Below, one piece after another: positions 1 to 64,000 of a stretch of 64,000 bases of DNA; positions within the stretch are counted from its first letter, which is position 1; every line of letters starts with the position of its first letter. The notes under the pieces were generated by a model, which did not search any database, had not been told where the DNA came from, and saw only the letters and a list, made by a program, of their open reading frames with translations. Origin of the DNA: Burkholderia oklahomensis C6786 (lineage in GTDB: Bacteria > Pseudomonadota > Gammaproteobacteria > Burkholderiales > Burkholderiaceae). The stretch covers positions 62,001-126,000 of the forward strand of contig NZ_CP009555.1 of NCBI RefSeq assembly GCF_000959365.1, given 5' to 3'. A program made the position numbers and the translations under genes.

Positions 1-243
1 CCCTTCCGCCGCCTGCCACTCGATCAGGATCGGAGCGCCGATCAATTGCGCGAGCGGCAGCGAAGGATTCTCCGTAAGCGCGGTGAGCTGGAACCGGAAG
101 CCGCCGTGATCGAGCGCCTCCCAGCCGTGCAGGCTTTCGGCGACGATCGCGTTCGCGCCGAGCGGCGTCGTCACCCATAAGAAACGGTCGTGTTGCGACC
201 AGCCGCCGAAAAGTGCTCGTAGAACGTCAGTGTGGATCGACAT
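1..243 (-). CDS. vgrG: VgrG spike protein, N-terminal part (runs off left edge)
   Basis: The complement of 243-1 starts with ATG and reads MSIHTDVLRALFGG, then WSQHDRFLWVTTPLGAN, SLHGWEALDHGGFRFQLTAL and LIGAPILIEWQ. This is the usual opening of T6SS VgrG proteins (the gp27-like first domain): a short lead, a substrate-like 'F.F.L..L' strand and the 'LIG.P..' segment. The frame is open to the edge, so only about 81 residues are visible and the C-terminal payload is unknown. VgrG trimers form the puncturing spike of the T6SS. It is the third vgrG here and lies downstream of the zincin VgrG and its immunity-like genes, in the same direction. Confidence 0.85.
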   Translation of the reverse strand, partial: MSIHTDVLRALFGGWSQHDRFLWVTTPLGANAIVAESLHGWEALDHGGFRFQLTALTENPSLPLAQLIGAPILIEWQAAEG

Positions 244-553
244 GGCTTGTCCGTTCAGTGGGCCCGGCACGCGAAGGCGTGCGCGGCCGGGTTCGGGTGT
301 CGGGATGCGGCGCGACGGGATGTTGCCGTTCGGCGCGCGGATCGGCCGGCGATGCAGGCGCGTGCGTTCGTCTTGCCGGCTGCCGATGCAGCGGATGTTC
401 GCACCGACCGCCGGTCGCGCCGTTCGTCACGCGTCGCATACGAATGCATCGATGTCGCGTGAACGAACGCCGGCTCGAGCGCATGCGAGCGAAGCCGCGC
501 GGTCCGCGACAAGAAGCGAAATACGTCAGTGCCGAGATTCATCGACAGTCCAT
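244..553. other. Intergenic stretch upstream of the partial vgrG
   Basis: About 310 bases with no gene that can be supported. Open frames exist on both strands but are Arg/Ala-rich high-G+C artefacts without homology or ribosome-binding sites. It probably holds the 5' untranslated region or promoter of the leftmost vgrG, but no clear promoter was seen. Confidence 0.4.
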
Positions 554-1073
554 TCAACGTGCAAATATTTGATGGCTTCGCGGAGACGACGAGCACGGAT
601 CGTCGCCCCCCTGACGGCGGCGCGATGCGCACTCGCCCGGCCATGTTTTCGAGTACGCAAAAACGCCCGCCGTAAGCCGTTCCGGAATCGTCGCCACGCG
701 GAATGATCCCGAAGTCGTGCCATTTGCCCGTGTCGAGAGGCCGCGGTGGCGTTTCCGCGATCGCGCCGGCAATCGACTGGCCGTACACGGTGCATTCGCC
801 GCGCTTCATATAGACAGGCGGTACATCGTCCGGCACTGCGATGCCTCAATAGATGACGTCCGGACTGGCGGGACCGGTCGCCCGGCTGATGCCTGCAATA
901 TGGAGACGTACCGATTGTTCACCTCCATCGCCTTTTTCAGGAATACAAGCCACTGGCTTTCCGTCGATCCGCTCGATATCGACACGCACCGTGCCTCGCG
1001 ACATCGCTGCGGCATGTGCAGCACACCAGATCGACATGATGCATATCGAACCATTGCGGAAGATCCGGCTCAT
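554..1073 (-). pseudogene. Decayed copy of the small exported putative immunity protein
   Basis: From ATG 1073 the frame reads MSRIFRNGSICIMSIWC, then DIERIDGKPVACIPEKGDGG and SRATGPASPDVIY, then a stop. The intact neighbour (1160-1654) has Trp at that position (VIYWQIEVPDD), so TGG has become TGA. After the stop the same frame continues VPDDVPPVYMKRGECTVYGQS and TGKWHDFGI, clearly homologous. Near the end homology moves to another frame (QGGDDPCSSS against EGGDTCSS in the intact copy), so there is also a frameshift. The signal-peptide region is still recognisable. It looks like a tandem immunity duplicate that has lost function. Confidence 0.75.
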
Positions 1074-1159
1074 TTTCAAATTTCACCAAGAACGGGGCAA
1101 TCGCACGGCGACCGATGTCGGGTTTCATGACGATCCGGTCCACGGACCGCTCAACTCTG

Positions 1160-1654
1160 CTATTTCCCGCTCGAGCACGTATCGCCCCCCTCGGAAGGCA
1201 GCACGACGCGTCCGCCACCGCCCGGCTTCTTACGTACGCAGAAGCTCCCTCTGTATATGGGTCCGTCATCTTCGCCGCCCGGCATGACGGCGAAGTTGTA
1301 CCACTTGTCGAAATCGAACGGCTTCGGCGGCGTCAACACCGTTGCGCCGGGAATCGACTGACCGTAAACGATGCACTCGCCACGCTTCAGATAGATGGGG
1401 GGAGCGTCGTCCGGCACTTCGATCTGCCAATAGATGACATTGGGACTGGTGGGGCCCGTCGCCCGACTCACTCCGACGAAACCGAGCCGCATGCTGGATT
1501 TTCCCCCGTCGTCGCTCATTGGAATACAAGCCGCAGGCTTTCCGTCGATGCGCTTGACATCCAAAGGCACGGGGCCTTTTGACATTGCTCCTGCCTGCGC
1601 AATGCACCAGCATGACAACATGCATATCAGACTATTTCGGAAGATTCGATGCAT
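1160..1654 (-). CDS. Small exported protein, probable immunity to the zincin VgrG
   Basis: A protein of 164 residues. The N-terminus MHRIFRNSLICMLSCWCIAQ is a plausible signal peptide, so the product is probably periplasmic. The mature part has several Cys and motifs such as RIDGKPAACIP and LKRGECIVYGQS, and I recognise no named domain. The start at 1654 is chosen because AGGACCCGAAGA sits just before the ATG and the paralogue starts at the equivalent place. The start overlaps the 3' end of the upstream vgrG by 23 bases, which suggests translational coupling. Position directly after an evolved VgrG, export signal and duplication all fit a periplasmic immunity protein. The role is inferred from context only. 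Confidence 0.6.
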   Translation of the reverse strand: MHRIFRNSLICMLSCWCIAQAGAMSKGPVPLDVKRIDGKPAACIPMSDDGGKSSMRLGFVGVSRATGPTSPNVIYWQIEVPDDAPPIYLKRGECIVYGQSIPGATVLTPPKPFDFDKWYNFAVMPGGEDDGPIYRGSFCVRKKPGGGGRVVLPSEGGDTCSSGK

Positions 1655-4600
1655 TCTTCGGGTCCTGTAAAAATGGAGCCAACACCTGTCGAAGTTGGTT
1701 CTTGCTTCCTGGATGCGCATGAATCACTTCGCTTCGGTCATCGATAACAATGAGCGCAAAATAATCCGCAATGAGATTGCCTTGCTGCTCCATATTGAAG
1801 TCGCTGAAGACTTGTCCGGGTTCGATCTCGTACCGATACGCGCTATCGCCGCGAATCGTCACCGAAAGCGCATGCCAGCGCACGGCATATCCTCGCTGAT
1901 GCTGCCAGACGTGCGTCATCTCGTGCATGAACCAGCCACGCTTCGGATACTCTTTACCGACAACCGAAAAGTCCTCCTCGAAATCCTCTTCGCGGAAATA
2001 CATGTTGTCGTTCGGCGTCACGGCCGTGTGCTTGCTCTGCAAGTTGAACCAGAAATAGCTGCCCTTGTGCACGCGCACGGCGCTGTAATCGATGCTGTCC
2101 TGGAACACCGTCTTCGCCATCTCGATCTCGCCCTCGGTGAGCGCGCGGCTCTCGCCCTTGACCGTGACGGACTGCTCCGAACTGCCCACCAGCATGTTGT
2201 TGGTCCCGACGCCCTTGATGTTGACCTGAACCGGCGGCAGCGGCGCATCCGACGTTCGCCCGCAGCAGTCGACGATCTGCGTCGGCGTCAGCGTCGCCGA
2301 CTGGATCGCCGTCGGCCCGTCCGTCGACACGCGCTCGGTCCTGCCTTTGTCGTCGGTGACGCCCGTCACGACCGAGCCGTCGGCGAGCTTCAGCTTGTAA
2401 GCGACGTTGCCGAGCGCTTCGCCCTGTTCGTTGACGAAGCGGATCTGCTCGTCGAACAGCGCGAGCGGCGCCGGGATCGGCAGCGGCGGCAGCGACGCGC
2501 TCTCCGCCGCCGGCCCCGGAAACGGATGCGCGCCCGCCTTCACGAGGAACTGCCCCGGCGTCTCGACCGTGATGTCGCCGCCCTTCAGCGTGATCCGGTT
2601 CGGACCTTGCTGCAGCACGATCGCGTCCTTCGCGAGCACGTCGATGCGCTCGTCGGTCGACACGATGCGCACCGACTGGTCCGCGAGAATCTCCATCGTC
2701 GACGTGTGCGCCTCGACGCTCACCGGCCCGTCGCTCGCGATCGCCTTCAACCCGCCGGCGGCGCTGTAGAGGCTCACGGCATCGCCCGACGCGGCCGCGA
2801 CCGTCGCGCCGGCCGCCACGTGCGCGTCGCCCTGCGCGGTCAGATGCACGTGCTGCGCGGCATAGGACGCCGCGCTGTGCGGCGTCGTCAGCACGATGTT
2901 CTCCGGCGATTCCATCAGCACCGCGGGCGCCGCGAACCGCTCGACCGGATCACCGCCGTCGCGCCGCGAACCGCTCGGCTTCGTCGCGCTCTGCCCGTTG
3001 ACCGCGCCCGTGTACTTGCCTTCCTGCGCGGGATCGATCGCCTTCAGGAAGTCCGCCTGCGCGGCATTGGCCGCGAAGCCGCCCGCCTGTGCGGCGGTCG
3101 CCGATTCGTTCAGCCTCTTCGCGGTCTGCACGGCCTGCTTCAGCTGACCGACGCTCTCCGCGACGTCCATCTGCGTCGACGTCGCGAGCCGGCGCGCGGT
3201 GCTCGACACGAGCACGCCTTCGCCCGCCCGCACGACGCCCCATCCCTGCGTCGCGAGCTCGAATCCTTCGCCGCGATACATGCCGCGCACCGCGCCTTGC
3301 TGATCGATCAGATAGCCCTGCGCGAGACGGCTGCTCGCGGTCGAATTGCTCAGCTCGTGCCGCAGTTGGCCCGCGGCGTCGTCCATCACCCAGCGGCTGC
3401 CGGACTGGCCGTCGAGCGTCTGCGTCTGAAGGCCCGTCAGCGTGCCGGGATGGTTCGCGTCGCTGCCTTCGCCCGCCGCGAACGGCGGCTGCACGCGTCC
3501 GCCGTAAACCTGGCCCAGCACGACCGGCATGTCGATGTTGCCCGATTCGAAGCCGATCACCACTTCCGCGCCGACGCGCGGCGTGAACGCATGCCCGAAA
3601 TTCGGCCCGGCCGACGATTCGGCGACGCGCACGAGCACGCCCGACCGATGGTCGCCCGGCGCGTGGCCCGCCGGATTCGAGCGGCTCGCCGTATCGGTCA
3701 GGCCGCCGGGCAGCGGCGCGGCGCCGCGCATCCACGGAAACTGCACGCGCACCTGATGATCGCGCGTGCTGCTGACCCGGCTGCCGGGCTCGCCGACGAC
3801 GATCGCGGTCTGCACGCCATGGACGGTCGGACGGTCGCGATACGGCGGCACGATCGGCGTGCCTTCCGGCGCCGCGACGAAGCGGTTGCGGTACAGCCCC
3901 TTCTCCAGCTCGCCGCGCTCGAGCAGCTGGCCGATGTCGGCGCCGAGGTTGTTGACCGCCTCGTGCTCGATCGACAGCGGCACGAACGCGATCGTCTTGT
4001 CCAGATAGCCGTTCAGCGTGTGGATCCTGCCGATCTCGAGCGTGCGCGACGAGCCCGCGCCGTAATGGATCAGCTTCGGCAGACGCAGCGCGTCGAGGCG
4101 CTGCTCGGCGTAGCGCTGCGCATCGTCGGTCGTGTCGAAGCGCCCGGCACGCTGGCCGTCGTAGATCTCGCGCACCGGCAGCACCGGCGCCTTGTCGTCG
4201 GGCTGCCGCTGCGCGTGGCCGGCGAGCGCGAGCAACTCGCTCGCCTTCCAGCTCGTCGCGACGACCTTGTCCGGCACCATCTGATGGCGCTCGGAGAATT
4301 GCGTGATCACGCCGTCCGGATCGCCGACGTCCTGAAGGTTGTACGAAATTGCACTGCCGCGCTGAAACTCGGCGCGGCGATCGAACACGACGACCGTGTG
4401 ATCGCCCGACGCCGCCTTGCCCGCATCCTGCGCATGCTCGATCCGGAACGACAGGCCCGCTTCGGAGAGCTGGCGCAGCACGAACGCGTCGTCGGTTTCG
4501 CGATACTGGCCGCGCAGGCTGAACTTGCGCAGCGGCTCCTTCAGCTCGTAGCGTCGACGCGCTTCCGGATAGTCGCCGAACACGCGCTCGCAGATGCCCT

Positions 4601-4967
4601 CGGTGTCGAGATCGACGAAGTACAGGCAGTTGCGGCGCAGACGCAGCAGCGCGAGCCATGATTCCATCGTGAGGCGGTAGCGCGTGATTTCGCCGTCGCT
4701 GTCCGCGTACGCCGCATGCGTGACGTAGCCGTTCCAGCACCGCTCGCCCGCGCCCGTCGCAAGACGCAGACGCGCCGCGCTGCCGACGAGCGGCGTCAGA
4801 TCGACGAACGGTTCGTTCGACAGCACGTCGATCTCGAAGCGGAACGACTCGTTGACGCCCTCGCGACCGTGGAAGCGCTCGACGACGAACGCGCCCGGCA
4901 TCGCGGTATCGATCTGGATGTGGCGGGTCGTTTGCGAATAACCCGTTAATGCGGCGACTAAATCCAT
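1632..4967 (-). CDS. vgrG: Evolved VgrG with C-terminal HEMTH zinc-protease-like domain
   Basis: A protein of 1111 residues. It opens MDLVAALTGYSQTTRHIQIDT with the gp27-like region (AMPGAFVVERFHGREGVNESF), followed by the gp5/OB part (VRVQFPWMRGA, RVAESSAGPNFGHAFTPRVGAEVVIGFESGN), the DUF2345 repeat region and a linker with PAESASLPPLPIPAPLALFD. Ordinary VgrGs end around there, whereas this one continues for about 300 residues. The extension contains YPKRGWFMHEMTHVWQHQRGY, with an HExxH zinc motif at residues 1015-1019. It therefore probably carries a metallopeptidase-type or cell-wall-active effector on the spike. The zincin assignment rests on the motif and the substrate is unknown. GGGAACTGAC precedes the start at 4967. 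Confidence 0.9.
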   Translation of the reverse strand: MDLVAALTGYSQTTRHIQIDTAMPGAFVVERFHGREGVNESFRFEIDVLSNEPFVDLTPLVGSAARLRLATGAGERCWNGYVTHAAYADSDGEITRYRLTMESWLALLRLRRNCLYFVDLDTEGICERVFGDYPEARRRYELKEPLRKFSLRGQYRETDDAFVLRQLSEAGLSFRIEHAQDAGKAASGDHTVVVFDRRAEFQRGSAISYNLQDVGDPDGVITQFSERHQMVPDKVVATSWKASELLALAGHAQRQPDDKAPVLPVREIYDGQRAGRFDTTDDAQRYAEQRLDALRLPKLIHYGAGSSRTLEIGRIHTLNGYLDKTIAFVPLSIEHEAVNNLGADIGQLLERGELEKGLYRNRFVAAPEGTPIVPPYRDRPTVHGVQTAIVVGEPGSRVSSTRDHQVRVQFPWMRGAAPLPGGLTDTASRSNPAGHAPGDHRSGVLVRVAESSAGPNFGHAFTPRVGAEVVIGFESGNIDMPVVLGQVYGGRVQPPFAAGEGSDANHPGTLTGLQTQTLDGQSGSRWVMDDAAGQLRHELSNSTASSRLAQGYLIDQQGAVRGMYRGEGFELATQGWGVVRAGEGVLVSSTARRLATSTQMDVAESVGQLKQAVQTAKRLNESATAAQAGGFAANAAQADFLKAIDPAQEGKYTGAVNGQSATKPSGSRRDGGDPVERFAAPAVLMESPENIVLTTPHSAASYAAQHVHLTAQGDAHVAAGATVAAASGDAVSLYSAAGGLKAIASDGPVSVEAHTSTMEILADQSVRIVSTDERIDVLAKDAIVLQQGPNRITLKGGDITVETPGQFLVKAGAHPFPGPAAESASLPPLPIPAPLALFDEQIRFVNEQGEALGNVAYKLKLADGSVVTGVTDDKGRTERVSTDGPTAIQSATLTPTQIVDCCGRTSDAPLPPVQVNIKGVGTNNMLVGSSEQSVTVKGESRALTEGEIEMAKTVFQDSIDYSAVRVHKGSYFWFNLQSKHTAVTPNDNMYFREEDFEEDFSVVGKEYPKRGWFMHEMTHVWQHQRGYAVRWHALSVTIRGDSAYRYEIEPGQVFSDFNMEQQGNLIADYFALIVIDDRSEVIHAHPGSKNQLRQVLAPFLQDPKNASNLPK

Positions 4968-5075
4968 GTCAGTTCCCAGTACTCGTATGCGCCCGTGCTC
5001 GCCCTTTCCGTTCGACGCACGTCGTTGCATTGACTTCGGCCGGCGCGCGATCGCCGGACATTCGCGTGCGTTCGA

Positions 5076-7484
5076 TCATTGGAACAGCACGCCGATGCCC
5101 TTCATGTCAACGGCGCGTTGCATCTGGATTCGCATGCCTTCCATTTCTTCTTGCACCGTCGGCACGCGCGGCTGATCCCAGCGCACGCCGTTCACGAAGA
5201 CGGTTCGCCAACGCAGGAAGCCCCACAGGAAATAGAATTCGCGGCCGCTGGTTTGCAGCGCGAGGCCGCCCGTTACTTTCGGGTCGGTGAGCACGGCGCT
5301 GTCGGTCGGCGCGCTCGGATCCTTCGCGGCGCGTGCTTTTCGGGCTGTCTGCATCGCGGCGTCGTAGCGCTTCAGCAGGTCGGCCTGCTGCGCGGTGAGC
5401 GGAGAGCGCGGCTCGGGTTCGGGTGGGAAGCCGGTACCCGGCCCCCAGCTCAACGTAGCCGAACCCATCCCCTGCACCGCCTGCCACGGCCCGGGCACGC
5501 CAGCGTCGGCGCGCTTCTTCCACGCGGCATGCGCACGCTCGAAATCGGCCTGCTTGGTCTTCAGTTCCTGAATCTGCCTATGGTTCCACACGTCGTCGTC
5601 GTCGCCGAGCGGCTTGAACCACGCGCGCGAGTCGTGCATGTAGTTGTCGTACAGCGCGCTGATCGGCGCTTCGGGCGGGCCCATGTTCCAGTCGCTGCGG
5701 ACTTGTTGCCACTGCTCCCATTTTTCCTGGAGTTGGGCTTGTACCAGTTTCACTGCTTTGTCGCCCAAGAAAACAGTCAATGGAGTAGCGCCCGGAATAA
5801 TGAGTTCGGCGGCGGCCGCAGCCGGAAGTAGCGACGTTGAGATAAAAGCGGCCGTTTTCGGATTCTCGCGGACCCACTTCATTGCAAATTTCTCGGCGTA
5901 TCGGGTAACGGTCGGACCGCCCGCTTTCTCGACCTCCAGCAGATCGTCCCATTCTTCCTTCAACTCCGCGTTCGCGCTGTCCAAATCCGCCGCATCTTGC
6001 GGGTAGCTTGCCTGCGCAGCCTTGAAGCTCGGCTGCGCGCGCATGTCCTTGAGCCGCATCTTCCGCCAACGGAGATACAAGCCGTAATGGCAACGCATCA
6101 GACCCGGGGTGCCGTGGTCCTTCGCGTAGTAATAGTTCTCGCTCGTTTTTACGTAAGCCGCGAAAGCTTGTTTTAGTCCTGCTGAAATCGCGAATGACGC
6201 GGCCACGTCCTCACCGATACCGGGTCCTTTGATATCCAATGGCACACCCGCCTTACGAGCTTCTCGATACATATCGAGCAACGGAACTTGCGAAAGTTTG
6301 TCGGAATCGTCCCGACCACGCCCCTGTTCGCCCGGCCCATAGCCTCCACCGACATCCGAGTGAACACCCGGGTAGACGATCTCCTCGCGACCGTTCATCG
6401 AGCAATCGATAAGGTCAAGTGGAAACGATCCGCGCGGTTCATGCGCGGCAACCATATGTACGCAACGGTGCACGTAGTGCGGCACCGCCATCAGTTCCTT
6501 GCGCCCCCATCCTCCATGCCCGTCGAATAACGTTGCGGCAGCGCTCTGGGCGATACCGACCGATGCTACCGTATCAAAGATGCCGAGAAAATCGTATGAG
6601 ACCGGCACCCCGCACAAACTGAAATCGGGATCAAGTGCGTCAGCAAGCCAATTCGAAAAAGTGCGCGCCTCCGCTGCGCCGCGCGAAAATCCGAATACGT
6701 ACAGCCGAATGCGTTGCAGCTTCGGCTTTCCCTTGACCAGCAGATCACCGATGCGTTCTTTTAACCGGGCACGACGATCGAGCAATACCTTGCGACGCTT
6801 ATTGTCCCAAGCTTGCAAGGCATCATTCCACTTTGACGAATCCAAGTCGTCCTTTAACTGCGCCCAATTCGTGTCTAGATCCCAGGTCAATTCGATACCG
6901 TTCTGTTCGGCCGCAATCAGCTTGAGCGCCCCGACACCAGAACTGGAACGCGCCTTGATATCACCGACGCTTCCGGGTTTAGGCGGCGTACCACCAAGAT
7001 CGATGCCCTTGAAATTCATATCAAGGCTCATCGACTTTACGATTTCTTTATCTTTTTCCCCTGTTGCCGCTGTCAGCGAGCGACCGTGAGCATAGGTATG
7101 TAAAACATTATGAATTTGCAAAAGTGCCCAATTGATGCGCCCTTCCCCTGCCCATCCTGCCGCCGCCCCGGACGCCGCTTGTAACCCAACACCGTGATCG
7201 TCGATCTGGTCAACAAAAGGCGTACCAACTCCTGCGACGTAGATCCGATAGTGGTATCTGTCGGCAGGAAATGTCGCTCTCAGACGGGCCACGTTACTAT
7301 CCCTTTTCCCTGTCCCGTCACGATCCGCATTATTGCGTGTGCCATCAAAGAAAAACCCGATGTGCAGTGTCTTACAGCAACTCATACCATCATCAGATTG
7401 GAGCCTACGCAGAATTGCGTCCTGCTCTTCCTTGGTAACAACATTGACATCGGGACGCTGTGCAGAAGCGAAACGGATACTCAT
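5076..7484 (-). CDS. tle1: T6SS phospholipase effector, Tle1 family (DUF2235)
   Basis: A protein of 802 residues with the DUF2235 alpha/beta-hydrolase core: LHIGFFFDGTRNNADRD near residue 40, then YVFGFSRGAAEARTF with the nucleophile Ser267 in GFSRG, and YPGVHSDVGGGYG, which supplies a catalytic Asp. The GxSxG variant and length match Tle1, a T6SS-delivered phospholipase A that attacks target-cell membranes. It lies in a vgrG-DUF4123-DUF3304-DUF3304-tle1 order typical of Tle1 payload modules. ATG at 7484 overlaps the upstream DUF3304 stop as ATGA, with AAAAGGA before it. A central stretch is visibly more A+T-rich than the flanks. The family call is firm and the exact lipid specificity is not visible. 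Confidence 0.92.
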   Translation of the reverse strand: MSIRFASAQRPDVNVVTKEEQDAILRRLQSDDGMSCCKTLHIGFFFDGTRNNADRDGTGKRDSNVARLRATFPADRYHYRIYVAGVGTPFVDQIDDHGVGLQAASGAAAGWAGEGRINWALLQIHNVLHTYAHGRSLTAATGEKDKEIVKSMSLDMNFKGIDLGGTPPKPGSVGDIKARSSSGVGALKLIAAEQNGIELTWDLDTNWAQLKDDLDSSKWNDALQAWDNKRRKVLLDRRARLKERIGDLLVKGKPKLQRIRLYVFGFSRGAAEARTFSNWLADALDPDFSLCGVPVSYDFLGIFDTVASVGIAQSAAATLFDGHGGWGRKELMAVPHYVHRCVHMVAAHEPRGSFPLDLIDCSMNGREEIVYPGVHSDVGGGYGPGEQGRGRDDSDKLSQVPLLDMYREARKAGVPLDIKGPGIGEDVAASFAISAGLKQAFAAYVKTSENYYYAKDHGTPGLMRCHYGLYLRWRKMRLKDMRAQPSFKAAQASYPQDAADLDSANAELKEEWDDLLEVEKAGGPTVTRYAEKFAMKWVRENPKTAAFISTSLLPAAAAAELIIPGATPLTVFLGDKAVKLVQAQLQEKWEQWQQVRSDWNMGPPEAPISALYDNYMHDSRAWFKPLGDDDDVWNHRQIQELKTKQADFERAHAAWKKRADAGVPGPWQAVQGMGSATLSWGPGTGFPPEPEPRSPLTAQQADLLKRYDAAMQTARKARAAKDPSAPTDSAVLTDPKVTGGLALQTSGREFYFLWGFLRWRTVFVNGVRWDQPRVPTVQEEMEGMRIQMQRAVDMKGIGVLFQ

Positions 7485-8080
7485 GGCTTGATCCTTTTAT
7501 CGGGGACCGGGCAGCGCGGATCATTGTTCAGCATCGTGAAATTTCCAGGGCAAGCCTCATTTGGAGCCTGCAGCCCCTCTGGAAAACCAGGAAAGCCGGG
7601 CATCCACTGTGACGCATAGACTTTAATTTTGTCGCCTGGGAAAAAAAGTACCCACAAGAATCCATCTGAGAAATATTCATACTTCTCGACAGGTACAACT
7701 CGACTTGTCATCGATTCGGGGTCTTTTTTAAACATTTCGTCGTTGCGCCACTCAACTGTGACAGTCAGCCCGGGGCGCCATTTATTTGGCAGGGAAACAC
7801 AACAGATAATCGTTCCACCACCACTACCAATTCGGGATGGGACATTGCCTCCCCATGTCCCATCGACATAAAATCTGCCGATTGGAACCTCGGTATAGTT
7901 GAGCGCATTCAACTTCAAACTCATCGCGTCATCTTCCGACCGAGCGACCTCCTCACCTTTCGTAGTGAGGGGCGCGGACGCCCTATCTGTTGCGCGCGAG
8001 CAACCCGCACCAGCCAGAAACACCATCAGGAATATGGTCAATCTAATAAAAATCTTCATCGGGCCAAAGTGCAAATTCAT
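7481..8080 (-). CDS. DUF3304 lipoprotein, probable Tle1 immunity protein (Tli1-like)
   Basis: A protein of 199 residues from ATG 8080, with a lipoprotein-type signal (IRLTIFLMVFLAGAGC) whose lipobox Cys would anchor it in a membrane. The mature part carries the DUF3304 signature LNYTEVPIGRFYVDGTWGG, ICCVSLPNKWRPGLTVTVEW and SQWMPGFPGFPEGLQAPNE. DUF3304 lipoproteins accompany Tle1 effectors, and Tli proteins of this kind neutralise the phospholipase in the periplasm. The start at 8080 forms an ATGA overlap with the upstream paralogue. An internal ATG at 8059 would give a shorter signal peptide and exactly the paralogue's length. The stop overlaps tle1, so effector and immunity are translationally coupled. 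Confidence 0.85.
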   Translation of the reverse strand: MNLHFGPMKIFIRLTIFLMVFLAGAGCSRATDRASAPLTTKGEEVARSEDDAMSLKLNALNYTEVPIGRFYVDGTWGGNVPSRIGSGGGTIICCVSLPNKWRPGLTVTVEWRNDEMFKKDPESMTSRVVPVEKYEYFSDGFLWVLFFPGDKIKVYASQWMPGFPGFPEGLQAPNEACPGNFTMLNNDPRCPVPDKRIKP

Positions 8081-8655
8081 GACTTGATTCTCTTATCCGG
8101 ATGAGGGCAGCGCGGATCGTCGTTCCTCAGCGTGAAGTGTCCTGGACACGCCTCGTTCGGCGCTTGCAGCCCTTCCGGGAATCCCGGAAAGCCGGGCATC
8201 CACTGTGACGCATATGCTTTAATTTTATCTCCCGGCAAAAATAGCACCCACAAGAATCCATCTGAAAAATATTCGTACTTCTCGACGGGTACAACGCGAC
8301 TCGCCATCGACTTCGGGTCCCGCGCGTACATTTCGTCGTTGCGCCATTCGACCGTCACTGTCAGCCCGGGATGCCATTTACCGGGTAGCGAGACGCAACA
8401 CAAGATTCCCATGCCGCCGCTGCCTACTCGCGCGCGTACATTTCCGCCCCATACGCCGTCGACATAGAGCCGGCCGATCGGCACATCCGTGTAGTCGAGC
8501 GCATTCGGCATCAAACCCATCGTGTCGTCATCCGACTGCGACACGACCTCGCCCGTCTCTCCCGCCTTCGACGACGCGTCGTGCGCCGAACGCGAGCAAG
8601 CAGCCACACTCGCCGACAACGCCAGCACCAGCATCAGCCGAAAAACGACATCCAT
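8077..8655 (-). CDS. DUF3304 lipoprotein, tandem paralogue of the Tle1 immunity gene
   Basis: A protein of 192 residues, beginning MDVVFRLMLVLALSASVAAC (lipobox-like VAAC) and then the DUF3304 body LDYTDVPIGRLYVDGVWGG, CCVSLPGKWHPGLTVTVEW and YEYFSDGFLWVLFLPGDKI. It is close to the downstream copy across the whole mature region, with most changes in the signal peptide and the following acidic linker. Tandem immunity copies are common beside T6SS effectors and may protect against variant effectors from rivals. It starts 112 bases after the DUF4123 gene ends, so it belongs to the same operon. Confidence 0.85.
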   Translation of the reverse strand: MDVVFRLMLVLALSASVAACSRSAHDASSKAGETGEVVSQSDDDTMGLMPNALDYTDVPIGRLYVDGVWGGNVRARVGSGGMGILCCVSLPGKWHPGLTVTVEWRNDEMYARDPKSMASRVVPVEKYEYFSDGFLWVLFLPGDKIKAYASQWMPGFPGFPEGLQAPNEACPGHFTLRNDDPRCPHPDKRIKS

Positions 8656-8767
8656 CGCGAAACGCAACGGCACGGTCAGCCTCTCGCGCCGAACCTGAGA
8701 TCGCACAACCAGCGACATCGCCCAACGCTTCCCCTGCACCCCGTTCCGAATCACGTCGCCGCCTCGA

Positions 8768-9604
8768 CTACGCGGAAACCGCGACCGGCACCAGCCACCC
8801 CGCCGCCTCGAGCGCATCGAGCGCCGCCCGCGCCGCAGCCGACGGCGACGTCGTTTCCTTCGCCCAGACTTCGCTCACGCACGCATGAGCCTGCGAAGGC
8901 GTCGCCGTGAGCCGTCCGAAGCTTTCCGGCCGCTGCCGCACGTGAAAAATCAGCGTGTCGATCTTCGACGCCTGCCTGAGCGCCGCGATCTGATCGGCGT
9001 CGAGGCGATACGGCTCGCCGTCGCCGCCGTCGTCCGACGCGATCTCGATACCGACCGGCGCGACATCGAGCTCGACGAGCGACGCCGCGCGATCGAACAG
9101 CCACCACGCGTCGATGCCCGCAAAAAAGCGATTGCGCTGGGCCGGCGTCAGCACGCCCGCCCACGTCGGCACGCAGCGCGTATCCGCGAGCCGCACGAGA
9201 AACGCTTCGTCGTCTTCGGCGCGCGCCTCCATCTGCCCGCGCAAATGCGCGACGAGCGCGTCGATGCCGTGCGCCGCGCGCAGCAAGCTCAGCATCGGCC
9301 GGCCGTCGGTCTCGCGCAGCAGGGCCGCACACACTTCTTCGCGCGGCTGCGCGTCGTCCGGCAGCGGCATCAGGCAAGGCGATATTTCCATCAGACCTTC
9401 GCCGTCGTAAACGCCTTCGTAAAGTGCGACGACCGCGCCGTTCGGATTCAGCGCCGCAAGCGCATCGCGCAGCGACGGCGAGAAACCCATGTCGAGCAGC
9501 GCATACCAGCGTCCCTCCGTCGACGGCGCATCGAGCACTTGCCGCAGACGCGGCAATGCGTCCGCCGGATATGGATCGATCCAGTCGAACGTTTCCATCG
9601 TCAT
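8768..9604 (-). CDS. DUF4123 T6SS effector adaptor
   Basis: A protein of 278 residues, starting MTMETFDWIDPYPADALPRL, with the features of DUF4123 adaptors: a 'WYALLDMGFSPSL' opening strand, the LMPLPDD turn, LRGQMEARAEDDEAFLVRLADTRC in the middle and the DAWWLFDR segment. Such proteins (also called Tap or TEC) bind a cognate effector and load it on a specific VgrG. ATG 9604 follows the vgrG stop by two bases (TGAGCATG), so the two are one transcriptional unit. Its likely cargo is the Tle1 phospholipase encoded three genes further on. The family call is strong and the pairing is inferred from order. Confidence 0.85.
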   Translation of the reverse strand: MTMETFDWIDPYPADALPRLRQVLDAPSTEGRWYALLDMGFSPSLRDALAALNPNGAVVALYEGVYDGEGLMEISPCLMPLPDDAQPREEVCAALLRETDGRPMLSLLRAAHGIDALVAHLRGQMEARAEDDEAFLVRLADTRCVPTWAGVLTPAQRNRFFAGIDAWWLFDRAASLVELDVAPVGIEIASDDGGDGEPYRLDADQIAALRQASKIDTLIFHVRQRPESFGRLTATPSQAHACVSEVWAKETTSPSAAARAALDALEAAGWLVPVAVSA

Positions 9605-9606
9605 GC

Positions 9607-12405
9607 TCAGACCGCCTTGCCGGCCAATGCGCTGCCCGACTGCATCGCGTGTTTCACGCACTCGACGCAGACCTTCTCGGGGAACTGCGGCAGCGCGGTA
9701 TCCAGTTGATCCGGGCCGACGAACGCGTGCTGCGCCGCGTGCACGACGAGCGACCCCGGGCAGCCGAAGGTGACGTTGCCGCCCTCGATCGTCAGATGCG
9801 CGCCGCCGCTGACCGCAAGGTGCACGGTCTGCTTTGCCGCGACCTCGACGTCCGCATTGACGGACGCCACTTTCAAATCGTCGCGCGCACGCAGCGCGAT
9901 CGCGTCGTGCTGCGCCTGCAGCGTCAGATCGTCCTTGCCGGAGATCACGCTCATGCCGACGCCGTTCGCATTGCTCGCGCCGGCGAGCCAGCCGATCCCC
10001 TGCCCGCTGTGGATGCGCAGCGTCCGATTGACCCCGAGGTTGGTGTCGTTGCCGCTGCCGATCGTCAATGTCTCGCCCGCCGCCCATTGCAGCGACTGGC
10101 CGGCCAGCAATCCCTGGCCGCCCTTCGCTTCGATCCCGAGCACGGCGTCGCCGGTATGCGGCAGCGCGTTGCCCGTCGAGCGGCTCGACGCGTCGGCCGA
10201 CGCTTGCGCGTAGCCGTGAGCGCCGACCGTCGTCGCGAAGCTCTTCCGGAGCGCGTCGAGCGGCGCGGCGTCGCTGTTCATCGAAGACTGGCCGGCCTTC
10301 TCCGCGCCGCGCTGCGCGGCGAACGGCAAGGTCTTGTGCGTATCGGCCGACTTGTCGAGGAGCTTCGCGAGCGTCGCCTGCTGCGCGAGCAGCGACTGCA
10401 GCGCCGAGACGTCGCCCGCCGGCTGCGACGGGCCCGTCGGCGCATAGCTGGAGAGCAGCATCCCGCGCGCGCCGCGCAGCGCGCCGTACGCGTCCGAGCG
10501 CAGCTCGACGCCCTGTCCGCGGAAGCTGCCGAGATAGTTGTCGGCCTGATGGCGCAAGTGGCCGATGTTGAGCTGGGTCGCCGCATGCGTCGTCGCCATC
10601 TGCATGCGGCCCATGCGGTCGGTATCGTCCGCGACGAGCTGGTTGTAGCCCTGGCCGTCGAATCCCCGGCTCTTGAAGCCGGACAGCGCGCCCGCATGAT
10701 CGTGACGCTTCGCGCCGCCGCCCGCGCCGTGCCACGCTGGGCTATGGCCGCCCGCGAGATTGCCTTGCGCGCTCGCCGCGTGATCGGCGGCCTGCGTATA
10801 GACCGATTCGTCGAACGGCTGCCCCGCTTCGCCGCCGGGCGTCGGCGACTCGCCGCCTTCGCCGCGGCCGTTGAACAGCCCGCCGAGCACGACCGGCCGA
10901 TGCACCAGCCCGTTGAGGAACTGCACGAGCACCTCGTGACCGATCCGCTGCGTCTGCTGCAGCCCATGCCCCTGGCTCGCGAGACGCTGCATCGCGCGCG
11001 TCGGGTAGGTGCCGGTGTCGCCGTCCGCCTGCCAGTGATAGCGCAACCGCAGCCGGCCCTGCGCATCGGTGTGCACCGGTCCCGTCGAGCCCGGCCGCGA
11101 TTCGCCCCGCGGGCCGACCACGATCGCCGTTTGCGCGCCGAGCGCCGTCGGCGCCGGATTCAGCCGCTGCCCGGTGCCGTCTTCGAGCGTCGGACGCCAG
11201 ACCTGCTCGCGCGGCGCGGCGTCGAAACGGTTCGCATAGCCGCCCGCCCGCGCCTGCTCGAGCACGCGCGCGTCGAGGTTCGCAAGCGGCAGCGGGCCGA
11301 GGCTGCGCTCGACGCGCTCCATGACAGTCGCCGGCAGATTGTTGACGCCGACTTGTTCGACGCGTGTCAGCACGAACGCGTCCGGCACTGGCGCGCCGCC
11401 GCGCGGCATGCGCCACGTCGCGTTGGCGATGCGCAGCGCACGGCCGGCGCGCGCGGTGCGCAACGTGCTGTAGCCGGTCCAGAAGCGCGCGCCGGAAACG
11501 ATCGCCTCCGCATGCCGCCGCGCGGCGTCTTCGGCATCGCGCAGGCTGTCGAACGCCTCCGGTCCGACGTCGTCGTACAGCTCGCGCGGCCCGGACGGGC
11601 TGCCGAGGCTCGCTGTCGCCGTCGTCGACTGATTGCTGCGGTAGTCGCTGCTGATCAGCGTGACGCGATCCGCGGTCAGCGACAGCGACTGCCCGATGCC
11701 GACGATCACGTCGTCCGGCTCGGTCGCCATTCCGCTCAGGCGCTGCGGCACGCCGCCCGCGCGCGCGGATGTGTCGTCCTCGGGCAACTGCGTGCTGTCG
11801 TCGAAGATCAGCAGCGTGTGGCCGGCCGGCGCGTCCGCATCCTCGACGAAGCAAAAGCCGAGGCCCGCCTCGGCCAACACGTGCCGGACGAAATCGAAGT
11901 GAGTGTGGGTTCGGTATTGCACACGGTAATCGCGCGCGCCGAGTTCCGCGATGCGCTGGTTCGCGTCCGCCGTGAAACGCCAGCGGGCGATCGCGCCGTA
12001 CGGAGCGAACACCGCGCCGAGCACGTCCGCGATGCTCTGCCTGACGAACGTGCGCTCGTCGCGTCCGTGCGTCAGCGCGGCGAGCCAGGGCACGAGCTGC
12101 AGGTAGTAGCGCGCGAGGCCGGCGTCATGGCCGATGCACTCGGCTTCCGCCACGAGCCCGCTGCGCAATGCGCTCGTGCCGTCCGACAGCGCGGTGCCGA
12201 TCGTCACGCGCTGCCCGAGCATCGCGTCGAGATCGAGACCGGGATCGGTCGCGAGCGCGTAGACGTCCCATCGGAAATTGTCGGAGAGCGCGTCATGCCC
12301 CACCCACCGCTCGATCTGCAGCGACGCGAGTTCGCTTGGACCGTCGAGGGAATAGAGACGATTGGCGGCGCCGAAAAACGACGTGAATTGCGTGATCACG
12401 CTCAT
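9607..12405 (-). CDS. vgrG: T6SS VgrG spike protein with DUF2345 domain
   Basis: A protein of 932 residues. The N-terminal gp27-like region (YSLDGPSELASLQIERWVGHD) is followed by the OB-fold part (RYHWQADGDTGTYPTRAMQRL, GHEVLVQFLNGLVHRPVVLGGLFNGRG), then a long beta-rich DUF2345 region ending with TIEGGNVTFGCPGSLVVHAAQHAF. The last ~40 residues (QFPEKVCVECVKHAMQSG) are a short tail with two Cys and not an effector domain, so this spike probably carries Tle1 through the adjacent DUF4123 adaptor. It is the first gene of the payload operon. The start MSVITQFTSFFGAANRL is the usual VgrG opening. Confidence 0.93.
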   Translation of the reverse strand: MSVITQFTSFFGAANRLYSLDGPSELASLQIERWVGHDALSDNFRWDVYALATDPGLDLDAMLGQRVTIGTALSDGTSALRSGLVAEAECIGHDAGLARYYLQLVPWLAALTHGRDERTFVRQSIADVLGAVFAPYGAIARWRFTADANQRIAELGARDYRVQYRTHTHFDFVRHVLAEAGLGFCFVEDADAPAGHTLLIFDDSTQLPEDDTSARAGGVPQRLSGMATEPDDVIVGIGQSLSLTADRVTLISSDYRSNQSTTATASLGSPSGPRELYDDVGPEAFDSLRDAEDAARRHAEAIVSGARFWTGYSTLRTARAGRALRIANATWRMPRGGAPVPDAFVLTRVEQVGVNNLPATVMERVERSLGPLPLANLDARVLEQARAGGYANRFDAAPREQVWRPTLEDGTGQRLNPAPTALGAQTAIVVGPRGESRPGSTGPVHTDAQGRLRLRYHWQADGDTGTYPTRAMQRLASQGHGLQQTQRIGHEVLVQFLNGLVHRPVVLGGLFNGRGEGGESPTPGGEAGQPFDESVYTQAADHAASAQGNLAGGHSPAWHGAGGGAKRHDHAGALSGFKSRGFDGQGYNQLVADDTDRMGRMQMATTHAATQLNIGHLRHQADNYLGSFRGQGVELRSDAYGALRGARGMLLSSYAPTGPSQPAGDVSALQSLLAQQATLAKLLDKSADTHKTLPFAAQRGAEKAGQSSMNSDAAPLDALRKSFATTVGAHGYAQASADASSRSTGNALPHTGDAVLGIEAKGGQGLLAGQSLQWAAGETLTIGSGNDTNLGVNRTLRIHSGQGIGWLAGASNANGVGMSVISGKDDLTLQAQHDAIALRARDDLKVASVNADVEVAAKQTVHLAVSGGAHLTIEGGNVTFGCPGSLVVHAAQHAFVGPDQLDTALPQFPEKVCVECVKHAMQSGSALAGKAV

Positions 12406-12921
12406 GAGAATCCCGCTCTCTCAGGGTTCAACTATTTTTAAATACGGCGTGCTGCGACGGAAACGGGACGACGGATAAAACCACTGAGCCGCGCGACCAC
12501 CACCCTCAAACGATCGCGAAAATGCGGCGCAGCGAAACCCGGATTACGCGCGATACGATTCGACATGCCGCATCGCCGGGATCCGGCATCGATGCCGCCG
12601 AACGACAGGTCCCCTATTAATGGCGAACTATTTTAAATTACGGCGCGACGCTAGGCTATAGGACACACCGGCGAAACTCAAACGACAACGCGCGCCCGGA
12701 CGCTATCTCAAAATGAAAATGTTTCGTACCGCCACGGCCGAGCCGATTTTCAATGCCGATCAGTAAATCTTTCCTTTAAGGTAATAAATTCCGCCAGCAA
12801 AATTCCAATATCGTCTCCAATGCCGATTAGCCGGTAAAATCGGCCCCGCCCGCGTTGCACGCGGGCCGAAATCGACCCGCTCGACGCATGCCCGTCGAGC
12901 GTCCCGCAAGGAGACCACTGC
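12406..12921. promoter_or_regulatory. Divergent intergenic region with two related A+T-rich boxes
   Basis: About 515 bases separate the minus-strand vgrG from the plus-strand PAAR gene. No gene is supported. Two similar A+T-rich motifs stand out from the high-G+C surroundings: AACTATTTTTAAATACGGCG near 12429 and AACTATTTTAAATTACGGCG near 12624. Each could be part of a promoter or a regulator-binding site, one for each direction. The stretch from 12700 to 12860 is also locally A+T-rich. Confidence 0.45.
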
Positions 12922-13188
12922 ATGGCACGCCCGTTCATCGTCCTTGGCGACAAGCACAGCCACGGCGGCACCGTCACGACCGCGGCCGCGACGTCCGCGA
13001 TCCACGGCAAAGGCATCGCACGACGCAACGACCAGGTCTCGTGCCCGATCCACGGACCGAACCCTATCGTCGAAGGCGACGACACGATGATCATCGACAA
13101 CGAAGGCGTCGCGCGCGACGGCTACCGGACCGCCTGCGGCGCGGTGCTGATCGCGAGCCAATCGAACACGGGCGGCGACGCGGCGTGA
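12922..13188 (+). CDS. PAAR-domain T6SS spike tip protein
   Basis: A protein of 88 residues, reading MARPFIVLGDKHSHGGTV, then the conserved ARRNDQVSCPIHGPNPIVEG and DGYRTACGAVLIASQ. This is a complete stand-alone PAAR domain with the His/Cys set that binds zinc at the tip, so it should sharpen a VgrG trimer. AAGGAGACCACTGC precedes the ATG. Its 3' end is 23 bases before the ATG of the next gene, so they are probably cotranscribed. There is no toxin extension. Confidence 0.9.
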   Translation: MARPFIVLGDKHSHGGTVTTAAATSAIHGKGIARRNDQVSCPIHGPNPIVEGDDTMIIDNEGVARDGYRTACGAVLIASQSNTGGDAA

Positions 13189-13211
13189 CGGAAGCACCGA
13201 CGGGGAATCGC

Positions 13212-14618
13212 ATGAAGCAGCAGCGCGCGTGGTTGAGCAAGACGGCATTCGTGGCCGCGGTGTTCGTTCTGGTGTGGATCGCGACGATCGCGTACTGGAA
13301 AGCGACCTACCATCCGCCGAGCGGAACGGAACTGCTGCTGTACGGCATCGCGCTGCCGTCGCTGCTGTCCGTGGGCGTCGCGTGGGGACGCAAGGCCGTC
13401 GGCCAGCCGCGCGAGTCGCAAGCCGCCGCACCACGGGGGGCCGCCCCCACCGCGCCCGCGGCCGATGCCGCGCAGGCCGCGAATGAAAAAGCCAGCCGCA
13501 CATGGACGATCGCGCTGCTCGACAGCGCCGTGCGGCTCCCGACGGGTGCGACGACCGCCGAAATCGACGATGCCGCCCGCGACGAAACCGCCGTCGGCCT
13601 GCACCCCGAACTACGGCGCCCCGACGGCACGGGCGTGTTCGCGAGCGGCGTGGCGTCGGTTTCGCTCGATCATTTCGACGAAGGCTTGCTGCCGCCCGGC
13701 GCCGGCGCTGCGCTGACCGACGAACATTGGCGCGCGCTGCTGCTCGCCGCGGACACGCTCGACGAATTGCTCGAGCGCCACGCGGTGCTGTCTACGGGCG
13801 ACGCCAACCGCGCCGCCCAGCCGCTCAAGCTGCATCTGCTGCTGCCCGAGCGCTGGCAGCCGGCGGCGGCCACGCTCGCCGCGTGGCTCGACGCGCACGT
13901 CGCGCGCGAACGCTGGACGCCCGGCGTCGAACGCGTGCAGACGAGAACGATCGCGGACCCGGTGCAGGCGTGGGCGGTCGTCGACGAACTGATCGCATCG
14001 CTCCATCACCAGCCGTCGGCGGCGAGCCATATCGTGCTGGCGTGCGATTCGTCGCTGAGCGAGACGACCGTGCACGCGCTCGACAATGCCGGCAGGCTCT
14101 TCGGACACAATCAGCCGAATGGCCAGGTGCCGGGCGAAGGCGCATGTGCGCTGCTGCTCGCCCATCCCGCGTCGGCTGATGCGGCGGACGCAGCGCGCAT
14201 CCACCGGCTCGTCGCCGCTCGCCGCCCCGATTCCGGCGACGCGACGGCCAAGCCGTCGACCGATACGCTCGCACAATTGCTCGATGCGGCGCGCGCGCAG
14301 ACGGCCACGCCCGGCCTCGAGATGGCCGGCTGCGGACTCGTCAGCGACGCGGATCAGCGCAGCAGTCGCCGCACCGAAATCGCCGGCGCCACCGGGCGGA
14401 CATGGCCCGACGACGCCCGCGAACGCTGCCGCCACCTCGGCATCACGAACGGAGAAAGCGGCGCGGCACTGGCGCTGGGCGCGATCGCGGTCGCCGGCTG
14501 GCGCGCAATCGAAGAACAGCAGCCGACCTTCGCGGCATCGATCGGCGATCCGGTTGCGCGCGGCGTGATGCTCGTCACGCCCGCGCCGAGCGCGCCCGAC
14601 CTGGCGGCCGCGGCCTGA
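13212..14618 (+). CDS. T6SS-linked inner-membrane protein with ketosynthase-like C-terminal region
   Basis: A protein of 468 residues from ATG 13212 (GGGG in the spacer). A GTG at 13185 that overlaps the PAAR stop is an alternative start. Two membrane segments lie near the N-terminus (VAAVFVLVWIATIAYW and LLLYGIALPSLLSVGVAWG). After an Ala/Pro linker comes a soluble domain. VPGEGACALLLAHPASADAA and VLACDSSLSETTVHALDNAG recall the thiolase/beta-ketoacyl synthase fold, but no catalytic Cys-His-His set is evident. Proteins of this layout occur next to PAAR and vgrG genes in Burkholderia. The function is unknown and the fold resemblance is my inference. Confidence 0.6.
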   Translation: MKQQRAWLSKTAFVAAVFVLVWIATIAYWKATYHPPSGTELLLYGIALPSLLSVGVAWGRKAVGQPRESQAAAPRGAAPTAPAADAAQAANEKASRTWTIALLDSAVRLPTGATTAEIDDAARDETAVGLHPELRRPDGTGVFASGVASVSLDHFDEGLLPPGAGAALTDEHWRALLLAADTLDELLERHAVLSTGDANRAAQPLKLHLLLPERWQPAAATLAAWLDAHVARERWTPGVERVQTRTIADPVQAWAVVDELIASLHHQPSAASHIVLACDSSLSETTVHALDNAGRLFGHNQPNGQVPGEGACALLLAHPASADAADAARIHRLVAARRPDSGDATAKPSTDTLAQLLDAARAQTATPGLEMAGCGLVSDADQRSSRRTEIAGATGRTWPDDARERCRHLGITNGESGAALALGAIAVAGWRAIEEQQPTFAASIGDPVARGVMLVTPAPSAPDLAAAA

Positions 14619-14650
14619 GCAAACGCGGCGGCGCGCATGCGGCGCGCCGC

Positions 14651-14698
14651 CGCCACGCCCGCCACGCCCGCCACGCCCGCCACGCCCGCCACGCCCGC
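14651..14698. repeat. Nine-base tandem repeat (GCCACGCCC), about five copies
   Basis: Between the convergent stop codons of the membrane protein and tssF lies CGCCACGCC repeated in perfect 9-base periods, ending just before TAG 14698-14700. The 9-base period keeps frame (His-Ala-Arg on one strand). It is a minisatellite likely to vary in copy number by slippage. There is no terminator hairpin with a U-tract. Confidence 0.8.
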
Positions 14699-16548
14699 TA
14701 GATCAGGAATCCGCCGCCCGACCGGCGCGGGCATCGGCACAGCTCGTCACCGGTTTGATTCGACACGAGCACGAGCTGCGTGAAGCCGGTCGGCGCAACG
14801 TACTGGCTCAGCAGACAGTCCATCAGTTGCGCGAACGTATTGACGCCGGTGCCCGCGAAGCAGTCTGCGTCGACCGTGATGCGAATCTCGAGCCCCCGCA
14901 CGACGCTCGCGAACGGCTTTTCCGATACCCAGGCCGTCACGGGCTTCTGTGATACGTCGACGACACCCGCGATCTGGCGAGCCGTTGCAGGTGACTCCTG
15001 CAGGTCGTGAAGCTTGAGCATGTCGCGCACGGCGCCCGCGCCGCCCGCGAGCAACAGCGAATTCAACGAGAGCTGCGAGATCAATCGCCATAGCGCGCCG
15101 CGCTCCTCCCGGAAACGAAGCGGCCGCGTGGGCCGCTGCAGCAGACTGATCCGGCTCGCGAGCGTGCCGCCTTCCATCATCAGATCGCCGCCCGGCATGC
15201 CGGGCGGCAGTTGTTCCGGCATATCGCGATTGCTGCACGTGAGCGCGAAATCGAGACCGGGCGGCGGCACGGCCGGCTCGAGCGCGCCGTCGACGAAGCC
15301 GAGCGACAGCTCGTGCCCCGGCTCGCTCCGCGCGATCAGCGCGTCGCGACGCATCCGCCAATACAACGAGGCCCGCGTCGCGTGTCCGCCGTGGTACAGC
15401 GAATGAAGCGACTGGAAGAACGTGATCCGATCGCCTTGCGGGGTGTCCTGGACCTGCTTCACCGCATCGACCGAATAAACCTCGTACGCATAGGCATTCT
15501 GCTTGTCGACGACGAGCGGATACATCTGCGTGTCCGACGCGGCGCTCGGCTGCGCTCCAAGCTTGCCGGACGTTTCGAACAGATTGACCACCGGCGTGCA
15601 GCCTAGCTGCACGTGCTCGGCGCTCAGCGATTCGAGCACGTTCGCCGTCGCGGAATCGGCCGGAATGTCCTTCAGCAGCAAATGGAGCGTGAACTGCCGC
15701 CCGCCGAGACGCCCGGCTTGGCGCAGGTCGCAGTCGAAGAAGCCGAACTTCTCCGGAAACGCGAAATACTCGGTCAGCAGCGGATACGCGGGATGCACGG
15801 TCTCCGGGCAAGGGATCAGGCTGTCCTCGCGCGACACGCCGACCGCGGCGAACGGCACCCGGTCGAGCGCCGCCCATCGCCCGCTGCGATCCGGTTCGAC
15901 GTACGCCTGCAACGCATGAATCGACAGCGCATCGCGCAACGCGGCGCTCATCAGCGGCTCGCCGCGAACGTACAGCCGAACGGCGTCGAGCTTCAGGTCG
16001 GCGACGGACGCATGCGGCGAACGGATCGCGAAGGTCAGCGAGATCTGCGCCCCCGCCTTCGGCGGCAGCCGGAACGACCGCGGCGCCTGCGACATGCCGT
16101 GAAAGCGCGCGGCGGTCAACTGCAGCGGCGACAGCGTCACGTCGTAGGCGGTGCGGAAGAACATCTTCGCGCCCTTGACGGGCCGGCTGTAAAGCTCCGT
16201 GCCGCGCGGCACGACGACCGACGCCGACATCTGCGCGGCGCGGCTCGCATCCACGTCGAAGCAGGCGATCGCGCACGACGGGAAGGCCCGCAGGTAATGC
16301 GGATAGAGCACCTCGACGAACGCTTTCGTGAATTCGGAGTAGTCGTCCTCGATGTGCCGCGACGCACGCGCCCCCGTCAGCGCGAACGACTCGAACAACC
16401 GCTCGACCTGGGGATCCTCGCTGCTGCCGTCGGCGCCGCTCGCGAGCTGCATGCGGCTCGCGATCTTCGGATAGCGTTCGGCGAAATCGCGCACATGGCG
16501 GCGCAGGAACGCCAATTCGCGTTCGTAGTATGAGAGGAGTTCATCCAT
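14698..16548 (-). CDS. tssF: T6SS baseplate protein TssF
   Basis: A protein of 616 residues. It begins MDELLSYYERELAFLRRHVR and DFAERYPKIASRMQLASG, followed by DPQVERLFESFALTGARASRHIEDDYSEFTKAFVEVLYPHYLRAFPS, the diagnostic TssF (VCA0110) N-terminus. Length is as expected for the family. TssF joins TssK, TssG and TssE in the wedge of the baseplate. The start at 16548 is chosen from homology, since upstream codons in frame do not resemble TssF. Normally tssE precedes and tssG follows. Here tssG is absent (a repeat and a convergent gene follow) and the 285 bases upstream show no tssE before an IS3 element. The core cluster is therefore rearranged. Confidence 0.93.
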   Translation of the reverse strand: MDELLSYYERELAFLRRHVRDFAERYPKIASRMQLASGADGSSEDPQVERLFESFALTGARASRHIEDDYSEFTKAFVEVLYPHYLRAFPSCAIACFDVDASRAAQMSASVVVPRGTELYSRPVKGAKMFFRTAYDVTLSPLQLTAARFHGMSQAPRSFRLPPKAGAQISLTFAIRSPHASVADLKLDAVRLYVRGEPLMSAALRDALSIHALQAYVEPDRSGRWAALDRVPFAAVGVSREDSLIPCPETVHPAYPLLTEYFAFPEKFGFFDCDLRQAGRLGGRQFTLHLLLKDIPADSATANVLESLSAEHVQLGCTPVVNLFETSGKLGAQPSAASDTQMYPLVVDKQNAYAYEVYSVDAVKQVQDTPQGDRITFFQSLHSLYHGGHATRASLYWRMRRDALIARSEPGHELSLGFVDGALEPAVPPPGLDFALTCSNRDMPEQLPPGMPGGDLMMEGGTLASRISLLQRPTRPLRFREERGALWRLISQLSLNSLLLAGGAGAVRDMLKLHDLQESPATARQIAGVVDVSQKPVTAWVSEKPFASVVRGLEIRITVDADCFAGTGVNTFAQLMDCLLSQYVAPTGFTQLVLVSNQTGDELCRCPRRSGGGFLI

Positions 16549-16833
16549 CAGCGATTCTCGAAAGTGCCGTCGCACGCCGGTCAGCCGATGACGACGACGC
16601 GACGGGTCACTCGTTCGGCGGATTCGCGAACGGCCGGAGCCGCTGGGCGGACCCTCAATGGACGAACGTTGCGCGGACAATCAGCCAGGGCCGACGCGAC
16701 GGCCCACTTTACCGGAACATTCAGGTGCAGTCCACGCCGCGCCCCGAGAGGTGGCCGCGCAAATTCAGACAGTCGGATAAGTGGTTTGACCGGGGCCTGA
16801 GCCAGCGATAATGCGGGCAAAGGAACCGAGGAC

Positions 16834-17142
16834 ATGACGAAACGAACCCGACGGACGCACTCAGCGGCCTTCAAAGCGAAGGTGGCGCTGGCAGCAGTCA
16901 AAGGCGAGCGGACGCTGGCCGAGTTGGCGCAGCAATTCGATGTGCACCCGAACCAGATCACGGGATGGAAGAGACAGTTGCAGGAGCGCGCGGCCGATGT
17001 GTTTGGCTCAGCTGGTGCGACATCGAACGAGCCGCCGGTGGACGTGAAGACGCTGCACGCAAAGATCGGCGAGTTGACGCTGGAGAATGATTTTTTAAGC
17101 GGCGCGCTCACCAAAGCGGAATTGCTGAGCGCAAAGCGATGA
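16834..17142 (+). CDS. IS3-family transposase OrfA
   Basis: A protein of 102 residues, reading [20 protein letters not shown] with the helix-turn-helix [20 protein letters not shown], then a leucine-zipper-like C-terminus ([29 protein letters not shown]). It binds the IS ends. The A/T run (GATTTTTTAAGCG) near 17090 lies where IS3 elements shift frame to make OrfAB. The stop overlaps the orfB start (ATGA). Confidence 0.9.
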
Positions 17143-17969
17143 TTGACCGTACGCACGCGTTGCCAGTATCGCGGCAAGCCCGGGCACTCAGCATCGCGAG
17201 GTCGAGCGTCTACTATCGGCCACAGCCGATCAGCGAGGCAGATCAATTGCTGATGCGCCGGATCGACGAACTGCACATGGAGTTTCCGTTTGCCGGGGCG
17301 CGGATGCTGGCACGCCTGTTGCGCCGGGAAGGACACGAGACTGGTCGTCGACGTGTGCGCACGCTGATGAAGCGCACGGGTGTCGAGGCGCTGTACTGCA
17401 AGCCGAACACGAGCCGCCGCAACGCGCAGCACAAGATCTGGCCGTATCTGCTGCGAGGCCTGAAGATCGAACGGGCCAACCAGGCATGGGCACTCGACAC
17501 GACGTACATTCGGATGGCGCGCGGGTTCGTGTATTTGACGGCGGTGGTGGACTGGGCGAGTCGCAAGGTATTGGCGCACCGGGTAGCCATCACGCTGGAA
17601 GCCGTGCATGCCGTCGAAGCGCTGGAAGAAGCGTTCGCCCGCTACGGGTTGCCGGACATCGTGAACACCGATCAGGGCAGCCAGTTCACGGCGGACGCGT
17701 TCACCGAGGCCGTGCTGGGTCGGGGCATCCGGCTGCCGATGGACGGCAAGGGAAGCTGGCGCGACAACGTGTTCGTCGAGCGCGTATGGCGCAGCATCAA
17801 GTACGAGGAAGTCTATCTGAAGGCCTACGAGTCGGCCAGCCATGCCCGGCGTTCCATTGGCGAATACATCGAGCTGTACAACCGGAAACGGCCCCATTCG
17901 AGCCTGGCGGATCAGACGCCGGATGAGGCATACTTCGCGACGCTGTCTGCGATCAAATCGGCAGCATGA
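17139..17969 (+). CDS. IS3-family transposase OrfB (DDE integrase)
   Basis: A protein of 276 residues with an HTH_21-like N-terminus ([23 protein letters not shown]), then the rve integrase core: [25 protein letters not shown] gives the first Asp, [16 protein letters not shown] the second and [12 protein letters not shown] the Glu. The C-terminus [24 protein letters not shown] is typical. All catalytic residues are present, so the element is probably active. Confidence 0.93.
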
Positions 17970-18032
17970 CTGCCTCGGACATTCCACTTAAAAATATCGA
18001 AAACCTGTCCGAACGAGCGAGACCACCTCTAA

Positions 18033-18218
18033 CTACGCGACGAATTGCTGAACCGTGAATGGTTCCGAAGCCGTGCCGAGGCCAAGGTGCTCATCGAACG
18101 CTGACGGCAGTTCTACAACGAGCGCCGGCCTCACAGCGCACATCGCTATCGACCTCCGGCCACGGTCCGTCGAGCCTGGCTGGATTCCGATAATATCGAC
18201 GCGAGACTCACTGCCTGA
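18033..18218 (+). pseudogene. IS3/IS407-group orfB 3' remnant
   Basis: The frame from 18033 reads LRDELLNREWFRSRAEAK VLIER, stop, RQFYNERRPHSAHRYRPP and ATVRRAWLDSDNIDARLTA, stop. This is the last ~60 residues of an IS407-type OrfB with a Trp codon turned to TGA. The 5' part was lost at the junction with the upstream IS3 element. It sits 127 bases before the effector gene, so transposition activity brought the effector here. Confidence 0.8.
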
Positions 18219-18344
18219 TTGGTCACAAAATTCCGCCGCAGGTCAAGGGTAAATCCAATATCATCGGTCAATTTTTGATAGACAGGACAGTGGGTCATGG
18301 TATGCAATGTATAGCGTCCACCTCATGCTCATTGCTCTTCTGTC

Positions 18345-19064
18345 ATGCCTATCCGACCAAACCTTAAGCTCAATCTCCCTCCTTTGAATGTGATGCCTGT
18401 CGCCAATGCGAAAACACAATCGACATTGGAACATTTATGCACCAATAGGGAAAACTTGCGCCAACAGATGCATGCTTTTCCATTACAGCTCTTCGGCGAA
18501 GCTCTGCATGCCCCAGACTATGCAGGAATGCGTCAGATCGGCTTCGCCTCTAAGAGTCACGGTTTCATGCTAGAGAACACCGATCTCGACGCTTTCATAC
18601 ATGCCCGTCGCGAACCGCCGAAATGCTTGGGTGAGTTTGCAGGGGACAAATTTCATATCAGCGTGCAGCGAGAGCAGGTGCCACAGGCATTCCAAGCTCT
18701 AACCGGGTTGCTATTCTCCGAATGCAGTCCAATCGACAAGTGGAAGGTGACAGATATTGAGCGAGTTGACCATCAATCTCGCGTCGGTTTGGGTGCACAG
18801 TTCACCTTGTATGTAAAACCGGACGGCGATGACTCGCAGTACGGTGCGGCGTTACTAAATACAGTGCGGAATTTTGTAGAGCATTTAGAGTTGGAATTGT
18901 CCAAGCACGGAATTTCACCGGGGCTACACCCCGAGTCCGATGTGCGTCCTGAGCATTGGCAGTACGTCAGCTATCGGAACGAGCTGCGCAGCGAACGCAA
19001 TGGAAGTGAAGCACAAAGCCAAGCCTTAAGCGTCGAACCGTTCTATCGGTTGATGACGGAATAA
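18345..19064 (+). CDS. spvC: Type III effector phosphothreonine lyase (SpvC/OspF/HopAI1 family)
   Basis: A protein of 239 residues. The start MPIRPNLKLNLPPLNV matches the N-terminus of Salmonella SpvC, including the basic-plus-hydrophobic docking motif that binds host MAP kinases. The rest aligns with SpvC almost without gaps, as I recall the SpvC sequence: YAGMRQIGF, DAFIHARREPP, FAGDKFHISVQRE, GLLFSECSPIDKWKVTDIE, GLGAQFTLYVKPD, PESDVRPEHWQY and the C-terminus EPFYRLMTE. Lys102, His104 and Lys134 correspond to SpvC Lys104, His106 and catalytic Lys136. The enzyme removes phosphate from phosphothreonine of MAP kinases by beta-elimination inside host cells after type III secretion. The gene is flanked by IS remnants and is more A+T-rich than its neighbours, so it was acquired. 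No good ribosome-binding site precedes ATG 18345. Confidence 0.93.
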   Translation: MPIRPNLKLNLPPLNVMPVANAKTQSTLEHLCTNRENLRQQMHAFPLQLFGEALHAPDYAGMRQIGFASKSHGFMLENTDLDAFIHARREPPKCLGEFAGDKFHISVQREQVPQAFQALTGLLFSECSPIDKWKVTDIERVDHQSRVGLGAQFTLYVKPDGDDSQYGAALLNTVRNFVEHLELELSKHGISPGLHPESDVRPEHWQYVSYRNELRSERNGSEAQSQALSVEPFYRLMTE

Positions 19065-19297
19065 GTTCCCTGGATAGCCCCGTGTATGCGTCGCTTGCCT
19101 GTGCGTTTACCCAGTTCGTGAAAATGTGAACAGACGCTCGTGTCGTGCTCTGCGGGTGTCGTTCGTGGATCGCTTACTTATGAGAGTTCCACAACACGAG
19201 GAAATACAAATGGCCGAGCAGACCAAATGCCCCGCATGAGGGAGGACCCGCAGTGAACCTGTCCGAATTTTTGTGGGTGAGGCGGTTGAACAGCGCG
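19065..19297. other. Non-coding spacer between effector and IS fragment
   Basis: About 230 bases with no supported gene. The middle part resembles neither flank and is probably leftover from older insertions. Confidence 0.3.
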
Positions 19298-20284
19298 TTA
19301 TCCGCGTGCCTGCGTGAATCGCTCGCCGAACAGGATAGCAAACTGGTTCATCGCTGATTTCCAGTCGAAGGCGGCCCGCACGGTTTTGGCCAGCACATTG
19401 CGCAGCGCCAGCCAGAGCAGCTTGATCGCCGCCTCGTCATTCGGGAAGTGACCACGCGTCTTGATGATCTTGCGCAACTGCATGTTCAGACTTTCTATGG
19501 CGTTGGTATGGTCGATGTCCTCCAAGGCCAGATACAGCTCGTATTCGTGATGCTCGGGGTTGCCGCAGTATTCGGTGCCGCGGTCTGTCAGCACGCGTAG
19601 CAGCGGAATGCCGAAGCTGTCGAAGAACGGGACAACGCGATCGTTGAGCAGGTCCGCCGCCGGCAAAGGTGTCTTGCGATCATAGAGCTTGGCGAATGCA
19701 ACCTTCGAGTAGGTATCGACGAAAGTTTGCTGGTAGACACGGCCGACGCCCTTGAGGCTGCCGACGTAGAACGTATCCTGCGCGCCGCAGTAGCCCGGGC
19801 ATTCGGACTCGAATTCGCCGTGCACTTCCTTTTCGTGCTTGGCGCGTTCGAGCGCGACGAGCTGCGCCTCAGTCAGCACCAACCCCTCCTGGGCGGACTT
19901 GGCTTCCAAGGCCTTCAAGCGCTTCGGCATGGTCTCCAGATCATGGCGCAACCAGATGCTACGGACGCCTTGTGGCGAGACGGACAGAGCATGCCGTTTG
20001 AGGACCTCGTTGGCGATACGCACCTGACCGTAGGCTGGCAATTCGAGGGCCAGTTCGACAACGGCGGCCTCGACCTGCGGATCCACGCGGTTCTTCAGCA
20101 GCGGCCGGTGGTGGGAAATCTCCTGCAGCGCAGCTTCACCACCTCGATCGTACAGTTCCTTAAATCGGTAGAAGCTGTCGCGCGAGTAACCCATCACGCG
20201 ACAGGCCTGGCTGACGTTGCCGAGTTGCCGGGCCAGCTCGAGTATGCCGACCTTGGCACGAATTACCTTCTGCTCCTGAGTCAT
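19298..20284 (-). pseudogene. Chimeric transposase: IS481-type N-terminus fused in frame to IS256-type C-terminus
   Basis: An uninterrupted frame of 328 residues from ATG 20284. Residues 1 to about 260 are IS481-like: [21 protein letters not shown] (HTH), then integrase core motifs [33 protein letters not shown] and [13 protein letters not shown]. At LEDIDHT the sequence switches to [21 protein letters not shown] and [15 protein letters not shown], which is the C-terminus of an IS256 transposase, as in the intact copy at 59962. The Asp-Asp pair and the final Glu therefore come from different families. The junction is at about 19505-19512. It is almost certainly non-functional despite the open frame. 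Confidence 0.88.
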
Positions 20285-20421
20285 GGCGGACTCCTTGCTG
20301 TTCGCGGCGCGCATTGCCGCTACGGGCTACGCCCTCCGCGCCAATGCGCGCCAGCATGAAAAACCAACCACTGTCAGATTTAGTCTAGTCCACCGCAGAT
20401 GACCGGGGCGCGCTCGCTGCG

Positions 20422-22053
20422 TCAGCTCACGCTCGCCTCGGCTTGCCGCTTCGCGTAGTTGAACGGCAGCAGATCGCTGATGTCCGCATCCGGAGCACGC
20501 TGCGGCAACTCGGTCAGCACGTGCAGCAGCCAGGCGCGCGGTTCGACGTCGCAGGCACGGCACGTGAGCATCATGCTGTACACTATCGCGCTCGCCTTCG
20601 CGCCAGCCTCTGTATCGCTGTACAACCACGATTTTCTCGCAGTGGCAAACGGCCTGATGTCGCGCTCGATGACGTTGTTGTCGATGGGCAAACGGCCGTC
20701 GTCTACGTAGCGAATCAGATACTGCCATTGCCGGCGGCAGTAGCCGATCGCCTCGCCGAGCAAACTCTGTGGCAGTACCTTCGGCGCCAACTCGTCGAGC
20801 CATGCCTTGAAGGCGTTCAGCAGCGGTACGCTGTGCTGCTGGCGCAGGCGATACCGGCAATCGGTCAGCGTTTCGCTTTCAGGAACGGCCTGCTTCGCCA
20901 GCGCCTCGACCTGATACAGCGCCTGGAAGAACTCGAGTGCCCTCGTGATGCGCGGGCTGGGCTTGTTCTTCTGGCCTTTGAGCGCGTCCGTAAACAGCCT
21001 CCTCGCGTGCGCCAGGCAACCAAGGTGCTTTGCCGTCTTCACCGTACGCCAGGCGGCCCAGCCGTCCGACATCAGCACGCCTGCATAGTCACCGAGGAAG
21101 GCGCGCGGATGCTCCCCACCGCGGCCCTGCTGATACTCGAACAGCACGACCGGTTGTTCGCTATCCGCGGCGCTGCGGTAAACCCACATGTACGACTTGT
21201 CCTGCGCGTTTCGTCCCTGTTCCTTGAGGGCCTGAACCGTGGTCTCGTCGCCGTGGATCAGCCACTGGCTGCGCAGAATCTGCTTGAGCGCCTCGTAGAT
21301 CCGCGTGTAGTGCAGCTCCGCCGGGCGGATGATCCAGTTCGCCAGCGTGCCACGGCTGACCGCGATGTTCGAGCGCGCGAGCACATCCTCCATCCGGTAC
21401 AGCGGTGTGCCGTCGACGTACTTGCCAGCCGTAACGGTGGCGATCATCGAGGGACTTGCATAGCTGCCCGGCAAAGGTTGAGCCGGCATCGACGCAACCA
21501 CGATCGGCGTACGCACACCGTGACGTTCGCAGTGCCGGCACGCATATTTGGCGCGCGCGTGCTGCAGCACCGACACCTTGACCTCCATGTGCAACTGCTC
21601 GCTGACTTCTTCGCCCATGAGATGCATCCCCTTGCCGCAGCACGGGCAGATCTTCTGGTCTTCGGGCAGGTCGTATTCAATACGCTCGCGCGGCAGATCT
21701 GCGGGCAGCGGCTTGCGGCCACGCTTTTTGGGCGCAGGCTTGTTGAGCTCAGGCAGCCCGGTGTCCGGCAGCGTAGCCACGTCGCTGTCCTCGTCGGCCG
21801 GCTCCGCGTCGGCAGCTTCTTCTGCCTCGTTGAACACACGATCACGGCGCTTCTCGCTCTTCGGCGCGTACTGCCGGGCCAGCGCGAGACGATATTGCTC
21901 CTCAAGCGCATCGAGGCGCTTGGTCAGTTCGTCTATTCTGGCGTCACGCTCGGCAATACGCTTCGCATCGGCGGCAGCGCGCGTTTCGAGTTCGTGGATG
22001 TAGGCCTTGGCGGCCGGCGGCAGTCGGATGAGATCGGCTTTCATGCGCTTCAC
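20422..22053 (-). CDS. tnpC: IS66 transposase TnpC
   Basis: A protein of 543 residues. It has an N-terminal coiled coil (AAADAKRIAERDARIDELTKR), a zinc-binding segment (EDQKICPCCGKGMHLMGEEVSEQL and AKYACRHCERHGV), then the DDE_Tnp_IS66 core (WLIHGDETTVQALKE, VLMSDGWAAWRTVKTAKHLGCLAHARRLF) and the C-terminal DDE_5-type tail (VDDGRLPIDNNVIERDIRPFATARKSWLY). No stop or frameshift is present. Confidence 0.93.
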   Translation of the reverse strand: MKRMKADLIRLPPAAKAYIHELETRAAADAKRIAERDARIDELTKRLDALEEQYRLALARQYAPKSEKRRDRVFNEAEEAADAEPADEDSDVATLPDTGLPELNKPAPKKRGRKPLPADLPRERIEYDLPEDQKICPCCGKGMHLMGEEVSEQLHMEVKVSVLQHARAKYACRHCERHGVRTPIVVASMPAQPLPGSYASPSMIATVTAGKYVDGTPLYRMEDVLARSNIAVSRGTLANWIIRPAELHYTRIYEALKQILRSQWLIHGDETTVQALKEQGRNAQDKSYMWVYRSAADSEQPVVLFEYQQGRGGEHPRAFLGDYAGVLMSDGWAAWRTVKTAKHLGCLAHARRLFTDALKGQKNKPSPRITRALEFFQALYQVEALAKQAVPESETLTDCRYRLRQQHSVPLLNAFKAWLDELAPKVLPQSLLGEAIGYCRRQWQYLIRYVDDGRLPIDNNVIERDIRPFATARKSWLYSDTEAGAKASAIVYSMMLTCRACDVEPRAWLLHVLTELPQRAPDADISDLLPFNYAKRQAEASVS

Positions 22054-22143
22054 GATAGCGAAGCGCGGCGTCGCACAGGTTTACGCAGAATTGTAACGAC
22101 CGTGTCGGCTGTTGTTTACCGGCAACATTGGCAACGACGGGCC

Positions 22144-22500
22144 TCAACTCGTGAAGCAGTACTGCCGTGTGGGATGGCGGCGCACCGCATCGACATCGAC
22201 GCCGTCGAGCAGCAGGTGCAACTGCTCGGTCGTGAGCTCGATCACGGTCTGCTGACGGCGGGGCCACACGAAACGGTCTGCCTCGAGCCGTTTCATCATC
22301 ATCCAGAACCCGGCACGATCATAGAGCACCAGTTTCACGCGATCCCGTTTGCGGTTGTGGAATCCGAAGACGGCCCGTGCAAGCGGGTCCAACTGCATCG
22401 ACTGCTCGACCACCGTCACCAGCGTGTTCAGTCCGGCTCGGAAGTCGATCGGCTCGCGATGCAGGTAGATTCGCAGATCGTCGTCGAAGCGAAACATCAA
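22144..22500 (-). CDS. tnpB: IS66 accessory protein TnpB
   Basis: A protein of 118 residues: MMFRFDDDLRIYLHREPIDFRAG, then LVLYDRAGFWMMMKRLEADRFVWP. This is the typical IS66 Orf2-like protein needed for transposition. Its start overlaps the tnpA stop (22497-22500). Confidence 0.92.
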   Translation of the reverse strand: MMFRFDDDLRIYLHREPIDFRAGLNTLVTVVEQSMQLDPLARAVFGFHNRKRDRVKLVLYDRAGFWMMMKRLEADRFVWPRRQQTVIELTTEQLHLLLDGVDVDAVRRHPTRQYCFTS

Positions 22501-22970
22501 CGCGCTCCCAGCGCGGCGATCATCGCTTTAACGAGTGGCGTATCCTGCGCCGAGCATTCCAGATCCATCACGACACCGTTGGGCAATCGGACCGACAGGC
22601 GCGCTTGCGGCGGCGCTGACTTCAGTGCCGGAGGAGAGTCACGACGAGTCGGCAATGATTCCGTAGGCTGTGCTGACTTCACCATTGCGTTCCCAATCGA
22701 CACGACGGGAACAAACGCGGAAGGCTCGGTTTCCATCGTCCGCGGCTGTCCGGCAACGATGCTTGCCTTGCGGTACATCTCGACCCATTTGCGCAGTTGG
22801 TTCGCGTTCACCCCGGCCTTGAGCGCCAGACCAGATAGTGACGCACCGGGTTGCAAGCATGCCTCGACCAGACGGCGTTTCCCATCAGGGTCGAACGACC
22901 GTTTGCCGCGCGCGGAAACGTGCATCACCTTCAGGGGCAGGAAATCAAGGTCAATCGTGTCAGTTGTCAT
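22497..22970 (-). CDS. tnpA: IS66 accessory protein TnpA
   Basis: A protein of 157 residues from MTTDTIDLDFLPL at 22970. The HTH region is DPDGKRRLVEACLQPGASLSGLALKAGVNANQLRKWVE. The C-terminal LPNGVVMDLECSAQD is characteristic of TnpA of IS66. Confidence 0.9.
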   Translation of the reverse strand: MTTDTIDLDFLPLKVMHVSARGKRSFDPDGKRRLVEACLQPGASLSGLALKAGVNANQLRKWVEMYRKASIVAGQPRTMETEPSAFVPVVSIGNAMVKSAQPTESLPTRRDSPPALKSAPPQARLSVRLPNGVVMDLECSAQDTPLVKAMIAALGAR

Positions 22971-23057
22971 CGTGGCTGCGTCCGCAAGTGTGGGTTGCGG
23001 ACGCAATCGTGGATCGATTCATCGGCGCCGGCTAGGTGCGGAGAATTTTGCGCTTAC

Positions 23058-23503
23058 CGTGATCCGGTTTTTACCGGCCGGCCGGCCCATTCCAGTCCAT
23101 CCCCATGGCAGTAGCGCCGATATGGCCTCGGTAGCTTACAGAACTGGAATCAATCTTCGTTAATCATGAAATAATCCGAATCAATCGAATCGATTGAAGC
23201 GACATCGAACAAATCGGATCGATACCGGACAGACCGCACCCTTGTTTCCCGGTTATGAAAATCGCCGAAATCATTTCAAAAATCATGTACGGGATTTTTT
23301 TTATTTACTTTACCGTAACGAATTTCGAGGGTCAGTGATTCATCGCGCATGACATGTTTCAAGCAGATCCGGATGCCTGCGGGGATCCGGTTTGCCGTAT
23401 CGGCCATGCGGCATCCTTTGTGCAACGGGTCGTGATGCCGCCGCTCGGCCGCCTCCTCAATTACAAGACGTCATAGCCATAGTCGTCACCGGATCCTGAG
23501 ACA
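23058..23503. other. Intergenic region upstream of the LysR gene
   Basis: About 445 bases between the IS66 end and the regulator. No gene is supported. The part from 23155 to 23330 is strongly A+T-rich against the surroundings and includes a 17-base palindrome (listed separately). It probably contains the lysR promoter and marks the left boundary of the metabolic block. Confidence 0.4.
23181..23197. promoter_or_regulatory. 17-base palindrome, candidate operator
   Basis: TCAATCGA-A-TCGATTGA is a perfect 8-base inverted repeat around a single base, in an A+T-rich region 307 bases before the LysR start. The symmetry suits a dimeric regulator. No binding protein can be named. Confidence 0.4.
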
Positions 23504-24421
23504 ATGCGAATCTCCCCCCTTCCCCCGCTGCAATGTCTGATTGCGTTCGAGGCGTCGGTCAGACACGCCAGCTTCACCCGCGCCGCCAGCGAACTCAATC
23601 TCACCCAGAGCGCGATCAGCCGGCAGATCGGCCAGCTCGAGGAATTCCTCGGCCGCGCGCTGTTCCTGCGCGAGCCGCGCGCGTTACGGCTGACGGTGGC
23701 CGGCGAGCGTTACGCCGAACGCATCCGCGCGCTGCTGGAGGAATGCTCCGAGGCGACCTTCGAAATCATGAAGCGCTACGGTGACCTCGATCTCGCCGTC
23801 GCCTGCTCGGCCGGCGTCGGCACGCTGTGGCTCACGCCGCGCCTCAGCTCGTTCTGCTCGGCCCACCCGAACATCAACCTGCGCCTGATCGTGCGCGACA
23901 GCCTCGCCTCGCTCGCGCCGTCCGAATTCGATGTCGGCCTCTATTACCTGCGCGACCGCTGCGAATCGCACCTCGATTCGCAACTGCTGATCGACGAGGA
24001 GGTGTTCCCGGTCTGCTCGCCCGACTATCTGGGCGGCCGGCTGCTGTCGCCGGCGGAGCTCGTGGAGGAAACGCTGCTGACCCACGAGGACCGCCAGCGG
24101 CCGTGGATGTCGTGGGATGAATGGCTCGAACTGAACGGCGTGGCGATGCCAAAGAAGCGGCGCATCATCGTCGCGAACCACTATCCGCAGCTAGTGCAGA
24201 TGGCCGTCTACGGGCAAGGCCTCGTGCTCGGCTGGAACCAGATGATCGATCACTACCTGGAGACGCGGCAGCTCGTGCGGGCCACGCGCGAGAGCGCCAC
24301 CAACGGCGGCGGCTACTACATCGTCACGCCCAACGAACGCTCGATGAAGCGGGCCGTGGCGCTGTTCAAGCGCTGGTTGACCCAGCAATCGGCGCCGAAC
24401 GAGCTATTGATCAGCGCCTGA
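23504..24421 (+). CDS. LysR-family transcriptional regulator (GcvA-like)
   Basis: A protein of 305 residues. The N-terminal winged helix reads PPLQCLIAFEASVRHASFTRAASELNLTQSAISRQIGQLEEFLGRALFLRE, the GcvA-type LysR signature. The effector-binding domain begins at about residue 95 (LDLAVACSAGVGTLWLTPRL) and is of normal length. It lies directly upstream of, and in the same direction as, the MFS-led operon, so it is the natural candidate regulator of the metabolic cluster. An inverted repeat with GCGCATGC arms lies in the gap after it. Confidence 0.9.
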   Translation: MRISPLPPLQCLIAFEASVRHASFTRAASELNLTQSAISRQIGQLEEFLGRALFLREPRALRLTVAGERYAERIRALLEECSEATFEIMKRYGDLDLAVACSAGVGTLWLTPRLSSFCSAHPNINLRLIVRDSLASLAPSEFDVGLYYLRDRCESHLDSQLLIDEEVFPVCSPDYLGGRLLSPAELVEETLLTHEDRQRPWMSWDEWLELNGVAMPKKRRIIVANHYPQLVQMAVYGQGLVLGWNQMIDHYLETRQLVRATRESATNGGGYYIVTPNERSMKRAVALFKRWLTQQSAPNELLISA

Positions 24422-24436
24422 GCCTCGGCATCCGCT

Positions 24437-24459
24437 GCGCATGCACTGCACGCATGCGC
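24437..24459. promoter_or_regulatory. Inverted repeat between lysR and the MFS gene
   Basis: GCGCATGC-ACTGCAC-GCATGCGC is a perfect 8-base inverted repeat with a 7-base spacer, 16 bases after the LysR stop and 158 bases before the operon's first ATG. There is no U-tract, so it is a poor terminator and may be an operator. The arm sequence recurs as a palindrome at 50714-50723 upstream of the second operon. Confidence 0.45.
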
Positions 24460-24616
24460 GGATGCAAATATTTCGTTTCGCTTGCCGCCCCGCCTCCTCT
24501 AGCATCGGACCTGAATTTTCCCTGACACGCCGAGCGCCTTCCACGGCCCAGTGCCCGAAGCGCGACCGGCGCGGGAATGAACCTGACCCGCGACGCATCT
24601 GATAGGAATCCTTATC

Positions 24617-25969
24617 ATGAGTGGAGCCCTTCTGTCCGGCCTGCCGCAGCGTGCGCAACCCGCACGCGGCTGGCGCACCGTCTGGGCCGCGGCGCTGGGC
24701 AACGCGTTCGAATGGTTCGATTTCACGCTCTACGGCTTCTTCGCGCCGGTGATCGCCACGCTGCTGTTTCCGGCCGCGGACCGGCTGACCGCGCTGCTGA
24801 TGGCGGTGGTCACGTTCGGCGTCGGCTTCGTGATGCGTCCGGTGGGCGGCATCGTGCTCGGCATCTTCGCCGATCGGCACGGCCGTCGCCCGGCGCTGGC
24901 GCTGACCGCACTGCTGATGGCGCTCGGCACGAGCCTGATCGCCTGCGTGCCGACCCATGCGCAGATCGGCGCCTGGGCGCCCGCGATCGTGGTGCTGGCG
25001 CGCCTGCTGCAAGGCTTCTCGGCCGGCGGCGAAATGGGCGGCGCCACCGCCTACCTGACCGAGATCGCGCCGCTTGGCCAGCGCGCCTACTATGCGAGCT
25101 GGATCCAGTCCGGCGTGGGCTTCGCGATCCTCTGCGGCGCGCTGCTCGGCACGCTGATGACCACCGCGCTCGACACCGAGGCACTACACGCCTGGGGTTG
25201 GCGCGTTCCGTTCCTGGCGGGCATGCTGATCGGCCCGATCGGTTATGCGATCCGCAGCCGACTCGACGAGACACCGGCGTTCGCGGCCGTCGCGGCGCGC
25301 GGGCCCCGCCGCTCGCCGCTTGCCGAGGTGGCGCACGGCTACCGCCGCGAGACGCTGGTCGGCATCGCGCTCGTGTTCCTCTGGACCGTCTGCACCTACG
25401 TGCTGCTGTTCTATATGCCGACCTACACCACCCAGGTGCTGGGGCTCGCGCCACGGGCCGGTTTCGTCGCCTGCATCGCGGGCGGGGCGACGCTGATGGC
25501 CGCGGCGCCGCTGGCCGGCCGGCTCGCCGACCGCCATGGCGGCAAATGGCTGATGGCGGGCGCGGCGGCAGCGATCCTCGTGCTCGCCTACCCGATGTTC
25601 GCGTTCATCCACCGCGTGCCGACCGTCGCCGCGCTGGTGGGCTTCCAGCTCACGTTCGGCCTGCTGATCGCCGGCTACACGGGCCCGATCCTCGCGGAAT
25701 TCACGCGGCTGTTCCCGACCGCCGTGCTCTCCACCGGCCTGTCGCTCGCCTACAACCTCGCGGTCATGCTGTTCGGCGGTTTCGCGCCGTTCTTCATCAC
25801 CTGGCTCACGCATGCGCTCGACAACGCGCTGGCCCCGGCGTTCTACGTGATGGCCGCCGCCTTCGTGAGCCTGATCGGCACGCTGCTGCTGCGCGCACCG
25901 GCGCCGCAAGCGGCGCCCCTCGCCCGGACGACGCGCACGGCACGCACCGGAGGCCGGCCATGGCACTGA
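24617..25969 (+). CDS. MFS transporter, metabolite:proton symporter type (ProP/ShiA-like)
   Basis: A protein of 450 residues with about 12 membrane segments. GNAFEWFDFTLYGFFAPVIA in TM1, GIFADRHGRRPALALTALLMALGTSLIACVPT between TM2 and TM3, and LLQGFSAGGEMGGATAYLTEIAP in TM4 are signatures of the sugar/metabolite symporter branch that includes ProP, ShiA and KgtP. It probably imports an organic acid or amino-acid-like compound, but export cannot be excluded. It is the first gene of the long plus-strand operon, and its end overlaps the amidohydrolase start by 10 bases. Confidence 0.9.
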   Translation: MSGALLSGLPQRAQPARGWRTVWAAALGNAFEWFDFTLYGFFAPVIATLLFPAADRLTALLMAVVTFGVGFVMRPVGGIVLGIFADRHGRRPALALTALLMALGTSLIACVPTHAQIGAWAPAIVVLARLLQGFSAGGEMGGATAYLTEIAPLGQRAYYASWIQSGVGFAILCGALLGTLMTTALDTEALHAWGWRVPFLAGMLIGPIGYAIRSRLDETPAFAAVAARGPRRSPLAEVAHGYRRETLVGIALVFLWTVCTYVLLFYMPTYTTQVLGLAPRAGFVACIAGGATLMAAAPLAGRLADRHGGKWLMAGAAAAILVLAYPMFAFIHRVPTVAALVGFQLTFGLLIAGYTGPILAEFTRLFPTAVLSTGLSLAYNLAVMLFGGFAPFFITWLTHALDNALAPAFYVMAAAFVSLIGTLLLRAPAPQAAPLARTTRTARTGGRPWH

Positions 25970-27204
25970 TCGTGATCCGCGGCGGCAACGTGCTCGACGT
26001 GGCGCGCGGCGAATGGCTGCCGCACCACCATGTCGTGATTGAGCGCGAGCGCATCGTCGAGGTGTCGGAACGGGCGCCGGCGCTGGCCGATGCCCATGTG
26101 ATCGATGCGCTCGGCAAGACGGTGATGCCGGGCCTGATCGACTGCCATGTCCATGTGCTCGCCTCGCACGCCAATCTCGGCTCCAACGCGGCCCAGCCCA
26201 ACCTGCTCGCGGCCATGCGCGCGCTGCCGATCCTGCGCGCGATGCTGCTGCGCGGCTTCACCAGCGTGCGCGACGCGGGCGGCGCCGACGGCGGGCTCGC
26301 GCAGGCCATCGCGCTGGGCCTCGTGACGGGGCCGCGACTGTTCCCGTCGGGCAAGGCGCTGTCACAGACGGGCGGCCATGGCGATTTCCGCATGACGGGA
26401 GACAGCGCCGATCCCTGCGATTGCCATGCGCGGGCCGGCGCGATCGCGCGCGTGGCGGACGGGGTCGACGCCGTGCGGCTGGCCGTGCGCCAGCAAATCC
26501 GCGACGGCGCCACGCAGATCAAGGTGATGGCCTCGGGCGGCGTGGCCTCGCCCGTCGACGAGATCGGCCATAGCCAGTATTCGGAAGCCGAGATCCGCGC
26601 GGCGGTGGACGAGGCGCGCGCGGCCAACACTTATGTAATGGCGCACGCCTACACGGGCGCGGCCATCACGCGCGCGATCCGCTGCGGCGTACGCACCATC
26701 GAGCACGGCAATCTCGTCGACGCTGCGGCGGCCGCCCTGATGCGCGAACACGGCGCCTATGCGGTGCCCACGCTCGTCACCTACGAGGCGATCGCGCGCT
26801 GCGGCGCCTCGGGCATGCCGGCCGCGGCGCTCGACAAGCTCGCGGCGGTGCGCGAGGCGGGCCGCGCCTCGCTCGAGATCTTCGCGAACGCGGGCGTGCC
26901 GATGGGCTTCGGCACCGACCTGCTCGGCGACATGCATCACCTGCAAGGCGAGGAATTCCGGCTGCGCGCCGAGCGGCTCGGCAATCTCGAGGCCCTGCGC
27001 GCCGCCACGACGGTGGCCGCGCGGATCCTCGGGCGGCCCGACACGCTCGGCACGATCGCGCCGGGCGCGATGGCGGACGTGCTCGTGGTGGACGGCGATC
27101 CGCTCGCCGACATCGGCGTGCTGGCCGGCAACGGCGAGCGCATCGATTACGTGCTGCATGGCGGACGCGTGCAACGGCGCGGCGAACTGGTCGGAGTCGA
27201 TTGA
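25960..27204 (+). CDS. Amidohydrolase, Xaa-Pro dipeptidase/imidazolonepropionase-like
   Basis: A protein of 414 residues. The metal-binding set of the superfamily is visible: GLIDCHVHVLASH (HxH), QIKVMASGGV (Lys), VMAHAYTG (His), GVRTIEHGNL (His) and GFGTDLLGD (Asp). The sequence resembles the Sgx9260/Xaa-Pro dipeptidase branch, which hydrolyses N-acyl amino acids or dipeptides. No signal peptide is seen, so it is cytosolic. In this cluster it could trim a peptide intermediate or process an imported compound. A 238-base gap follows before the tiny peptide gene. Confidence 0.88.
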   Translation: MALIVIRGGNVLDVARGEWLPHHHVVIERERIVEVSERAPALADAHVIDALGKTVMPGLIDCHVHVLASHANLGSNAAQPNLLAAMRALPILRAMLLRGFTSVRDAGGADGGLAQAIALGLVTGPRLFPSGKALSQTGGHGDFRMTGDSADPCDCHARAGAIARVADGVDAVRLAVRQQIRDGATQIKVMASGGVASPVDEIGHSQYSEAEIRAAVDEARAANTYVMAHAYTGAAITRAIRCGVRTIEHGNLVDAAAAALMREHGAYAVPTLVTYEAIARCGASGMPAAALDKLAAVREAGRASLEIFANAGVPMGFGTDLLGDMHHLQGEEFRLRAERLGNLEALRAATTVAARILGRPDTLGTIAPGAMADVLVVDGDPLADIGVLAGNGERIDYVLHGGRVQRRGELVGVD

Positions 27205-27442
27205 CAGGCAAGCATCAGGGCGTGCGCGGCACAAGCCGTGCGCGCTGAAACAGGGCGGAACGGCCCGCCGGGGCGCGACAGCACGATCAGCGCGACCCGG
27301 CACCGATTCCGCCGACAGGGTTCCGGCAGCGGCGGGCAAGCCTTCGGGCGAGCCTGCCGCCGCCGGAGCGGGCGGGTTGCCGGGCTTCCCTCGGGAAGAT
27401 TGGGCGATCCATATTTCAGCGTCATCCTTCAAGGAGAAAATC

Positions 27443-27493
27443 ATGCGTATCAAGCGTACGAAGCGCGTGTGTCTGATGAACGACGGTCTGTAA
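27443..27493 (+). CDS. 16-residue peptide, candidate precursor or scaffold peptide
   Basis: ATG 27443 with AAGGAG eight bases upstream encodes MRIKRTKRVCLMNDGL and then TAA. The first half is cationic (RIKRTKR) and the second holds one Cys and ends NDGL. It stands alone in a 400-base gap of the operon, has the best ribosome-binding site in the neighbourhood and is followed by a strong mRNA hairpin. The next gene encodes a PqqD-like peptide-recognition domain fused to an oxygenase-like domain. By analogy with PqqA and MftA it could be the peptide on which that enzyme works. The Glu...Tyr pair of PqqA and the Val-Tyr end of MftA are both absent. The alternative is a translated leader for attenuation. 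Confidence 0.6.
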   Translation: MRIKRTKRVCLMNDGL

Positions 27494-27517
27494 TTCCGGC
27501 GTCTTCATCTTCCGCCC

Positions 27518-27547
27518 GAGCCGTCTCGCCGCCTGGCGAGGCGGCTC
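27518..27547 (+). promoter_or_regulatory. Strong mRNA hairpin after the peptide gene
   Basis: GAGCCGTCTCGCC-GCCT-GGCGAGGCGGCTC forms a 13-base-pair stem (one G-U pair) with a 4-base loop, 25 bases after the peptide stop and 56-59 bases before the next gene. No T-run follows. Such hairpins in RiPP operons stabilise the precursor message or attenuate read-through so that the peptide is made in excess. Confidence 0.65.
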
Positions 27548-27605
27548 CCGTTCCGGTCCCGGCCCGCGCCCAGCGGTGGCGCCGTCCGAATGGAGAATCA
27601 TCGTG

Positions 27606-28583
27606 ATGCACATCACACGCCCCATGCTGCGCAGCGACAGCGCGATCCGCCGCCTGGACGACTGCCTCGTCATCACCTATCTCGACGAAGACTACGAAAT
27701 CGAATTCGACGATCCTGCGTCGCTGCCGGCCACCGAGATCCTGCTCGGCCGCCTCGACGGCACGCGTACCATCGACGAGCTCTCGCACGACGCCGGCGGC
27801 CTGCGCCCCGAGCAGGTCGCGAGCACGCTGTCGATGCTCGACGGCAATTTCCTGCTCGCCGAAGGCGGCCACGCCGGCGCGCCGATGTCGGGCCTCGCTT
27901 TCGCGCTGCATCTGGAAGACCTCTACTACAACCGCTGGATGGGGCAGGACGGAGAGACCGCCCTGGTGCGCGCCGTGTTCGACGGCCGGGCCTCGCGCGA
28001 CGTGCTGGTCGGCTGGGGCTTCGAGTGCTACCACGTGACCACGCGCGCCCATGACTGCCTCGCGCCGATCATCGCGCGCATGCACGACGCGCTGCGCCCG
28101 CTCGCGATCGACTACGTGCTCGACGAATACCGGCACGACAAGCTGCTGATGAAATCGCTGCTGGCGCTCGGCCACACGCGCGAGACCGTCGAGCGCTCGC
28201 TGCCGCTGCCCTATACGCACGCGGTGATGAATCTGCTCGCGCGCTGGTCGAACACGGATCTGCTCAGCTTCATGGGCTGCCTGTTCGTGTTCGAGGGCAC
28301 GCAGGATATCGGTGACGCCTATATCCGCCGGCTCGAGCAATACGATCTGCCGCCCGAATTCCTGCGCGGCCAGTCGGTGCATAACGACGTGAACAATGCG
28401 GGCGATCATGGCGCCGTCTCGCGCCTGCTCTACAGCCGCTTCCCGTCGATCTGCCCCGACGACCAGGCGCGCGTGATCCGCAACCTGCGCATGCTCTACG
28501 ACGCGCAGCGGCGCAAGCACCAGAACGTGCTCGACTACTACAGCGATCCGGTGATCGGCATCCCGCGCATGCTGCCGCGCTGA
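27606..28583 (+). CDS. PqqD-like recognition domain fused to heme-oxygenase-like (candidate diiron) domain
   Basis: A protein of 325 residues; GGAG lies 10 bases before ATG 27606 (GTG 27603 is an alternative). Residues 1-90 look like a PqqD/RRE winged helix: 'P.LRSDSAIRRLDD', YLDEDYEIEFDD, ATEILLGRLDGTRTIDELSHD and VASTLSMLDGNFLLAEGG. Residues 97-325 resemble PqqC/TenA-type heme-oxygenase-fold proteins, with possible metal ligands in E140xxH143 (GFECYHV), E174xxH177 (LDEYRHD), E230 (VFEGTQ) and H259...D267-H268 (SVHNDVNNAGDHG). RRE domains bind leader peptides of RiPPs, and diiron heme-oxygenase-like enzymes oxidise, cleave or N-oxygenate substrates. The fusion fits an enzyme that modifies the 16-residue peptide encoded just upstream. 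Domain calls are from pattern and the chemistry is unknown. Confidence 0.75.
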   Translation: MHITRPMLRSDSAIRRLDDCLVITYLDEDYEIEFDDPASLPATEILLGRLDGTRTIDELSHDAGGLRPEQVASTLSMLDGNFLLAEGGHAGAPMSGLAFALHLEDLYYNRWMGQDGETALVRAVFDGRASRDVLVGWGFECYHVTTRAHDCLAPIIARMHDALRPLAIDYVLDEYRHDKLLMKSLLALGHTRETVERSLPLPYTHAVMNLLARWSNTDLLSFMGCLFVFEGTQDIGDAYIRRLEQYDLPPEFLRGQSVHNDVNNAGDHGAVSRLLYSRFPSICPDDQARVIRNLRMLYDAQRRKHQNVLDYYSDPVIGIPRMLPR

Positions 28584-28646
28584 GCGGCCCGCTCCGATCC
28601 CGAATTCCGGGCTTTCGCCCCCCGCACCTGAACCGAGGAGTCCGCC

Positions 28647-29198
28647 ATGACGTCCGCCGCCGTCGCGCCCGCCACCCCGCTGGCCTTGCTCGCGGAGCAT
28701 CGCGAACAGATCGGCTATCTGCATGGCCGCCTCACCGAGGCGATCGCCAACGCCGTCGACAAGATCCGCCCATACGAGGCGCGTTACGCGCTCGGCAATG
28801 CCATGGTGCGCCATGCGCGCGCGCTGCTGCTGCGCCAGCGCGAGCAGGTCGAGATCGTGCCGCTGCCGGCCACCGAGGCGATCGCCAACCAGTTCTTCGT
28901 GCTGTCGCTGAACGATGCGCGCGTGTTCGTCCACCTGCTGCTGAACTTCTACCGAAGCGAGCTTCCCATGGCGACCTATCTGCATGACGCCGGCACCAAG
29001 GATGCACTGCATTTCGACGACGCCGACACGCGCTATTTCGAGGCCGTGGCCGATATCGCCGATTTCGAGTCGTGCGCCTCGCACCTCATGCTCGACGCCG
29101 ACGAGGCCGCGCGCCTCGAGGTGCAGCATCATCTGCTCGGCGAGACGCTGCGCTATCTGGCGGACGAGCTCGTCAACACGCATCCGCTGCACGCCTGA
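28647..29198 (+). CDS. Helical protein of unknown function
   Basis: A protein of 183 residues with GAGGAG before ATG 28647. It is predicted mainly helical (LLAEHREQIGYLHGRLTEAIANAVDKIRPYEARYALGNAMVRHARALLLRQREQ) and rich in His, Asp and Glu (DAGTKDALHFDDADTRYFEAV, VQHHLLGETLRYLADEL). No signal peptide or membrane segment is seen, and I recognise no family. It lies between the fused oxygenase and the aminotransferase with short gaps. The His/Asp pattern could bind a metal, and it may be a partner of the oxygenase-like protein. That is speculation. Confidence 0.7.
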   Translation: MTSAAVAPATPLALLAEHREQIGYLHGRLTEAIANAVDKIRPYEARYALGNAMVRHARALLLRQREQVEIVPLPATEAIANQFFVLSLNDARVFVHLLLNFYRSELPMATYLHDAGTKDALHFDDADTRYFEAVADIADFESCASHLMLDADEAARLEVQHHLLGETLRYLADELVNTHPLHA

Positions 29199-29213
29199 GC
29201 ACGGAGGCCGATC

Positions 29214-30341
29214 GTGTCCTCCAACGTCGGTCGCCCGCTGCTGGCCTCGCTGCCGGGCACGGCGGAGCGCTTCCCCGCGGTGCATGCCACACTTGCCGCC
29301 GGCAGCACGCCGCTGCATCTGAACGAGAGCCCCTATCCGCCCTCGCCGCGCGTGGCCGCCGCGCTGCAGCGCGCGTTCACCGATCTCAACCGCTATCCGG
29401 CACCGCACCCGGCCGAACTCGTCGCGGCGCTGGCCGAACGCAGCGACGTGGCCGCCGACACGGTGCTGACCGGCCCCGGCAGCGACGATCTCCTGCTGAC
29501 CCTCGCGCTGACCTTCCTCGAGCCCGGCGATGTCGCGCTGATGCCGGCACCGAGCTTCGGCAAGTACCACAGCGCGACCGCAGTGGCCGGCGGCCGCGCC
29601 GTGAGCGTGCCGATCGATGCGCACGGCGCCGTCGACCTGCGTGCGCTGGCCGCGCGGATCGGCCCGGACACGCGGCTCGTGTTCGTACCCACGCCGAACA
29701 ATCCGACCGGCGCGGGCGTGTCCGGCGACGAGATCGTGGCGTTCGCGGCGGCGCTGCCGCCCCATGTGGTCGCCGTCTTCGATCTGGCCTATCACGAATT
29801 CGCGCTGCGCTCGGGCGGCCCCGACGTGCCGCGCCTGCTCGCCGGCTGCCCGGCGCGCTGGATCTGCCTGCGCACGCTGTCGAAGGCGTATTGCCTCGCC
29901 GGGCTGCGCCTCGGCTACGCGCTCTGCGCCGATGCCGAGCTGCAATCGATGGTGTTGAAGATCCGCTCGGTCTTCAACGTCGGCACGCCGGCCATCGTGG
30001 CCGCGCTCGCCGCGCTCGACGACACCGAACACATGCGCGGCGTGGTCGACGCCATCGTCGGCGAGCGCGATCGGCTGCGCGCGGCCTTCACCGAGGCGAG
30101 CCTCGCGGTGCTGCCGAGCCAAGCCAATTTCCTCGCGGTGCGCGTGGGCCCCGGCCGCGACGCGCTCGTCGAGGCGCTGCGCGTGCGCGGGATCCTGATC
30201 GCGAAGATCGCGCATCCCGACTACGCGCAGTACGTGCGCATCTCGGTGGGCACGCCCGAGCAGAACCGCGTGCTGCTGGCCGGCCTGCACGCTTGTCTGG
30301 CCGCGACGCGCGCGGCCGAACCGTCCCGGACCCTGGACTGA
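29214..30341 (+). CDS. PLP-dependent class I/II aminotransferase (HisC-like)
   Basis: A protein of 375 residues with a GTG start after ACGGAGG. The fold-type I marks are present: LTGPGSDDLLLTLALTFLEPGD, FVPTPNNPTGAGVSGDEI (Asn/Pro site), AVFDLAYHEFA (Asp for the pyridine nitrogen) and CLRTLSKAYCLAGLRLGYAL with the Schiff-base Lys in SKAYxLAGLRLGY. This is closest to histidinol-phosphate aminotransferases and their secondary-metabolism relatives. In the cluster it may transaminate a keto acid or make an amino acid unit. The specific substrate is not visible. Confidence 0.9.
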   Translation: MSSNVGRPLLASLPGTAERFPAVHATLAAGSTPLHLNESPYPPSPRVAAALQRAFTDLNRYPAPHPAELVAALAERSDVAADTVLTGPGSDDLLLTLALTFLEPGDVALMPAPSFGKYHSATAVAGGRAVSVPIDAHGAVDLRALAARIGPDTRLVFVPTPNNPTGAGVSGDEIVAFAAALPPHVVAVFDLAYHEFALRSGGPDVPRLLAGCPARWICLRTLSKAYCLAGLRLGYALCADAELQSMVLKIRSVFNVGTPAIVAALAALDDTEHMRGVVDAIVGERDRLRAAFTEASLAVLPSQANFLAVRVGPGRDALVEALRVRGILIAKIAHPDYAQYVRISVGTPEQNRVLLAGLHACLAATRAAEPSRTLD

Positions 30342-30354
30342 AGCGGAGGTTGCG

Positions 30355-30954
30355 ATGAATTTTTCCGAATACGTGATCGGCAAGGCGCTCTACAACCGCT
30401 GGGCCAACGAGAAGATCCTCGAGGCCGTCGCCACGCTGCACCCGGCGCAGCGCGACGAGCCGCTCGTGCCCGGGCTCGATTCGATCTACGCGGTGCTGAA
30501 TCATGTGCTCGTGGTCGACCGGATCTGGGTGGCCGAGGTGGGCGGCAGCGAGTTCGACACGCCCACCACGCGCACGCTGCTGCATGCCGACTGGGACGCC
30601 TACCTCGCGGACCGCCGCCGCACCGACGCGCGCATGCTCGAACTCGTCTCGGGCTTCGACGAGGCCGAGCTCACGGGCACGCTCTACTTCGACGAGGAGA
30701 TCCACTCCGACCTGCGCGAATGGCCGTTCGCGAGCGAAATCGACCATATCTTCCGGCATCAGGCCCATCATCGCGGGCAGGTCGTGCTGCTGCTGGAGGC
30801 CACGCCGGTGGGGCGGCTCAAGATCGACGGCCTGTTCGTGCCGCCCGGCCCGCGCCTCGATGCGCCGGGCGCCGCTGTCGTCGGATCTGCCGAAGCCATG
30901 GCCGCTGCGGCCGCCGCCGGAACCACGGCAGCCACCGCGCGGAGCGGAGCATGA
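30355..30954 (+). CDS. DinB-family metal-binding protein
   Basis: A protein of 199 residues with GGAGG before ATG 30355. It shows the DinB pattern: the opening YNRWANEKILEAVATL, NHVLVVDRIWVAEVGG (first His) and EIDHIFRHQAHHRGQVVLLL (HxxxH region). DinB proteins are four-helix metal-binding proteins, and many act as thiol-dependent transferases or isomerases. An Ala-rich tail follows residue 165. The end overlaps the next start as ATGA, so the genes are coupled. The role here is unknown. Confidence 0.88.
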   Translation: MNFSEYVIGKALYNRWANEKILEAVATLHPAQRDEPLVPGLDSIYAVLNHVLVVDRIWVAEVGGSEFDTPTTRTLLHADWDAYLADRRRTDARMLELVSGFDEAELTGTLYFDEEIHSDLREWPFASEIDHIFRHQAHHRGQVVLLLEATPVGRLKIDGLFVPPGPRLDAPGAAVVGSAEAMAAAAAAGTTAATARSGA

Positions 30955-31895
30955 CGCTGCTGATCGAAGCCGGTGCGGACGCGGCGCGCCAGTGGCAGCG
31001 CGTGCTGCAGGCACGCGACCCGGCGCTCGACATCCGCCTCTACCCCGAGGTGGGCAACGCGGCCGACATCACCTCGCTGCTGAGCTGGAAGCCGCCGCTC
31101 GGCCTGCTGCCGCAATTGCCGGCGCTGCGCCTGTTGCAGTGCAGCGGCGCCGGCGTCGACCAGTTGCTCGACCATCCCGAGCTGCCCGACTGCCTCGCGC
31201 GCGGCGTGCAGGTGGCGCGGCTCGTCGATCCCGGTCAGGCGCACGATCTGGCGGCCTATGTGCTGGCCGTCGCGCTCGGCTGGTACCGGCGGCTCGACGC
31301 CTATGCCGGGCAGGCGCAGCAAGGCCAGTGGCACCGGCTGTTCCCGCATCCGGCCAGCGCGCGCTGCCGCGTGGGCATCCTCGGCCTCGGCGTGATGGGC
31401 CGCGCGATCGCCCAGGCGTTCCTCGCCTGCGGCTTTCCGGTGGCCGGCTGGGCCGCCCGCCGCGCGAGCCTTGAGGGCATCGAGACCTACGCCGGCCGCG
31501 CCGAGCTGGCCGCGTTCGCCGATCAGTGCGGCGTGCTCGTCTGCGCGCTGCCGCTCACGCCCGATACGCACGGCATCCTCGACGCCGCCCTGTTCTCTCT
31601 GCTTGCGCCGCGCGCCTGCGTCGTCAACGTCGGCCGCGGCGGCCATCTCGTCGAGGCCGACCTGCTGGCCTGGCTCGCGCAGGCCCCCGACGCGGCGGCG
31701 GCGCTCGATGTCCATGCCAGCGAGCCGCTCGGCGCCGACCACCCGTTCTGGCGCCACCCGCGCATCCGCACGACACCGCATATCGGCGCATTCGCGGCGC
31801 CCGAACGCGTGGCCGGGCAGATCGTCGGCAACCATCACGGCGTCCTCTCGGGTCAGGTTCCGGCGCACCGGATCGACTTGCGGCGCGGCTACTGA
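30951..31895 (+). CDS. D-2-hydroxyacid dehydrogenase (glyoxylate/hydroxypyruvate reductase A-like)
   Basis: A protein of 314 residues. The NAD(P) Rossmann motif is RCRVGILGLGVMGRAIAQAF, the catalytic region includes VVNVGRGGHLVEADLLAWL and the final His lies in RTTPHIGAFAAPE. The absence of a long N-terminal extension and the 'CSGAGVDQLL' segment put it near GhrA. It would interconvert a 2-keto and a 2-hydroxy acid with NAD(P)H. With the FMN 2-hydroxyacid oxidase in the other operon, the cluster has two enzymes for keto/hydroxy interconversion. Confidence 0.9.
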   Translation: MTLLIEAGADAARQWQRVLQARDPALDIRLYPEVGNAADITSLLSWKPPLGLLPQLPALRLLQCSGAGVDQLLDHPELPDCLARGVQVARLVDPGQAHDLAAYVLAVALGWYRRLDAYAGQAQQGQWHRLFPHPASARCRVGILGLGVMGRAIAQAFLACGFPVAGWAARRASLEGIETYAGRAELAAFADQCGVLVCALPLTPDTHGILDAALFSLLAPRACVVNVGRGGHLVEADLLAWLAQAPDAAAALDVHASEPLGADHPFWRHPRIRTTPHIGAFAAPERVAGQIVGNHHGVLSGQVPAHRIDLRRGY

Positions 31896-31905
31896 CACGG
31901 CACGC

Positions 31906-32649
31906 ATGAACGACGACACCCCGCACGCCCGGCAGGTGCGCATCGATCTGGCCGCCTGCTACCGGCTGATCGATCACTTCGGCATGAGCGACCTGATCTT
32001 CACGCACATCACGGCGCGCAGCCCCGATCACGACGAGGCGTTCCTGATCAACCGCTACGGCCAGTTGTTCGGCGAGATCCGCGCGAGCGACCTGGTGGAG
32101 ATCGACGCGGCCGGCGCGGTGCTCGCGGGCGAGGGGCCGGTCAACCCATCCGGCTTCGCCATCCACGCGGCGATCCATCACGCGCGCCGCGACGCGTTCT
32201 GCGTGATCCATACCCACAGCGTCGCCGGCATCGCGCTGTCGGCCTGCCGCGCGGGGCTGCTGCCGCTGAGCCAGCATGCGATGAAATTCCATGCGCAGCT
32301 GGCCTATCACGACTACGAAGGCATCGTGCTCGGCAGCGACGAAGGCGCCCGGCTGGCCGCCGCGCTCGGCGCCGGGCAGGCCGCCGTGCTGCGCAATCAC
32401 GGGCTGCTCGCCGTCGGCCGCACGGTGGCCGAGGCGTTCCACGTGATCTACCACCTCGAGATCGCCTGCCGCGTTCAACTCCAGGTACTTGCCGCCTGCC
32501 GCGATTCCTCGGATATGCTGAGCCCTGCGCCGGAGACCGCGGAACGGGTCGCCCGGCAATTCGAGGCGTTTCCGCAGCCGCTGGGGCGACGCGAATGGCC
32601 TGCCCTGCTCCGCCTGCTGGACCGCACTTCACCAGACTACCGGGAGTGA
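31906..32649 (+). CDS. Class II aldolase/adducin-domain protein
   Basis: A protein of 247 residues. The zinc site HxH is in CVIHTHSVAGIALSACRAG and the third His in LRNHGLLAVGRTVAEAFHVIYHLE. GMSDLIFTHITARSP and PSGFAIHAAIH are typical of the family. Members are fuculose-phosphate-type aldolases, epimerases or decarboxylases, and those lacking a clear sugar-phosphate context often act on secondary metabolites. The adjacent reductase suggests successive steps. Confidence 0.9.
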   Translation: MNDDTPHARQVRIDLAACYRLIDHFGMSDLIFTHITARSPDHDEAFLINRYGQLFGEIRASDLVEIDAAGAVLAGEGPVNPSGFAIHAAIHHARRDAFCVIHTHSVAGIALSACRAGLLPLSQHAMKFHAQLAYHDYEGIVLGSDEGARLAAALGAGQAAVLRNHGLLAVGRTVAEAFHVIYHLEIACRVQLQVLAACRDSSDMLSPAPETAERVARQFEAFPQPLGRREWPALLRLLDRTSPDYRE

Positions 32650-32654
32650 CCGTC

Positions 32655-33569
32655 ATGCAGCCTCTGCGCGATACCGAACGCAACCCCATCCTGAGCGGCG
32701 CACTGGCCTACGCGCTCGGCATCTTCTGCATGGCCCTCGTCGATGCGAGCGGCAAGCACCTGTCGCGGGCTTATCCGCTGGCCGAGATCATCTTCTTCCG
32801 CTCGCTGCTGGCCACGGTGCCGCTCGGCATTACGGCGAGCCGCGCCGGCTGGGGCACGCTGCGCACGCGCCGCCCGCTGTTGCACGTGGTACGCGGCCTG
32901 ACCGTGCTGTTCACGCTCGGGTTCTTCTTCTGGAGCCTGCGTTACCTGCCGCTGGCCGACGCCACCGCGCTGAACCTGACCTCGCCGATCTTCACCACGC
33001 TGTTCGCGGCCTGGTTCCTGGCCGAGGCGATCCCGCGCCGTTACTGGCTCGCGCTCGCGATCGGCCTGACCGGGGTCTGGCTCGTGATGGCGCCCACCGA
33101 CGCGACACTGCGCGGCGTGGCGCTGATCGCGGTGGCCTCGGCCGCGGCCTATGCCGGCACCAACATCGCCACGCGCATCCTCGTGCGCACCGACAGCGCG
33201 CTGTGTTGCACCTTCCACTCGAACACGGTGCTGCTCGTGGTGACGGCGCTCGGCGCCTTCGCCCAGGACTGGCTGCTGTTCACCTGGCGCGACACGCTCG
33301 TGGTGTTCGTGATGGCGATCGCCAGCACCGCGCTGCAGATGCTGGCCGGGTATGCGCTCAAGCGCGTGCCGGCCTCGCGGCTCGCCCCACTCGACTACAC
33401 GTTGCTGATCTGGACCGTCGGGCTCGGCGCGCTGGTCTGGCACGAATGGCCGAAGCCCGCCGTCTGGGCCGGCATGGCACTCGTCTGCGCGAGCTGCTGG
33501 GTGATCGTCTCGGGCAAGTCCGCGCGGCCCGTGCCTGCACCGGCGCCGAAACCCGAGACGCTCGGCTAA
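32655..33569 (+). CDS. DMT-superfamily transporter (two EamA domains)
   Basis: A protein of 304 residues with ten membrane segments in two EamA repeats: LAYALGIFCMALVDASGKHLSRAYP and IIFFRSLLATVPLG in the first, GVALIAVASAAAYAGTNIATRI and LQMLAGYALKRVPASRLAPLDYTLLIWTVG in the second. Such carriers generally export amino acids or related metabolites. GGGAGTGACCGTC precedes ATG 32655, 5 bases after the aldolase stop. Confidence 0.9.
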   Translation: MQPLRDTERNPILSGALAYALGIFCMALVDASGKHLSRAYPLAEIIFFRSLLATVPLGITASRAGWGTLRTRRPLLHVVRGLTVLFTLGFFFWSLRYLPLADATALNLTSPIFTTLFAAWFLAEAIPRRYWLALAIGLTGVWLVMAPTDATLRGVALIAVASAAAYAGTNIATRILVRTDSALCCTFHSNTVLLVVTALGAFAQDWLLFTWRDTLVVFVMAIASTALQMLAGYALKRVPASRLAPLDYTLLIWTVGLGALVWHEWPKPAVWAGMALVCASCWVIVSGKSARPVPAPAPKPETLG

Positions 33570-33625
33570 GCCGACGGGGCCGGGCCGCGCGCCGTTCATC
33601 GTCTCATCGTCAACAGGAGTGGCCG

Positions 33626-35179
33626 ATGTTGCGTCGTCAGATGATCGGAGTCAGCGTGGCCGCCACCGGCCTCGCCCTTGCCGCGCCGGCCGTGCGCGCG
33701 GTGCCGGCCAGCGCGCTGCATGCGCTCGTGCAGCCGGAGCCGTCGGGCCTCATGATCGGGCTGTACCTGAACAGCCCCACCCAGCTGATCGCCGGCAATG
33801 TCTACGAGAGCCTGCTGCGCTTCGACGAGCGGCTCGCGCCGCTGCCCTCGCTCGCGCGGGCCTGGGACGTGAGCGCCGATGGCCTGCGCTATACGTTCCA
33901 CCTGCAGCCGGGCGTGAGCTGGCACGACCGCAAGCCGTTCACGGCCGCCGACGCCGTGTTCTCCGTGGACGTGTTCCTGCGCAGCACGCATGCGCGCCTG
34001 CGCGCCAATCTGGCCGTGGTGGACAGCATCCGCGCGCTCGACCCGATGACGGTGGAATTCCGCCTCAAGCGCCCGTTCGGCGCATTCCTGAACCTGTTCG
34101 AGGTGGGCACCATGCCGATGGTGCCACGCCATCTCTACGAAGGCACCGATTTCCGCACCAACCCCGCCAACATGGCGCCGATCGGCACCGGCCCCTATCG
34201 CTTCGCGCGCTGGGAGCGCGGCGCCTATATCCAGCTCACGCGCAACCCGCACTACTACCGGCCCGACGAGCCGCATATCGATACCGTCTATTTCCACGTG
34301 ATCCCGGACGCCGCCGCGCGCGCCGTGGCGTTCGAGACCGGGCGGATCGACGTGGTGCCGGGCGGCGCCGTCGAATATTTCGATGTCGCGCGGCTCGGCC
34401 GGCTGCCGGGCGCGCAGGTCACCACGCGCGGCTGGGAGTTCTTCTCGCCGCTGTCGTGGCTGTGGGTCAACAATCGCCGGCCGCCGCTCGACCGCGTCGC
34501 GTTCCGCCAGGCGCTCGCCTGCGCGATCGACCGCGACGCCATCGCGAAGATCGCCTGGCAGGGTTTCGCGAAGCCGGCTACCGGCCCATTCAACAGTCAC
34601 GTCCGTTATTTCACGCGCGACGTCACCCAGTATCCCTACGACCCGGCACGCGCGCGCGCGTTGGTGGCCGCTTCCGGCTATCGCGGCGAGACGCTGCGGC
34701 TCCTGCCGCTGCCCTACGGCGAATCGTGGACGCGCATGGCGGAGATGGTGCGCCAGAACCTGCTGCAGGCCGGCGTGAAGGTGAGCGTGACGCCCACCGA
34801 CGTGGCCGGCTGGAGCGCGCGGCTCGGCCAGTGGGATTACGACCTCGCCTTCACCTACGTGCACCAGTTCGGCGATCCGGCGATCGGCATCGCCCATCAC
34901 TACACCTCGGACACCATCGCGCAGGGCTCACCGTTCAACAACGTCGAGGGCTACCGCAACCCGAAGGTCGATGCCCTCTTCGCGGCCGGCGCGCTCGAGA
35001 CCGACGACGGCCGGCGCGGCGCGATCTATGCGCAGGTGCAGAAGATCCTTGCCGACGAGGTGCCCAATATCTGGCTGCATGAGCTGAACTTCCCGACGCT
35101 CTACCGCAGCCGCGTCAACAACGTCGTCAGCTCGGGGATCGGCCTGAACGACAGCCTCGGCCGCGCTTGGCTCGCCTGA
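33626..35179 (+). CDS. Peptide/nickel-type ABC transporter substrate-binding protein
   Basis: A protein of 517 residues. It has a signal peptide (MLRRQMIGVSVAATGLALAA, cleaved near AVRA), then the SBP_bac_5 fold: SPTQLIAGNVYESLLRFDERLAPLPSLARAWDV, YTFHLQPGVSWHDRKPFTAADAVFSV and APIGTGPYRFARW. Family members bind di- and oligopeptides, opines, nickel chelates or heme in the periplasm. It starts a contiguous importer module. The cluster can therefore probably take back a peptide-like compound, its own product or a breakdown fragment. Confidence 0.92.
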   Translation: MLRRQMIGVSVAATGLALAAPAVRAVPASALHALVQPEPSGLMIGLYLNSPTQLIAGNVYESLLRFDERLAPLPSLARAWDVSADGLRYTFHLQPGVSWHDRKPFTAADAVFSVDVFLRSTHARLRANLAVVDSIRALDPMTVEFRLKRPFGAFLNLFEVGTMPMVPRHLYEGTDFRTNPANMAPIGTGPYRFARWERGAYIQLTRNPHYYRPDEPHIDTVYFHVIPDAAARAVAFETGRIDVVPGGAVEYFDVARLGRLPGAQVTTRGWEFFSPLSWLWVNNRRPPLDRVAFRQALACAIDRDAIAKIAWQGFAKPATGPFNSHVRYFTRDVTQYPYDPARARALVAASGYRGETLRLLPLPYGESWTRMAEMVRQNLLQAGVKVSVTPTDVAGWSARLGQWDYDLAFTYVHQFGDPAIGIAHHYTSDTIAQGSPFNNVEGYRNPKVDALFAAGALETDDGRRGAIYAQVQKILADEVPNIWLHELNFPTLYRSRVNNVVSSGIGLNDSLGRAWLA

Positions 35180-35192
35180 CGGAGCCGCCGCC

Positions 35193-36200
35193 ATGGATCT
35201 CGCCCGACGCATCGCTGCGCGCCTGCTTCAGGGACTCACCGCGATCGTGCTGATCGCCGTGGTCAATTTTTGCCTCGTGCACGCGGGGCCCGGCGACCCG
35301 GCCAGCGTGATGGCCGGCGAGGCGGGCGCCACCGACACGCAGTACGTCGCCCAGTTGCGCAGCCAGTTCGAGCTCGACCGGCCGCTGCCGGTGCAGCTCG
35401 CGAGCTACCTGTCGCATCTCGCGCGGCTCGACCTCGGTTATTCGTATCGGCAGCAGCAAAGCGTGGCGCACCTGATCGCCGAGCGCCTGCCGGCCACGCT
35501 GCTGCTGACCGGCTCGGCGTTCGTGCTCTCGCTCGGGCTCGGCGTCACGCTCGGCGCACTCGCGAGCCGGCACCCCGGCGGCTGGCTCGACACGCTGATC
35601 TCGGCCGGCGCGACGCTCTGCTATGCCACGCCGCTCTACTGGCTCGCGCTGATGGCGGTGCTGCTGTTCTCGGTGCGGCTCGACTGGCTGCCCGCGTTCG
35701 GCTATTCGAGCGTCGGAGGCATCGGCGGCTTCGGTGCCGAGGCGGGCGGCGACGAGCTTCACGGGCTGCGCGCCGCGCTCGACGTCGCCGCCCATCTGGT
35801 GCTGCCGGTCGGCACGCTGGCGCTGTTCTACATGGCGATCTACGTGCGCATGACGCGCGCGGCGATGCTCGACGTGGCGCGCCTCGAGTTCGTGCGCACC
35901 GCCCGCGCGCGTGGCGTGCGCGCGGCGCGGATCTGGCGCGCGCATGTGCTGCGCAACGCGCTGCGTCCGGTGGTGACGCTCGCGGGCATGCAGGCCGGCG
36001 CGCAGATCGGCGGCGCGATCCTGACCGAGACGGTGTTCGCGTGGCCCGGCATCGGCCGCCTGATGTTCGATGCGCTGATGCAGCGCGACTACACGGTGCT
36101 GCTCGGCTGCCTGCTCGTGACCGCGGCGCTCGCGGTCTGCATGAACCTGCTGACCGACTGCCTGATGCTGCTCGTCGATCCGCGCATCGCCCCGGCCTGA
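35193..36200 (+). CDS. ABC peptide transporter permease, DppB-type
   Basis: A protein of 335 residues with about six membrane helices. DppB marks are NFCLVHAGPGDPASVM near the N-terminus and the EAA loop VRTARARGVRAARIWRAHVLRNALRPVV. A proline/glycine-rich periplasmic loop (FGYSSVGGIGGFGAEAGGDELHG) is present. It lies 13 bases after the binding-protein gene. Confidence 0.93.
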   Translation: MDLARRIAARLLQGLTAIVLIAVVNFCLVHAGPGDPASVMAGEAGATDTQYVAQLRSQFELDRPLPVQLASYLSHLARLDLGYSYRQQQSVAHLIAERLPATLLLTGSAFVLSLGLGVTLGALASRHPGGWLDTLISAGATLCYATPLYWLALMAVLLFSVRLDWLPAFGYSSVGGIGGFGAEAGGDELHGLRAALDVAAHLVLPVGTLALFYMAIYVRMTRAAMLDVARLEFVRTARARGVRAARIWRAHVLRNALRPVVTLAGMQAGAQIGGAILTETVFAWPGIGRLMFDALMQRDYTVLLGCLLVTAALAVCMNLLTDCLMLLVDPRIAPA

Positions 36201-36210
36201 ACCCTACGCC

Positions 36211-37062
36211 ATGCATGCCACCCCGCCCCCGCTGCTGACCCGTTTGGTGCGCCACCGCGGCGCGCTCGCCGGCCTCGTCGTGCTGGCGCTCGTCGCCGCC
36301 TGCGCGCTGCTCGGCCCCTGGCTCGACGCCAACGACCCGTGGGCCATGGTGCAGCAGCCGTTCCTGCCCCCGCTCACCGCGCCCGGCCTGCCGCTCGGCA
36401 CCGACCTGCTCGGCCGCGACCTGCTGGCCGGCATGCTGCACGGCGCGCGCGTCTCGCTGCTGATCGCCGTCGTCTCGACCGCCGCCGCGCTGCTCGCGGG
36501 CGTGCTGGTGGGCGCCGTGGCCGGCTACGCGGGCGGCTGGGCCGATCTCGTGCTGATGCGCTTCACCGAGCTATTCCAGTCGATCCCGGGCTTCGCGCTG
36601 GCGATCGTGCTGGTGTCGATCTTCGAGCCGTCGCTGGGCTCGATCGTGGCGGCCATCGCCGCCGTCTCGTGGCCGCCGGTGGCCCGGCTCATGCGCGCCG
36701 AATGCCAGTCGCTGCGCCAGCGCGATTTCGTGCTGGCCGCGCGGCTCGTCGGGCGCCCGGCCTGGCGCATCGCGTTCGGCGAGATCCTGCCCAACGCGAG
36801 CGCGCCGATCGTGGTCATTGCCTCGATGATGATCTCGAGCGCGATCCTGCTGGAGTCGAGCCTCAGTTTCCTCGGGCTCGGCGATCCGAACCTTATGAGC
36901 TGGGGCTACATGGTGGGCGCGGCGCGCACGGCGCTGCGCGAGGCCTGGTGGATGGCCGTGTTCCCGGGGCTGGCGATCGTGCTGTCGGTGCTCGCGCTGA
37001 ACCTCGTGGGCGACGGCCTCAACGACGCGCTCGACACGCGCCTCACGGAGCGCACGCGATGA
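36211..37062 (+). CDS. ABC peptide transporter permease, DppC-type
   Basis: A protein of 283 residues. DppC marks are the LPLGTDLLGRDLLAGMLHGARVSLLIAV segment and the EAA loop LRQRDFVLAARLVGRPAWRIAFGEILPNASAPIVV. The C-terminus SFLGLGDPNLMSWGYMVGAAR is typical. It overlaps the ATPase start by 4 bases (ATGA). Confidence 0.93.
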   Translation: MHATPPPLLTRLVRHRGALAGLVVLALVAACALLGPWLDANDPWAMVQQPFLPPLTAPGLPLGTDLLGRDLLAGMLHGARVSLLIAVVSTAAALLAGVLVGAVAGYAGGWADLVLMRFTELFQSIPGFALAIVLVSIFEPSLGSIVAAIAAVSWPPVARLMRAECQSLRQRDFVLAARLVGRPAWRIAFGEILPNASAPIVVIASMMISSAILLESSLSFLGLGDPNLMSWGYMVGAARTALREAWWMAVFPGLAIVLSVLALNLVGDGLNDALDTRLTERTR

Positions 37063-38678
37063 ACGACACCGTGCTCGAGATCGAAGCGCTCAGCATCGGC
37101 CTGCCGCCGGGCGCCAGCCGCCGCCATGCCGTGCACGACGTTTCGCTGCGCCTGCGCGCGGGCCGCACGCTCTGCGTGGTCGGCGAATCGGGTTCCGGCA
37201 AGTCGATACTCGCGCACGCCATCATCGGCCTGCTGCCGGCGCCCGGCATCCGCGCCACGGCCGGGCGCATCGTGCTCGGCGGTGAGGATCTGCTCGCGCT
37301 CGACGCCGAGCGCCTGCGCGCGCTGCGCGGCCGGCGCATCGGCATGGTGTTCCAGGAGCCGATGTCGGCACTCGATCCGCTGATGCGGATCGGCGCGCAG
37401 CTCGGCGAGGGGCTCGACGCGCACCTGTCGCTGCCGGCCGCGCAGCGCCGCACGCGGATCCTCGCCGCGCTGCGCGAGGCGGGGCTCGACGAGCCCGAGC
37501 GCTGGCTCGGCTGCTATCCGTTCCAGCTCTCGGGCGGCCAGCGCCAGCGCGTGCTGATCGCCTGCGCGATGCTGCTGGAGCCGGCCCTGCTGATCGCCGA
37601 CGAACCCACCACCGCGCTCGATGTCACCACCCAGGCGCAGATCCTGCGCAATCTGCGCGCGATGCAGCGCCGCCGCAGCACCGCGCTGCTGTTCATCACG
37701 CACGATCTGGGCGTGGCCGCGGAGATCGGCGACGATCTGGCCGTGATGCTCGACGGTGAGATCGTCGAGAGCGGGCCGCTCGAGCGCGTGCTGGCCACGC
37801 CCGCCCACGCCTATACGCGCCGGCTCGTCGCGGCCATGCCCGACGGCACACGCGGTGCGCGCGGAACCCATGCGGCACTGCGGCAGGCGCCGCGCGTGCT
37901 CGAGGTGAGCGGGCTGACCAAGACCTATCACGCGCGCGGCTTGCCGTGGCGGCGCGGCGCGGGCGTCGATGCCGTGCGCGCAGCCGGATTCGTGCTGCAT
38001 CGCGGCGAAACGCTCGGCCTCGTGGGCGAATCGGGATCGGGGAAATCGACGCTCGGGCGCTGCGTGGCCGGCCTCGTGCGCGCCGATGCGGGCCGCATCG
38101 TGTTCGCGGGCGGCCGGCCCGGGTCGGCCAAGGGCCGGATCCAGATGGTGTTCCAGGATCCGCAGGCCTCGCTGAACCCGCGCCGCAGCGTGGGCGCCGC
38201 GATCGCCGCCGGGCCGATCGCGCAGGGCATGCCGCGCGCCGACGCGATGCGCCGCGCGGCCGAGCTGCTCGACCTGGTGGGGCTCGGCGCCGACGCCGCC
38301 GCGCGCTGGCCGCACGCGTTCTCGGGCGGCCAGCGCCAGCGCATCGCGATCGCCCGCGCGCTCGCGACCGAGCCCGACCTGCTGATCGCCGACGAGCCGC
38401 TTTCCGCGCTCGACATGCCGGTGCAGGCCCAGGTGCTGGCGCTGCTGGCCGACGTGCAGGCGCGCTTCGGGCTGGCCATGCTGTTCATCACGCACGACTT
38501 GCGCGTGGCCGCGATGATCTGCGACACGCTCGCCGTGATGCGCCATGGCGAGATCGTCGAGGCCGGCGAGGCCGCCCGCGTGCTGGCCCACCCCGCGCAT
38601 CCCTATACGCGCGCGCTGATCGACGCCGTGCCGGTCATGCCCGCCTCGCTCGCGGCACGGCGCGAGGGCGAACGATGA
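37059..38678 (+). CDS. ABC peptide transporter, fused double ATPase (DppD-DppF type)
   Basis: A protein of 539 residues with two complete nucleotide-binding domains. The first has Walker A GESGSGKS at about residue 45, signature LSGGQRQRV and Walker B LLIADEPTTALD. The second has Walker A GESGSGKS at about 325, signature FSGGQRQRI and LLIADEPLSALD. One chain therefore replaces the usual DppD/DppF pair. It completes an importer with the three preceding genes. The stop overlaps the next ATG by 4 bases. Confidence 0.93.
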   Translation: MNDTVLEIEALSIGLPPGASRRHAVHDVSLRLRAGRTLCVVGESGSGKSILAHAIIGLLPAPGIRATAGRIVLGGEDLLALDAERLRALRGRRIGMVFQEPMSALDPLMRIGAQLGEGLDAHLSLPAAQRRTRILAALREAGLDEPERWLGCYPFQLSGGQRQRVLIACAMLLEPALLIADEPTTALDVTTQAQILRNLRAMQRRRSTALLFITHDLGVAAEIGDDLAVMLDGEIVESGPLERVLATPAHAYTRRLVAAMPDGTRGARGTHAALRQAPRVLEVSGLTKTYHARGLPWRRGAGVDAVRAAGFVLHRGETLGLVGESGSGKSTLGRCVAGLVRADAGRIVFAGGRPGSAKGRIQMVFQDPQASLNPRRSVGAAIAAGPIAQGMPRADAMRRAAELLDLVGLGADAAARWPHAFSGGQRQRIAIARALATEPDLLIADEPLSALDMPVQAQVLALLADVQARFGLAMLFITHDLRVAAMICDTLAVMRHGEIVEAGEAARVLAHPAHPYTRALIDAVPVMPASLAARREGER

Positions 38679-39703
38679 AGGCCGTCTACAGCGACGCGCA
38701 CGCGCGGCACGATCCGCAACATTTCCTCGTGCGCGGCAAGCTGCGCCGCACCCACGAGCGCCCCGAACGCGTCGAGCGGCTCGCCGCTGCCGCGCGGGCC
38801 GACGGCCACGAGCTGCTGGCGCCGCCTGACTACGGCCTCGCACCGATCGCGGCTGTCCACACACCGGCTTACCTGCGTTTCCTCGAGACCGCGCACGCAC
38901 GCTGGCAGTTGCTCGACGATCCGTCCGACGAGGTGCGGCCGAACATTCACCCGTTCCCGGGGCAGCCGGCCAGCTACCCCGACAGCGTGCTCGGACAGGC
39001 CGGCTACCATCTCGGCGACGGCGCCTGCCCGATCGGGCCGCATACCTGGGAGGCGGCCTACGGCTCGGCGCAGGTGGCCGCCCATGCCGCGCAACTGGTG
39101 ACCGACGGCGAGCGCGCCGCCTATGCGCTGTGCCGCCCGCCCGGCCATCACGCCTATGCCGAGCGCGCCAACGGCTTCTGCTACCTGAACAACACGGCGA
39201 TCGCCGCCCAGGCGCTGCGCGCCGTGCATGCGCGCGTGGCGATCCTCGACATCGACGTCCATCACGGCAACGGCACGCAAGGCATCTTCTACCGGCGCCG
39301 CGACGTGCTGACCGTATCGCTGCACCGCGACACCCGCGATTTCACGCCGTTTTTCACCGGCCACGCCCATGAACGCGGCGAGGCCGACGGCGAAGGCTAC
39401 AACCTGAACCTGCCGCTGCCGCGCGGCACCGGCGACACGGCCTACCTGAGCGCGCTCGACGAGGCCTGCGCACGGATCCGCGCCTTCGCGCCGGGCGCGC
39501 TCGTGGTGGCGCTCGGGCTCGACGCCCATGAGCACGACCCGTATCAGTCGCTCGCGATTACCACGGCCGGGTTCTTCCGGATCACCGCCGAGATCGCGCG
39601 GCTCGGGCTGCCGACTGTGCTGGTGCAGGAAGGCGGGTATCTGTCGGCGAGCTTGGGCGAAAACCTGTCGAGCGCGCTGCGTGGCTTCCTGAGCGCGGCG
39701 TGA
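38675..39703 (+). CDS. Histone-deacetylase-fold amidohydrolase (acetylpolyamine amidohydrolase-like)
   Basis: A protein of 342 residues. ALCRPPGHHAYAERANGFCYLNNTAIAA supplies the His-His pair, VAILDIDVHHGNGTQGIFY the zinc Asp and His, and VVALGLDAHEHDP the second Asp. These are the full class II HDAC/APAH catalytic residues. Bacterial members deacetylate acetylpolyamines or other N-acyl amines. As the last gene of the operon it may remove an acyl protecting group from an intermediate or from re-imported product. Confidence 0.92.
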   Translation: MKAVYSDAHARHDPQHFLVRGKLRRTHERPERVERLAAAARADGHELLAPPDYGLAPIAAVHTPAYLRFLETAHARWQLLDDPSDEVRPNIHPFPGQPASYPDSVLGQAGYHLGDGACPIGPHTWEAAYGSAQVAAHAAQLVTDGERAAYALCRPPGHHAYAERANGFCYLNNTAIAAQALRAVHARVAILDIDVHHGNGTQGIFYRRRDVLTVSLHRDTRDFTPFFTGHAHERGEADGEGYNLNLPLPRGTGDTAYLSALDEACARIRAFAPGALVVALGLDAHEHDPYQSLAITTAGFFRITAEIARLGLPTVLVQEGGYLSASLGENLSSALRGFLSAA

Positions 39704-39902
39704 GACCGGACACGAGGGCCTCGCTCGAGCGGTATCGACACAATTCGTGCGCGCCTTGACGCCCACCGGAGCGCTATACTCGAATTTCGTCGGTCGTTTC
39801 TCCTGTGCAAGGGCCAAAACTTGACCGACCATCGAGCCATCCGTCGTCTTGCGATGGCTCGCTACCTGGGCCCAAGCGGCCACCATACCCATTTCGAAGC
39901 CC
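39704..39902. other. Gap before the DUF4157 gene
   Basis: About 200 bases without a supported gene and no clear hairpin terminator. GAAG is the only weak ribosome-binding candidate before ATG 39903. The true start of the next gene may be further upstream. Confidence 0.3.
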
Positions 39903-41590
39903 ATGCGACGACTCCCTTCCGTCCGCTCGAAACAGACCGCACCGCAGCCGAGCGCGCCCCGGCGAGCTGCGCCGGCCAGTCCCGCCATCGCGTCCGCCGA
40001 GGCGTCCACCCCGATGGGCGACTACCATTACGCGGCAAGCCCGATCCAGCGGCGTCGCGCCGATGCGCCCGATGCCGCGGCACGGCCCTCGCTTTCGGCC
40101 ACGAACCACGCTGGCGGCAATCGGCAGCCGCTGCCCGCTCCATTGCAAGCCGGCCTCGAGCAGCTGGGCGGCGTCGCGCTGGGCCACGCGCGCGTGCATT
40201 ACGATTCGCCGCTGCCCGGGCACTACGCGGCTTCCGTCTATGCGCGCGGCGCCGATATCCATCTCGCACCGGGCCGCCGCCAGGATCTGCCGCATGAAGG
40301 CTGGCATCTGGTGCAGCAAGCCCAGGGGCGCGTGGCGGCCAACACGCATCACCAGGGCTCGCCGTTCAACGACAGCCCCGCGCTCGAGCACGAAGCCGAC
40401 CGGATGGGCCCGCGCGCGCAACGGCTCGGCGCGACGGCGGCCGGGCGGCCTGCGACGGCCGGCACGGCGCGGGAGGGCGTGGCACACACCGCGCCGCAAA
40501 CCGGCAACGCAGTGCTGCAGGCCAAGCTGACGGTCAACAAGCAGTTGATTGACGCCGCGGATGCCGAGGATATCGTCGACGGCCTGGCCGGCGAGATCAG
40601 CAACGCGACGCTGAAAGACGACTACACCGAGTATCTCGGTACCGATCGCGCGCGCCTCGTGCATGTCGTACGCAAGTGGGCCGCCTCGCCCGCCCATCAA
40701 GGGATCAAGGCCTTCGGCCGCTCCCGCAGGGCGGCGGCAAGCCCGTCAAGGCCCGGGCGCGGGCCTATGACACGAACGACAGCTTTGCGGCGGCCTTGCT
40801 GGCCGAAGCGCGCTCGCTAGACAAGAAGCGCAACGAGAAGGCTCACGCGCTGGAGATCGTCGGCAACGAAGATATTCGCTCGGAGCTGGTCGGGCTGATC
40901 GCGGAGCAGATTCCGCAAGCGCTGGACAGCTATCACACCACCATTGACGCGGTGGCCAAGCTCGACCCGAAGAACCGCCGCACTTATCTCGAATACGTGC
41001 GCACCAACCAGGCGACCACCATTGAACAAGTCCTGACTTCACCGGGCCAGCACAGCTTCGGGGAACTGGTCGCGGCAATCCACGACGTGCAGGAATTGCT
41101 GTACCAGACCCGGAACGCGGAGCTGCTGCGCACTGTGCCGAATGAACAGGAGCGCAATCGCCAGAACATGCATGCGCTGCCCCCCGACAAATACTTCGGC
41201 TCGACCTACAGCGACGACGGCACGTCCATCGAGCGCACCCCGGTCGATCGCGCCTGGCGCGGCCAGGACGCCACACCGCGCCCGAGCAATCCGCACGTGC
41301 GCACCGCGATGCGGCTCAACAATCCCACCGACATGGGGCCATCGATGACGGCCGCGCGCATGTTCGTGCTGGCGGCGGCCGGCGGTGCCGGTAGCCAGCG
41401 GATCGAGGCGCTGGCGCTGGCCTTGTTCGCGTTTTGGAACCGGACCTACCGGCGCGACATCACCGACATCCACCGCTATCACTTCACCATGGACATGGCC
41501 GCGAATTTTGGCGTCGGCTACGATCCGACCGAAGACATCGGCAAGAAAGCGCGAGATAAAAAGCGACTTGCGCAAGCGGGAACAATGTGA
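39903..41590 (+). pseudogene. DUF4157 (eCIS-core) protein with a frameshift
   Basis: The N-terminal frame (from 39903) contains the DUF4157 domain: LPAPLQAGLEQLGGVALGHARVHYDS, GADIHLAPGRRQDLPHEGWHLVQQAQGRV with HExxH at residues 131-135, and SPALEHEADRMG. After VVRKWAASPAHQGIKAFGR at about 40,720 the coding signal moves to another frame, which continues LPQGGGKPVKARARAYDTNDSF to FGVGYDPTEDIGKKARDKKRL at 41590. One lost base near GGCCGCTCCCGCAGG would explain it. DUF4157 proteins are putative zinc peptidases linked to contractile injection systems or polymorphic toxins, with the variable C-terminus as possible payload. It could be a real inactivation or a sequence error. Confidence 0.75.
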
Positions 41591-41679
41591 GAAGTACTGG
41601 ACCAGCATAATGCGCTCGATGGGGCCGCCGCGGCGGCTCCGCCTCCTCCACCCGCAACACCGATCTTCGGGAACCGGCC

Positions 41680-42291
41680 ATGACCCTCTCAGGACTCTTG
41701 ATCTTCGCGATGGCACTGCTGATCACCGCCGGTTCGCCCGGCCCCAGCATTGCCGCACTCGTCTCGCGCGTGCTGACCAACGGCATCCGCGACGTGCTGC
41801 CGTTCCTCGCCGCGATGTGGCTCGGCGAGGCGCTGTGGCTCGGCTGCGCGGTCGCCGGGCTCGCCGTGCTCGTGCATGCGTTCGAAAAGGTGTTCCTCGT
41901 CATCAAGTACGCCGGCGTGCTCTATCTGCTCTATCTGGCGTGGAAGATGTGGTTCGCCCCCGCCGAGCTCACCGCCGGTGAATTGCCGAAGGGCCAGTCG
42001 CCGCTGCGCATGTTCCTCGCGGGCCTGACCGTCACGCTCGGCAACCCGAAGATCATGGTGTTCTATCTGTCGCTGCTGCCCACCATCATCGACCTGTCGC
42101 GCGTCGGCCCCGTCGAATGGGCCCAGCTCACCGTCACGATGTTCATCGTGCTGGTGTCGGTCGATTTCGGCTGGTCGATCCTCGCCTCGCGGGCGCGCGG
42201 CCTGCTGCGTAGCCGGCGCGCGGTGCGCGCGGCCAACCGCTCGGCCGCCGTCATGATGGCCGGCGCCGCGGTGTCGATCGCGGCGCGTTGA
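41680..42291 (+). CDS. LysE/RhtB-family amino acid exporter
   Basis: A protein of 203 residues with about six membrane segments. LLIFAMALLITAGSPGPSIAALVSRVLTNG gives the SPGP motif of LysE proteins, and YAGVLYLLYLAWKMWFAP and GLTVTLGNPKIMVFYLSLLPTII are characteristic. These carriers export amino acids and derivatives. It stands alone between the two operons, convergent with the dehydrogenase gene. Confidence 0.92.
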   Translation: MTLSGLLIFAMALLITAGSPGPSIAALVSRVLTNGIRDVLPFLAAMWLGEALWLGCAVAGLAVLVHAFEKVFLVIKYAGVLYLLYLAWKMWFAPAELTAGELPKGQSPLRMFLAGLTVTLGNPKIMVFYLSLLPTIIDLSRVGPVEWAQLTVTMFIVLVSVDFGWSILASRARGLLRSRRAVRAANRSAAVMMAGAAVSIAAR

Positions 42292-42384
42292 GGCACCGAG
42301 GCGCCGAAGCGTTCCCGGGCGGCTCGGCCGCCCGGCGGGAAGCCCCATCCAGCCCGCTTCCCCGCCCCGCCGCCGCTACACCCG

Positions 42385-43698
42385 CTACGCCTTCACGAGC
42401 ACGTTGGCCGCTTCCGTATAGCGCCCGCAGGCGTCGACGATGATGCGCGCCTCGCGGCCGAGCCGCGCGTAGTCGATCGCGTCATGATCGCAGGCGATCA
42501 GCACGGCGTCGTAATGCGCGGCGTCGCCGGCATGCGTCGCCACGCGTGTGAGCGGGCGCCCCGCGCCGTGCCCCGGGCGGATCGTCTCGACATGCGGGTC
42601 GACGAACTCCACCTGCACGCCCTTGGCCTGCAACAGCTCGATGATCGCGATCGACGGCGACTCGCGCACATCGCCGATATTCTTCTTGTAGGCCACGCCC
42701 ACCACCATCACGCGCGCGCCGCGCAGCGCGATGCCCGCATCGTTGAGCGCTTCGGCGAGCTTCTGCGCGACCCACGACGGCATGGCGCCGTTGAGCTCGT
42801 TGGCCGCATCGATGAGGCGCAGCGTGCAGCCGAGCTCGCGCCCCTTCCAGACCAGATAGTACGGATCGACGGGAATGCAGTGCCCGCCCAGGCCGGGGCC
42901 GGGCCGGAACGCGGAAAAGCCGAACGGCTTGGTGGCCGCCGCCGCGATCACCTCGTGCACGTCCACGTCCCCCATGCGATGGCAGAGCATCTTCAGCTCG
43001 TTGACGAGCGCGATATTGACGAGCCGGTAGACGTTCTCGAACAGCTTGGCGAGCTCGGCCGTGGCCATCGTGCGCACCGGGATCACCGTGTCGATCACCG
43101 CGCCGTACAGCGCGATCCCCACCTCGAGGCACGCGGCGGTGGCGCCGCTGCAAATCTTCGGGATGGTGCGCGTCGAGAAATGCGCGTTGCCGGGATCCTC
43201 GCGCTCGGGCGAGAAGCAGACAAACACGTCCTCGCCCACCACGAAGCCGCGCTGCTCGATGCGTTGGCGCAGCAGATCGTCGGTGGTGCCCGGATAGCTC
43301 GTGCTTTCGAGCGAGATGAGCTGGCCGCGCCGCAGATGCGGGAGGATCGCCTCGACCACCGCCTCCAGATGGCGGAAGTCGGGGTTCTTGTGCCGGTCCA
43401 CCGGCGTGGGCACGCAGATCACCATCACATCGACGTCGGCGGCGGCGCGAAAATCGGTGGTGGCGCGCAGGCCCTGGCGTCGCGCCTCGGCGAAACGCGC
43501 GCCGTCGATCGACGAAAGGTAGCTCTCGCCGTCGTTGAGCATGGCCACGCGTGCGGCGTCCACGTCGAAGCCGATCACCGGGAAGCCCTCGCTGGCGAAG
43601 CAGAACGACAGCGGCACGCCCACGTAACCGAGCCCGAACACGCCGATCACGGCCGAGCGGTCGTGCAGTTTGCCGAGTAGCTGATTCTTGAGATCCAT
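42385..43698 (-). CDS. UDP-sugar/UDP-GlcNAc-type 6-dehydrogenase
   Basis: A protein of 437 residues with AGGAG before ATG 43698. It has the NAD motif GVFGLGYVGVPLSFCFASEG, the ISLESTSYPGTTDDLLRQR segment of the WbpA/WecC branch, the middle domain FENVYRLVNIALVNELKMLCHRMG, the catalytic Cys in GPGLGGHCIPVDPYYL and the C-terminal VMVVGVAYKKNIGDVRESPSI. It oxidises a nucleotide sugar C6 alcohol to a uronic acid. It is the last gene of the minus operon with a glycosyltransferase, so the final product may be decorated with a uronic-type sugar. Confidence 0.92.
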   Translation of the reverse strand: MDLKNQLLGKLHDRSAVIGVFGLGYVGVPLSFCFASEGFPVIGFDVDAARVAMLNDGESYLSSIDGARFAEARRQGLRATTDFRAAADVDVMVICVPTPVDRHKNPDFRHLEAVVEAILPHLRRGQLISLESTSYPGTTDDLLRQRIEQRGFVVGEDVFVCFSPEREDPGNAHFSTRTIPKICSGATAACLEVGIALYGAVIDTVIPVRTMATAELAKLFENVYRLVNIALVNELKMLCHRMGDVDVHEVIAAAATKPFGFSAFRPGPGLGGHCIPVDPYYLVWKGRELGCTLRLIDAANELNGAMPSWVAQKLAEALNDAGIALRGARVMVVGVAYKKNIGDVRESPSIAIIELLQAKGVQVEFVDPHVETIRPGHGAGRPLTRVATHAGDAAHYDAVLIACDHDAIDYARLGREARIIVDACGRYTEAANVLVKA

Positions 43699-43714
43699 GG
43701 TCACTCCTGGCCGG

Positions 43715-44545
43715 TCACGCGGCGGCGCCGTCCTCGCGGTTCATGATCCACCGGGCGCAATCCTCGGCCCAGTGCAGCCCTTGCTCGCGCGCGAGCCCCA
43801 GCGCGTGCACGCCTTTCTGATACAGATGGAACTCCACCGGCCGGCCCGCCCCGATCAGCCGCTCGACATAACGCAGCGAATTGGCGGGCGGCACCTCGGT
43901 GTCCTCGGCGGTGTGCCAGACGAAGCTCCGCGGGGTGGCCGCGCCGATCGCCTCGACCGGGCTGAAAGCCCGGCGCCAGGCAGGGTCGTCGTGATACGAG
44001 CCGAGGAAGTTGCGCCGCGTCTCGTCGTGGCCGAGCGGCGCCATCAGGCTCAGCACGCCGTAGCAGAGCACGCAGAATTCGGGCGCCGCGTCGAGCTCGA
44101 CATGACGATCCACACCATGCTCGGCGAGCAGCGCACGGCCCGCGCCTGTGGCCAGCACGGCGGCCAGATGCGCACCGGCAGAGGTACCGACATACCCGAC
44201 GCGATCGGCCCGGTAGCCGAGCTCCTGCGCCAGCTCGCGCGCGAGCGCCATCGTGCGCAGGGCGTCGGTGCACATGGCGCGGAAGTCGTAACCCTCGGAG
44301 CCGAGCCGGAAGGCCGGCGCGAACACGGTCAGCCCGCGCTCGGAGAACCAGCGCCCGTAGTCGCGCCCCGACTTCGGCGAGAGGAACGTATAGGCGCCGC
44401 CCGGCAGCGCGATCAGCGCATGGCTGTCGCGCACGGCGCCGGCGTCGGGCAGATAGATGTCGAGTGTCACCTCGCGGGCCCGATCGTCGGGCCGCGCGAA
44501 CGGCGCCTCGCCGTCATACAGCGTCATGCTTCGCACGGTGGTCAT
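43715..44545 (-). CDS. Alpha/beta-hydrolase (esterase of the acetyl-hydrolase type)
   Basis: A protein of 276 residues. The oxyanion turn is LIALPGGAYTFLSPKSGRDY, the nucleophile Ser is in VGYVGTSAGAHLAAVLA, the acid is in HTAEDTEVPP and the His in YQKGVHALGLA. This matches BD-FAE/esterase proteins that remove acetyl or other ester groups. No signal peptide is seen. ATG 44545 overlaps the stop of the upstream glycosyltransferase gene by 4 bases. Confidence 0.9.
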   Translation of the reverse strand: MTTVRSMTLYDGEAPFARPDDRAREVTLDIYLPDAGAVRDSHALIALPGGAYTFLSPKSGRDYGRWFSERGLTVFAPAFRLGSEGYDFRAMCTDALRTMALARELAQELGYRADRVGYVGTSAGAHLAAVLATGAGRALLAEHGVDRHVELDAAPEFCVLCYGVLSLMAPLGHDETRRNFLGSYHDDPAWRRAFSPVEAIGAATPRSFVWHTAEDTEVPPANSLRYVERLIGAGRPVEFHLYQKGVHALGLAREQGLHWAEDCARWIMNREDGAAA

Positions 44546-46554
44546 CGCTCGCCTCCCGCTCCCGCGGCCGGCCGCAGGTCGGTGACCTGGCCGCGCGCCT
44601 CGTCGATCACGAATTCCGAGCCGGCCCAGGCCTGGGCCGGGTCGATCGGCTCACTGTGCCGCGCCAGCGCGCAACGGCAATCCTCGATGCCGTCGAGCAG
44701 CCAGGCCTGAGCTACCGGATCGAGCCCGGCGGCGTCGAACCAGTCGGCGAGCACCTGCCGGTAGAAGCGCATGATCGGCGCGTGGCGCGCCACGATGATC
44801 CGTTCGGCCAGTCGCTCGGCCGCCGTGTCGCGCGCCTCGTGGTCCATGGCCGCGAGCGGCCCGGTCAGGTCGAGGCCGAGCTCGGCGCCCAACGCGGCCA
44901 GCGCCCCCGGCTCGCCGAGCAGGCGGTCCAGCACGCGCGTCTCGAGCAGCCGGCGTGCCGGCGCATCCGCGAGCGCCAGCATGATCAGCGTGTTCTTGAG
45001 CAGCCAGCGCAGCGGGAACGCCACGCGCTCGGGAAACGCGACCTGTTCGTAGAAGCTGTCGGGGTAGCCGCGGATCTCGCGCTCGACCTGATCCTGGATC
45101 CGCGTCATGTGCAGGTAGAGGCCGCTCGCTCGCGCGATCGAATCGGCCCGCACGTCGCCGTAGAAGATATGGCGTGTGAGGCGGAAGTTGCGGACCATCT
45201 TGGCCAGGCGATCGGTTTCGGTCTCGGCGTAATAACGCGCGTCGCCGAGCACCACGCGGCAGCCCACGGCCTGCAGCACGCGGCCCGACTGATAGTCGGT
45301 GCCGGTGACGATCTTCAGCGACGGGCTCGACAGCTGATGCTGGCCGCCGATCGCGAAGCTCCAGCAGCGAAACGTCTTTAGCGCGTCGCTGGTGTCGGGC
45401 AACACGGCCTCCTCGAGAAAGCCGAGATCGGTAAACAGGCGCCGCAGGAACAGGTCATGGCCGATCAGCGCATGCCATTTCCACTTCTCGTCGCGCTCGA
45501 TATAACCGTTCTCGAGATAGACGACGGCGCGATCCTCGCCGGACACGGGCAACTGCTGAAGCAGCATCTGCCCGTCCGGGAAACATTTCGCGAGATGGCC
45601 CTGCGGATCGCGCAGCCAGACGGCGCGCCCGCCCGCGGCGGTGGCGAGGCGCCGGCGCTCGGCGCGCGACAGATGCCCGTAGGCGTCGATCGTGGCCAGC
45701 GAGAACCTCACGTCGTGCACGGCGGCGTCGGCGGGAATCGTGAAATCGGCATCGATCGCCGTATAACGACGGAAGAAACGCAGCGCAGCCGTCAGCTTGT
45801 AGATCAGGAACGGCATCACGCCATCGACGCACGGGTGCCGGGCAAGGATCGAATCGATCTCGCGCAGCACACCCCCGTGATAGACGGTGTCGCCGTCCGA
45901 CACGCCGATCGTGGCGCGCTGCAAGCGCGACCAGTCGCCGTCCGATTCGCTCATTGCCAGCACCGTGGCCATTGCGCGGTCGGTGCCGTAGCGCGCGGCG
46001 CTGCCGCCGCCCGGCGTCGGCTGGTTGAGGTAATAGACACGCGCCGCGGTGGCGTTGCCCGCGATCAACTGCTGCACCAGCGCCGGCGAGCGGTCCGACG
46101 AGTTGTTGTCGACCATCAGGATCACCACACGCGACAGGTCGAAATCCTGATTCAGCAGCGACAGCAGCGTGGCCTCGATATGCGGCTCCTCATCCATGAA
46201 CTTCACGATCACGAACACGTCACGGCCTTCGGCGGCCAGTGCCGCCGCGTCGGGCAGCGGCGCGACCTGGTCGGCGCCGAAATGCGCGGCCCGCATGCGC
46301 AGGTGGTCGCTCACGAGCTGGCGCTGCCAGTCGCGCACGGCATCGGCGTCGGCCTCGCCGGGCGTGCCGTCCGCGAGCGCCTCGCGCGCCAGCAGGATCC
46401 GCTGCGCCAGCGCGAGATGCGCGGCGGGAATCGCGTTGACATTGGACGTGCCGATCAGCGCCAGCAAGCGGCTCTGCAACACGTCGGCGGCCGGCTTCGC
46501 ACGGTTGCCGAGCGACGAGCAGGCGTTCAGGAACAGCGTTCGGGGTTCTCGCAT
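44542..46554 (-). CDS. Large glycosyltransferase (GT-A fold, family 2-like)
   Basis: A protein of 670 residues. The GT-A domain begins at about residue 115: DVFVIVKFMDEEPHIEATLLSLLNQDFDLSRVVILMVDNNSSDRSPALVQQ, with SDGDTVYHGG as the DxD-like region. The N-terminal ~110 residues and the long helical C-terminal part (FRLTRHIFYGDV, FPLRWLLKNTLIMLALADAPARRLL) are not familiar. No clear transmembrane anchor is found. It may transfer the sugar made by the dehydrogenase two genes later. Coupled on both sides, it is clearly part of the operon. The family is fairly sure and the acceptor unknown. Confidence 0.8.
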   Translation of the reverse strand: MREPRTLFLNACSSLGNRAKPAADVLQSRLLALIGTSNVNAIPAAHLALAQRILLAREALADGTPGEADADAVRDWQRQLVSDHLRMRAAHFGADQVAPLPDAAALAAEGRDVFVIVKFMDEEPHIEATLLSLLNQDFDLSRVVILMVDNNSSDRSPALVQQLIAGNATAARVYYLNQPTPGGGSAARYGTDRAMATVLAMSESDGDWSRLQRATIGVSDGDTVYHGGVLREIDSILARHPCVDGVMPFLIYKLTAALRFFRRYTAIDADFTIPADAAVHDVRFSLATIDAYGHLSRAERRRLATAAGGRAVWLRDPQGHLAKCFPDGQMLLQQLPVSGEDRAVVYLENGYIERDEKWKWHALIGHDLFLRRLFTDLGFLEEAVLPDTSDALKTFRCWSFAIGGQHQLSSPSLKIVTGTDYQSGRVLQAVGCRVVLGDARYYAETETDRLAKMVRNFRLTRHIFYGDVRADSIARASGLYLHMTRIQDQVEREIRGYPDSFYEQVAFPERVAFPLRWLLKNTLIMLALADAPARRLLETRVLDRLLGEPGALAALGAELGLDLTGPLAAMDHEARDTAAERLAERIIVARHAPIMRFYRQVLADWFDAAGLDPVAQAWLLDGIEDCRCALARHSEPIDPAQAWAGSEFVIDEARGQVTDLRPAAGAGGER

Positions 46555-46563
46555 CGATGCCTC

Positions 46564-47676
46564 TCAGCCAAGGGTGTGTCCGATCAGATCGCCGAGCCGC
46601 CTGCCCGCCGCGAGCAGGACGTCTTCGGGGTAATAGGTGAAAGCCAGCCGGATGCCGTTGCCGTGCGCGCTGCGGCACGAGAACACGTCGCCGGTATGGA
46701 ACGCGATGCCGGCGGCCAGCGCGCGGCGCCGCAGCTCGCCCATGTCGAGCGAGGCCGGGCAGTCGAGCCAGGCGAAATACCCACCGCTCGGCTCGCGAAA
46801 GCGCACGCGCGCGGGCAGCGTCTCGCGCAGCGCCTGAGACAGCGCGAGGCGGCGTGTCGTGCCGATTGCGTTCAGTTCGTCGAGGATGGCCTGCTGCTCG
46901 CCACGCGCGAGCAGATCGGCCACCACGCGTGCGGTGATCGGCGAGACGCCGCCGGCGCTGAGCAGCTCGCCCGAGCCGGCCAGCCGCTCGACCACCGCGG
47001 CCGATGCATGCATCCAGCCGAGCCGCACGCCGGGCGCGAGGATCTTCGAAAACGAGCCGACCGAGACGATCCGCTCGTCGCCATGGCGGTACATGCACTC
47101 GGGCATCGGCTCGCCGACGAATTGATAGACCTCGTCGAACAGCATCCAGACGCCATGGCGCGCCGACAACGCGCGCAGCGCCTCGCGTTTTTGCGCCGAT
47201 AGCGAAATGCCGGTCGGATTGTGGTTGACGGGAATGCTGTAGAGCATGTCCACGCGGCCGTGGCGCAGCAGTTGTTCGAGCCGCTCGACATCTAGGCCGT
47301 CTTCCTGCATCGGAATCGGCAACAGCTCGACATCCCAGTCCGCGAACATGCGCAGCGCGAGGAAATAGCTCGGATCCTCGACGGCGATGGTCGCGCGGGC
47401 CGGCAGGATCAACTTCAGCATCAGGTCGATCGCGTGCGAGGCGCCGCCGATCACGAGCAATTCCGCCACCGGCACCGGGCGGCCGTTGCGCGCCGCAAGG
47501 AACGCCGACAGCGCCTCGCGCAGCGCCGGCAAGCCGGCCTCGGGCGCGTACTGGAACGACGCGTCGCCGTCCTGCGCGAACAGGCGCCGGCACGCGTCGC
47601 CCCAGCGGCGCGACGGGAACCGCTGGTCCTCCATCTGCCCGATTCTCAGATCGACCTTCAGGTCCGTCGTGTCCAC
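46564..47676 (-). CDS. PLP-dependent aminotransferase (class I, MocR/2-aminoadipate type)
   Basis: A protein of 370 residues from GTG 47676, with GGAGG just upstream. Fold-type I features are FQYAPEAGLPALREALSAFLAARNG, YSIPVNHNPTGISLSAQKREAL, WMLFDEVYQFVGE (Asp) and VGSFSKILAPGVRLGWMHAS with the Schiff-base Lys in SFSKILAPGVRLGW. That motif is typical of the 2-aminoadipate/LysN-like branch. It is the second aminotransferase of the cluster and differs clearly from the HisC-like one, so at least two amino groups or keto acids are handled. Confidence 0.9.
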   Translation of the reverse strand: MDTTDLKVDLRIGQMEDQRFPSRRWGDACRRLFAQDGDASFQYAPEAGLPALREALSAFLAARNGRPVPVAELLVIGGASHAIDLMLKLILPARATIAVEDPSYFLALRMFADWDVELLPIPMQEDGLDVERLEQLLRHGRVDMLYSIPVNHNPTGISLSAQKREALRALSARHGVWMLFDEVYQFVGEPMPECMYRHGDERIVSVGSFSKILAPGVRLGWMHASAAVVERLAGSGELLSAGGVSPITARVVADLLARGEQQAILDELNAIGTTRRLALSQALRETLPARVRFREPSGGYFAWLDCPASLDMGELRRRALAAGIAFHTGDVFSCRSAHGNGIRLAFTYYPEDVLLAAGRRLGDLIGHTLG

Positions 47677-47747
47677 ACTTTCCTCCGTTCTGTCGCGCCC
47701 GCCGGCCTCGGCCCGGGCGGCCTTGCCCACGCGCCACGCGGCGCGGC

Positions 47748-48914
47748 TCAGCCCCACTCGCACGATCGCCGCGCCAGCCGCTCCGGATACAACAGGTCAC
47801 GATCGATCGCCGCGACCGACCGGCATCCGCACAGCGCCATGGCCAGCCGCAATTCGTCGGCGAGCAGCCGCAGCACCGCCTCGCTGCCGTCGGCGCCATC
47901 CACGGCAAGCCCGTAGATCGCGGGCCGGCCGACCAGCACCAGGCTCGCCCCCATCGCCAGCGCCTTGAGCACATCCTCGCCGCAGCGGATGCCGCTATCG
48001 ACGAGCACCGGCACGCGCACCGCGTCAGCCACCTCGGCCAGCACGTCGAACGGCGAGACGCAACTGTCGATCTGCCGCCCGCCATGATTCGACACGACGA
48101 TGGCGTCAGCGCCCGCCGACACGCAAGCCAGTGCATCGGACGCACGCAGGATGCCCTTCACGATCAGCCGGCCCGGCCACGCTGCACGAATCCGGCGCAA
48201 GGCCGCCGCGTCGAATGTCATGTCCATCTGGCGGCGCAGCAGGCTCGCTTGCGCGAGCGGATCGCGCACGTCGAGCACGCGCTCGATGTTGCGCAGACGC
48301 AGGTCCGCGAGCCGGCTGCCGTGCCGCCAGTAGCGCGGCGTGCGCAGCACGTCGACGCAGTGCGCGGGCCGCAGCCGGAACGGCAACGCAAAACCGTTGC
48401 GCAGGTCGCGCTCGCGCTTGCCGCTCACAGGCACGTCGACGGTCACCACCAGCGTCTCGCATCCGGCCGCGCGCAGGTCCGCCAGCAGCGCGTCCGACAG
48501 CGCCGCCTCCATCACATAGAGCTGGAACCAAGTGCGCACCGGCCCCCCGATCGCGACGGCCTCCTCCACCGTGCTGTTTGACGCCATCGACATCACGAAC
48601 GGCACATTGGCCCGCGCCGCGGCCGTCGCCAGGTGCAGATCGCCGCCGCGCCGGAAACAGCCGCTCATGCCCACCGGCGCGATGCCGATCGGCGCCGCGT
48701 AGGTGCGGCCAAACAGGGCCGCCTGCGTCGTCACGTTCGACACGTTCACGAGCCGGCGCGGATGCAGGCGGATCTCGCCCGGGCGTTGCAGGTTGTGGCG
48801 CAGGCCCGCCTCGCCGCCGGCGCCACCTTCGAGGTAATCGAAGACGAAGCGCGGCAGATGGCGCCGGGCCGCGTGCCGATATTGCTCGACGCTGTAGAGC
48901 CGCGCGCTACGCAT
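47748..48914 (-). CDS. FMN-dependent alpha-hydroxy acid oxidase/dehydrogenase (LldD/MftD-like)
   Basis: A protein of 388 residues. LPRFVFDYLEGGAGGEAGLRHN, APIGIAPVGMSGCFRRGGDLHLATAAARANVPFVMSMASNSTVEE, LVVTVDVPVSGKRERDLRNGF, WPGRLIVKGILRASDALACVSAGADAIVVSNHGGRQIDSCVSPFDVL and VDSGIRCGEDVLKALAMGA are the signature of the L-lactate dehydrogenase/glycolate oxidase family, with the active-site His in SNHGGRQ. It oxidises a 2-hydroxy acid to a keto acid. A member of this family (MftD) matures the RiPP cofactor mycofactocin, which is notable given the RRE protein in the other operon. The start at 48914 overlaps the upstream gene by 8 bases. Confidence 0.93.
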   Translation of the reverse strand: MRSARLYSVEQYRHAARRHLPRFVFDYLEGGAGGEAGLRHNLQRPGEIRLHPRRLVNVSNVTTQAALFGRTYAAPIGIAPVGMSGCFRRGGDLHLATAAARANVPFVMSMASNSTVEEAVAIGGPVRTWFQLYVMEAALSDALLADLRAAGCETLVVTVDVPVSGKRERDLRNGFALPFRLRPAHCVDVLRTPRYWRHGSRLADLRLRNIERVLDVRDPLAQASLLRRQMDMTFDAAALRRIRAAWPGRLIVKGILRASDALACVSAGADAIVVSNHGGRQIDSCVSPFDVLAEVADAVRVPVLVDSGIRCGEDVLKALAMGASLVLVGRPAIYGLAVDGADGSEAVLRLLADELRLAMALCGCRSVAAIDRDLLYPERLARRSCEWG

Positions 48915-49392
48915 GGCCGGCCCATTCGCCGCCAACGAAGCGGCTGCCCACGCGCTGGCTGTTCACCACCAGCACGCAGACCACGCCGGGCAGCAGCGAG
49001 GCGAACAGCCCCGTGATCCAGCGGCTGCCGATCCGGTCCTCCATGCCGCGCATGCAGGGCGGCTCCCACTCGCGCGGGGGCACCGGCGCGGCCACGTAGC
49101 ACGAGGCGATCCGCAGATGCAGATCGGGCGACAGCACATGGAAGCCGTCGTGCAGCGACGTGGATGCGCAGGCGTAGCGCGCGAGCCGGTCGTCGAGCAG
49201 CTCGTCGTCGGGCCCGGGCTCGCCGCGCGCGCGGTGGCGTACCGCCGGCAACTGGAACACCGGCAGGCGGGCCGCGTCGTCGGCCACGATGATGCCGAAG
49301 CCGTGGAAATCGCGGTTCGACTTCGCCAGCACGGCATCGACCAGCGCATCGAGCGCGTCGGGACGCCAGCGCGCGTCGTCGAATGCATTCAT
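48907..49392 (-). CDS. Small protein with a degenerate diadenylate-cyclase-like (DisA_N) pattern
   Basis: A protein of 161 residues. HGFGIIVADDAARLPVFQLPAV, then SLHDGFHVLSPDLHLRIASCYVAAP and RIGSRWITGLFASLLPGVVCVLVVNSQRVGSRFVGGEW, follow the order of the DAC domain: a DGA-like loop, a Cys-Tyr strand, a GtRHrAA-like segment and a final sensor strand. DGA has become DGF and the RHR-like motif GSRWITG, so cyclase activity is unlikely. A nucleotide-binding or sensing role is possible. No signal peptide is seen. It lies 20 bases after the amidinotransferase gene. The fold is a pattern-based guess and otherwise this is an orphan protein. Confidence 0.5.
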   Translation of the reverse strand: MNAFDDARWRPDALDALVDAVLAKSNRDFHGFGIIVADDAARLPVFQLPAVRHRARGEPGPDDELLDDRLARYACASTSLHDGFHVLSPDLHLRIASCYVAAPVPPREWEPPCMRGMEDRIGSRWITGLFASLLPGVVCVLVVNSQRVGSRFVGGEWAGHA

Positions 49393-49412
49393 GGTTCAGC
49401 CCTGAAGCCGGG

Positions 49413-50573
49413 TTAGAAGCGGCGATACCGGTGCGGGAAATAATCGTGCATCGTGCCGGCGCGCTCGATATCGACGGTCGAGCAATGCAGCCCGCCGCCG
49501 AACGGGGCGACATCCCAGAACGGCACGGGGATCACCTCGAAGCCGAGCCGGTCGAGTTGTTCCTGCTGGGCGAACTCGCTCGCCTCGACGAACACGGTGC
49601 GCTCGTCCAGGCTCAGCAGGTTCATCGACAGCCATTGCGAGCAGAAGCAGAGCTGCGGCAGCGTCTCGCGCGTGCGCGCCGGCTTCGCGGCCGACACGAT
49701 CTGCCAGTCGTTGAGGCGGAAGTATTCGACCATGTCCGGGTCGGCCGCACGCTCGCCGCAATGCAGGGCCAGCCCGGGCCGCAACGGCACGAGCGTCGCG
49801 TCGATGTGCTGCGGGTAGAAGTTGTCGAAGGTCACCGCATGCACGCGATGCTCGGGGAAATGATCGCGCAGCCAGCGGTAGCCGAGCTGGTTCGTCACCA
49901 TCGACAACTGCACGAACAGATCCTTGCCGAAGCGCACGATATCGGCAGCATCGAACAGCGGCTCGGCCTCGGTCAGCAGCAGCCGGTTGGCGCGCACGCG
50001 ATCGATCTTTTCGTTATCGGGCAGCGCCGGATAGCCCGTGTGGAAATCGGCATCGTAGGACGCCTCGGTCAGCCGCGGCTTGGGCGCCGCCTCCCAGCGC
50101 ATCGCGGCATCGTCGCGGTAGTAATCGAGCAGCAGCGGCCGGTAGCACAGATACTCGAACCAGCGGCTGCGCTGCGACATGGTGGCCTCGAGGATCTCGT
50201 TGCCCACCACGATCAGCACGTCGCGCGGCGGCATGCAGCCGAACATCGACTGCTGTGTCCAGTCGGGCGTGGCCACGGCCTGCGAGAAATCGAATTCGGG
50301 CGGGCGGTCCACCACCACGCCGCGGTCGGTCAGCAGCTTGGCGAGATGATCGAGCTGCGCATCCGCCGCGGCCACGAAATCGTCGGGCATCGGCCCGAAA
50401 CTGCCGTGCGGGAAACCGTGCTCGGGCCAGTCGCGCGAGACGGCCGGCTCCGGCGCCTGCACCATCGTTCCGCGCGCGCGCCCCACCATGATCCGCCGCA
50501 GCGGCGCCCACTCGTCCCAACTATTGACGCGTGCCGGCGCCTGGCGGCCGGCCTTGCCGATTTCCGTTTGCAT
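49413..50573 (-). CDS. Amidinotransferase (glycine/inosamine/lysine amidinotransferase family)
   Basis: A protein of 386 residues with GGAG before ATG 50573. Family marks are VNSWDEWAPLRRIMVGRARGTM at the start, CMPPRDVLIVVGNEILEATMSQRSRWFEYLCYRPLL, NQLGYRWLRDHFPEHRVHAVTF, HIDATLVPLRPGLAL with the catalytic His, and PFGGGLHCSTVDIERAG with the nucleophilic Cys364. These enzymes move an amidino group from arginine to an amine, as in creatine, cylindrospermopsin, streptomycin and phaseolotoxin biosynthesis. As first gene of the minus operon it suggests that a guanidino group is added to the product. The acceptor amine is unknown. Confidence 0.92.
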   Translation of the reverse strand: MQTEIGKAGRQAPARVNSWDEWAPLRRIMVGRARGTMVQAPEPAVSRDWPEHGFPHGSFGPMPDDFVAAADAQLDHLAKLLTDRGVVVDRPPEFDFSQAVATPDWTQQSMFGCMPPRDVLIVVGNEILEATMSQRSRWFEYLCYRPLLLDYYRDDAAMRWEAAPKPRLTEASYDADFHTGYPALPDNEKIDRVRANRLLLTEAEPLFDAADIVRFGKDLFVQLSMVTNQLGYRWLRDHFPEHRVHAVTFDNFYPQHIDATLVPLRPGLALHCGERAADPDMVEYFRLNDWQIVSAAKPARTRETLPQLCFCSQWLSMNLLSLDERTVFVEASEFAQQEQLDRLGFEVIPVPFWDVAPFGGGLHCSTVDIERAGTMHDYFPHRYRRF

Positions 50574-51060
50574 CCCATCTGTCTCCGATCTGGATCAGGT
50601 TCCGCCGACGGCTCGCATCCACACCGCGCCGCCAGCACGACATGCTTTGCATCGAAACGACCCAGCCATACTAAAGCGGCGTCGACGCATGACGAATCGA
50701 TAATTCCGAATGCGCGCATGCGCACGATGCATGTGATCGGTGGCGTCCGGCGCGATGGCTCAGCCGATGCGCGGGCCGCGCCGCACATGATTTTTCCAAG
50801 TGATCGTTTGGCAAATGCGCCGAGCCATCGTGCGCCGTCCGACTCGACACACAGCCCGGGATGCGGGCCGGCCGCGCGAATGGCCGATGGAATAAGTTCG
50901 CGCGCCCGGTTGTTCTGCTGGCGGGAACCGGTGTTTCCGGATGTCGCAAGCAGGATCGGGCGAACCGAATCGCTTCGGCCGCCGTCGTGCCGTCATCATT
51001 TCGGACTCCCAATATTTCATCAGACAGATACCCTGCACTCCCAACCGATTCAGGACAACC
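50574..51060. promoter_or_regulatory. Divergent promoter region of the minus operon and the methyltransferase fragment
   Basis: About 490 bases with no supported gene. It includes a perfect 10-base palindrome GCGCATGCGC at 50714-50723, whose half-site also appears in the inverted repeat before the plus-strand operon (24437-24459). That shared motif may allow the LysR regulator to control both operons. No convincing -35/-10 pair was picked. Confidence 0.45.
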
Positions 51061-51333
51061 ATGACCGCCACGACGCCCCAGCTGGCCGACACCGATCGCA
51101 TGATGCAGATGATCACGGGCTATTGGATCACCCAGATAGTCCATGCCGCCGCCACCTATTCGCTTGCCGACCACGTCGCCGACGCTCCCGCGACGGCGGC
51201 CGAGATCGCCGCCGCAGAAGGCACCGATCCGTCGGCCACGTTCCGGTTCCTGCGGACCTGCGCGTCGCTCGGGCTGCTCACGTACGACGGTGAATCGCGG
51301 TTTGCGGGCACGTCGCTGCTCGACACCCTGCGC
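51061..51333 (+). pseudogene. O-methyltransferase, N-terminal fragment cut by an IS
   Basis: ATG 51061, with AGGA upstream, encodes ~91 residues: MTATTPQLADTDRMMQMITG, YWITQIVHAAATYSLADHVA, DAPATAAEIAAAEGTDPSATFRFLRTCASLGLLTYDGESRFAGTSLLDTLR. This is the dimerisation/winged-helix domain of plant-type and hydroxyneurosporene-type O-methyltransferases. It then runs into IS3 sequence, so the SAM-binding domain is gone. It is divergent from the minus operon and was probably part of the same cluster before disruption. Confidence 0.85.
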
Positions 51334-51337
51334 ATGA

Positions 51338-51690
51338 CCCTGTCTCGTTTCCACGTACAGCAAGTCATGCGGCGATCAATCCGGCCTCGTAGTCGACAGG
51401 GGTCTGGAAGTCGATTGAGGTGTGCAGGCGTTGCCGATTGTAATAGCCTTCGATCCAGTCGACGATGTCCAAGCGAGCCTGGGCACGTGTTTCGTAGTGA
51501 AGCTGATAGATTCTTTCGACTTTCAGCGTCTTGAAGAAGCTCTCCATCGGGGCGTTGTCCCACGCATTCGCGCGTCGGCTCATCGAGATATTTAGCTTGA
51601 AGTCGGCAGCCAGTTTCCGGTAGGTCCGGCTTGCATATTGGGCGGATTCAATCGGTCGTTGCAACATCTCCATATTGGAGGTGTTAAATG
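51338..51690 (-). pseudogene. IS3-family orfB, 3' remnant
   Basis: On the minus strand from about 51640 to 51365 the frame reads QYASRTYRKLAADFKLNISM, SRRANAWDNAPMESFFKTLKVERIYQL and YYNRQRLHTSIDFQTPVDYEAGLIAA. This is the end of an IS3 OrfB including the last catalytic Glu (MESFFKTLK). The 5' part is missing up to the IS66 end at 51691. The left IS boundary in the methyltransferase gene is near 51334. Confidence 0.85.
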
Positions 51691-51731
51691 GTAAGCGGTC
51701 GATTGACCACGCCCTTGCGCGTTGACGCGAA

Positions 51732-53414
51732 TTAGGCCGCCGTGGTGTCCGTGCGCTGGCCGAGCATCCACGGCAACAGCGCCTCGTCATCGTCGGCGCT
51801 TCGCGCGTAAGGCAGCGCTTTGAACAACTCGGTCAGGTAGCGGTAGGCGTCGACGCCGTTGGCCTTGCACGTCTCGACGAGCGAATAGAGATTGGCGCTT
51901 GCTTTCGCACCGCCGGTCGTATCCGCGAACAGCCACGCACGGCGTCCCACTACGAATGGGCGAATCGCGTTCTCGCAGGGGTTATTGTCGATTGGCCACG
52001 CCGCGTTCTCGACGTAGCGGTTCAGCTTCGGCCATTGTCCGGCGAGGTAGTTCAGGGCCTTGCCTAGCAAGCCGCTGGGGGCCGTCGTCGCCAGGTGCTC
52101 ATCGAGCAGCGCCCTGATTTGTGCAAGCACCGCACGGCTATAGCGCCGGCGAAGGCGAGCCCGACGATGCGGCTTCTGATCTGCGTGCGATTCTGCTGCA
52201 TACAGCTTGCCGATCAGCGTGATGAACTGCGTCGATGGCTGATGCGCACCTTGAGCCTTCTTCGGCAGGACCTTCTGCGCTTCTACAAAGTACCTGCGAG
52301 CATGCACCCAACAGCCAAGGTGGACGAGACCGTTGGCATCGGCGATCGCATTGTACGGTTCGTAGCCGTCCGTCATAAATACGGCGCCACGGCGAATGCC
52401 GGCCCACAGATCGCTGCCGTGTTGTTTGCCGCGCCCCGGCGCGTAGCCGAACAGTCGCACCGGTGGCCCGCTGCCGTTCATCTGCACCCACATGTAGCTC
52501 TTCGTCTGTGGCACTCTTCCTGGCTCCTTCAGTACCTGTACCGTCGTCTCGTCCGCGAACACGATGTGGCTATCGAGCAGGTGATCTCGCATCAGGTTGA
52601 TCACCGGCTGCACGGCTTCGCCTACTCGCACTAAGCTCGCGGCCAGCGTATTGCGCGAGATGTCGCCTCCGAAGCGCTTGAGCAACGCAGCAATTCGATA
52701 CAGCGGTAGACCGTCCATGTATTTGGAGACGACGAACCACGCCAGCGCCGCTTCCGTAAACAAGCCCTTCGGGATGACGCGCGAGCGTGCCGGCGTCACC
52801 TTCAGGCTCTCGTCGCAGCGCGGGCAGGCGTACTTCACACGTTCGTGGCGGATCACCCGCACCTGTTGCGGGATGATGTCGAGCTATTCGCTCACCTCCA
52901 CGCCGATCTCAACGAGTACCGAGCCGTCGTGAGGGCACATGCGCTCCGATTCCGGCAGTTCATAGCGAATGACTTCGCGCGGCAAAGCCGGATCGAGCGG
53001 TTTGCGCCCGGGCTTTTTACGCGCGTGGCCGGCTACCTGCGTTTGGGCTTCGTCTTCCTCTTGTGCCGGAAGCGTTGCCGCCGTCGGCGCCAGCGCTTCG
53101 GCCTCGTTCAAGAACAAGTCCCGTTGATCGGCACTGCGGGCTTCGCTCTTGGCGCCGAACAGCCGTCGCTCATAGGCCTTCAACTGCTTCTTGAGCAAGT
53201 CGCGTTCGACCTTCGTCACGCGCAGTTCGCCGCGCAGCGCATCGCGCTCAGCAAGCATCGCGTCGCGCTCGGCAATGAGCGCGGCGAGTTCTTCCGCGGT
53301 AATCGATGCGGGTTGTGGGGCGCGAGTCATCCCGTAACCATAGCGGGTTTCGACGGGCCATGGGTTTACGTCGCCGCGCCGATCCCGATCGGTATGTTGC
53401 GCTCGTGCAACCAT
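51732..53414 (-). pseudogene. tnpC: IS66 tnpC with an in-frame amber stop
   Basis: The N-terminal part (53414-52884) has the coiled coil ALIAERDAMLAERDALRGELRVTKVERDLLKKQLKAYERRLFG and the zinc segment MCPHDGSVLVEIGVEVSE, then TAG at 52884-52886. The same frame resumes LDIIPQQVRVIRHERVKYACPRC and continues to the end at 51732 with the DDE core (IVFADETTVQVLKEPGR, IDNNPCENAIRPFVVGRRAWLF). The other IS66 TnpC in this window has Gln here (VSEQLHM), so CAG has become TAG. Confidence 0.88.
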
Positions 53415-53423
53415 GCGCCTGTC

Positions 53424-53777
53424 CTAGTTGACGCGCGCATAATGCCGCGCTGGATGCTTGCGCATGGCGGCCAGATCGATGCCGTCAAGTAGCCAGTGCA
53501 ACTGCTCGACGCTCAGTTCGAGAACGTCCGCGGCCTCGCGTGGCCATACGAAACGATCGGCTTCCAGCCGCTTCATCAAGAGCCAGAACCCGTTGCGCTC
53601 CCATAGCAGCAGCTTGATGCGATCAGCGCGCTTGTTGCGGAACACGTACACTGCTCGGGCGAACGGGGCGAGCCCCAGCGCTTGCTCGACCAACGCCGCC
53701 AAGCCGGTGATGTTCTTGCGGAAGTCGACCGCGTCGCGATGCACGTAGACCTTCAGCTCACTGTCGAGCCGGAACAT
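53424..53777 (-). CDS. tnpB: IS66 accessory protein TnpB
   Basis: A protein of 117 residues: MFRLDSELKVYVHRDAVDFRK, IKLLLWERNGFWLLMKRLEADRFVWP. It is the usual second gene of IS66. It begins 20 bases before the tnpA stop. Confidence 0.92.
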   Translation of the reverse strand: MFRLDSELKVYVHRDAVDFRKNITGLAALVEQALGLAPFARAVYVFRNKRADRIKLLLWERNGFWLLMKRLEADRFVWPREAADVLELSVEQLHWLLDGIDLAAMRKHPARHYARVN

Positions 53778-54243
53778 GGCAGCGCACCAGCGTCTCGATC
53801 ATCGTCGACATCAGCGCGACATCATGCTCGTTGCAGCCGAGCTTGAGCGTCACACCGTTAGGTAGCTGCGCGACAAGCTGGGACGGCGGCGACATGGACT
53901 CTCGCGATTGCGCAATCCCCATGCGAGTCGGTCGCCCTCGAACGTCAGTGACTGATGCCTCGATCTCGCCGATCTGAACCACGGGCACGAATGCCGGAGC
54001 TTGGCTCTCGATCGCCTTGCTTGCTGCAGCTCCGTTGCGCTCGCGCTCGTAGTCTCTGATCCACTTGCGTAGCAGGTTCGCGTTCACTGCGTGGTCCAGC
54101 GCCATCCTCGCAACTGACACTCCAGGTTGCATGCATGCCTGAACCAATTCCCGCTTGGCCTGCGGATCAAAACGCCGGCGCCGCCCGTCGCGTTCGAAGC
54201 CTGTCACCAGGCGTGACTTCAGATCGTTGCCGTGCTCTGTCAT
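53758..54243 (-). CDS. tnpA: IS66 accessory protein TnpA
   Basis: A protein of 161 residues from MTEHGNDLKSRL at 54243. The HTH segment is DPQAKRELVQACMQPGVSVARMALDHAVNANLLRKWIRDYE and the C-terminal LPNGVTLKLGCNEHDVALM is typical. An upstream in-frame ATG at 54264 is an alternative start. Confidence 0.9.
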   Translation of the reverse strand: MTEHGNDLKSRLVTGFERDGRRRRFDPQAKRELVQACMQPGVSVARMALDHAVNANLLRKWIRDYERERNGAAASKAIESQAPAFVPVVQIGEIEASVTDVRGRPTRMGIAQSRESMSPPSQLVAQLPNGVTLKLGCNEHDVALMSTMIETLVRCHVPARQ

Positions 54244-54326
54244 TGCGTCCACTTCCTCGTTCAAGTGGACATAAGCGTCGCCGCTCTAGCTTCCCAGGAA
54301 CAGGGCGTCGATCATTGATCGCTTAC

Positions 54327-54471
54327 GTACCGTCTCGCCGACGCCGACTGAGCGACTCGCCTCCATATGGCTATAGCCCTGGTCGAGCACTAGGCAGGCG
54401 GCTTGCCGTTTGAACTCCGGGGAAAACGTACGTCGTTGCTTGCTCATCAGACACCTCTTCATGGCGAACAT
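54327..54471 (-). pseudogene. IS3-family orfA, 5' remnant
   Basis: The minus-strand frame from about 54450 reads MSKQRRTFSPEFKRQAACLV LDQGYSHMEASRSVGVGETVR and breaks exactly at the IS66 inverted repeat (54326). It is the HTH start of an IS3 OrfA whose orfB end lies at 51365-51640. Confidence 0.85.
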
Positions 54472-54525
54472 TTTCGCCTAAATCAGTGTCCGGATTCATT
54501 AGACCACTACAAACGGGGACTACAG

Positions 54526-55926
54526 GTGATCAAGGAAAATTTCACGACCGAACGTGTGGCGGGTTACGGGTGCGTACCTGGACGACAACAGACGATCTAC
54601 TGGGACAAGAAGCAGCAAGGACTCGGTCTTCGCGTGACGGCTTCGGGCGTGAAGTCCTATGTATTTGAGGGCCGCTTGTTTGGCAAGACCGTTCGCATCA
54701 CCATCGGCTCGCCGAACGCGTGGCTGCTGGAGCGACACGCCACGACCGAAGCCGCAACCGGAAAAACCATCGAACGCCTCGGTGCGAGACAGGAGGCGGC
54801 CCGACTTAAAGCGCTGATGGATCGTGGCATTGATCCTCGCGAAGAAAGAGCAGAACAGCGCGCTCAGCATGAAGCCCGCAAACTCGAATCTCTCAGGCAA
54901 AACGCGACTGTATCGGAAGCATGGTCCGCCTATCTGGACGCACACCGCAACAAATGGAGTGATCGACACTACTACGATCACGAGAAGCTCGCACAAGCGG
55001 GCGGCCTACCTTGGAAGCGTGGACGTGGGACGACGATTCCTGGGCCGCTGGCGACGCTAATGCCGCTGAAGCTGACAGATCTCAACGCCGAGCGAGTGGC
55101 TACCTGGCTTGCGGCCGAAGCAGAAAAGCGGCCAACGAACGCTGAGCAGAGTTATCGCAAACTGCGTGCATTCATTCGGTGGTGCGATGACATGCCGGAA
55201 TACTCAGGATCTATTGCTCCAAATGCGTACACCGCTCGTGCCGTGCGCGCAGCAGTGCCACGCACCAAGGCAAAAAGCGATTGCCTCCAGAGAGAACAGC
55301 TGCTTGCGTGGTTCAGCGCCGTACGTCAAATAGACAATCCGGTTATCAGCGCATACTTGCAGGGGCTCCTACTTACTGGGGCTCGCCGCGAAGAACTCGC
55401 CGCATTGCGCTGGAAGGACGTGGACTTCCGCTGGCGCAGTCTGACCATGAACGACAAGATTGAGGGAACCGGCGGCCGCACTATCCCACTTACGCCATAT
55501 CTCGCGAGCCTCCTGATGCATCTCAAGCAGATGAACGAGATGCCGCCGAACAGACGGCAGTTGGCCAGCCTCACCGAAAAGGGAAAATCTTGGTCGCCCT
55601 CTGAATGGGTGTTCACCAGCAACAGATCGGAGGACGGAAAGATCGCCGAGCCCAGAAAGGCCCACAACGGTGCACTCGAGGCCGCCGATCTGCCTCACCT
55701 CACATTGCACGGACTGCGACGGTCATTCGGTACGCTTTCGGAATGGGTTGAAGTCCCTGTTGGCGTCGTCGCGCAGATCCAAGGACACAAACCGTCCGCG
55801 TTGGCCGAGAAACACTATCGACGTCGGCCGCTAGATCTTCTGCGGATGTGGCACGATAAAATTGAGTCGTGGATGCTGCTGCAAGCAGGTCTCGACCATC
55901 TCGTTACTTCCGCGACGGACGCCTAA
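54526..55926 (+). CDS. Tyrosine-type site-specific integrase (DUF4102/P4-like)
   Basis: About 466 residues from GTG 54526. The N-terminal DUF4102 domain reads TIYWDKKQQGLGLRVTASGVKSYVFEGRLFGKTVRITIGSP, a helical core-binding domain follows (VATWLAAEAEKRPTNAEQSYRKLRAFIRW), then the catalytic domain with GARREELAALRWKDVD (first Arg), TLHGLRRSF (His-x-x-Arg) and LAEKHYRRRPLDLL (Tyr). All catalytic residues are present. It marks the left edge of an integrated island. The start is uncertain because the IS3 remnant abuts it. No adjacent tRNA was found, possibly lost with the IS insertions. Confidence 0.9.
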   Translation: MIKENFTTERVAGYGCVPGRQQTIYWDKKQQGLGLRVTASGVKSYVFEGRLFGKTVRITIGSPNAWLLERHATTEAATGKTIERLGARQEAARLKALMDRGIDPREERAEQRAQHEARKLESLRQNATVSEAWSAYLDAHRNKWSDRHYYDHEKLAQAGGLPWKRGRGTTIPGPLATLMPLKLTDLNAERVATWLAAEAEKRPTNAEQSYRKLRAFIRWCDDMPEYSGSIAPNAYTARAVRAAVPRTKAKSDCLQREQLLAWFSAVRQIDNPVISAYLQGLLLTGARREELAALRWKDVDFRWRSLTMNDKIEGTGGRTIPLTPYLASLLMHLKQMNEMPPNRRQLASLTEKGKSWSPSEWVFTSNRSEDGKIAEPRKAHNGALEAADLPHLTLHGLRRSFGTLSEWVEVPVGVVAQIQGHKPSALAEKHYRRRPLDLLRMWHDKIESWMLLQAGLDHLVTSATDA

Positions 55927-56253
55927 ACTGGTGGTGAAGCGGAAAAACGGCGCCTGGACGCTAACGGCCACACCTAAAACCACTCATAGCTGAGCAGGTT
56001 GCAAAAACCCGATGATGCAGCAGTACCTGCGCCTTATTTGACAAGGCTTAGCGCGCAAACCTACGCCGAGACCTACGCCCGCACTTTTGAGGACGGGCCG
56101 TTACCGATCCGTTGTGGGCGTTCAGCACGTCCCCACGCGGTTCAAAAGCGCCCCGCAGCTCCCTCAACGCTAGGGTCTCCGGATGGAGCCGGTGAACGGT
56201 TGGTAGTAACTGAAATAATGCAGATCCGCCTGACCTCGTGGAGAAACCTGCCA
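55927..56253 (+). other. Gap after the integrase
   Basis: About 325 bases. An open frame runs through from 55999 into the next gene, but codon pattern and lack of homology suggest that translation starts at 56254. Nothing else is recognised. An attachment site could lie here but no repeat was identified. Confidence 0.3.
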
Positions 56254-57099
56254 ATGTCGCAACCAACCAACTCACCGCAGCCTGAAGCGCCGGAAAATAG
56301 CATCCAGTCCGTAGCCGCAGCAGCACCGGAAACTTGGCGGGAGACACTTAAGCAGCTCGCATGGCTAGCGGGTGCCGCAGTACTTTTTATCGATGATCTG
56401 AACCGAAAGGTTGCACAGTGGTTAGTCGATCATCCCGGCTTCGTCGATGGTATAGAGCGGTTTTTCAGAGCGTTGCAGGGAGTTCCCAGGAAAGCATGGG
56501 AGCAAGCCGCTATGCAAGGCTGGTATATCGCCAATGTAGCGCCATTTGAGTCTTGGGCATGGGCCGTTGAGGGCAGGCAGGCGCTAGACAACCGCATGAT
56601 CGGCTATTTGGACGATGCGAGGGACGAACTGGCAGCACGAATCTTGGCGCTCTATCCAGAACGAGCAGACATCCTCTGTGTGGCTTTCGACCTACACCGC
56701 GCAGAAAATTATATCGCCAGCATCCCATTGATGCTTACACAGGTCGATGGAATTTGCGCTCAGCATTTGAGCAAGACCTATTTTTTTTCAAAAACGAAAC
56801 GCTTCCAAACGTCCGTTAAGGATTTGATTGAACAGTCCGGCGATGATCTCACCGGCGCCTTCCTTTCAGCATTTTTGCTGCATACCCCGTTACTCGCAAC
56901 CATCGACGAAGCGACGAAAGCCGGAAAATCCAATGGCCCTAATCGCCACGGGATCTTGCATGGTTCAGTGGATCACTTGGACTACGGCTCAAAAGTCAAT
57001 GGATACAAGGCGTTTAGCCTGCTGTGCTTCGTCGCTTTCTGTTTCGACCTTCCAAGCGTCAAACGTCTCTCCAGCGGAACGCCGCTTGCAAGCGATTGA
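56254..57099 (+). CDS. Unknown protein with a possible HEPN-type RxxxxH motif
   Basis: A protein of 281 residues, with GGAG 10 bases before ATG 56254. The N-terminus is a hydrophilic linker (MSQPTNSPQPEAPENSIQ), then WRETLKQLAWLAGAAVLFIDD and a helical middle with aromatic residues (ERFFRALQGVPRKAWEQAAMQGWYIANVAPFESWAWAVE). The C-terminal part, PNRHGILHGSVDHLDYGSKVNGYKAFSLLCFVAF, contains R-x4-H inside an NRHxILHG motif. Such motifs occur in HEPN-like domains of defence and toxin proteins. It is the first cargo gene after the integrase. The function is unknown and the HEPN link is inference. Confidence 0.65.
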   Translation: MSQPTNSPQPEAPENSIQSVAAAAPETWRETLKQLAWLAGAAVLFIDDLNRKVAQWLVDHPGFVDGIERFFRALQGVPRKAWEQAAMQGWYIANVAPFESWAWAVEGRQALDNRMIGYLDDARDELAARILALYPERADILCVAFDLHRAENYIASIPLMLTQVDGICAQHLSKTYFFSKTKRFQTSVKDLIEQSGDDLTGAFLSAFLLHTPLLATIDEATKAGKSNGPNRHGILHGSVDHLDYGSKVNGYKAFSLLCFVAFCFDLPSVKRLSSGTPLASD

Positions 57100-57170
57100 T
57101 TGACATCATCACGAGATGAATTTCCGATGCGCTTAACGTGCGCACGGATTTTCCTTTCCCGACGACACGT

Positions 57171-57206
57171 AAAAAAGCCCGCGACCATTATTGGCAGCGG
57201 GCTTTT
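57171..57206 (-). terminator. Rho-independent terminator for the 30-residue peptide gene
   Basis: AAAAGCCCGC (57173-57182) pairs with GCGGGCTTTT (57197-57206), a 10-base stem with a 14-base loop, and read on the minus strand it is followed by a T-run. It lies 19 bases after the stop of the small minus-strand gene. Confidence 0.88.
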
Positions 57207-57224
57207 CGCAATACGCAAATCGAC

Positions 57225-57317
57225 TTAAGTGGATGCACCCAGATTCATTGAAGAAACCACCACGGTCGCACCGATGGCCAGCTTCTTGAGATTCAATTGC
57301 AGTTTTTTGATATCCAT
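57225..57317 (-). CDS. 30-residue peptide with RiPP-leader-like sequence
   Basis: ATG 57317 is preceded by CGGAGGAGTGTCT, a near-consensus ribosome-binding site. The peptide starts MDIKKLQLNLKKLAIGATVV and ends SSMNLGAST, and a strong terminator follows. The amphipathic basic start with alternating Leu (KKLxLNLKKL) resembles leader regions of several ribosomally made peptide families, followed by a small-residue tail rich in Ser, Thr, Val and Ala. No modification enzyme lies next to it. It could equally be a small membrane-active or toxin peptide. The clean expression signals make it a real gene; the role is open. Confidence 0.7.
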   Translation of the reverse strand: MDIKKLQLNLKKLAIGATVVVSSMNLGAST

Positions 57318-57909
57318 AGACACTCCTCCGTTTGCAGTTAGATTAAGCTCGTACTTCGACACAGTTGGCTGCGCTGGAGTTGCTTTACGGTACATCTGAA
57401 CAGCCGCCACCTTATGCTGGGTGTCGAGACCACAAGGCCCGGTCCACGTAAGTCGACTCGACGAAAATAATTGGTCGGGTAGGCTCTGCCGGGTGGCATC
57501 GGCAGTAAAAGCGGCCTGTACGTAATCTAGCAGACTGCCCAGGCCGTGTAAATGCACTACGCGCTAGTGGTAAACCGGTCCTCGGGTGCCTCAAGGCTCG
57601 CCAGCCGCCTGCCGTGATCGCCGGCAACGAGCGGCGGACTTCGAGCGGTCTCGTGCGGTCCCGTGCGGTCTCGCGCGGTCCGCTGGTGAACTCGGGCAGC
57701 CAAAACAACTTTTTCCCGTCACATGAGCAGGCAAATTACCGCGCCTCCCCGATCTCCCGGCCAACGGTCAAGCTGCGTGACTCGAATACTGGCCGTCGTC
57801 CGGCAGCCAGCCAGGAAAATTGCAATCTATCTTCAGCGACTTTCTTGTACCCTGCCAACGTGGTTCTCGTGATAGCCTGCCGTCACGCCACCGGATATTC
57901 TCAAGTGCC
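57318..57909. other. Long non-coding stretch with a decameric tandem repeat
   Basis: About 590 bases with no supported protein gene. It should contain the promoter of the 30-residue peptide gene (minus) and of the pentapeptide gene (plus). A four-copy 10-base repeat lies at 57641-57680. Open frames here are short and overlapping, without ribosome-binding sites. Confidence 0.4.
57641..57680. repeat. Four tandem 10-base repeats (TCGTGCGGTC type)
   Basis: TCGAGCGGTC, TCGTGCGGTC, CCGTGCGGTC and TCGCGCGGTC follow each other without spacer. The helical-turn period of 10 bases would place the GCGGTC cores on one face of the DNA, as for iterated protein-binding sites. Confidence 0.7.
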
Positions 57910-58889
57910 ATGTCAAACTACAAAGAAGACGCTACGGGCCCCAAACGCTTTACGGAAAATGATAGTCAAACTCGCCAGGAACGAGGCACCTCTGACGCTG
58001 CCTCTGAGCCGTACACGCCCGAAACGTGCGCCGCACTCATAGAACGACTCAAAACCTCCACCCGCACAAAATGCGAAGGCGGTTCATTTCCGAAACACGT
58101 TATCGGGGTCGACTTCACTGGATTTGATTTCACAAACATAAGCGCGAAAGAAGTTGTTTTTGAGTCGTGCAAATTTATATATTGCACCTTCAATGGCACT
58201 TACTTCAGAAAAGCACAGTTCAACAAGTGCGACTTCACAGGATCGAGATTCAAGGATTGCAATTTCCGAGACTGCACATTATCCGGAAGCGATTTCAAAT
58301 ACACGCAATTTAGCGGCACGCTAATCTCAACAACAGAGCTACTACTCAATGCGCCGACCTGGTTAAATGTAAAACGCGAATTCATGATGTCGCTCCGCAA
58401 GAACGCAGAGAGCGTCGGCGACGTCGAGTCCGCCAAGATGTTTATCCGTGAGGAATTGAAGGCTGCGAGGAAGTACTGCCAAGAGGGATGGCGCCATCAA
58501 GGATCGTACTACAAAAAAAGTATCCAAGCATCTCAGATCGACTTTTGCTTTTCCTTGAATCTGTAGGCTACGGATTTGATTGGCATTTTTGGGGGCACGG
58601 CGAATATCCCGCTAAGCTCGGACGCTTTATCTTGATTTCACTTCTGATAGCAGGTGCAGTCACCCTAGGTTTCGATGACGCAATATCTCTGAACGTCACA
58701 CCCGTCAGCACATTCTTGCACACTTACGTTCAAGCAACCATTGCAGTAATTTGCACATTCCTGGGAGTTTCTCGAGATGCCACGCTTCCTTCCGTCCCGG
58801 AGCCACTGCGCATTTCACTTGTCTTATTTAGATACGTAGCGCTCGCCTTCTTCACAAGCTCGCTATTTAGACGACTCTCTCGGCGATAA
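57910..58889 (+). pseudogene. Pentapeptide-repeat membrane protein with an A7 frameshift
   Basis: From ATG 57910 a hydrophilic N-terminus leads to pentapeptide repeats (VDFTGFDFTNISAKEVVFESCKF, FRKAQFNKCDFTGSRFKDCNFRDCTLSGSDFKYTQF) and a helical part ending EGWRHQGSYYKK. There a run of seven A (TACAAAAAAAGTATCC, about 58510) changes frame. The original frame stops at 58566, while the other frame continues KKYPSISDRLLLFLESVGYGFDWHFWGHGEYP and two hydrophobic segments to 58889. Homologous layouts (pentapeptides plus C-terminal membrane helices) suggest a single protein. The homopolymer could be a mutation, a sequencing error or a site of transcriptional slippage. Confidence 0.75.
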
Positions 58890-58893
58890 AATT

Positions 58894-59598
58894 ATGAAGC
58901 AATTCAAAGCTCATGATGGAATAATCGTTGACGTTCGATTATTCGGCTCTATGGCGCGAGGTGACTCAGACAATCATAGTGACTTGGATATACTCGTCGT
59001 AACTGATGCCGGAAAACCGGACACAAGCAAGCTGCATGAATGGATATCACAGAGGTATAACGCGAACGCGGATCTCTCAATTTACAGCCTGGAACGACTT
59101 AAGTCCATGTTCGTAGATGGACATCTTTTCGCGTGGCACCTCTACCAAGAATCGCACCATCTCGAATACGAAGACACCGTCGATTCAATGACAATCCTCG
59201 GCAAACCGTGCCCCTACACGTCGGCGTACAGAGATGTTGCTGAGTTGCTTGGCCTATTAAAGACCATCAGAGATGAATCAATGAGTAGCTTCAGCCTTAC
59301 ATTCGAGGCTGGACTCATATACGTGTGCGCCCGTAATATCGCGCTGTCGGCGTCATGGCACATGAGTGATGGAATAAAATTCGGACGCAACTCCCCATTC
59401 GAGGTCGCGACGGGTGAACTGACCTTCCCGATTCCTCGTGCGGACTTTGAGGTGCTGGCGGCATGCCGACACGCATCGACCCGTGGCAAGACAGTAGCAC
59501 CGCCTGATCGCCGTTGGCTGGTGGCGCAAGCAACTTTGTGTCATAAATGGGCAAGTGAAGTTAGCCGGTGGATATTGGAGAAAGAACATGTCAACTAA
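58894..59598 (+). CDS. Nucleotidyltransferase-domain protein (MNT type)
   Basis: A protein of 234 residues. IIVDVRLFGSMARGDSDNHSDLDILVVTD gives the GS...DxD nucleotidyltransferase motif with all catalytic residues. The C-terminal half is helical (RDVAELLGLLKTIRDESMSSF SLTFEAGLIYVCARNIALSASWHMSDG), as in HEPN-like partners of MNT antitoxins, but without a clean R-x4-6-H motif. MNT proteins AMPylate partners or nucleic acids in toxin-antitoxin and defence systems. It starts 4 bases after the pentapeptide gene and overlaps the next gene, so the three form one unit. Confidence 0.85.
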   Translation: MKQFKAHDGIIVDVRLFGSMARGDSDNHSDLDILVVTDAGKPDTSKLHEWISQRYNANADLSIYSLERLKSMFVDGHLFAWHLYQESHHLEYEDTVDSMTILGKPCPYTSAYRDVAELLGLLKTIRDESMSSFSLTFEAGLIYVCARNIALSASWHMSDGIKFGRNSPFEVATGELTFPIPRADFEVLAACRHASTRGKTVAPPDRRWLVAQATLCHKWASEVSRWILEKEHVN

Positions 59599-59921
59599 AC
59601 GCCGGTTCAGGGACCATGTAGAAATCGAACGAGAGGTACTGAACTTTGTCAACTGCTCTGCTTTCGCTCCTGTTGAACTTTGCGGCTTGACTGTCGCTGG
59701 CATTGAGACGTGGGCGCGTGAAGCCCGCAACACCGGATCGTCACAGCAAGTAGTTGCCGAACTAGCGGGAACATTGCGGGAACTCGCGGAACGCTGCCGC
59801 TTGAACGCCGACCAGAGCCGAGACGTGTTCGAGGAAGAGGATTTAGTATCACGAGGCACTATCGACGCATGCGTCGCCAAACTTAAGCGGCAGCTCAAAG
59901 CCCGAGCCTGTCAGATTTTTA
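59588..59921 (+). pseudogene. Unknown protein, C-terminus interrupted by IS256
   Basis: ATG 59588 lies within the end of the nucleotidyltransferase gene (11-base overlap). The frame reads MSTKRRFRDHVEIEREVLNF, VNCSAFAPVELCGLTVAGIETWAREARN and LREEL-type helices (ELAGTLRELAERCRLNADQSRDVFEEEDLVSRGTIDACVAKLKRQLKA). Around 59909 the IS256 inverted repeat begins and the frame ends inside the element at 59938. At least the last few residues are foreign. No family was recognised. Coupling suggests a partner of the nucleotidyltransferase. Confidence 0.65.
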
Positions 59922-61267
59922 GTGTGCTGAGGTCATGAGACGATAACGGAACTAACGTCCTATGACCGATGCAACTGTGACCAAGAAGAGCAAGAACCCG
60001 AAGGCACCGAAGCTGTTTCCCGATGAGCTGATCGATCAGTTGCTTGCCCAGGTTCAGGGCAAGGATGCCGAGTCGATCCTGGGCGAATCGGGGCTGGCCG
60101 GCCAGCTCAAGAAGCAACTGGCCGAGCGCATGCTCGCGGCCGAGTTGAGCCACCATCTGGAAGCCGAGACCGAGCAAGGCAGGGCCGGTAACCACCGCAA
60201 CGGCACCAGCCCCAAGACGGTCCTGACGCCCAACGGCGAACTGAAGCTGGATATTCCGCGCGATCGACAGGCGACGTTCGAGCCGCAGTTGGTCGGCAAG
60301 TACCAACGCCGGCTGCCAGGCTTCGACGACCACGTGATCAGCATGTATGCGCGCGGCATGAGCGTTCGCGAGATTCAGGGCCATCTGCTGGAACTGTACG
60401 GGTTGCAAGTCTCGCCCGACCTGATTTCGACGGTCACCGACGAGGTGCTGGCCGACGTCGAACAGTGGCAGCAGCGGCCGCTCGAGGCCATGTATCCGAT
60501 CGTGTACTTTGACGCGCTGCGGCTGAAGATCCGCGACGAAGGCACGGTCAAGAACAAGGCGGTCTATCTGGCGCTGGGCATCCGCGCCGACGGCCGCAAG
60601 GAAGTACTGGGTTTGTGGATCGAGCAAACCGAAGGCGCCAAGTTCTGGCTGAAGGTCTTCAACGAGCTGAAGAACCGCGGCTTGCACGACATCCTGATCG
60701 CGGTGGTCGATGGGTTGCGCGGCTTCCCCGAAGCGATCGAGGCAGTCTATCCGGCCGCCCAAATCCAGACCTGCATCGTGCATCTGATCCGCAATTCGCT
60801 GAATCTGGCGAGCTGGAAGGATCGCAAGCCGCTGGCTGCCGCGATCAAGCCGATCTATCAGGCCGCCACGGCCGAGGCGGCGGCAGCGGCGCTCGACGCC
60901 TTTGCGCAAAGCGAGTGGGGGCGCAAATTCCCTACCGTCGCGGCCATGTGGCAGCGCCAATGGGAACAGGTAATCCCCTTCTTCGCCTATCCGCCCGAGG
61001 TGCGTCGAATCGTATATACGACAAACGCTATCGAGAGCATGCACATGCAGTTGCGCAAGATCGTCAAGAACCGCGGCCACTTCCCGAGCGACGAAGCCGC
61101 CAGCAAACTGCTGTATCTGGCCTTGCGCAACATCGAAAAGGATTGGAAGATGCCGCCTATCACCTGGCGGCAAGCAGTCAATCAGTTCGCCATTCTGTTC
61201 GGCGAGCGATTCACCTCCGCCATCAGCTGAGATTTTTAACCGGCCTCAGCACACGAAATTCCTGACA
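59909..61267 (+). mobile_element. IS256-family insertion sequence
   Basis: The terminal repeats are TGTCAGATTTTTAGTGTGCT and the next bases GAGG at 59909-59932, matched by the reverse complement of 61244-61267 (TGTCAGGAATTTCGTGTGCT, then GAGG): 20 of 24 bases agree. A single complete transposase gene lies inside. No target-site duplication was found, so sequence beside the element may have been deleted; the genes on the two sides are unrelated. Confidence 0.88.
59962..61230 (+). CDS. IS256-family transposase
   Basis: A protein of 422 residues. N-terminus: FPDELIDQLLAQVQGKDAESILGESGLAGQLKKQLAERML. The mutator-type DDE core includes YPIVYFDALRLKIRDEG (first Asp), LIAVVDGLRGFPEAIEAVYP (second Asp) and the TCIVHLIRNSL (C/H) motif, and the final Glu lies in VYTTNAIESMHMQLRKIVKNRGHFP. 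It is intact. Its C-terminal segment matches the fragment fused to the IS481 transposase at 19298. Confidence 0.95.
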   Translation: MTDATVTKKSKNPKAPKLFPDELIDQLLAQVQGKDAESILGESGLAGQLKKQLAERMLAAELSHHLEAETEQGRAGNHRNGTSPKTVLTPNGELKLDIPRDRQATFEPQLVGKYQRRLPGFDDHVISMYARGMSVREIQGHLLELYGLQVSPDLISTVTDEVLADVEQWQQRPLEAMYPIVYFDALRLKIRDEGTVKNKAVYLALGIRADGRKEVLGLWIEQTEGAKFWLKVFNELKNRGLHDILIAVVDGLRGFPEAIEAVYPAAQIQTCIVHLIRNSLNLASWKDRKPLAAAIKPIYQAATAEAAAAALDAFAQSEWGRKFPTVAAMWQRQWEQVIPFFAYPPEVRRIVYTTNAIESMHMQLRKIVKNRGHFPSDEAASKLLYLALRNIEKDWKMPPITWRQAVNQFAILFGERFTSAIS

Positions 61268-61867
61268 CGTCCCACGTCGTCGAACGCGGGCGACGATCCG
61301 GCGCTGTGCCGTGACGCCAATATCACGGCGCTGCACATGCTGCTCGACACGCCCGAACTCAAGACGGTTGTACTCGTCATGACGGACCGCGACGTAATCG
61401 GACAGACCTTCTCCCATCGCGACCAGACCGCGCCCCGCGCATCCGCCGCACTCGATGGGCTCGACCAGGCGGTAACGACTCTCGAGAGAGCCCACCGGCG
61501 CGTCGCGCTGGTCCTCGACAACCCGCGCCTACGCGATCCGCGACAGTGCATGGACCGTCGCCCGCTCGCGTGGCCATTCCTGCGGCATGCACTCGGCGTC
61601 GCCGACATGAGCGCGGCGAAGCGTTGCGCGATCGGCTACCGCGAACACGTCGCGCGCATGGCGCCGTTCACCGCGCTCATTGACGAGCTGAAGCGCCGCC
61701 ACCCCGCTCTGCTCGTCTACGACCCGGCAAACGCGCTATGCGACCGCAGCCGCGACACCTGTCCGATGACAAAGGATCGCCACTACCTCTATAGCTACGG
61801 CGATCACCTGTCCGACTACGGAAACGGACTCGTCGCCCGGCAGGTCTTGCCGTTGCTGCGCCGCTGA
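61268..61867 (+). pseudogene. O-acyltransferase C-terminal SGNH domain, 5' part lost to IS256
   Basis: Coding signal begins right at the IS end (PTSSNAGDDPALCRDANITA LHMLLDTPELKTVVLVMTD) and continues to HYLYSYGDHLSDYGNGLVARQVLPLLRR. YGDHLSDYGN is the Asp-x-x-His block of SGNH hydrolase domains at the C-terminus of OafA-type acyltransferase-3 proteins. The membrane acyltransferase domain and the Gly-Asp-Ser block are missing, so the fragment cannot work as the usual enzyme. It probably once modified a surface polysaccharide. Confidence 0.8.
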
Positions 61868-61910
61868 TCGCGCCGTGCGAATCAACACTCGTCCCATCCC
61901 TCATTGCTTG

Positions 61911-61946
61911 GGTTCTGGCGCCCATCCGCCTCGGATTGCCAGAACC
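61911..61946 (+). terminator. Possible terminator hairpin after the SGNH fragment
   Basis: GGTTCTGGC (61911-61919) pairs with GCCAGAACC (61938-61946), a 9-base perfect stem with an 18-base loop. A short T-rich stretch (ACTTTG) follows, which is weak for a rho-independent terminator. Confidence 0.45.
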
Positions 61947-62038
61947 ACTTTGCCGACTGGGGAACGGTCGGCGCTTTTTATTCCTATTGGCCGGTTGCGT
62001 CGGCCCCCTACCTCATGCGCATCACTCAAGGAGACCCT

Positions 62039-62353
62039 ATGAAAAACCTCATTGCTTCACTTTGCGCCGTAGTCGCGTTGGCCGGCTGTTCGGACAGTCA
62101 CCTGAAGGTTCGGCTAACCAACAATCCCGCCTTCCCGGAGATACCGCGCCTGCGCCTCACTGCAATCGATCAAGACGTGACCGTCAGCGGCGTAAAAGTC
62201 AACGACGGCGAGTGCCCGCTGAACATGCTCGAACGATTCCCTCGAACGATTCCGAAAGGATCGAGCGATACGGTCGACATTCTGTCGTCATGCGACACCG
62301 TAAAGAGCGTTGCCATCAAGACCGACGATGGCACCTTCAACTTCTCTTTTTGA
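62039..62353 (+). CDS. Small lipoprotein of unknown function
   Basis: A protein of 104 residues with AAGGAG before ATG 62039. The signal MKNLIASLCAVVALAGCSDS has a lipobox (LAGC). The mature part (HLKVRLTNNPAFPEIPRLRL, VTVSGVKVNDGECPLNMLERFP) is beta-rich with two further Cys that may pair. No family was recognised. It is 13 bases ahead of the next exported protein, so the two are probably cotranscribed. Confidence 0.75.
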   Translation: MKNLIASLCAVVALAGCSDSHLKVRLTNNPAFPEIPRLRLTAIDQDVTVSGVKVNDGECPLNMLERFPRTIPKGSSDTVDILSSCDTVKSVAIKTDDGTFNFSF

Positions 62354-62366
62354 AAGGAAATCGACT

Positions 62367-62708
62367 ATGAAACAGATCCTTGCGCTGCTCGCTGCTGCCT
62401 GTGCGTTCACAACCGTCCATGCTGGTACCACGTGCGTCTATACAAAGACAAAGACGTTGCCGAACTACAGCCTCGCCCTCGTACATCCGGTCACGGTCTA
62501 TAAGGAACCCAATGTGACGTCCGAATCGAAGCAGATCACGGAAGTCGGCGCATACTACGTGATTGCCCGAACGAGCAGCTTCATCAAGCTCGCCGACGCA
62601 CGCTATTACGAGAAGAATCCGGCGTATGCGTTCGCTGGATGGGCGAAGAAGGACGATTTCGACGTCGTCGCATATCGCAACTGCGTCGCAGCCTCGGCAT
62701 CTGAGTAA
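62367..62708 (+). CDS. Small periplasmic protein, SH3-like
   Basis: A protein of 113 residues with AAAGGAAA before ATG 62367. The signal peptide is MKQILALLAAACAFTTVHAG. The mature part reads TTCVYTKTKTLPNYSLALVHPVTVYKEPNVTSESKQITEVGAYYVIARTSSFIKLADARYY and then AFAGWAKKDDF, which recalls bacterial SH3 domains (a 'V.V.KEPN' start and a 'G.WAKKDD' end). That link is weak. Two Cys may form a disulfide. Confidence 0.7.
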   Translation: MKQILALLAAACAFTTVHAGTTCVYTKTKTLPNYSLALVHPVTVYKEPNVTSESKQITEVGAYYVIARTSSFIKLADARYYEKNPAYAFAGWAKKDDFDVVAYRNCVAASASE

Positions 62709-63015
62709 TCTCCGACGATCACAACGGGCGCAGGGAAGTTCCCTGCGGTGCACTGCGTCATTTTATTTTTTTGTCCGACCAGTTCGAGAGCGCGCCGCAT
62801 AGTCTTTGAACGACCGGCAGTTGGCGAACCGGGAGGCTATCTGCCCATGCCGGCAGCGATCGTTATCCCACCGATAGACCGACCTCTGCCTTCATTGGAT
62901 GCGGCTTACGGTAGCAATCCATTGAGGAATTGGGAAGGCCCCGTCGCACGATCACCAAAATTCGAGGCCTATAGAAAACCCGCCGAAGCGGGTTGGTTGC
63001 CAGCAATATTGCCAA
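62709..63015. other. Spacer before the Lys-rich gene, with its terminator
   Basis: About 305 bases. A hairpin at 62977-62994 ends the minus-strand 48-residue gene. Apart from that no gene is supported; the open frame across the stretch lacks homology. Confidence 0.35.
62977..62994 (-). terminator. Rho-independent terminator of the Lys-rich gene
   Basis: Read on the minus strand: AACCCGC-TTCG-GCGGGTT followed by TTCTAT. The 7-base stem has a stable TTCG tetraloop and lies 21 bases after the stop of the 48-residue gene. Confidence 0.8.
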
Positions 63016-63162
63016 CTACTTCCCCTTCGGTTTCGATTTTGGCGCTGGTGGCTTTTTCGCCTGCGCTAGATCGGAGCCCGCAACAGACTTCTGGGCAGGA
63101 GTGCTCTTTCTGTTGGCAAGTTGCTTGCTTGCCAACGATGCGTCTTTTTTACCCGTAGTCAT
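63016..63162 (-). CDS. 48-residue Lys-rich protein
   Basis: ATG 63162, with AGAAGAGG just before it, encodes MTTGKKDASLASKQLANRKS, then TPAQKSVAGSDLAQAKKPPA and ends PKSKPKGK. The protein is strongly basic, low in hydrophobic residues and probably disordered, with a Lys/Pro tail like that of nucleic-acid-binding or histone H1-like proteins. A terminator follows. Function unknown. Confidence 0.7.
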   Translation of the reverse strand: MTTGKKDASLASKQLANRKSTPAQKSVAGSDLAQAKKPPAPKSKPKGK

Positions 63163-63319
63163 CAACACCTCTTCTAGAAGACGGTCAATTTTTACTACGT
63201 ACTCAATGTATGACGATTATTTTGATCTCGGCGAGTAGAGTTTACCCGAGATACGGAAGCTCCTCGGCCTCCCGCGCCTCACGTCGCCCTACACGCCCTC
63301 TAACGTACCAGTTTTGCGA

Positions 63320-63973
63320 CTAGTACGATGCCGCGTCCGTTTCAACGGAACCCTCTCCTGGTGAATCAACCGTTGGCGCCTTCTTGTGGGTACGACGAAT
63401 GATCGTTCGTCGCGTCGCGTGCTTATTCGAGTTCACCGTCGATTTCAGCTCCGGCGGAACCAATTGAGGTGACGCCACCGGTACTTGGATACTCTGCGCA
63501 ACAGCTTGATTGGGGGCGAAATATCTATAGCCGAAGAATGTACATAGCCCCACCAGGATCAAATTAACAACAACTAGCCCTCGGATATTCCAACGACTGA
63601 TCGCTGTTGGTGTCGACCGTGATGTCACGATACTGGCGGTAGTCGTCGTCAGTTTCTTGTTGAGTTCGTTGACGATTTCATCTCGTGCAGTCAGCTTCCC
63701 CTTGAGTTCCTCCACCTCGCCAGTAAATTCTCGGATCGTTTCATTCTGCTGAGCCGACATTTTCTCCAGTTGAGCAATTCGATTCGAAGCATCACGAAAT
63801 CGTTTAAGTGCCTCGTCCGCCTCACGCCTCGCATCATCCTGCCTGTTGCGAGCATCTTCAACTGCCTCGTTAAGCCTGGTCACGTCCCGCTCCAGGAACT
63901 CAAAAGAACGTCGGTCACTAATAACACGTCCTGCCAGAAACCCCGTCTGAAGGACGTGACGAATCCTGTTCAC
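63320..63973 (-). CDS. Coiled-coil single-pass membrane protein (may extend past right edge)
   Basis: A protein of 217 residues from GTG 63973 (GAGG before it); the frame stays open to the window edge, so the start may lie outside. A long coiled coil (LERDVTRLNEAVEDARNRQDDARREADEALKRF to KGKLTARDEIVNELNKKLTTT) precedes one membrane helix (IRGLVVVNLILVGLCTFFGYRYF) and a basic, Pro-rich tail (TRRTIIRRTHKKAPTVDSPGEG). No known family. Its codon use is less G+C-rich than the left half of the window, like the rest of the island. Confidence 0.7.
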   Translation of the reverse strand: MNRIRHVLQTGFLAGRVISDRRSFEFLERDVTRLNEAVEDARNRQDDARREADEALKRFRDASNRIAQLEKMSAQQNETIREFTGEVEELKGKLTARDEIVNELNKKLTTTTASIVTSRSTPTAISRWNIRGLVVVNLILVGLCTFFGYRYFAPNQAVAQSIQVPVASPQLVPPELKSTVNSNKHATRRTIIRRTHKKAPTVDSPGEGSVETDAASY

Positions 63974-64000
63974 GTGCGCCTCTTCGAGCGCATCTGTCGT

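What the first reader, a model, noticed from the sequence alone, without database searches (positions are those of the whole stretch)
23504..50573. Undescribed two-operon cluster joining RiPP-like, guanidino and sugar chemistry
Seen: two convergent, tightly overlapping operons under one LysR gene hold a 16-residue peptide, an RRE/heme-oxygenase-like fusion, two different aminotransferases, an amidinotransferase, an FMN 2-hydroxyacid oxidase, a D-2-hydroxyacid dehydrogenase, a glycosyltransferase with a nucleotide-sugar dehydrogenase, an HDAC-fold deacylase, a DinB protein, three exporters/permeases and a full peptide importer. Known: PqqD-type domains and an MftD-like oxidase occur in peptide-derived cofactor pathways (PQQ, mycofactocin), and amidinotransferases make guanidino groups. 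No radical SAM enzyme, NRPS or PKS is present, so none of the standard routes fits. Inferred: a new class of peptide-scaffolded small molecule, possibly with re-uptake.
Basis: partly seen in the sequence, partly recalled or inferred. Interest (0 to 1): 0.93.

Follow-up and report, generated by a model that had tools for sequence, protein, structure and literature searches.

The report
Tiny peptide with docking iron oxidase
A Burkholderia gene group encodes a 16-residue peptide beside an iron-dependent oxidase that appears built to grip and modify it, and the same arrangement, with a peptide ending in leucine, turns up in five unrelated bacteria, which suggests an undescribed family of peptide-based natural-product pathways.

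Summary
The plus-strand core looks new: a 16-codon gene (27443-27493) before a fusion of a PqqD-like (RRE-type) domain and a heme-oxygenase-like diiron oxidase (HDO; 27606-28583), then X1, a probable degenerate HDO partner. Relatives in Priestia, Enterobacter, Rhodococcus, Robbsia and Tistrella also have a tiny SD-preceded gene upstream. All six peptides end in Leu, three in VHL; in the DNA held, these three are the only ones of 237 tiny SD ORFs to end in VHL. An RNA hairpin separates peptide and oxidase genes in five of six loci; Tistrella's is not significant. X1 is fused to the oxidase in two relatives. I read this as a micro-precursor RiPP or scaffold-peptide pathway acting near a C-terminal Leu; the papers I could search do not describe it. 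The minus-strand operon looks separable: relatives of four of its seven genes occur together in Azospirillum B510, on a plasmid with no RRE-HDO hit. RRE identity by sequence, chemistry, product and expression remain unproven.

The parts
27443..27493 (+). 16-codon precursor peptide gene, MRIKRTKRVCLMNDGL, with SD AAGGAG
   Evidence: rule met here and in four other loci, sixth relative
27518..27547 (+). 13-pair RNA hairpin (one G-U pair, 4-nt loop) between peptide and oxidase genes
   Evidence: whole segment 27494-27602 z -3.76
27606..28583 (+). fusion of N-terminal PqqD-like winged helix (about 1-90) and heme-oxygenase-like diiron oxidase domain (about 93-315); in-frame GTG at 27603 is an alternative start
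   Evidence: Pfam PF14518; AF2 model; CADD/PqqC/UndA folds; ligand columns
28647..29198 (+). X1, helical partner, probably a degenerate HDO paralogue; its relative is fused to the oxidase in P0006 and P0009
29214..30341 (+). HisC-like class I/II aminotransferase AT1
30355..30954 (+). DinB-family protein
30951..31895 (+). GhrA-like D-2-hydroxyacid dehydrogenase
31906..32649 (+). class II aldolase/adducin family protein
32655..33569 (+). EamA-type exporter
33626..35179 (+). peptide-type solute-binding protein (membership of the pathway uncertain)
35193..38678 (+). OppB, OppC and fused OppDF importer genes (membership uncertain)
38675..39703 (+). HDAC-fold deacylase (membership uncertain)
23504..27204 (+). 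LysR, MFS and amidohydrolase genes upstream, 238 nt from the peptide gene (membership uncertain)
42385..50573 (-). minus-strand operon: amidinotransferase, X2, FMN oxidase, MppQ-like AT2, GT2, alpha/beta hydrolase, nucleotide-sugar dehydrogenase; probably a separate module

Best explanation
The plus-strand core is a ribosomal micro-peptide pathway. The 16-residue peptide is made in excess, because a hairpin after its gene damps transcription or stabilises the message (inferred). Its basic N-terminal half docks as a beta strand on the PqqD-like domain of the fusion protein (inferred from the domain and from M-x-[IV]-x-[KR] in four of six peptides). The diiron centre, helped by the X1 partner, oxidises the C-terminal region, most likely the invariant C-terminal Leu (inferred from its conservation). 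The modified end is then probably released, reshaped by the aminotransferase, 2-hydroxyacid dehydrogenase and aldolase-family enzymes, and exported by EamA (inferred; weakest steps). Shown by computation: the peptide gene family, the Leu, the hairpins in five loci, the two-domain fusion model, and the conserved metal-ligand positions.
For: Tiny SD-preceded ORF upstream of the oxidase genes in 6 of 6 loci examined on DNA, all ending in Leu, against 18 of 237 tiny SD ORFs in the window and loci L001-L007 and L011-L013, those six included. The Leu codons differ (CTG, CTT, CTG, CTC, CTA, CTC), so the residue is conserved, not the codon. VHL ends 3 of 3 peptides of the multi-HDO clusters and no other of the 237. 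Hairpins z -3.4 to -7.0 in five loci; in a second test of 49 upstream windows those five gave z -2.6 to -6.8 and the other 44 gave -2.0 to +2.2. HDO fold; E140, E174, H177, E230, H259, N263 and H268 in 27 of 27 aligned sequences. X1-like domain fused in 2 of 11 first-round homologues. The Enterobacter locus also pairs an aminotransferase with a D-2-hydroxyacid dehydrogenase.
Against: The RRE assignment rests on model topology: the domain's profile found no significant solved structure (best RiPP-related hit PbtF, E 0.18, with designed helical proteins scoring slightly better), and Pfam gave no PqqD match. The oxidase carries Asn at 263, near where a carboxylate ligand would be expected; in the wider set of 16 E140 and H143 are not invariant. 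The Tistrella hairpin is not significant (z -0.96), and its 55-residue peptide lies before another gene and was found only after widening the search. Outside the VHL group the peptides share little beyond Leu and basic residues. Robbsia has a second overlapping out-of-frame ORF that meets the same rule. The aminotransferase and dehydrogenase of Enterobacter are only 23-24% identical to the window's. No product, no expression data, no structure of a complex.
Confidence: 0.72

Rival explanations
1. The tiny ORF plus hairpin is a leader-peptide attenuator (for example leucine-sensing) that regulates the operon, and the oxidase acts on a free small molecule.
For: A short ORF followed by a hairpin before the first enzyme gene is the classical attenuator layout; the last codon is always a Leu codon.
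Against: Only one terminal Leu codon is shared, not a run of regulatory codons; VHL and the basic N-terminal residues are shared as protein features; the oxidase carries a PqqD-like domain; the Tistrella peptide has 55 residues.
Confidence: 0.12
2. Both operons form one biosynthetic cluster that joins peptide, guanidino and sugar chemistry.
For: Adjacent, convergent, both with high G+C at third codon positions, flanked by insertion sequences; contig counts compatible with shared presence in Burkholderia.
Against: Relatives of GT2, hydrolase, X2 and nucleotide-sugar dehydrogenase occur together in Azospirillum B510 on a plasmid without an RRE-HDO hit; the five other peptide loci lack relatives of these genes within the stretches held; the longest amidinotransferase contig is not among the RRE-HDO contigs.
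Confidence: 0.15
3. The plus-strand genes are mainly a peptide or opine uptake and breakdown operon, and the oxidase and peptide are a captured cassette.
For: Full Opp importer, dipeptidase-like amidohydrolase (283 bits to the Xaa-Pro dipeptidase model, cut-off 500), HDAC-fold hydrolase, aminotransferase and dehydrogenase.
Against: The oxidase, X1, AT1, DinB, dehydrogenase, aldolase and exporter genes are closely packed (-4 to +63 nt); the Enterobacter locus has an aminotransferase and dehydrogenase pair with no importer among its listed genes.
Confidence: 0.1

Closest known systems
Mangotoxin HDO MboA (PMC13185094: abstract, first part of the text and Discussion read)
   Same: HDO that oxidises the C-terminal residue of a small peptide and uses a partner protein
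   Different: the tripeptide is made by ATP-grasp ligases, not the ribosome; no PqqD-like domain mentioned in what I read; weak sequence similarity (E 0.84)
Thiovarsolin VarO (PMC6511847, passages read)
   Same: HDO acting in a RiPP pathway that also has an amidinotransferase gene
   Different: YcaO/TfuA pathway with a repeating precursor; none of that here
Pearlin / 3-thiaglutamate scaffold-peptide pathway (recalled; its paper seen only in a bibliography)
   Same: small molecule built at the C-terminus of a ribosomal peptide
   Different: no LanB-like aminoacyl-tRNA ligase found; the peptide here has 16 residues
PQQ biosynthesis (PqqA/PqqD/PqqC; recalled, with PqqCD fusion structure 5vrd listed)
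   Same: tiny precursor, PqqD-like domain, heme-oxygenase fold
   Different: no PqqE-type radical SAM; no Glu/Tyr pair in the peptide; domain order reversed; metal-ligand residues present
CADD (8va9, 1rcw)
   Same: closest fold by Foldseek (TM 0.83 to target); dimetal HDO
   Different: an enzyme that uses its own Tyr (PMC13108848, section read); no precursor peptide known to me

Membership tests
RiPP pathway (broad) | small precursor gene near a modifying enzyme, kept across relatives | tested here: met
   6 of 6 loci with DNA
RiPP pathway (broad) | RiPP recognition element (PqqD-like winged helix) | tested here: inconclusive
   AF2 topology: four strands then three helices; no significant profile hit
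RiPP pathway (broad) | modified peptide or peptide-derived product | not testable with these tools
   needs mass spectrometry
HDO superfamily | heme-oxygenase fold | tested here: met
HDO superfamily | three-His, three-carboxylate metal site | tested here: inconclusive
   E174, H177, E230, H259, H268 in 27 of 27; Asn263 in 27 of 27 near the expected carboxylate; E140 27 of 27, H143 23 of 27
Pearlin (TglB type) | peptide aminoacyl-tRNA ligase | tested here: not met
   no LanB-like domain among scanned cluster ORFs
PQQ / mycofactocin | radical SAM maturase | tested here: not met
   none among scanned cluster ORFs
Mycofactocin | MftD equivalog | tested here: not met
   166.5 bits, cut-off 470.85
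Thioamidated RiPPs | YcaO/TfuA pair | tested here: not met
   none among scanned cluster ORFs
Glycine-type amidinotransferases | full-length homology to AGAT/SxtG/HsvA/inosamine-phosphate amidinotransferase | tested here: met
   E 3.5e-74 to 1.1e-52
Enduracididine aminotransferase MppQ | equivalog score | tested here: not met
   199.4 bits, cut-off 540; still the best NCBIfam model for AT2

The most novel reading that the evidence does not exclude
An undescribed class of ribosomal pathways, spread over at least three phyla, in which a heterodimeric RRE-fused diiron oxidase converts the C-terminal Leu of a 15-55-residue carrier peptide into a small non-proteinogenic building block that is clipped off and exported, the peptide being a scaffold and not the product.
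Probability: 0.35. Interest if true: 0.86.

Novelty: new variant of a known kind. Interest (0 to 1): 0.74.

Why it matters
HDOs catalyse many unusual oxidations, but a 2026 review puts the functionally validated ones at about a dozen (PMC13108848, section read). A family in which the likely substrate is encoded next to the enzyme and ends in a fixed Leu gives a directly testable enzyme-substrate pair, and a rule (tiny ORF ending in Leu, hairpin, RRE-HDO) for finding more clusters that gene callers skip because the precursor is too short.

Tried and rejected
Whole-genome co-occurrence in Burkholderia: no genome is held for the window. The single genome-contig scan returned only Priestia flexa, so Burkholderia neighbours could not be read. 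A plasmid DNA search with 27200-31000 gave three short hits, all in the AT1 part of the query. Phages and viral contigs: no RRE-HDO. Bacillota sample: 1 of 398 genomes has the family at E<=1e-12, the Priestia one itself; genus sample 1 of 10. The Streptomyces and Photobacterium amidinotransferase neighbourhoods share only that gene with the window, plus a weak 77-residue GT2 hit in Photobacterium. E. coli genomes had no megablast match to the Enterobacter cluster. No sigma-70-type promoter or terminator with a T run was called at 27150-27700; no Rfam family reached its threshold at 20000-54000. The VIA-align rows mostly cover model residues 93-315, so no PqqD chain is listed; that says nothing about the N-terminal domain. 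X1 had no plasmid match and no PHROGs match. A profile comparison of X1 with the HDO family first matched the fused X1 copies themselves and was repeated without those two rows (probability 84, E 7.5e-6 for one pairwise comparison). X1 against the Priestia partner is weak (hmmsearch E 2.2e-5 among 16 sequences; hhalign probability 2.2). The C-terminal extension of the Enterobacter oxidase and the N-terminal part of a Robbsia HDO did not match X1. The Tistrella peptide has no other plasmid match.

In the Tistrella locus the first upstream scan (900 nt) and a second one found no fitting peptide; widening to 2.4 kb found it before an acetolactate-synthase-like gene, my reading of the translation. 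Literature: nine searches of the held open-access library, seven aimed at RRE- or RiPP-associated HDOs, one at mangotoxin and one at Priestia fosfomycin; no listed title or abstract describes an RRE-fused HDO with a micro-precursor. Two RRE papers were searched by term only and do not mention heme oxygenase in the main text.
Full report
What was given. The finding describes two convergent operons at 23504-50573 with a 16-residue peptide, an RRE/heme-oxygenase-like fusion and a long list of enzymes, read as a new class of peptide-scaffolded small molecule.

Anatomy. The window has 65% G+C, and the best homologue of the oxidase, 93% identical, is named Burkholderia gladioli, so the window is probably from a Burkholderia of that kind. 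All the genes named are present. The plus-strand genes from the oxidase to the HDAC-fold gene lie 63 nt apart or less, with several overlaps. The peptide gene stands between a 238-nt and a 112-nt gap. The LysR, MFS and amidohydrolase genes form an upstream block. The minus-strand genes are spaced -29 to +20 nt. An eCIS-core ORF pair and a LysE gene lie between the two runs. Insertion-sequence genes flank the block.

The peptide is real. Taken alone, a 16-codon ORF proves nothing. The oxidase family appears rare: 11 homologues at E<=1e-3 for the single query and 23 at E<=1e-12 for a profile, in a search that needs shared exact words and scored only the best 7997 candidates. DNA could be read for relatives in five other genera: Priestia, and Enterobacter, Rhodococcus, Tistrella and Robbsia on plasmids. 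In all five a tiny ORF with a Shine-Dalgarno sequence lies upstream on the same strand: MIVKRSSKIRRTSVTL, MKVTRRVIPVMNARL, MTITKKKRTIVAVAVHL, MSQATTKQPVIVVKPRNPRPVLIPVHL and, in Tistrella, a 55-residue ORF ending EKPVLIAVHL, found after widening the search from 0.9 to 2.4 kb. All six peptides end in Leu, with four different Leu codons. Of 237 tiny SD ORFs (ATG, 12-60 codons, one per stop) on both strands of the window and of loci L001-L007 and L011-L013, 18 end in Leu including these six, and the only three that end in VHL are those of Rhodococcus, Robbsia and Tistrella. At random positions 59 of 6400 have a Leu-ending tiny SD ORF (12-30 codons) within 300 nt, against 5 of 5 loci tested by that rule; the null includes the true sites. 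Tistrella does not meet that 300-nt rule. In Robbsia a second, out-of-frame ORF also meets it.

A hairpin follows the peptide gene. The segment between peptide stop and oxidase start folds better than its shuffles in window, Priestia, Enterobacter, Rhodococcus and Robbsia (z -3.76, -3.82, -3.38, -5.11, -6.96). In a control of 49 windows upstream of coding genes those five have z -2.57 to -6.76; the other 44 lie between -2.03 and +2.21. In Tistrella a hairpin is predicted, but z is -0.96 in very G+C-rich DNA, so it does not count. Hairpins after a precursor gene are common in RiPP operons (recalled).

The oxidase. The 325-residue protein was modelled at pLDDT 91. Residues 93-315 are a heme-oxygenase fold; matches include CADD, 3dde, PqqC, TenA, HrmI, FlcD, UndA and heme oxygenases. 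E140, E174, H177, E230, H259, N263 and H268 are the same in 27 of 27 aligned sequences, and H143 in 23 of 27. In a second set of 16, which includes Enterobacter, Rhodococcus and Robbsia proteins, E174, H177, E230, H259, N263 and H268 hold in all, E140 and H143 in 90% or more. The review describes most HDOs as three-His/three-carboxylate; the invariant Asn263 sits near the place where I would expect a carboxylate (my mapping from a recalled motif), so the exact metal site is open. Residues 1-90 form four strands and three helices, the PqqD-like order as I recall it. Sequence evidence for the RRE is weak (PbtF, E 0.18, below two designed helical proteins).

The partner. X1 (28647-29198) matches no Pfam, NCBIfam or PHROGs family, but it is 38-42% identical to a C-terminal extension of the oxidase in P0006 and P0009, a natural fusion. 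Its profile aligns to the HDO core around the PLPxTxAxxN segment (probability 84), and the fused copy is all-helical in the model. I read it as a degenerate HDO partner. The Rhodococcus, Robbsia and Tistrella records have two or three HDO matches side by side, which fits paired HDO subunits.

Other shared genes. The Enterobacter locus has an aminotransferase and a D-2-hydroxyacid dehydrogenase, like the window, at only 23-24% identity, so it may be separate recruitment. Exporter-type genes are found in the window, Priestia, Enterobacter, Rhodococcus and Robbsia. Priestia and Enterobacter share an NTP_transf_5 gene; Rhodococcus and Robbsia share an acetyltransferase, 30% identical.

The minus-strand operon. 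The amidinotransferase is a full member of the AGAT fold family with at least 2519 relatives. AT2 is nearest to the MppQ, PdxR/MocR-type and GntC models, all below cut-off, which hints at guanidino amino-acid chemistry. GT2, hydrolase, X2 and nucleotide-sugar dehydrogenase have relatives of 52, 52, 36 and 46% identity in the same order and strand within 6 kb of Azospirillum B510 DNA, with one further open stretch between hydrolase and X2, on a plasmid that gave no RRE-HDO hit. The amidinotransferase and FMN oxidase had no hit there. That makes the operon look like a separable module. None of the genes from amidinotransferase to nucleotide-sugar dehydrogenase has a tblastn relative in the five peptide loci at E<=1e-3, apart from the broad aminotransferase family. 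In Burkholderia the contig counts are compatible with joint presence (36 against 28 plus 11), but the longest contig with the amidinotransferase (3,979,285 bases) is not among the RRE-HDO contigs, whose longest Burkholderia ones are 3,916,445 and 3,732,771.

Mechanism. I propose that the N-terminal half of the peptide docks on the PqqD-like domain, the diiron site oxidises the C-terminal Leu region, and downstream enzymes trim and reshape the product for export. Shown: gene family, conserved Leu, hairpins in five loci, fold, ligand positions, X1 fusion. Inferred: docking, site of oxidation, release, use of AT1, dehydrogenase and aldolase, export, and any re-uptake by Opp. The importer is close but has no relative in the other peptide loci, so re-uptake is only possible.

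What is known. HDOs in peptide pathways exist: VarO in thiovarsolin biosynthesis (PMC6511847, passages) and MboA, which makes an alkyne on the C-terminal residue of a ligase-made tripeptide (PMC13185094). The HDO review cites ribosomal peptide modification as one role and does not contain PqqD or RRE (PMC13108848). Seven searches of the open-access library aimed at this listed no paper that, by title or abstract, describes an RRE-fused HDO or such a micro-precursor; subscription papers are not held, so it may be described elsewhere.

Verdict. Observation confirmed; interpretation right about the core and unsupported for the whole 27 kb. The core is a candidate new RiPP or scaffold-peptide family found in Pseudomonadota, Bacillota and Actinomycetota.

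Noticed in passing
L003:1925-7714: Next to the Priestia flexa peptide/RRE-HDO genes lies a divergent phosphonate operon (PEP mutase, homocitrate-synthase-like enzyme, cupin protein, an amino-acid-kinase-family protein with similarity to FomA below that model's cut-off, and a thymidylate-kinase-like protein), which looks like a fosfomycin-type cluster.
   Followed up: partly
window 39849-41590: An eCIS-core (PF13699) coding region between the two operons is open in two overlapping frames and seems unrelated to either.
   Followed up: no
window 1632-16680: Type VI secretion genes: two VgrG-like proteins, a Tle1-like phospholipase-type protein and TssF.
   Followed up: no
window 17139-22053 and 51732-61230: Insertion-sequence and integrase genes (IS66, rve-type, mutator, phage integrase) flank the block on both sides.
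   Followed up: no
window 48907-49392; L012:7923-8405; L013:7947-8390: Distant relatives of the small protein X2 sit beside CBASS genes in an Agrobacterium and a Rhizobium plasmid.
   Followed up: no
window 49413-50573: Many close relatives of this amidinotransferase are named 'serine/threonine protein kinase' by a source, apparently a wrong name.
   Followed up: no
L004:1-10980: The Enterobacter chuandaensis plasmid cluster has a second HDO, a DUF2817 peptidase and a U32 peptidase, possible release enzymes for the same kind of pathway.
   Followed up: partly
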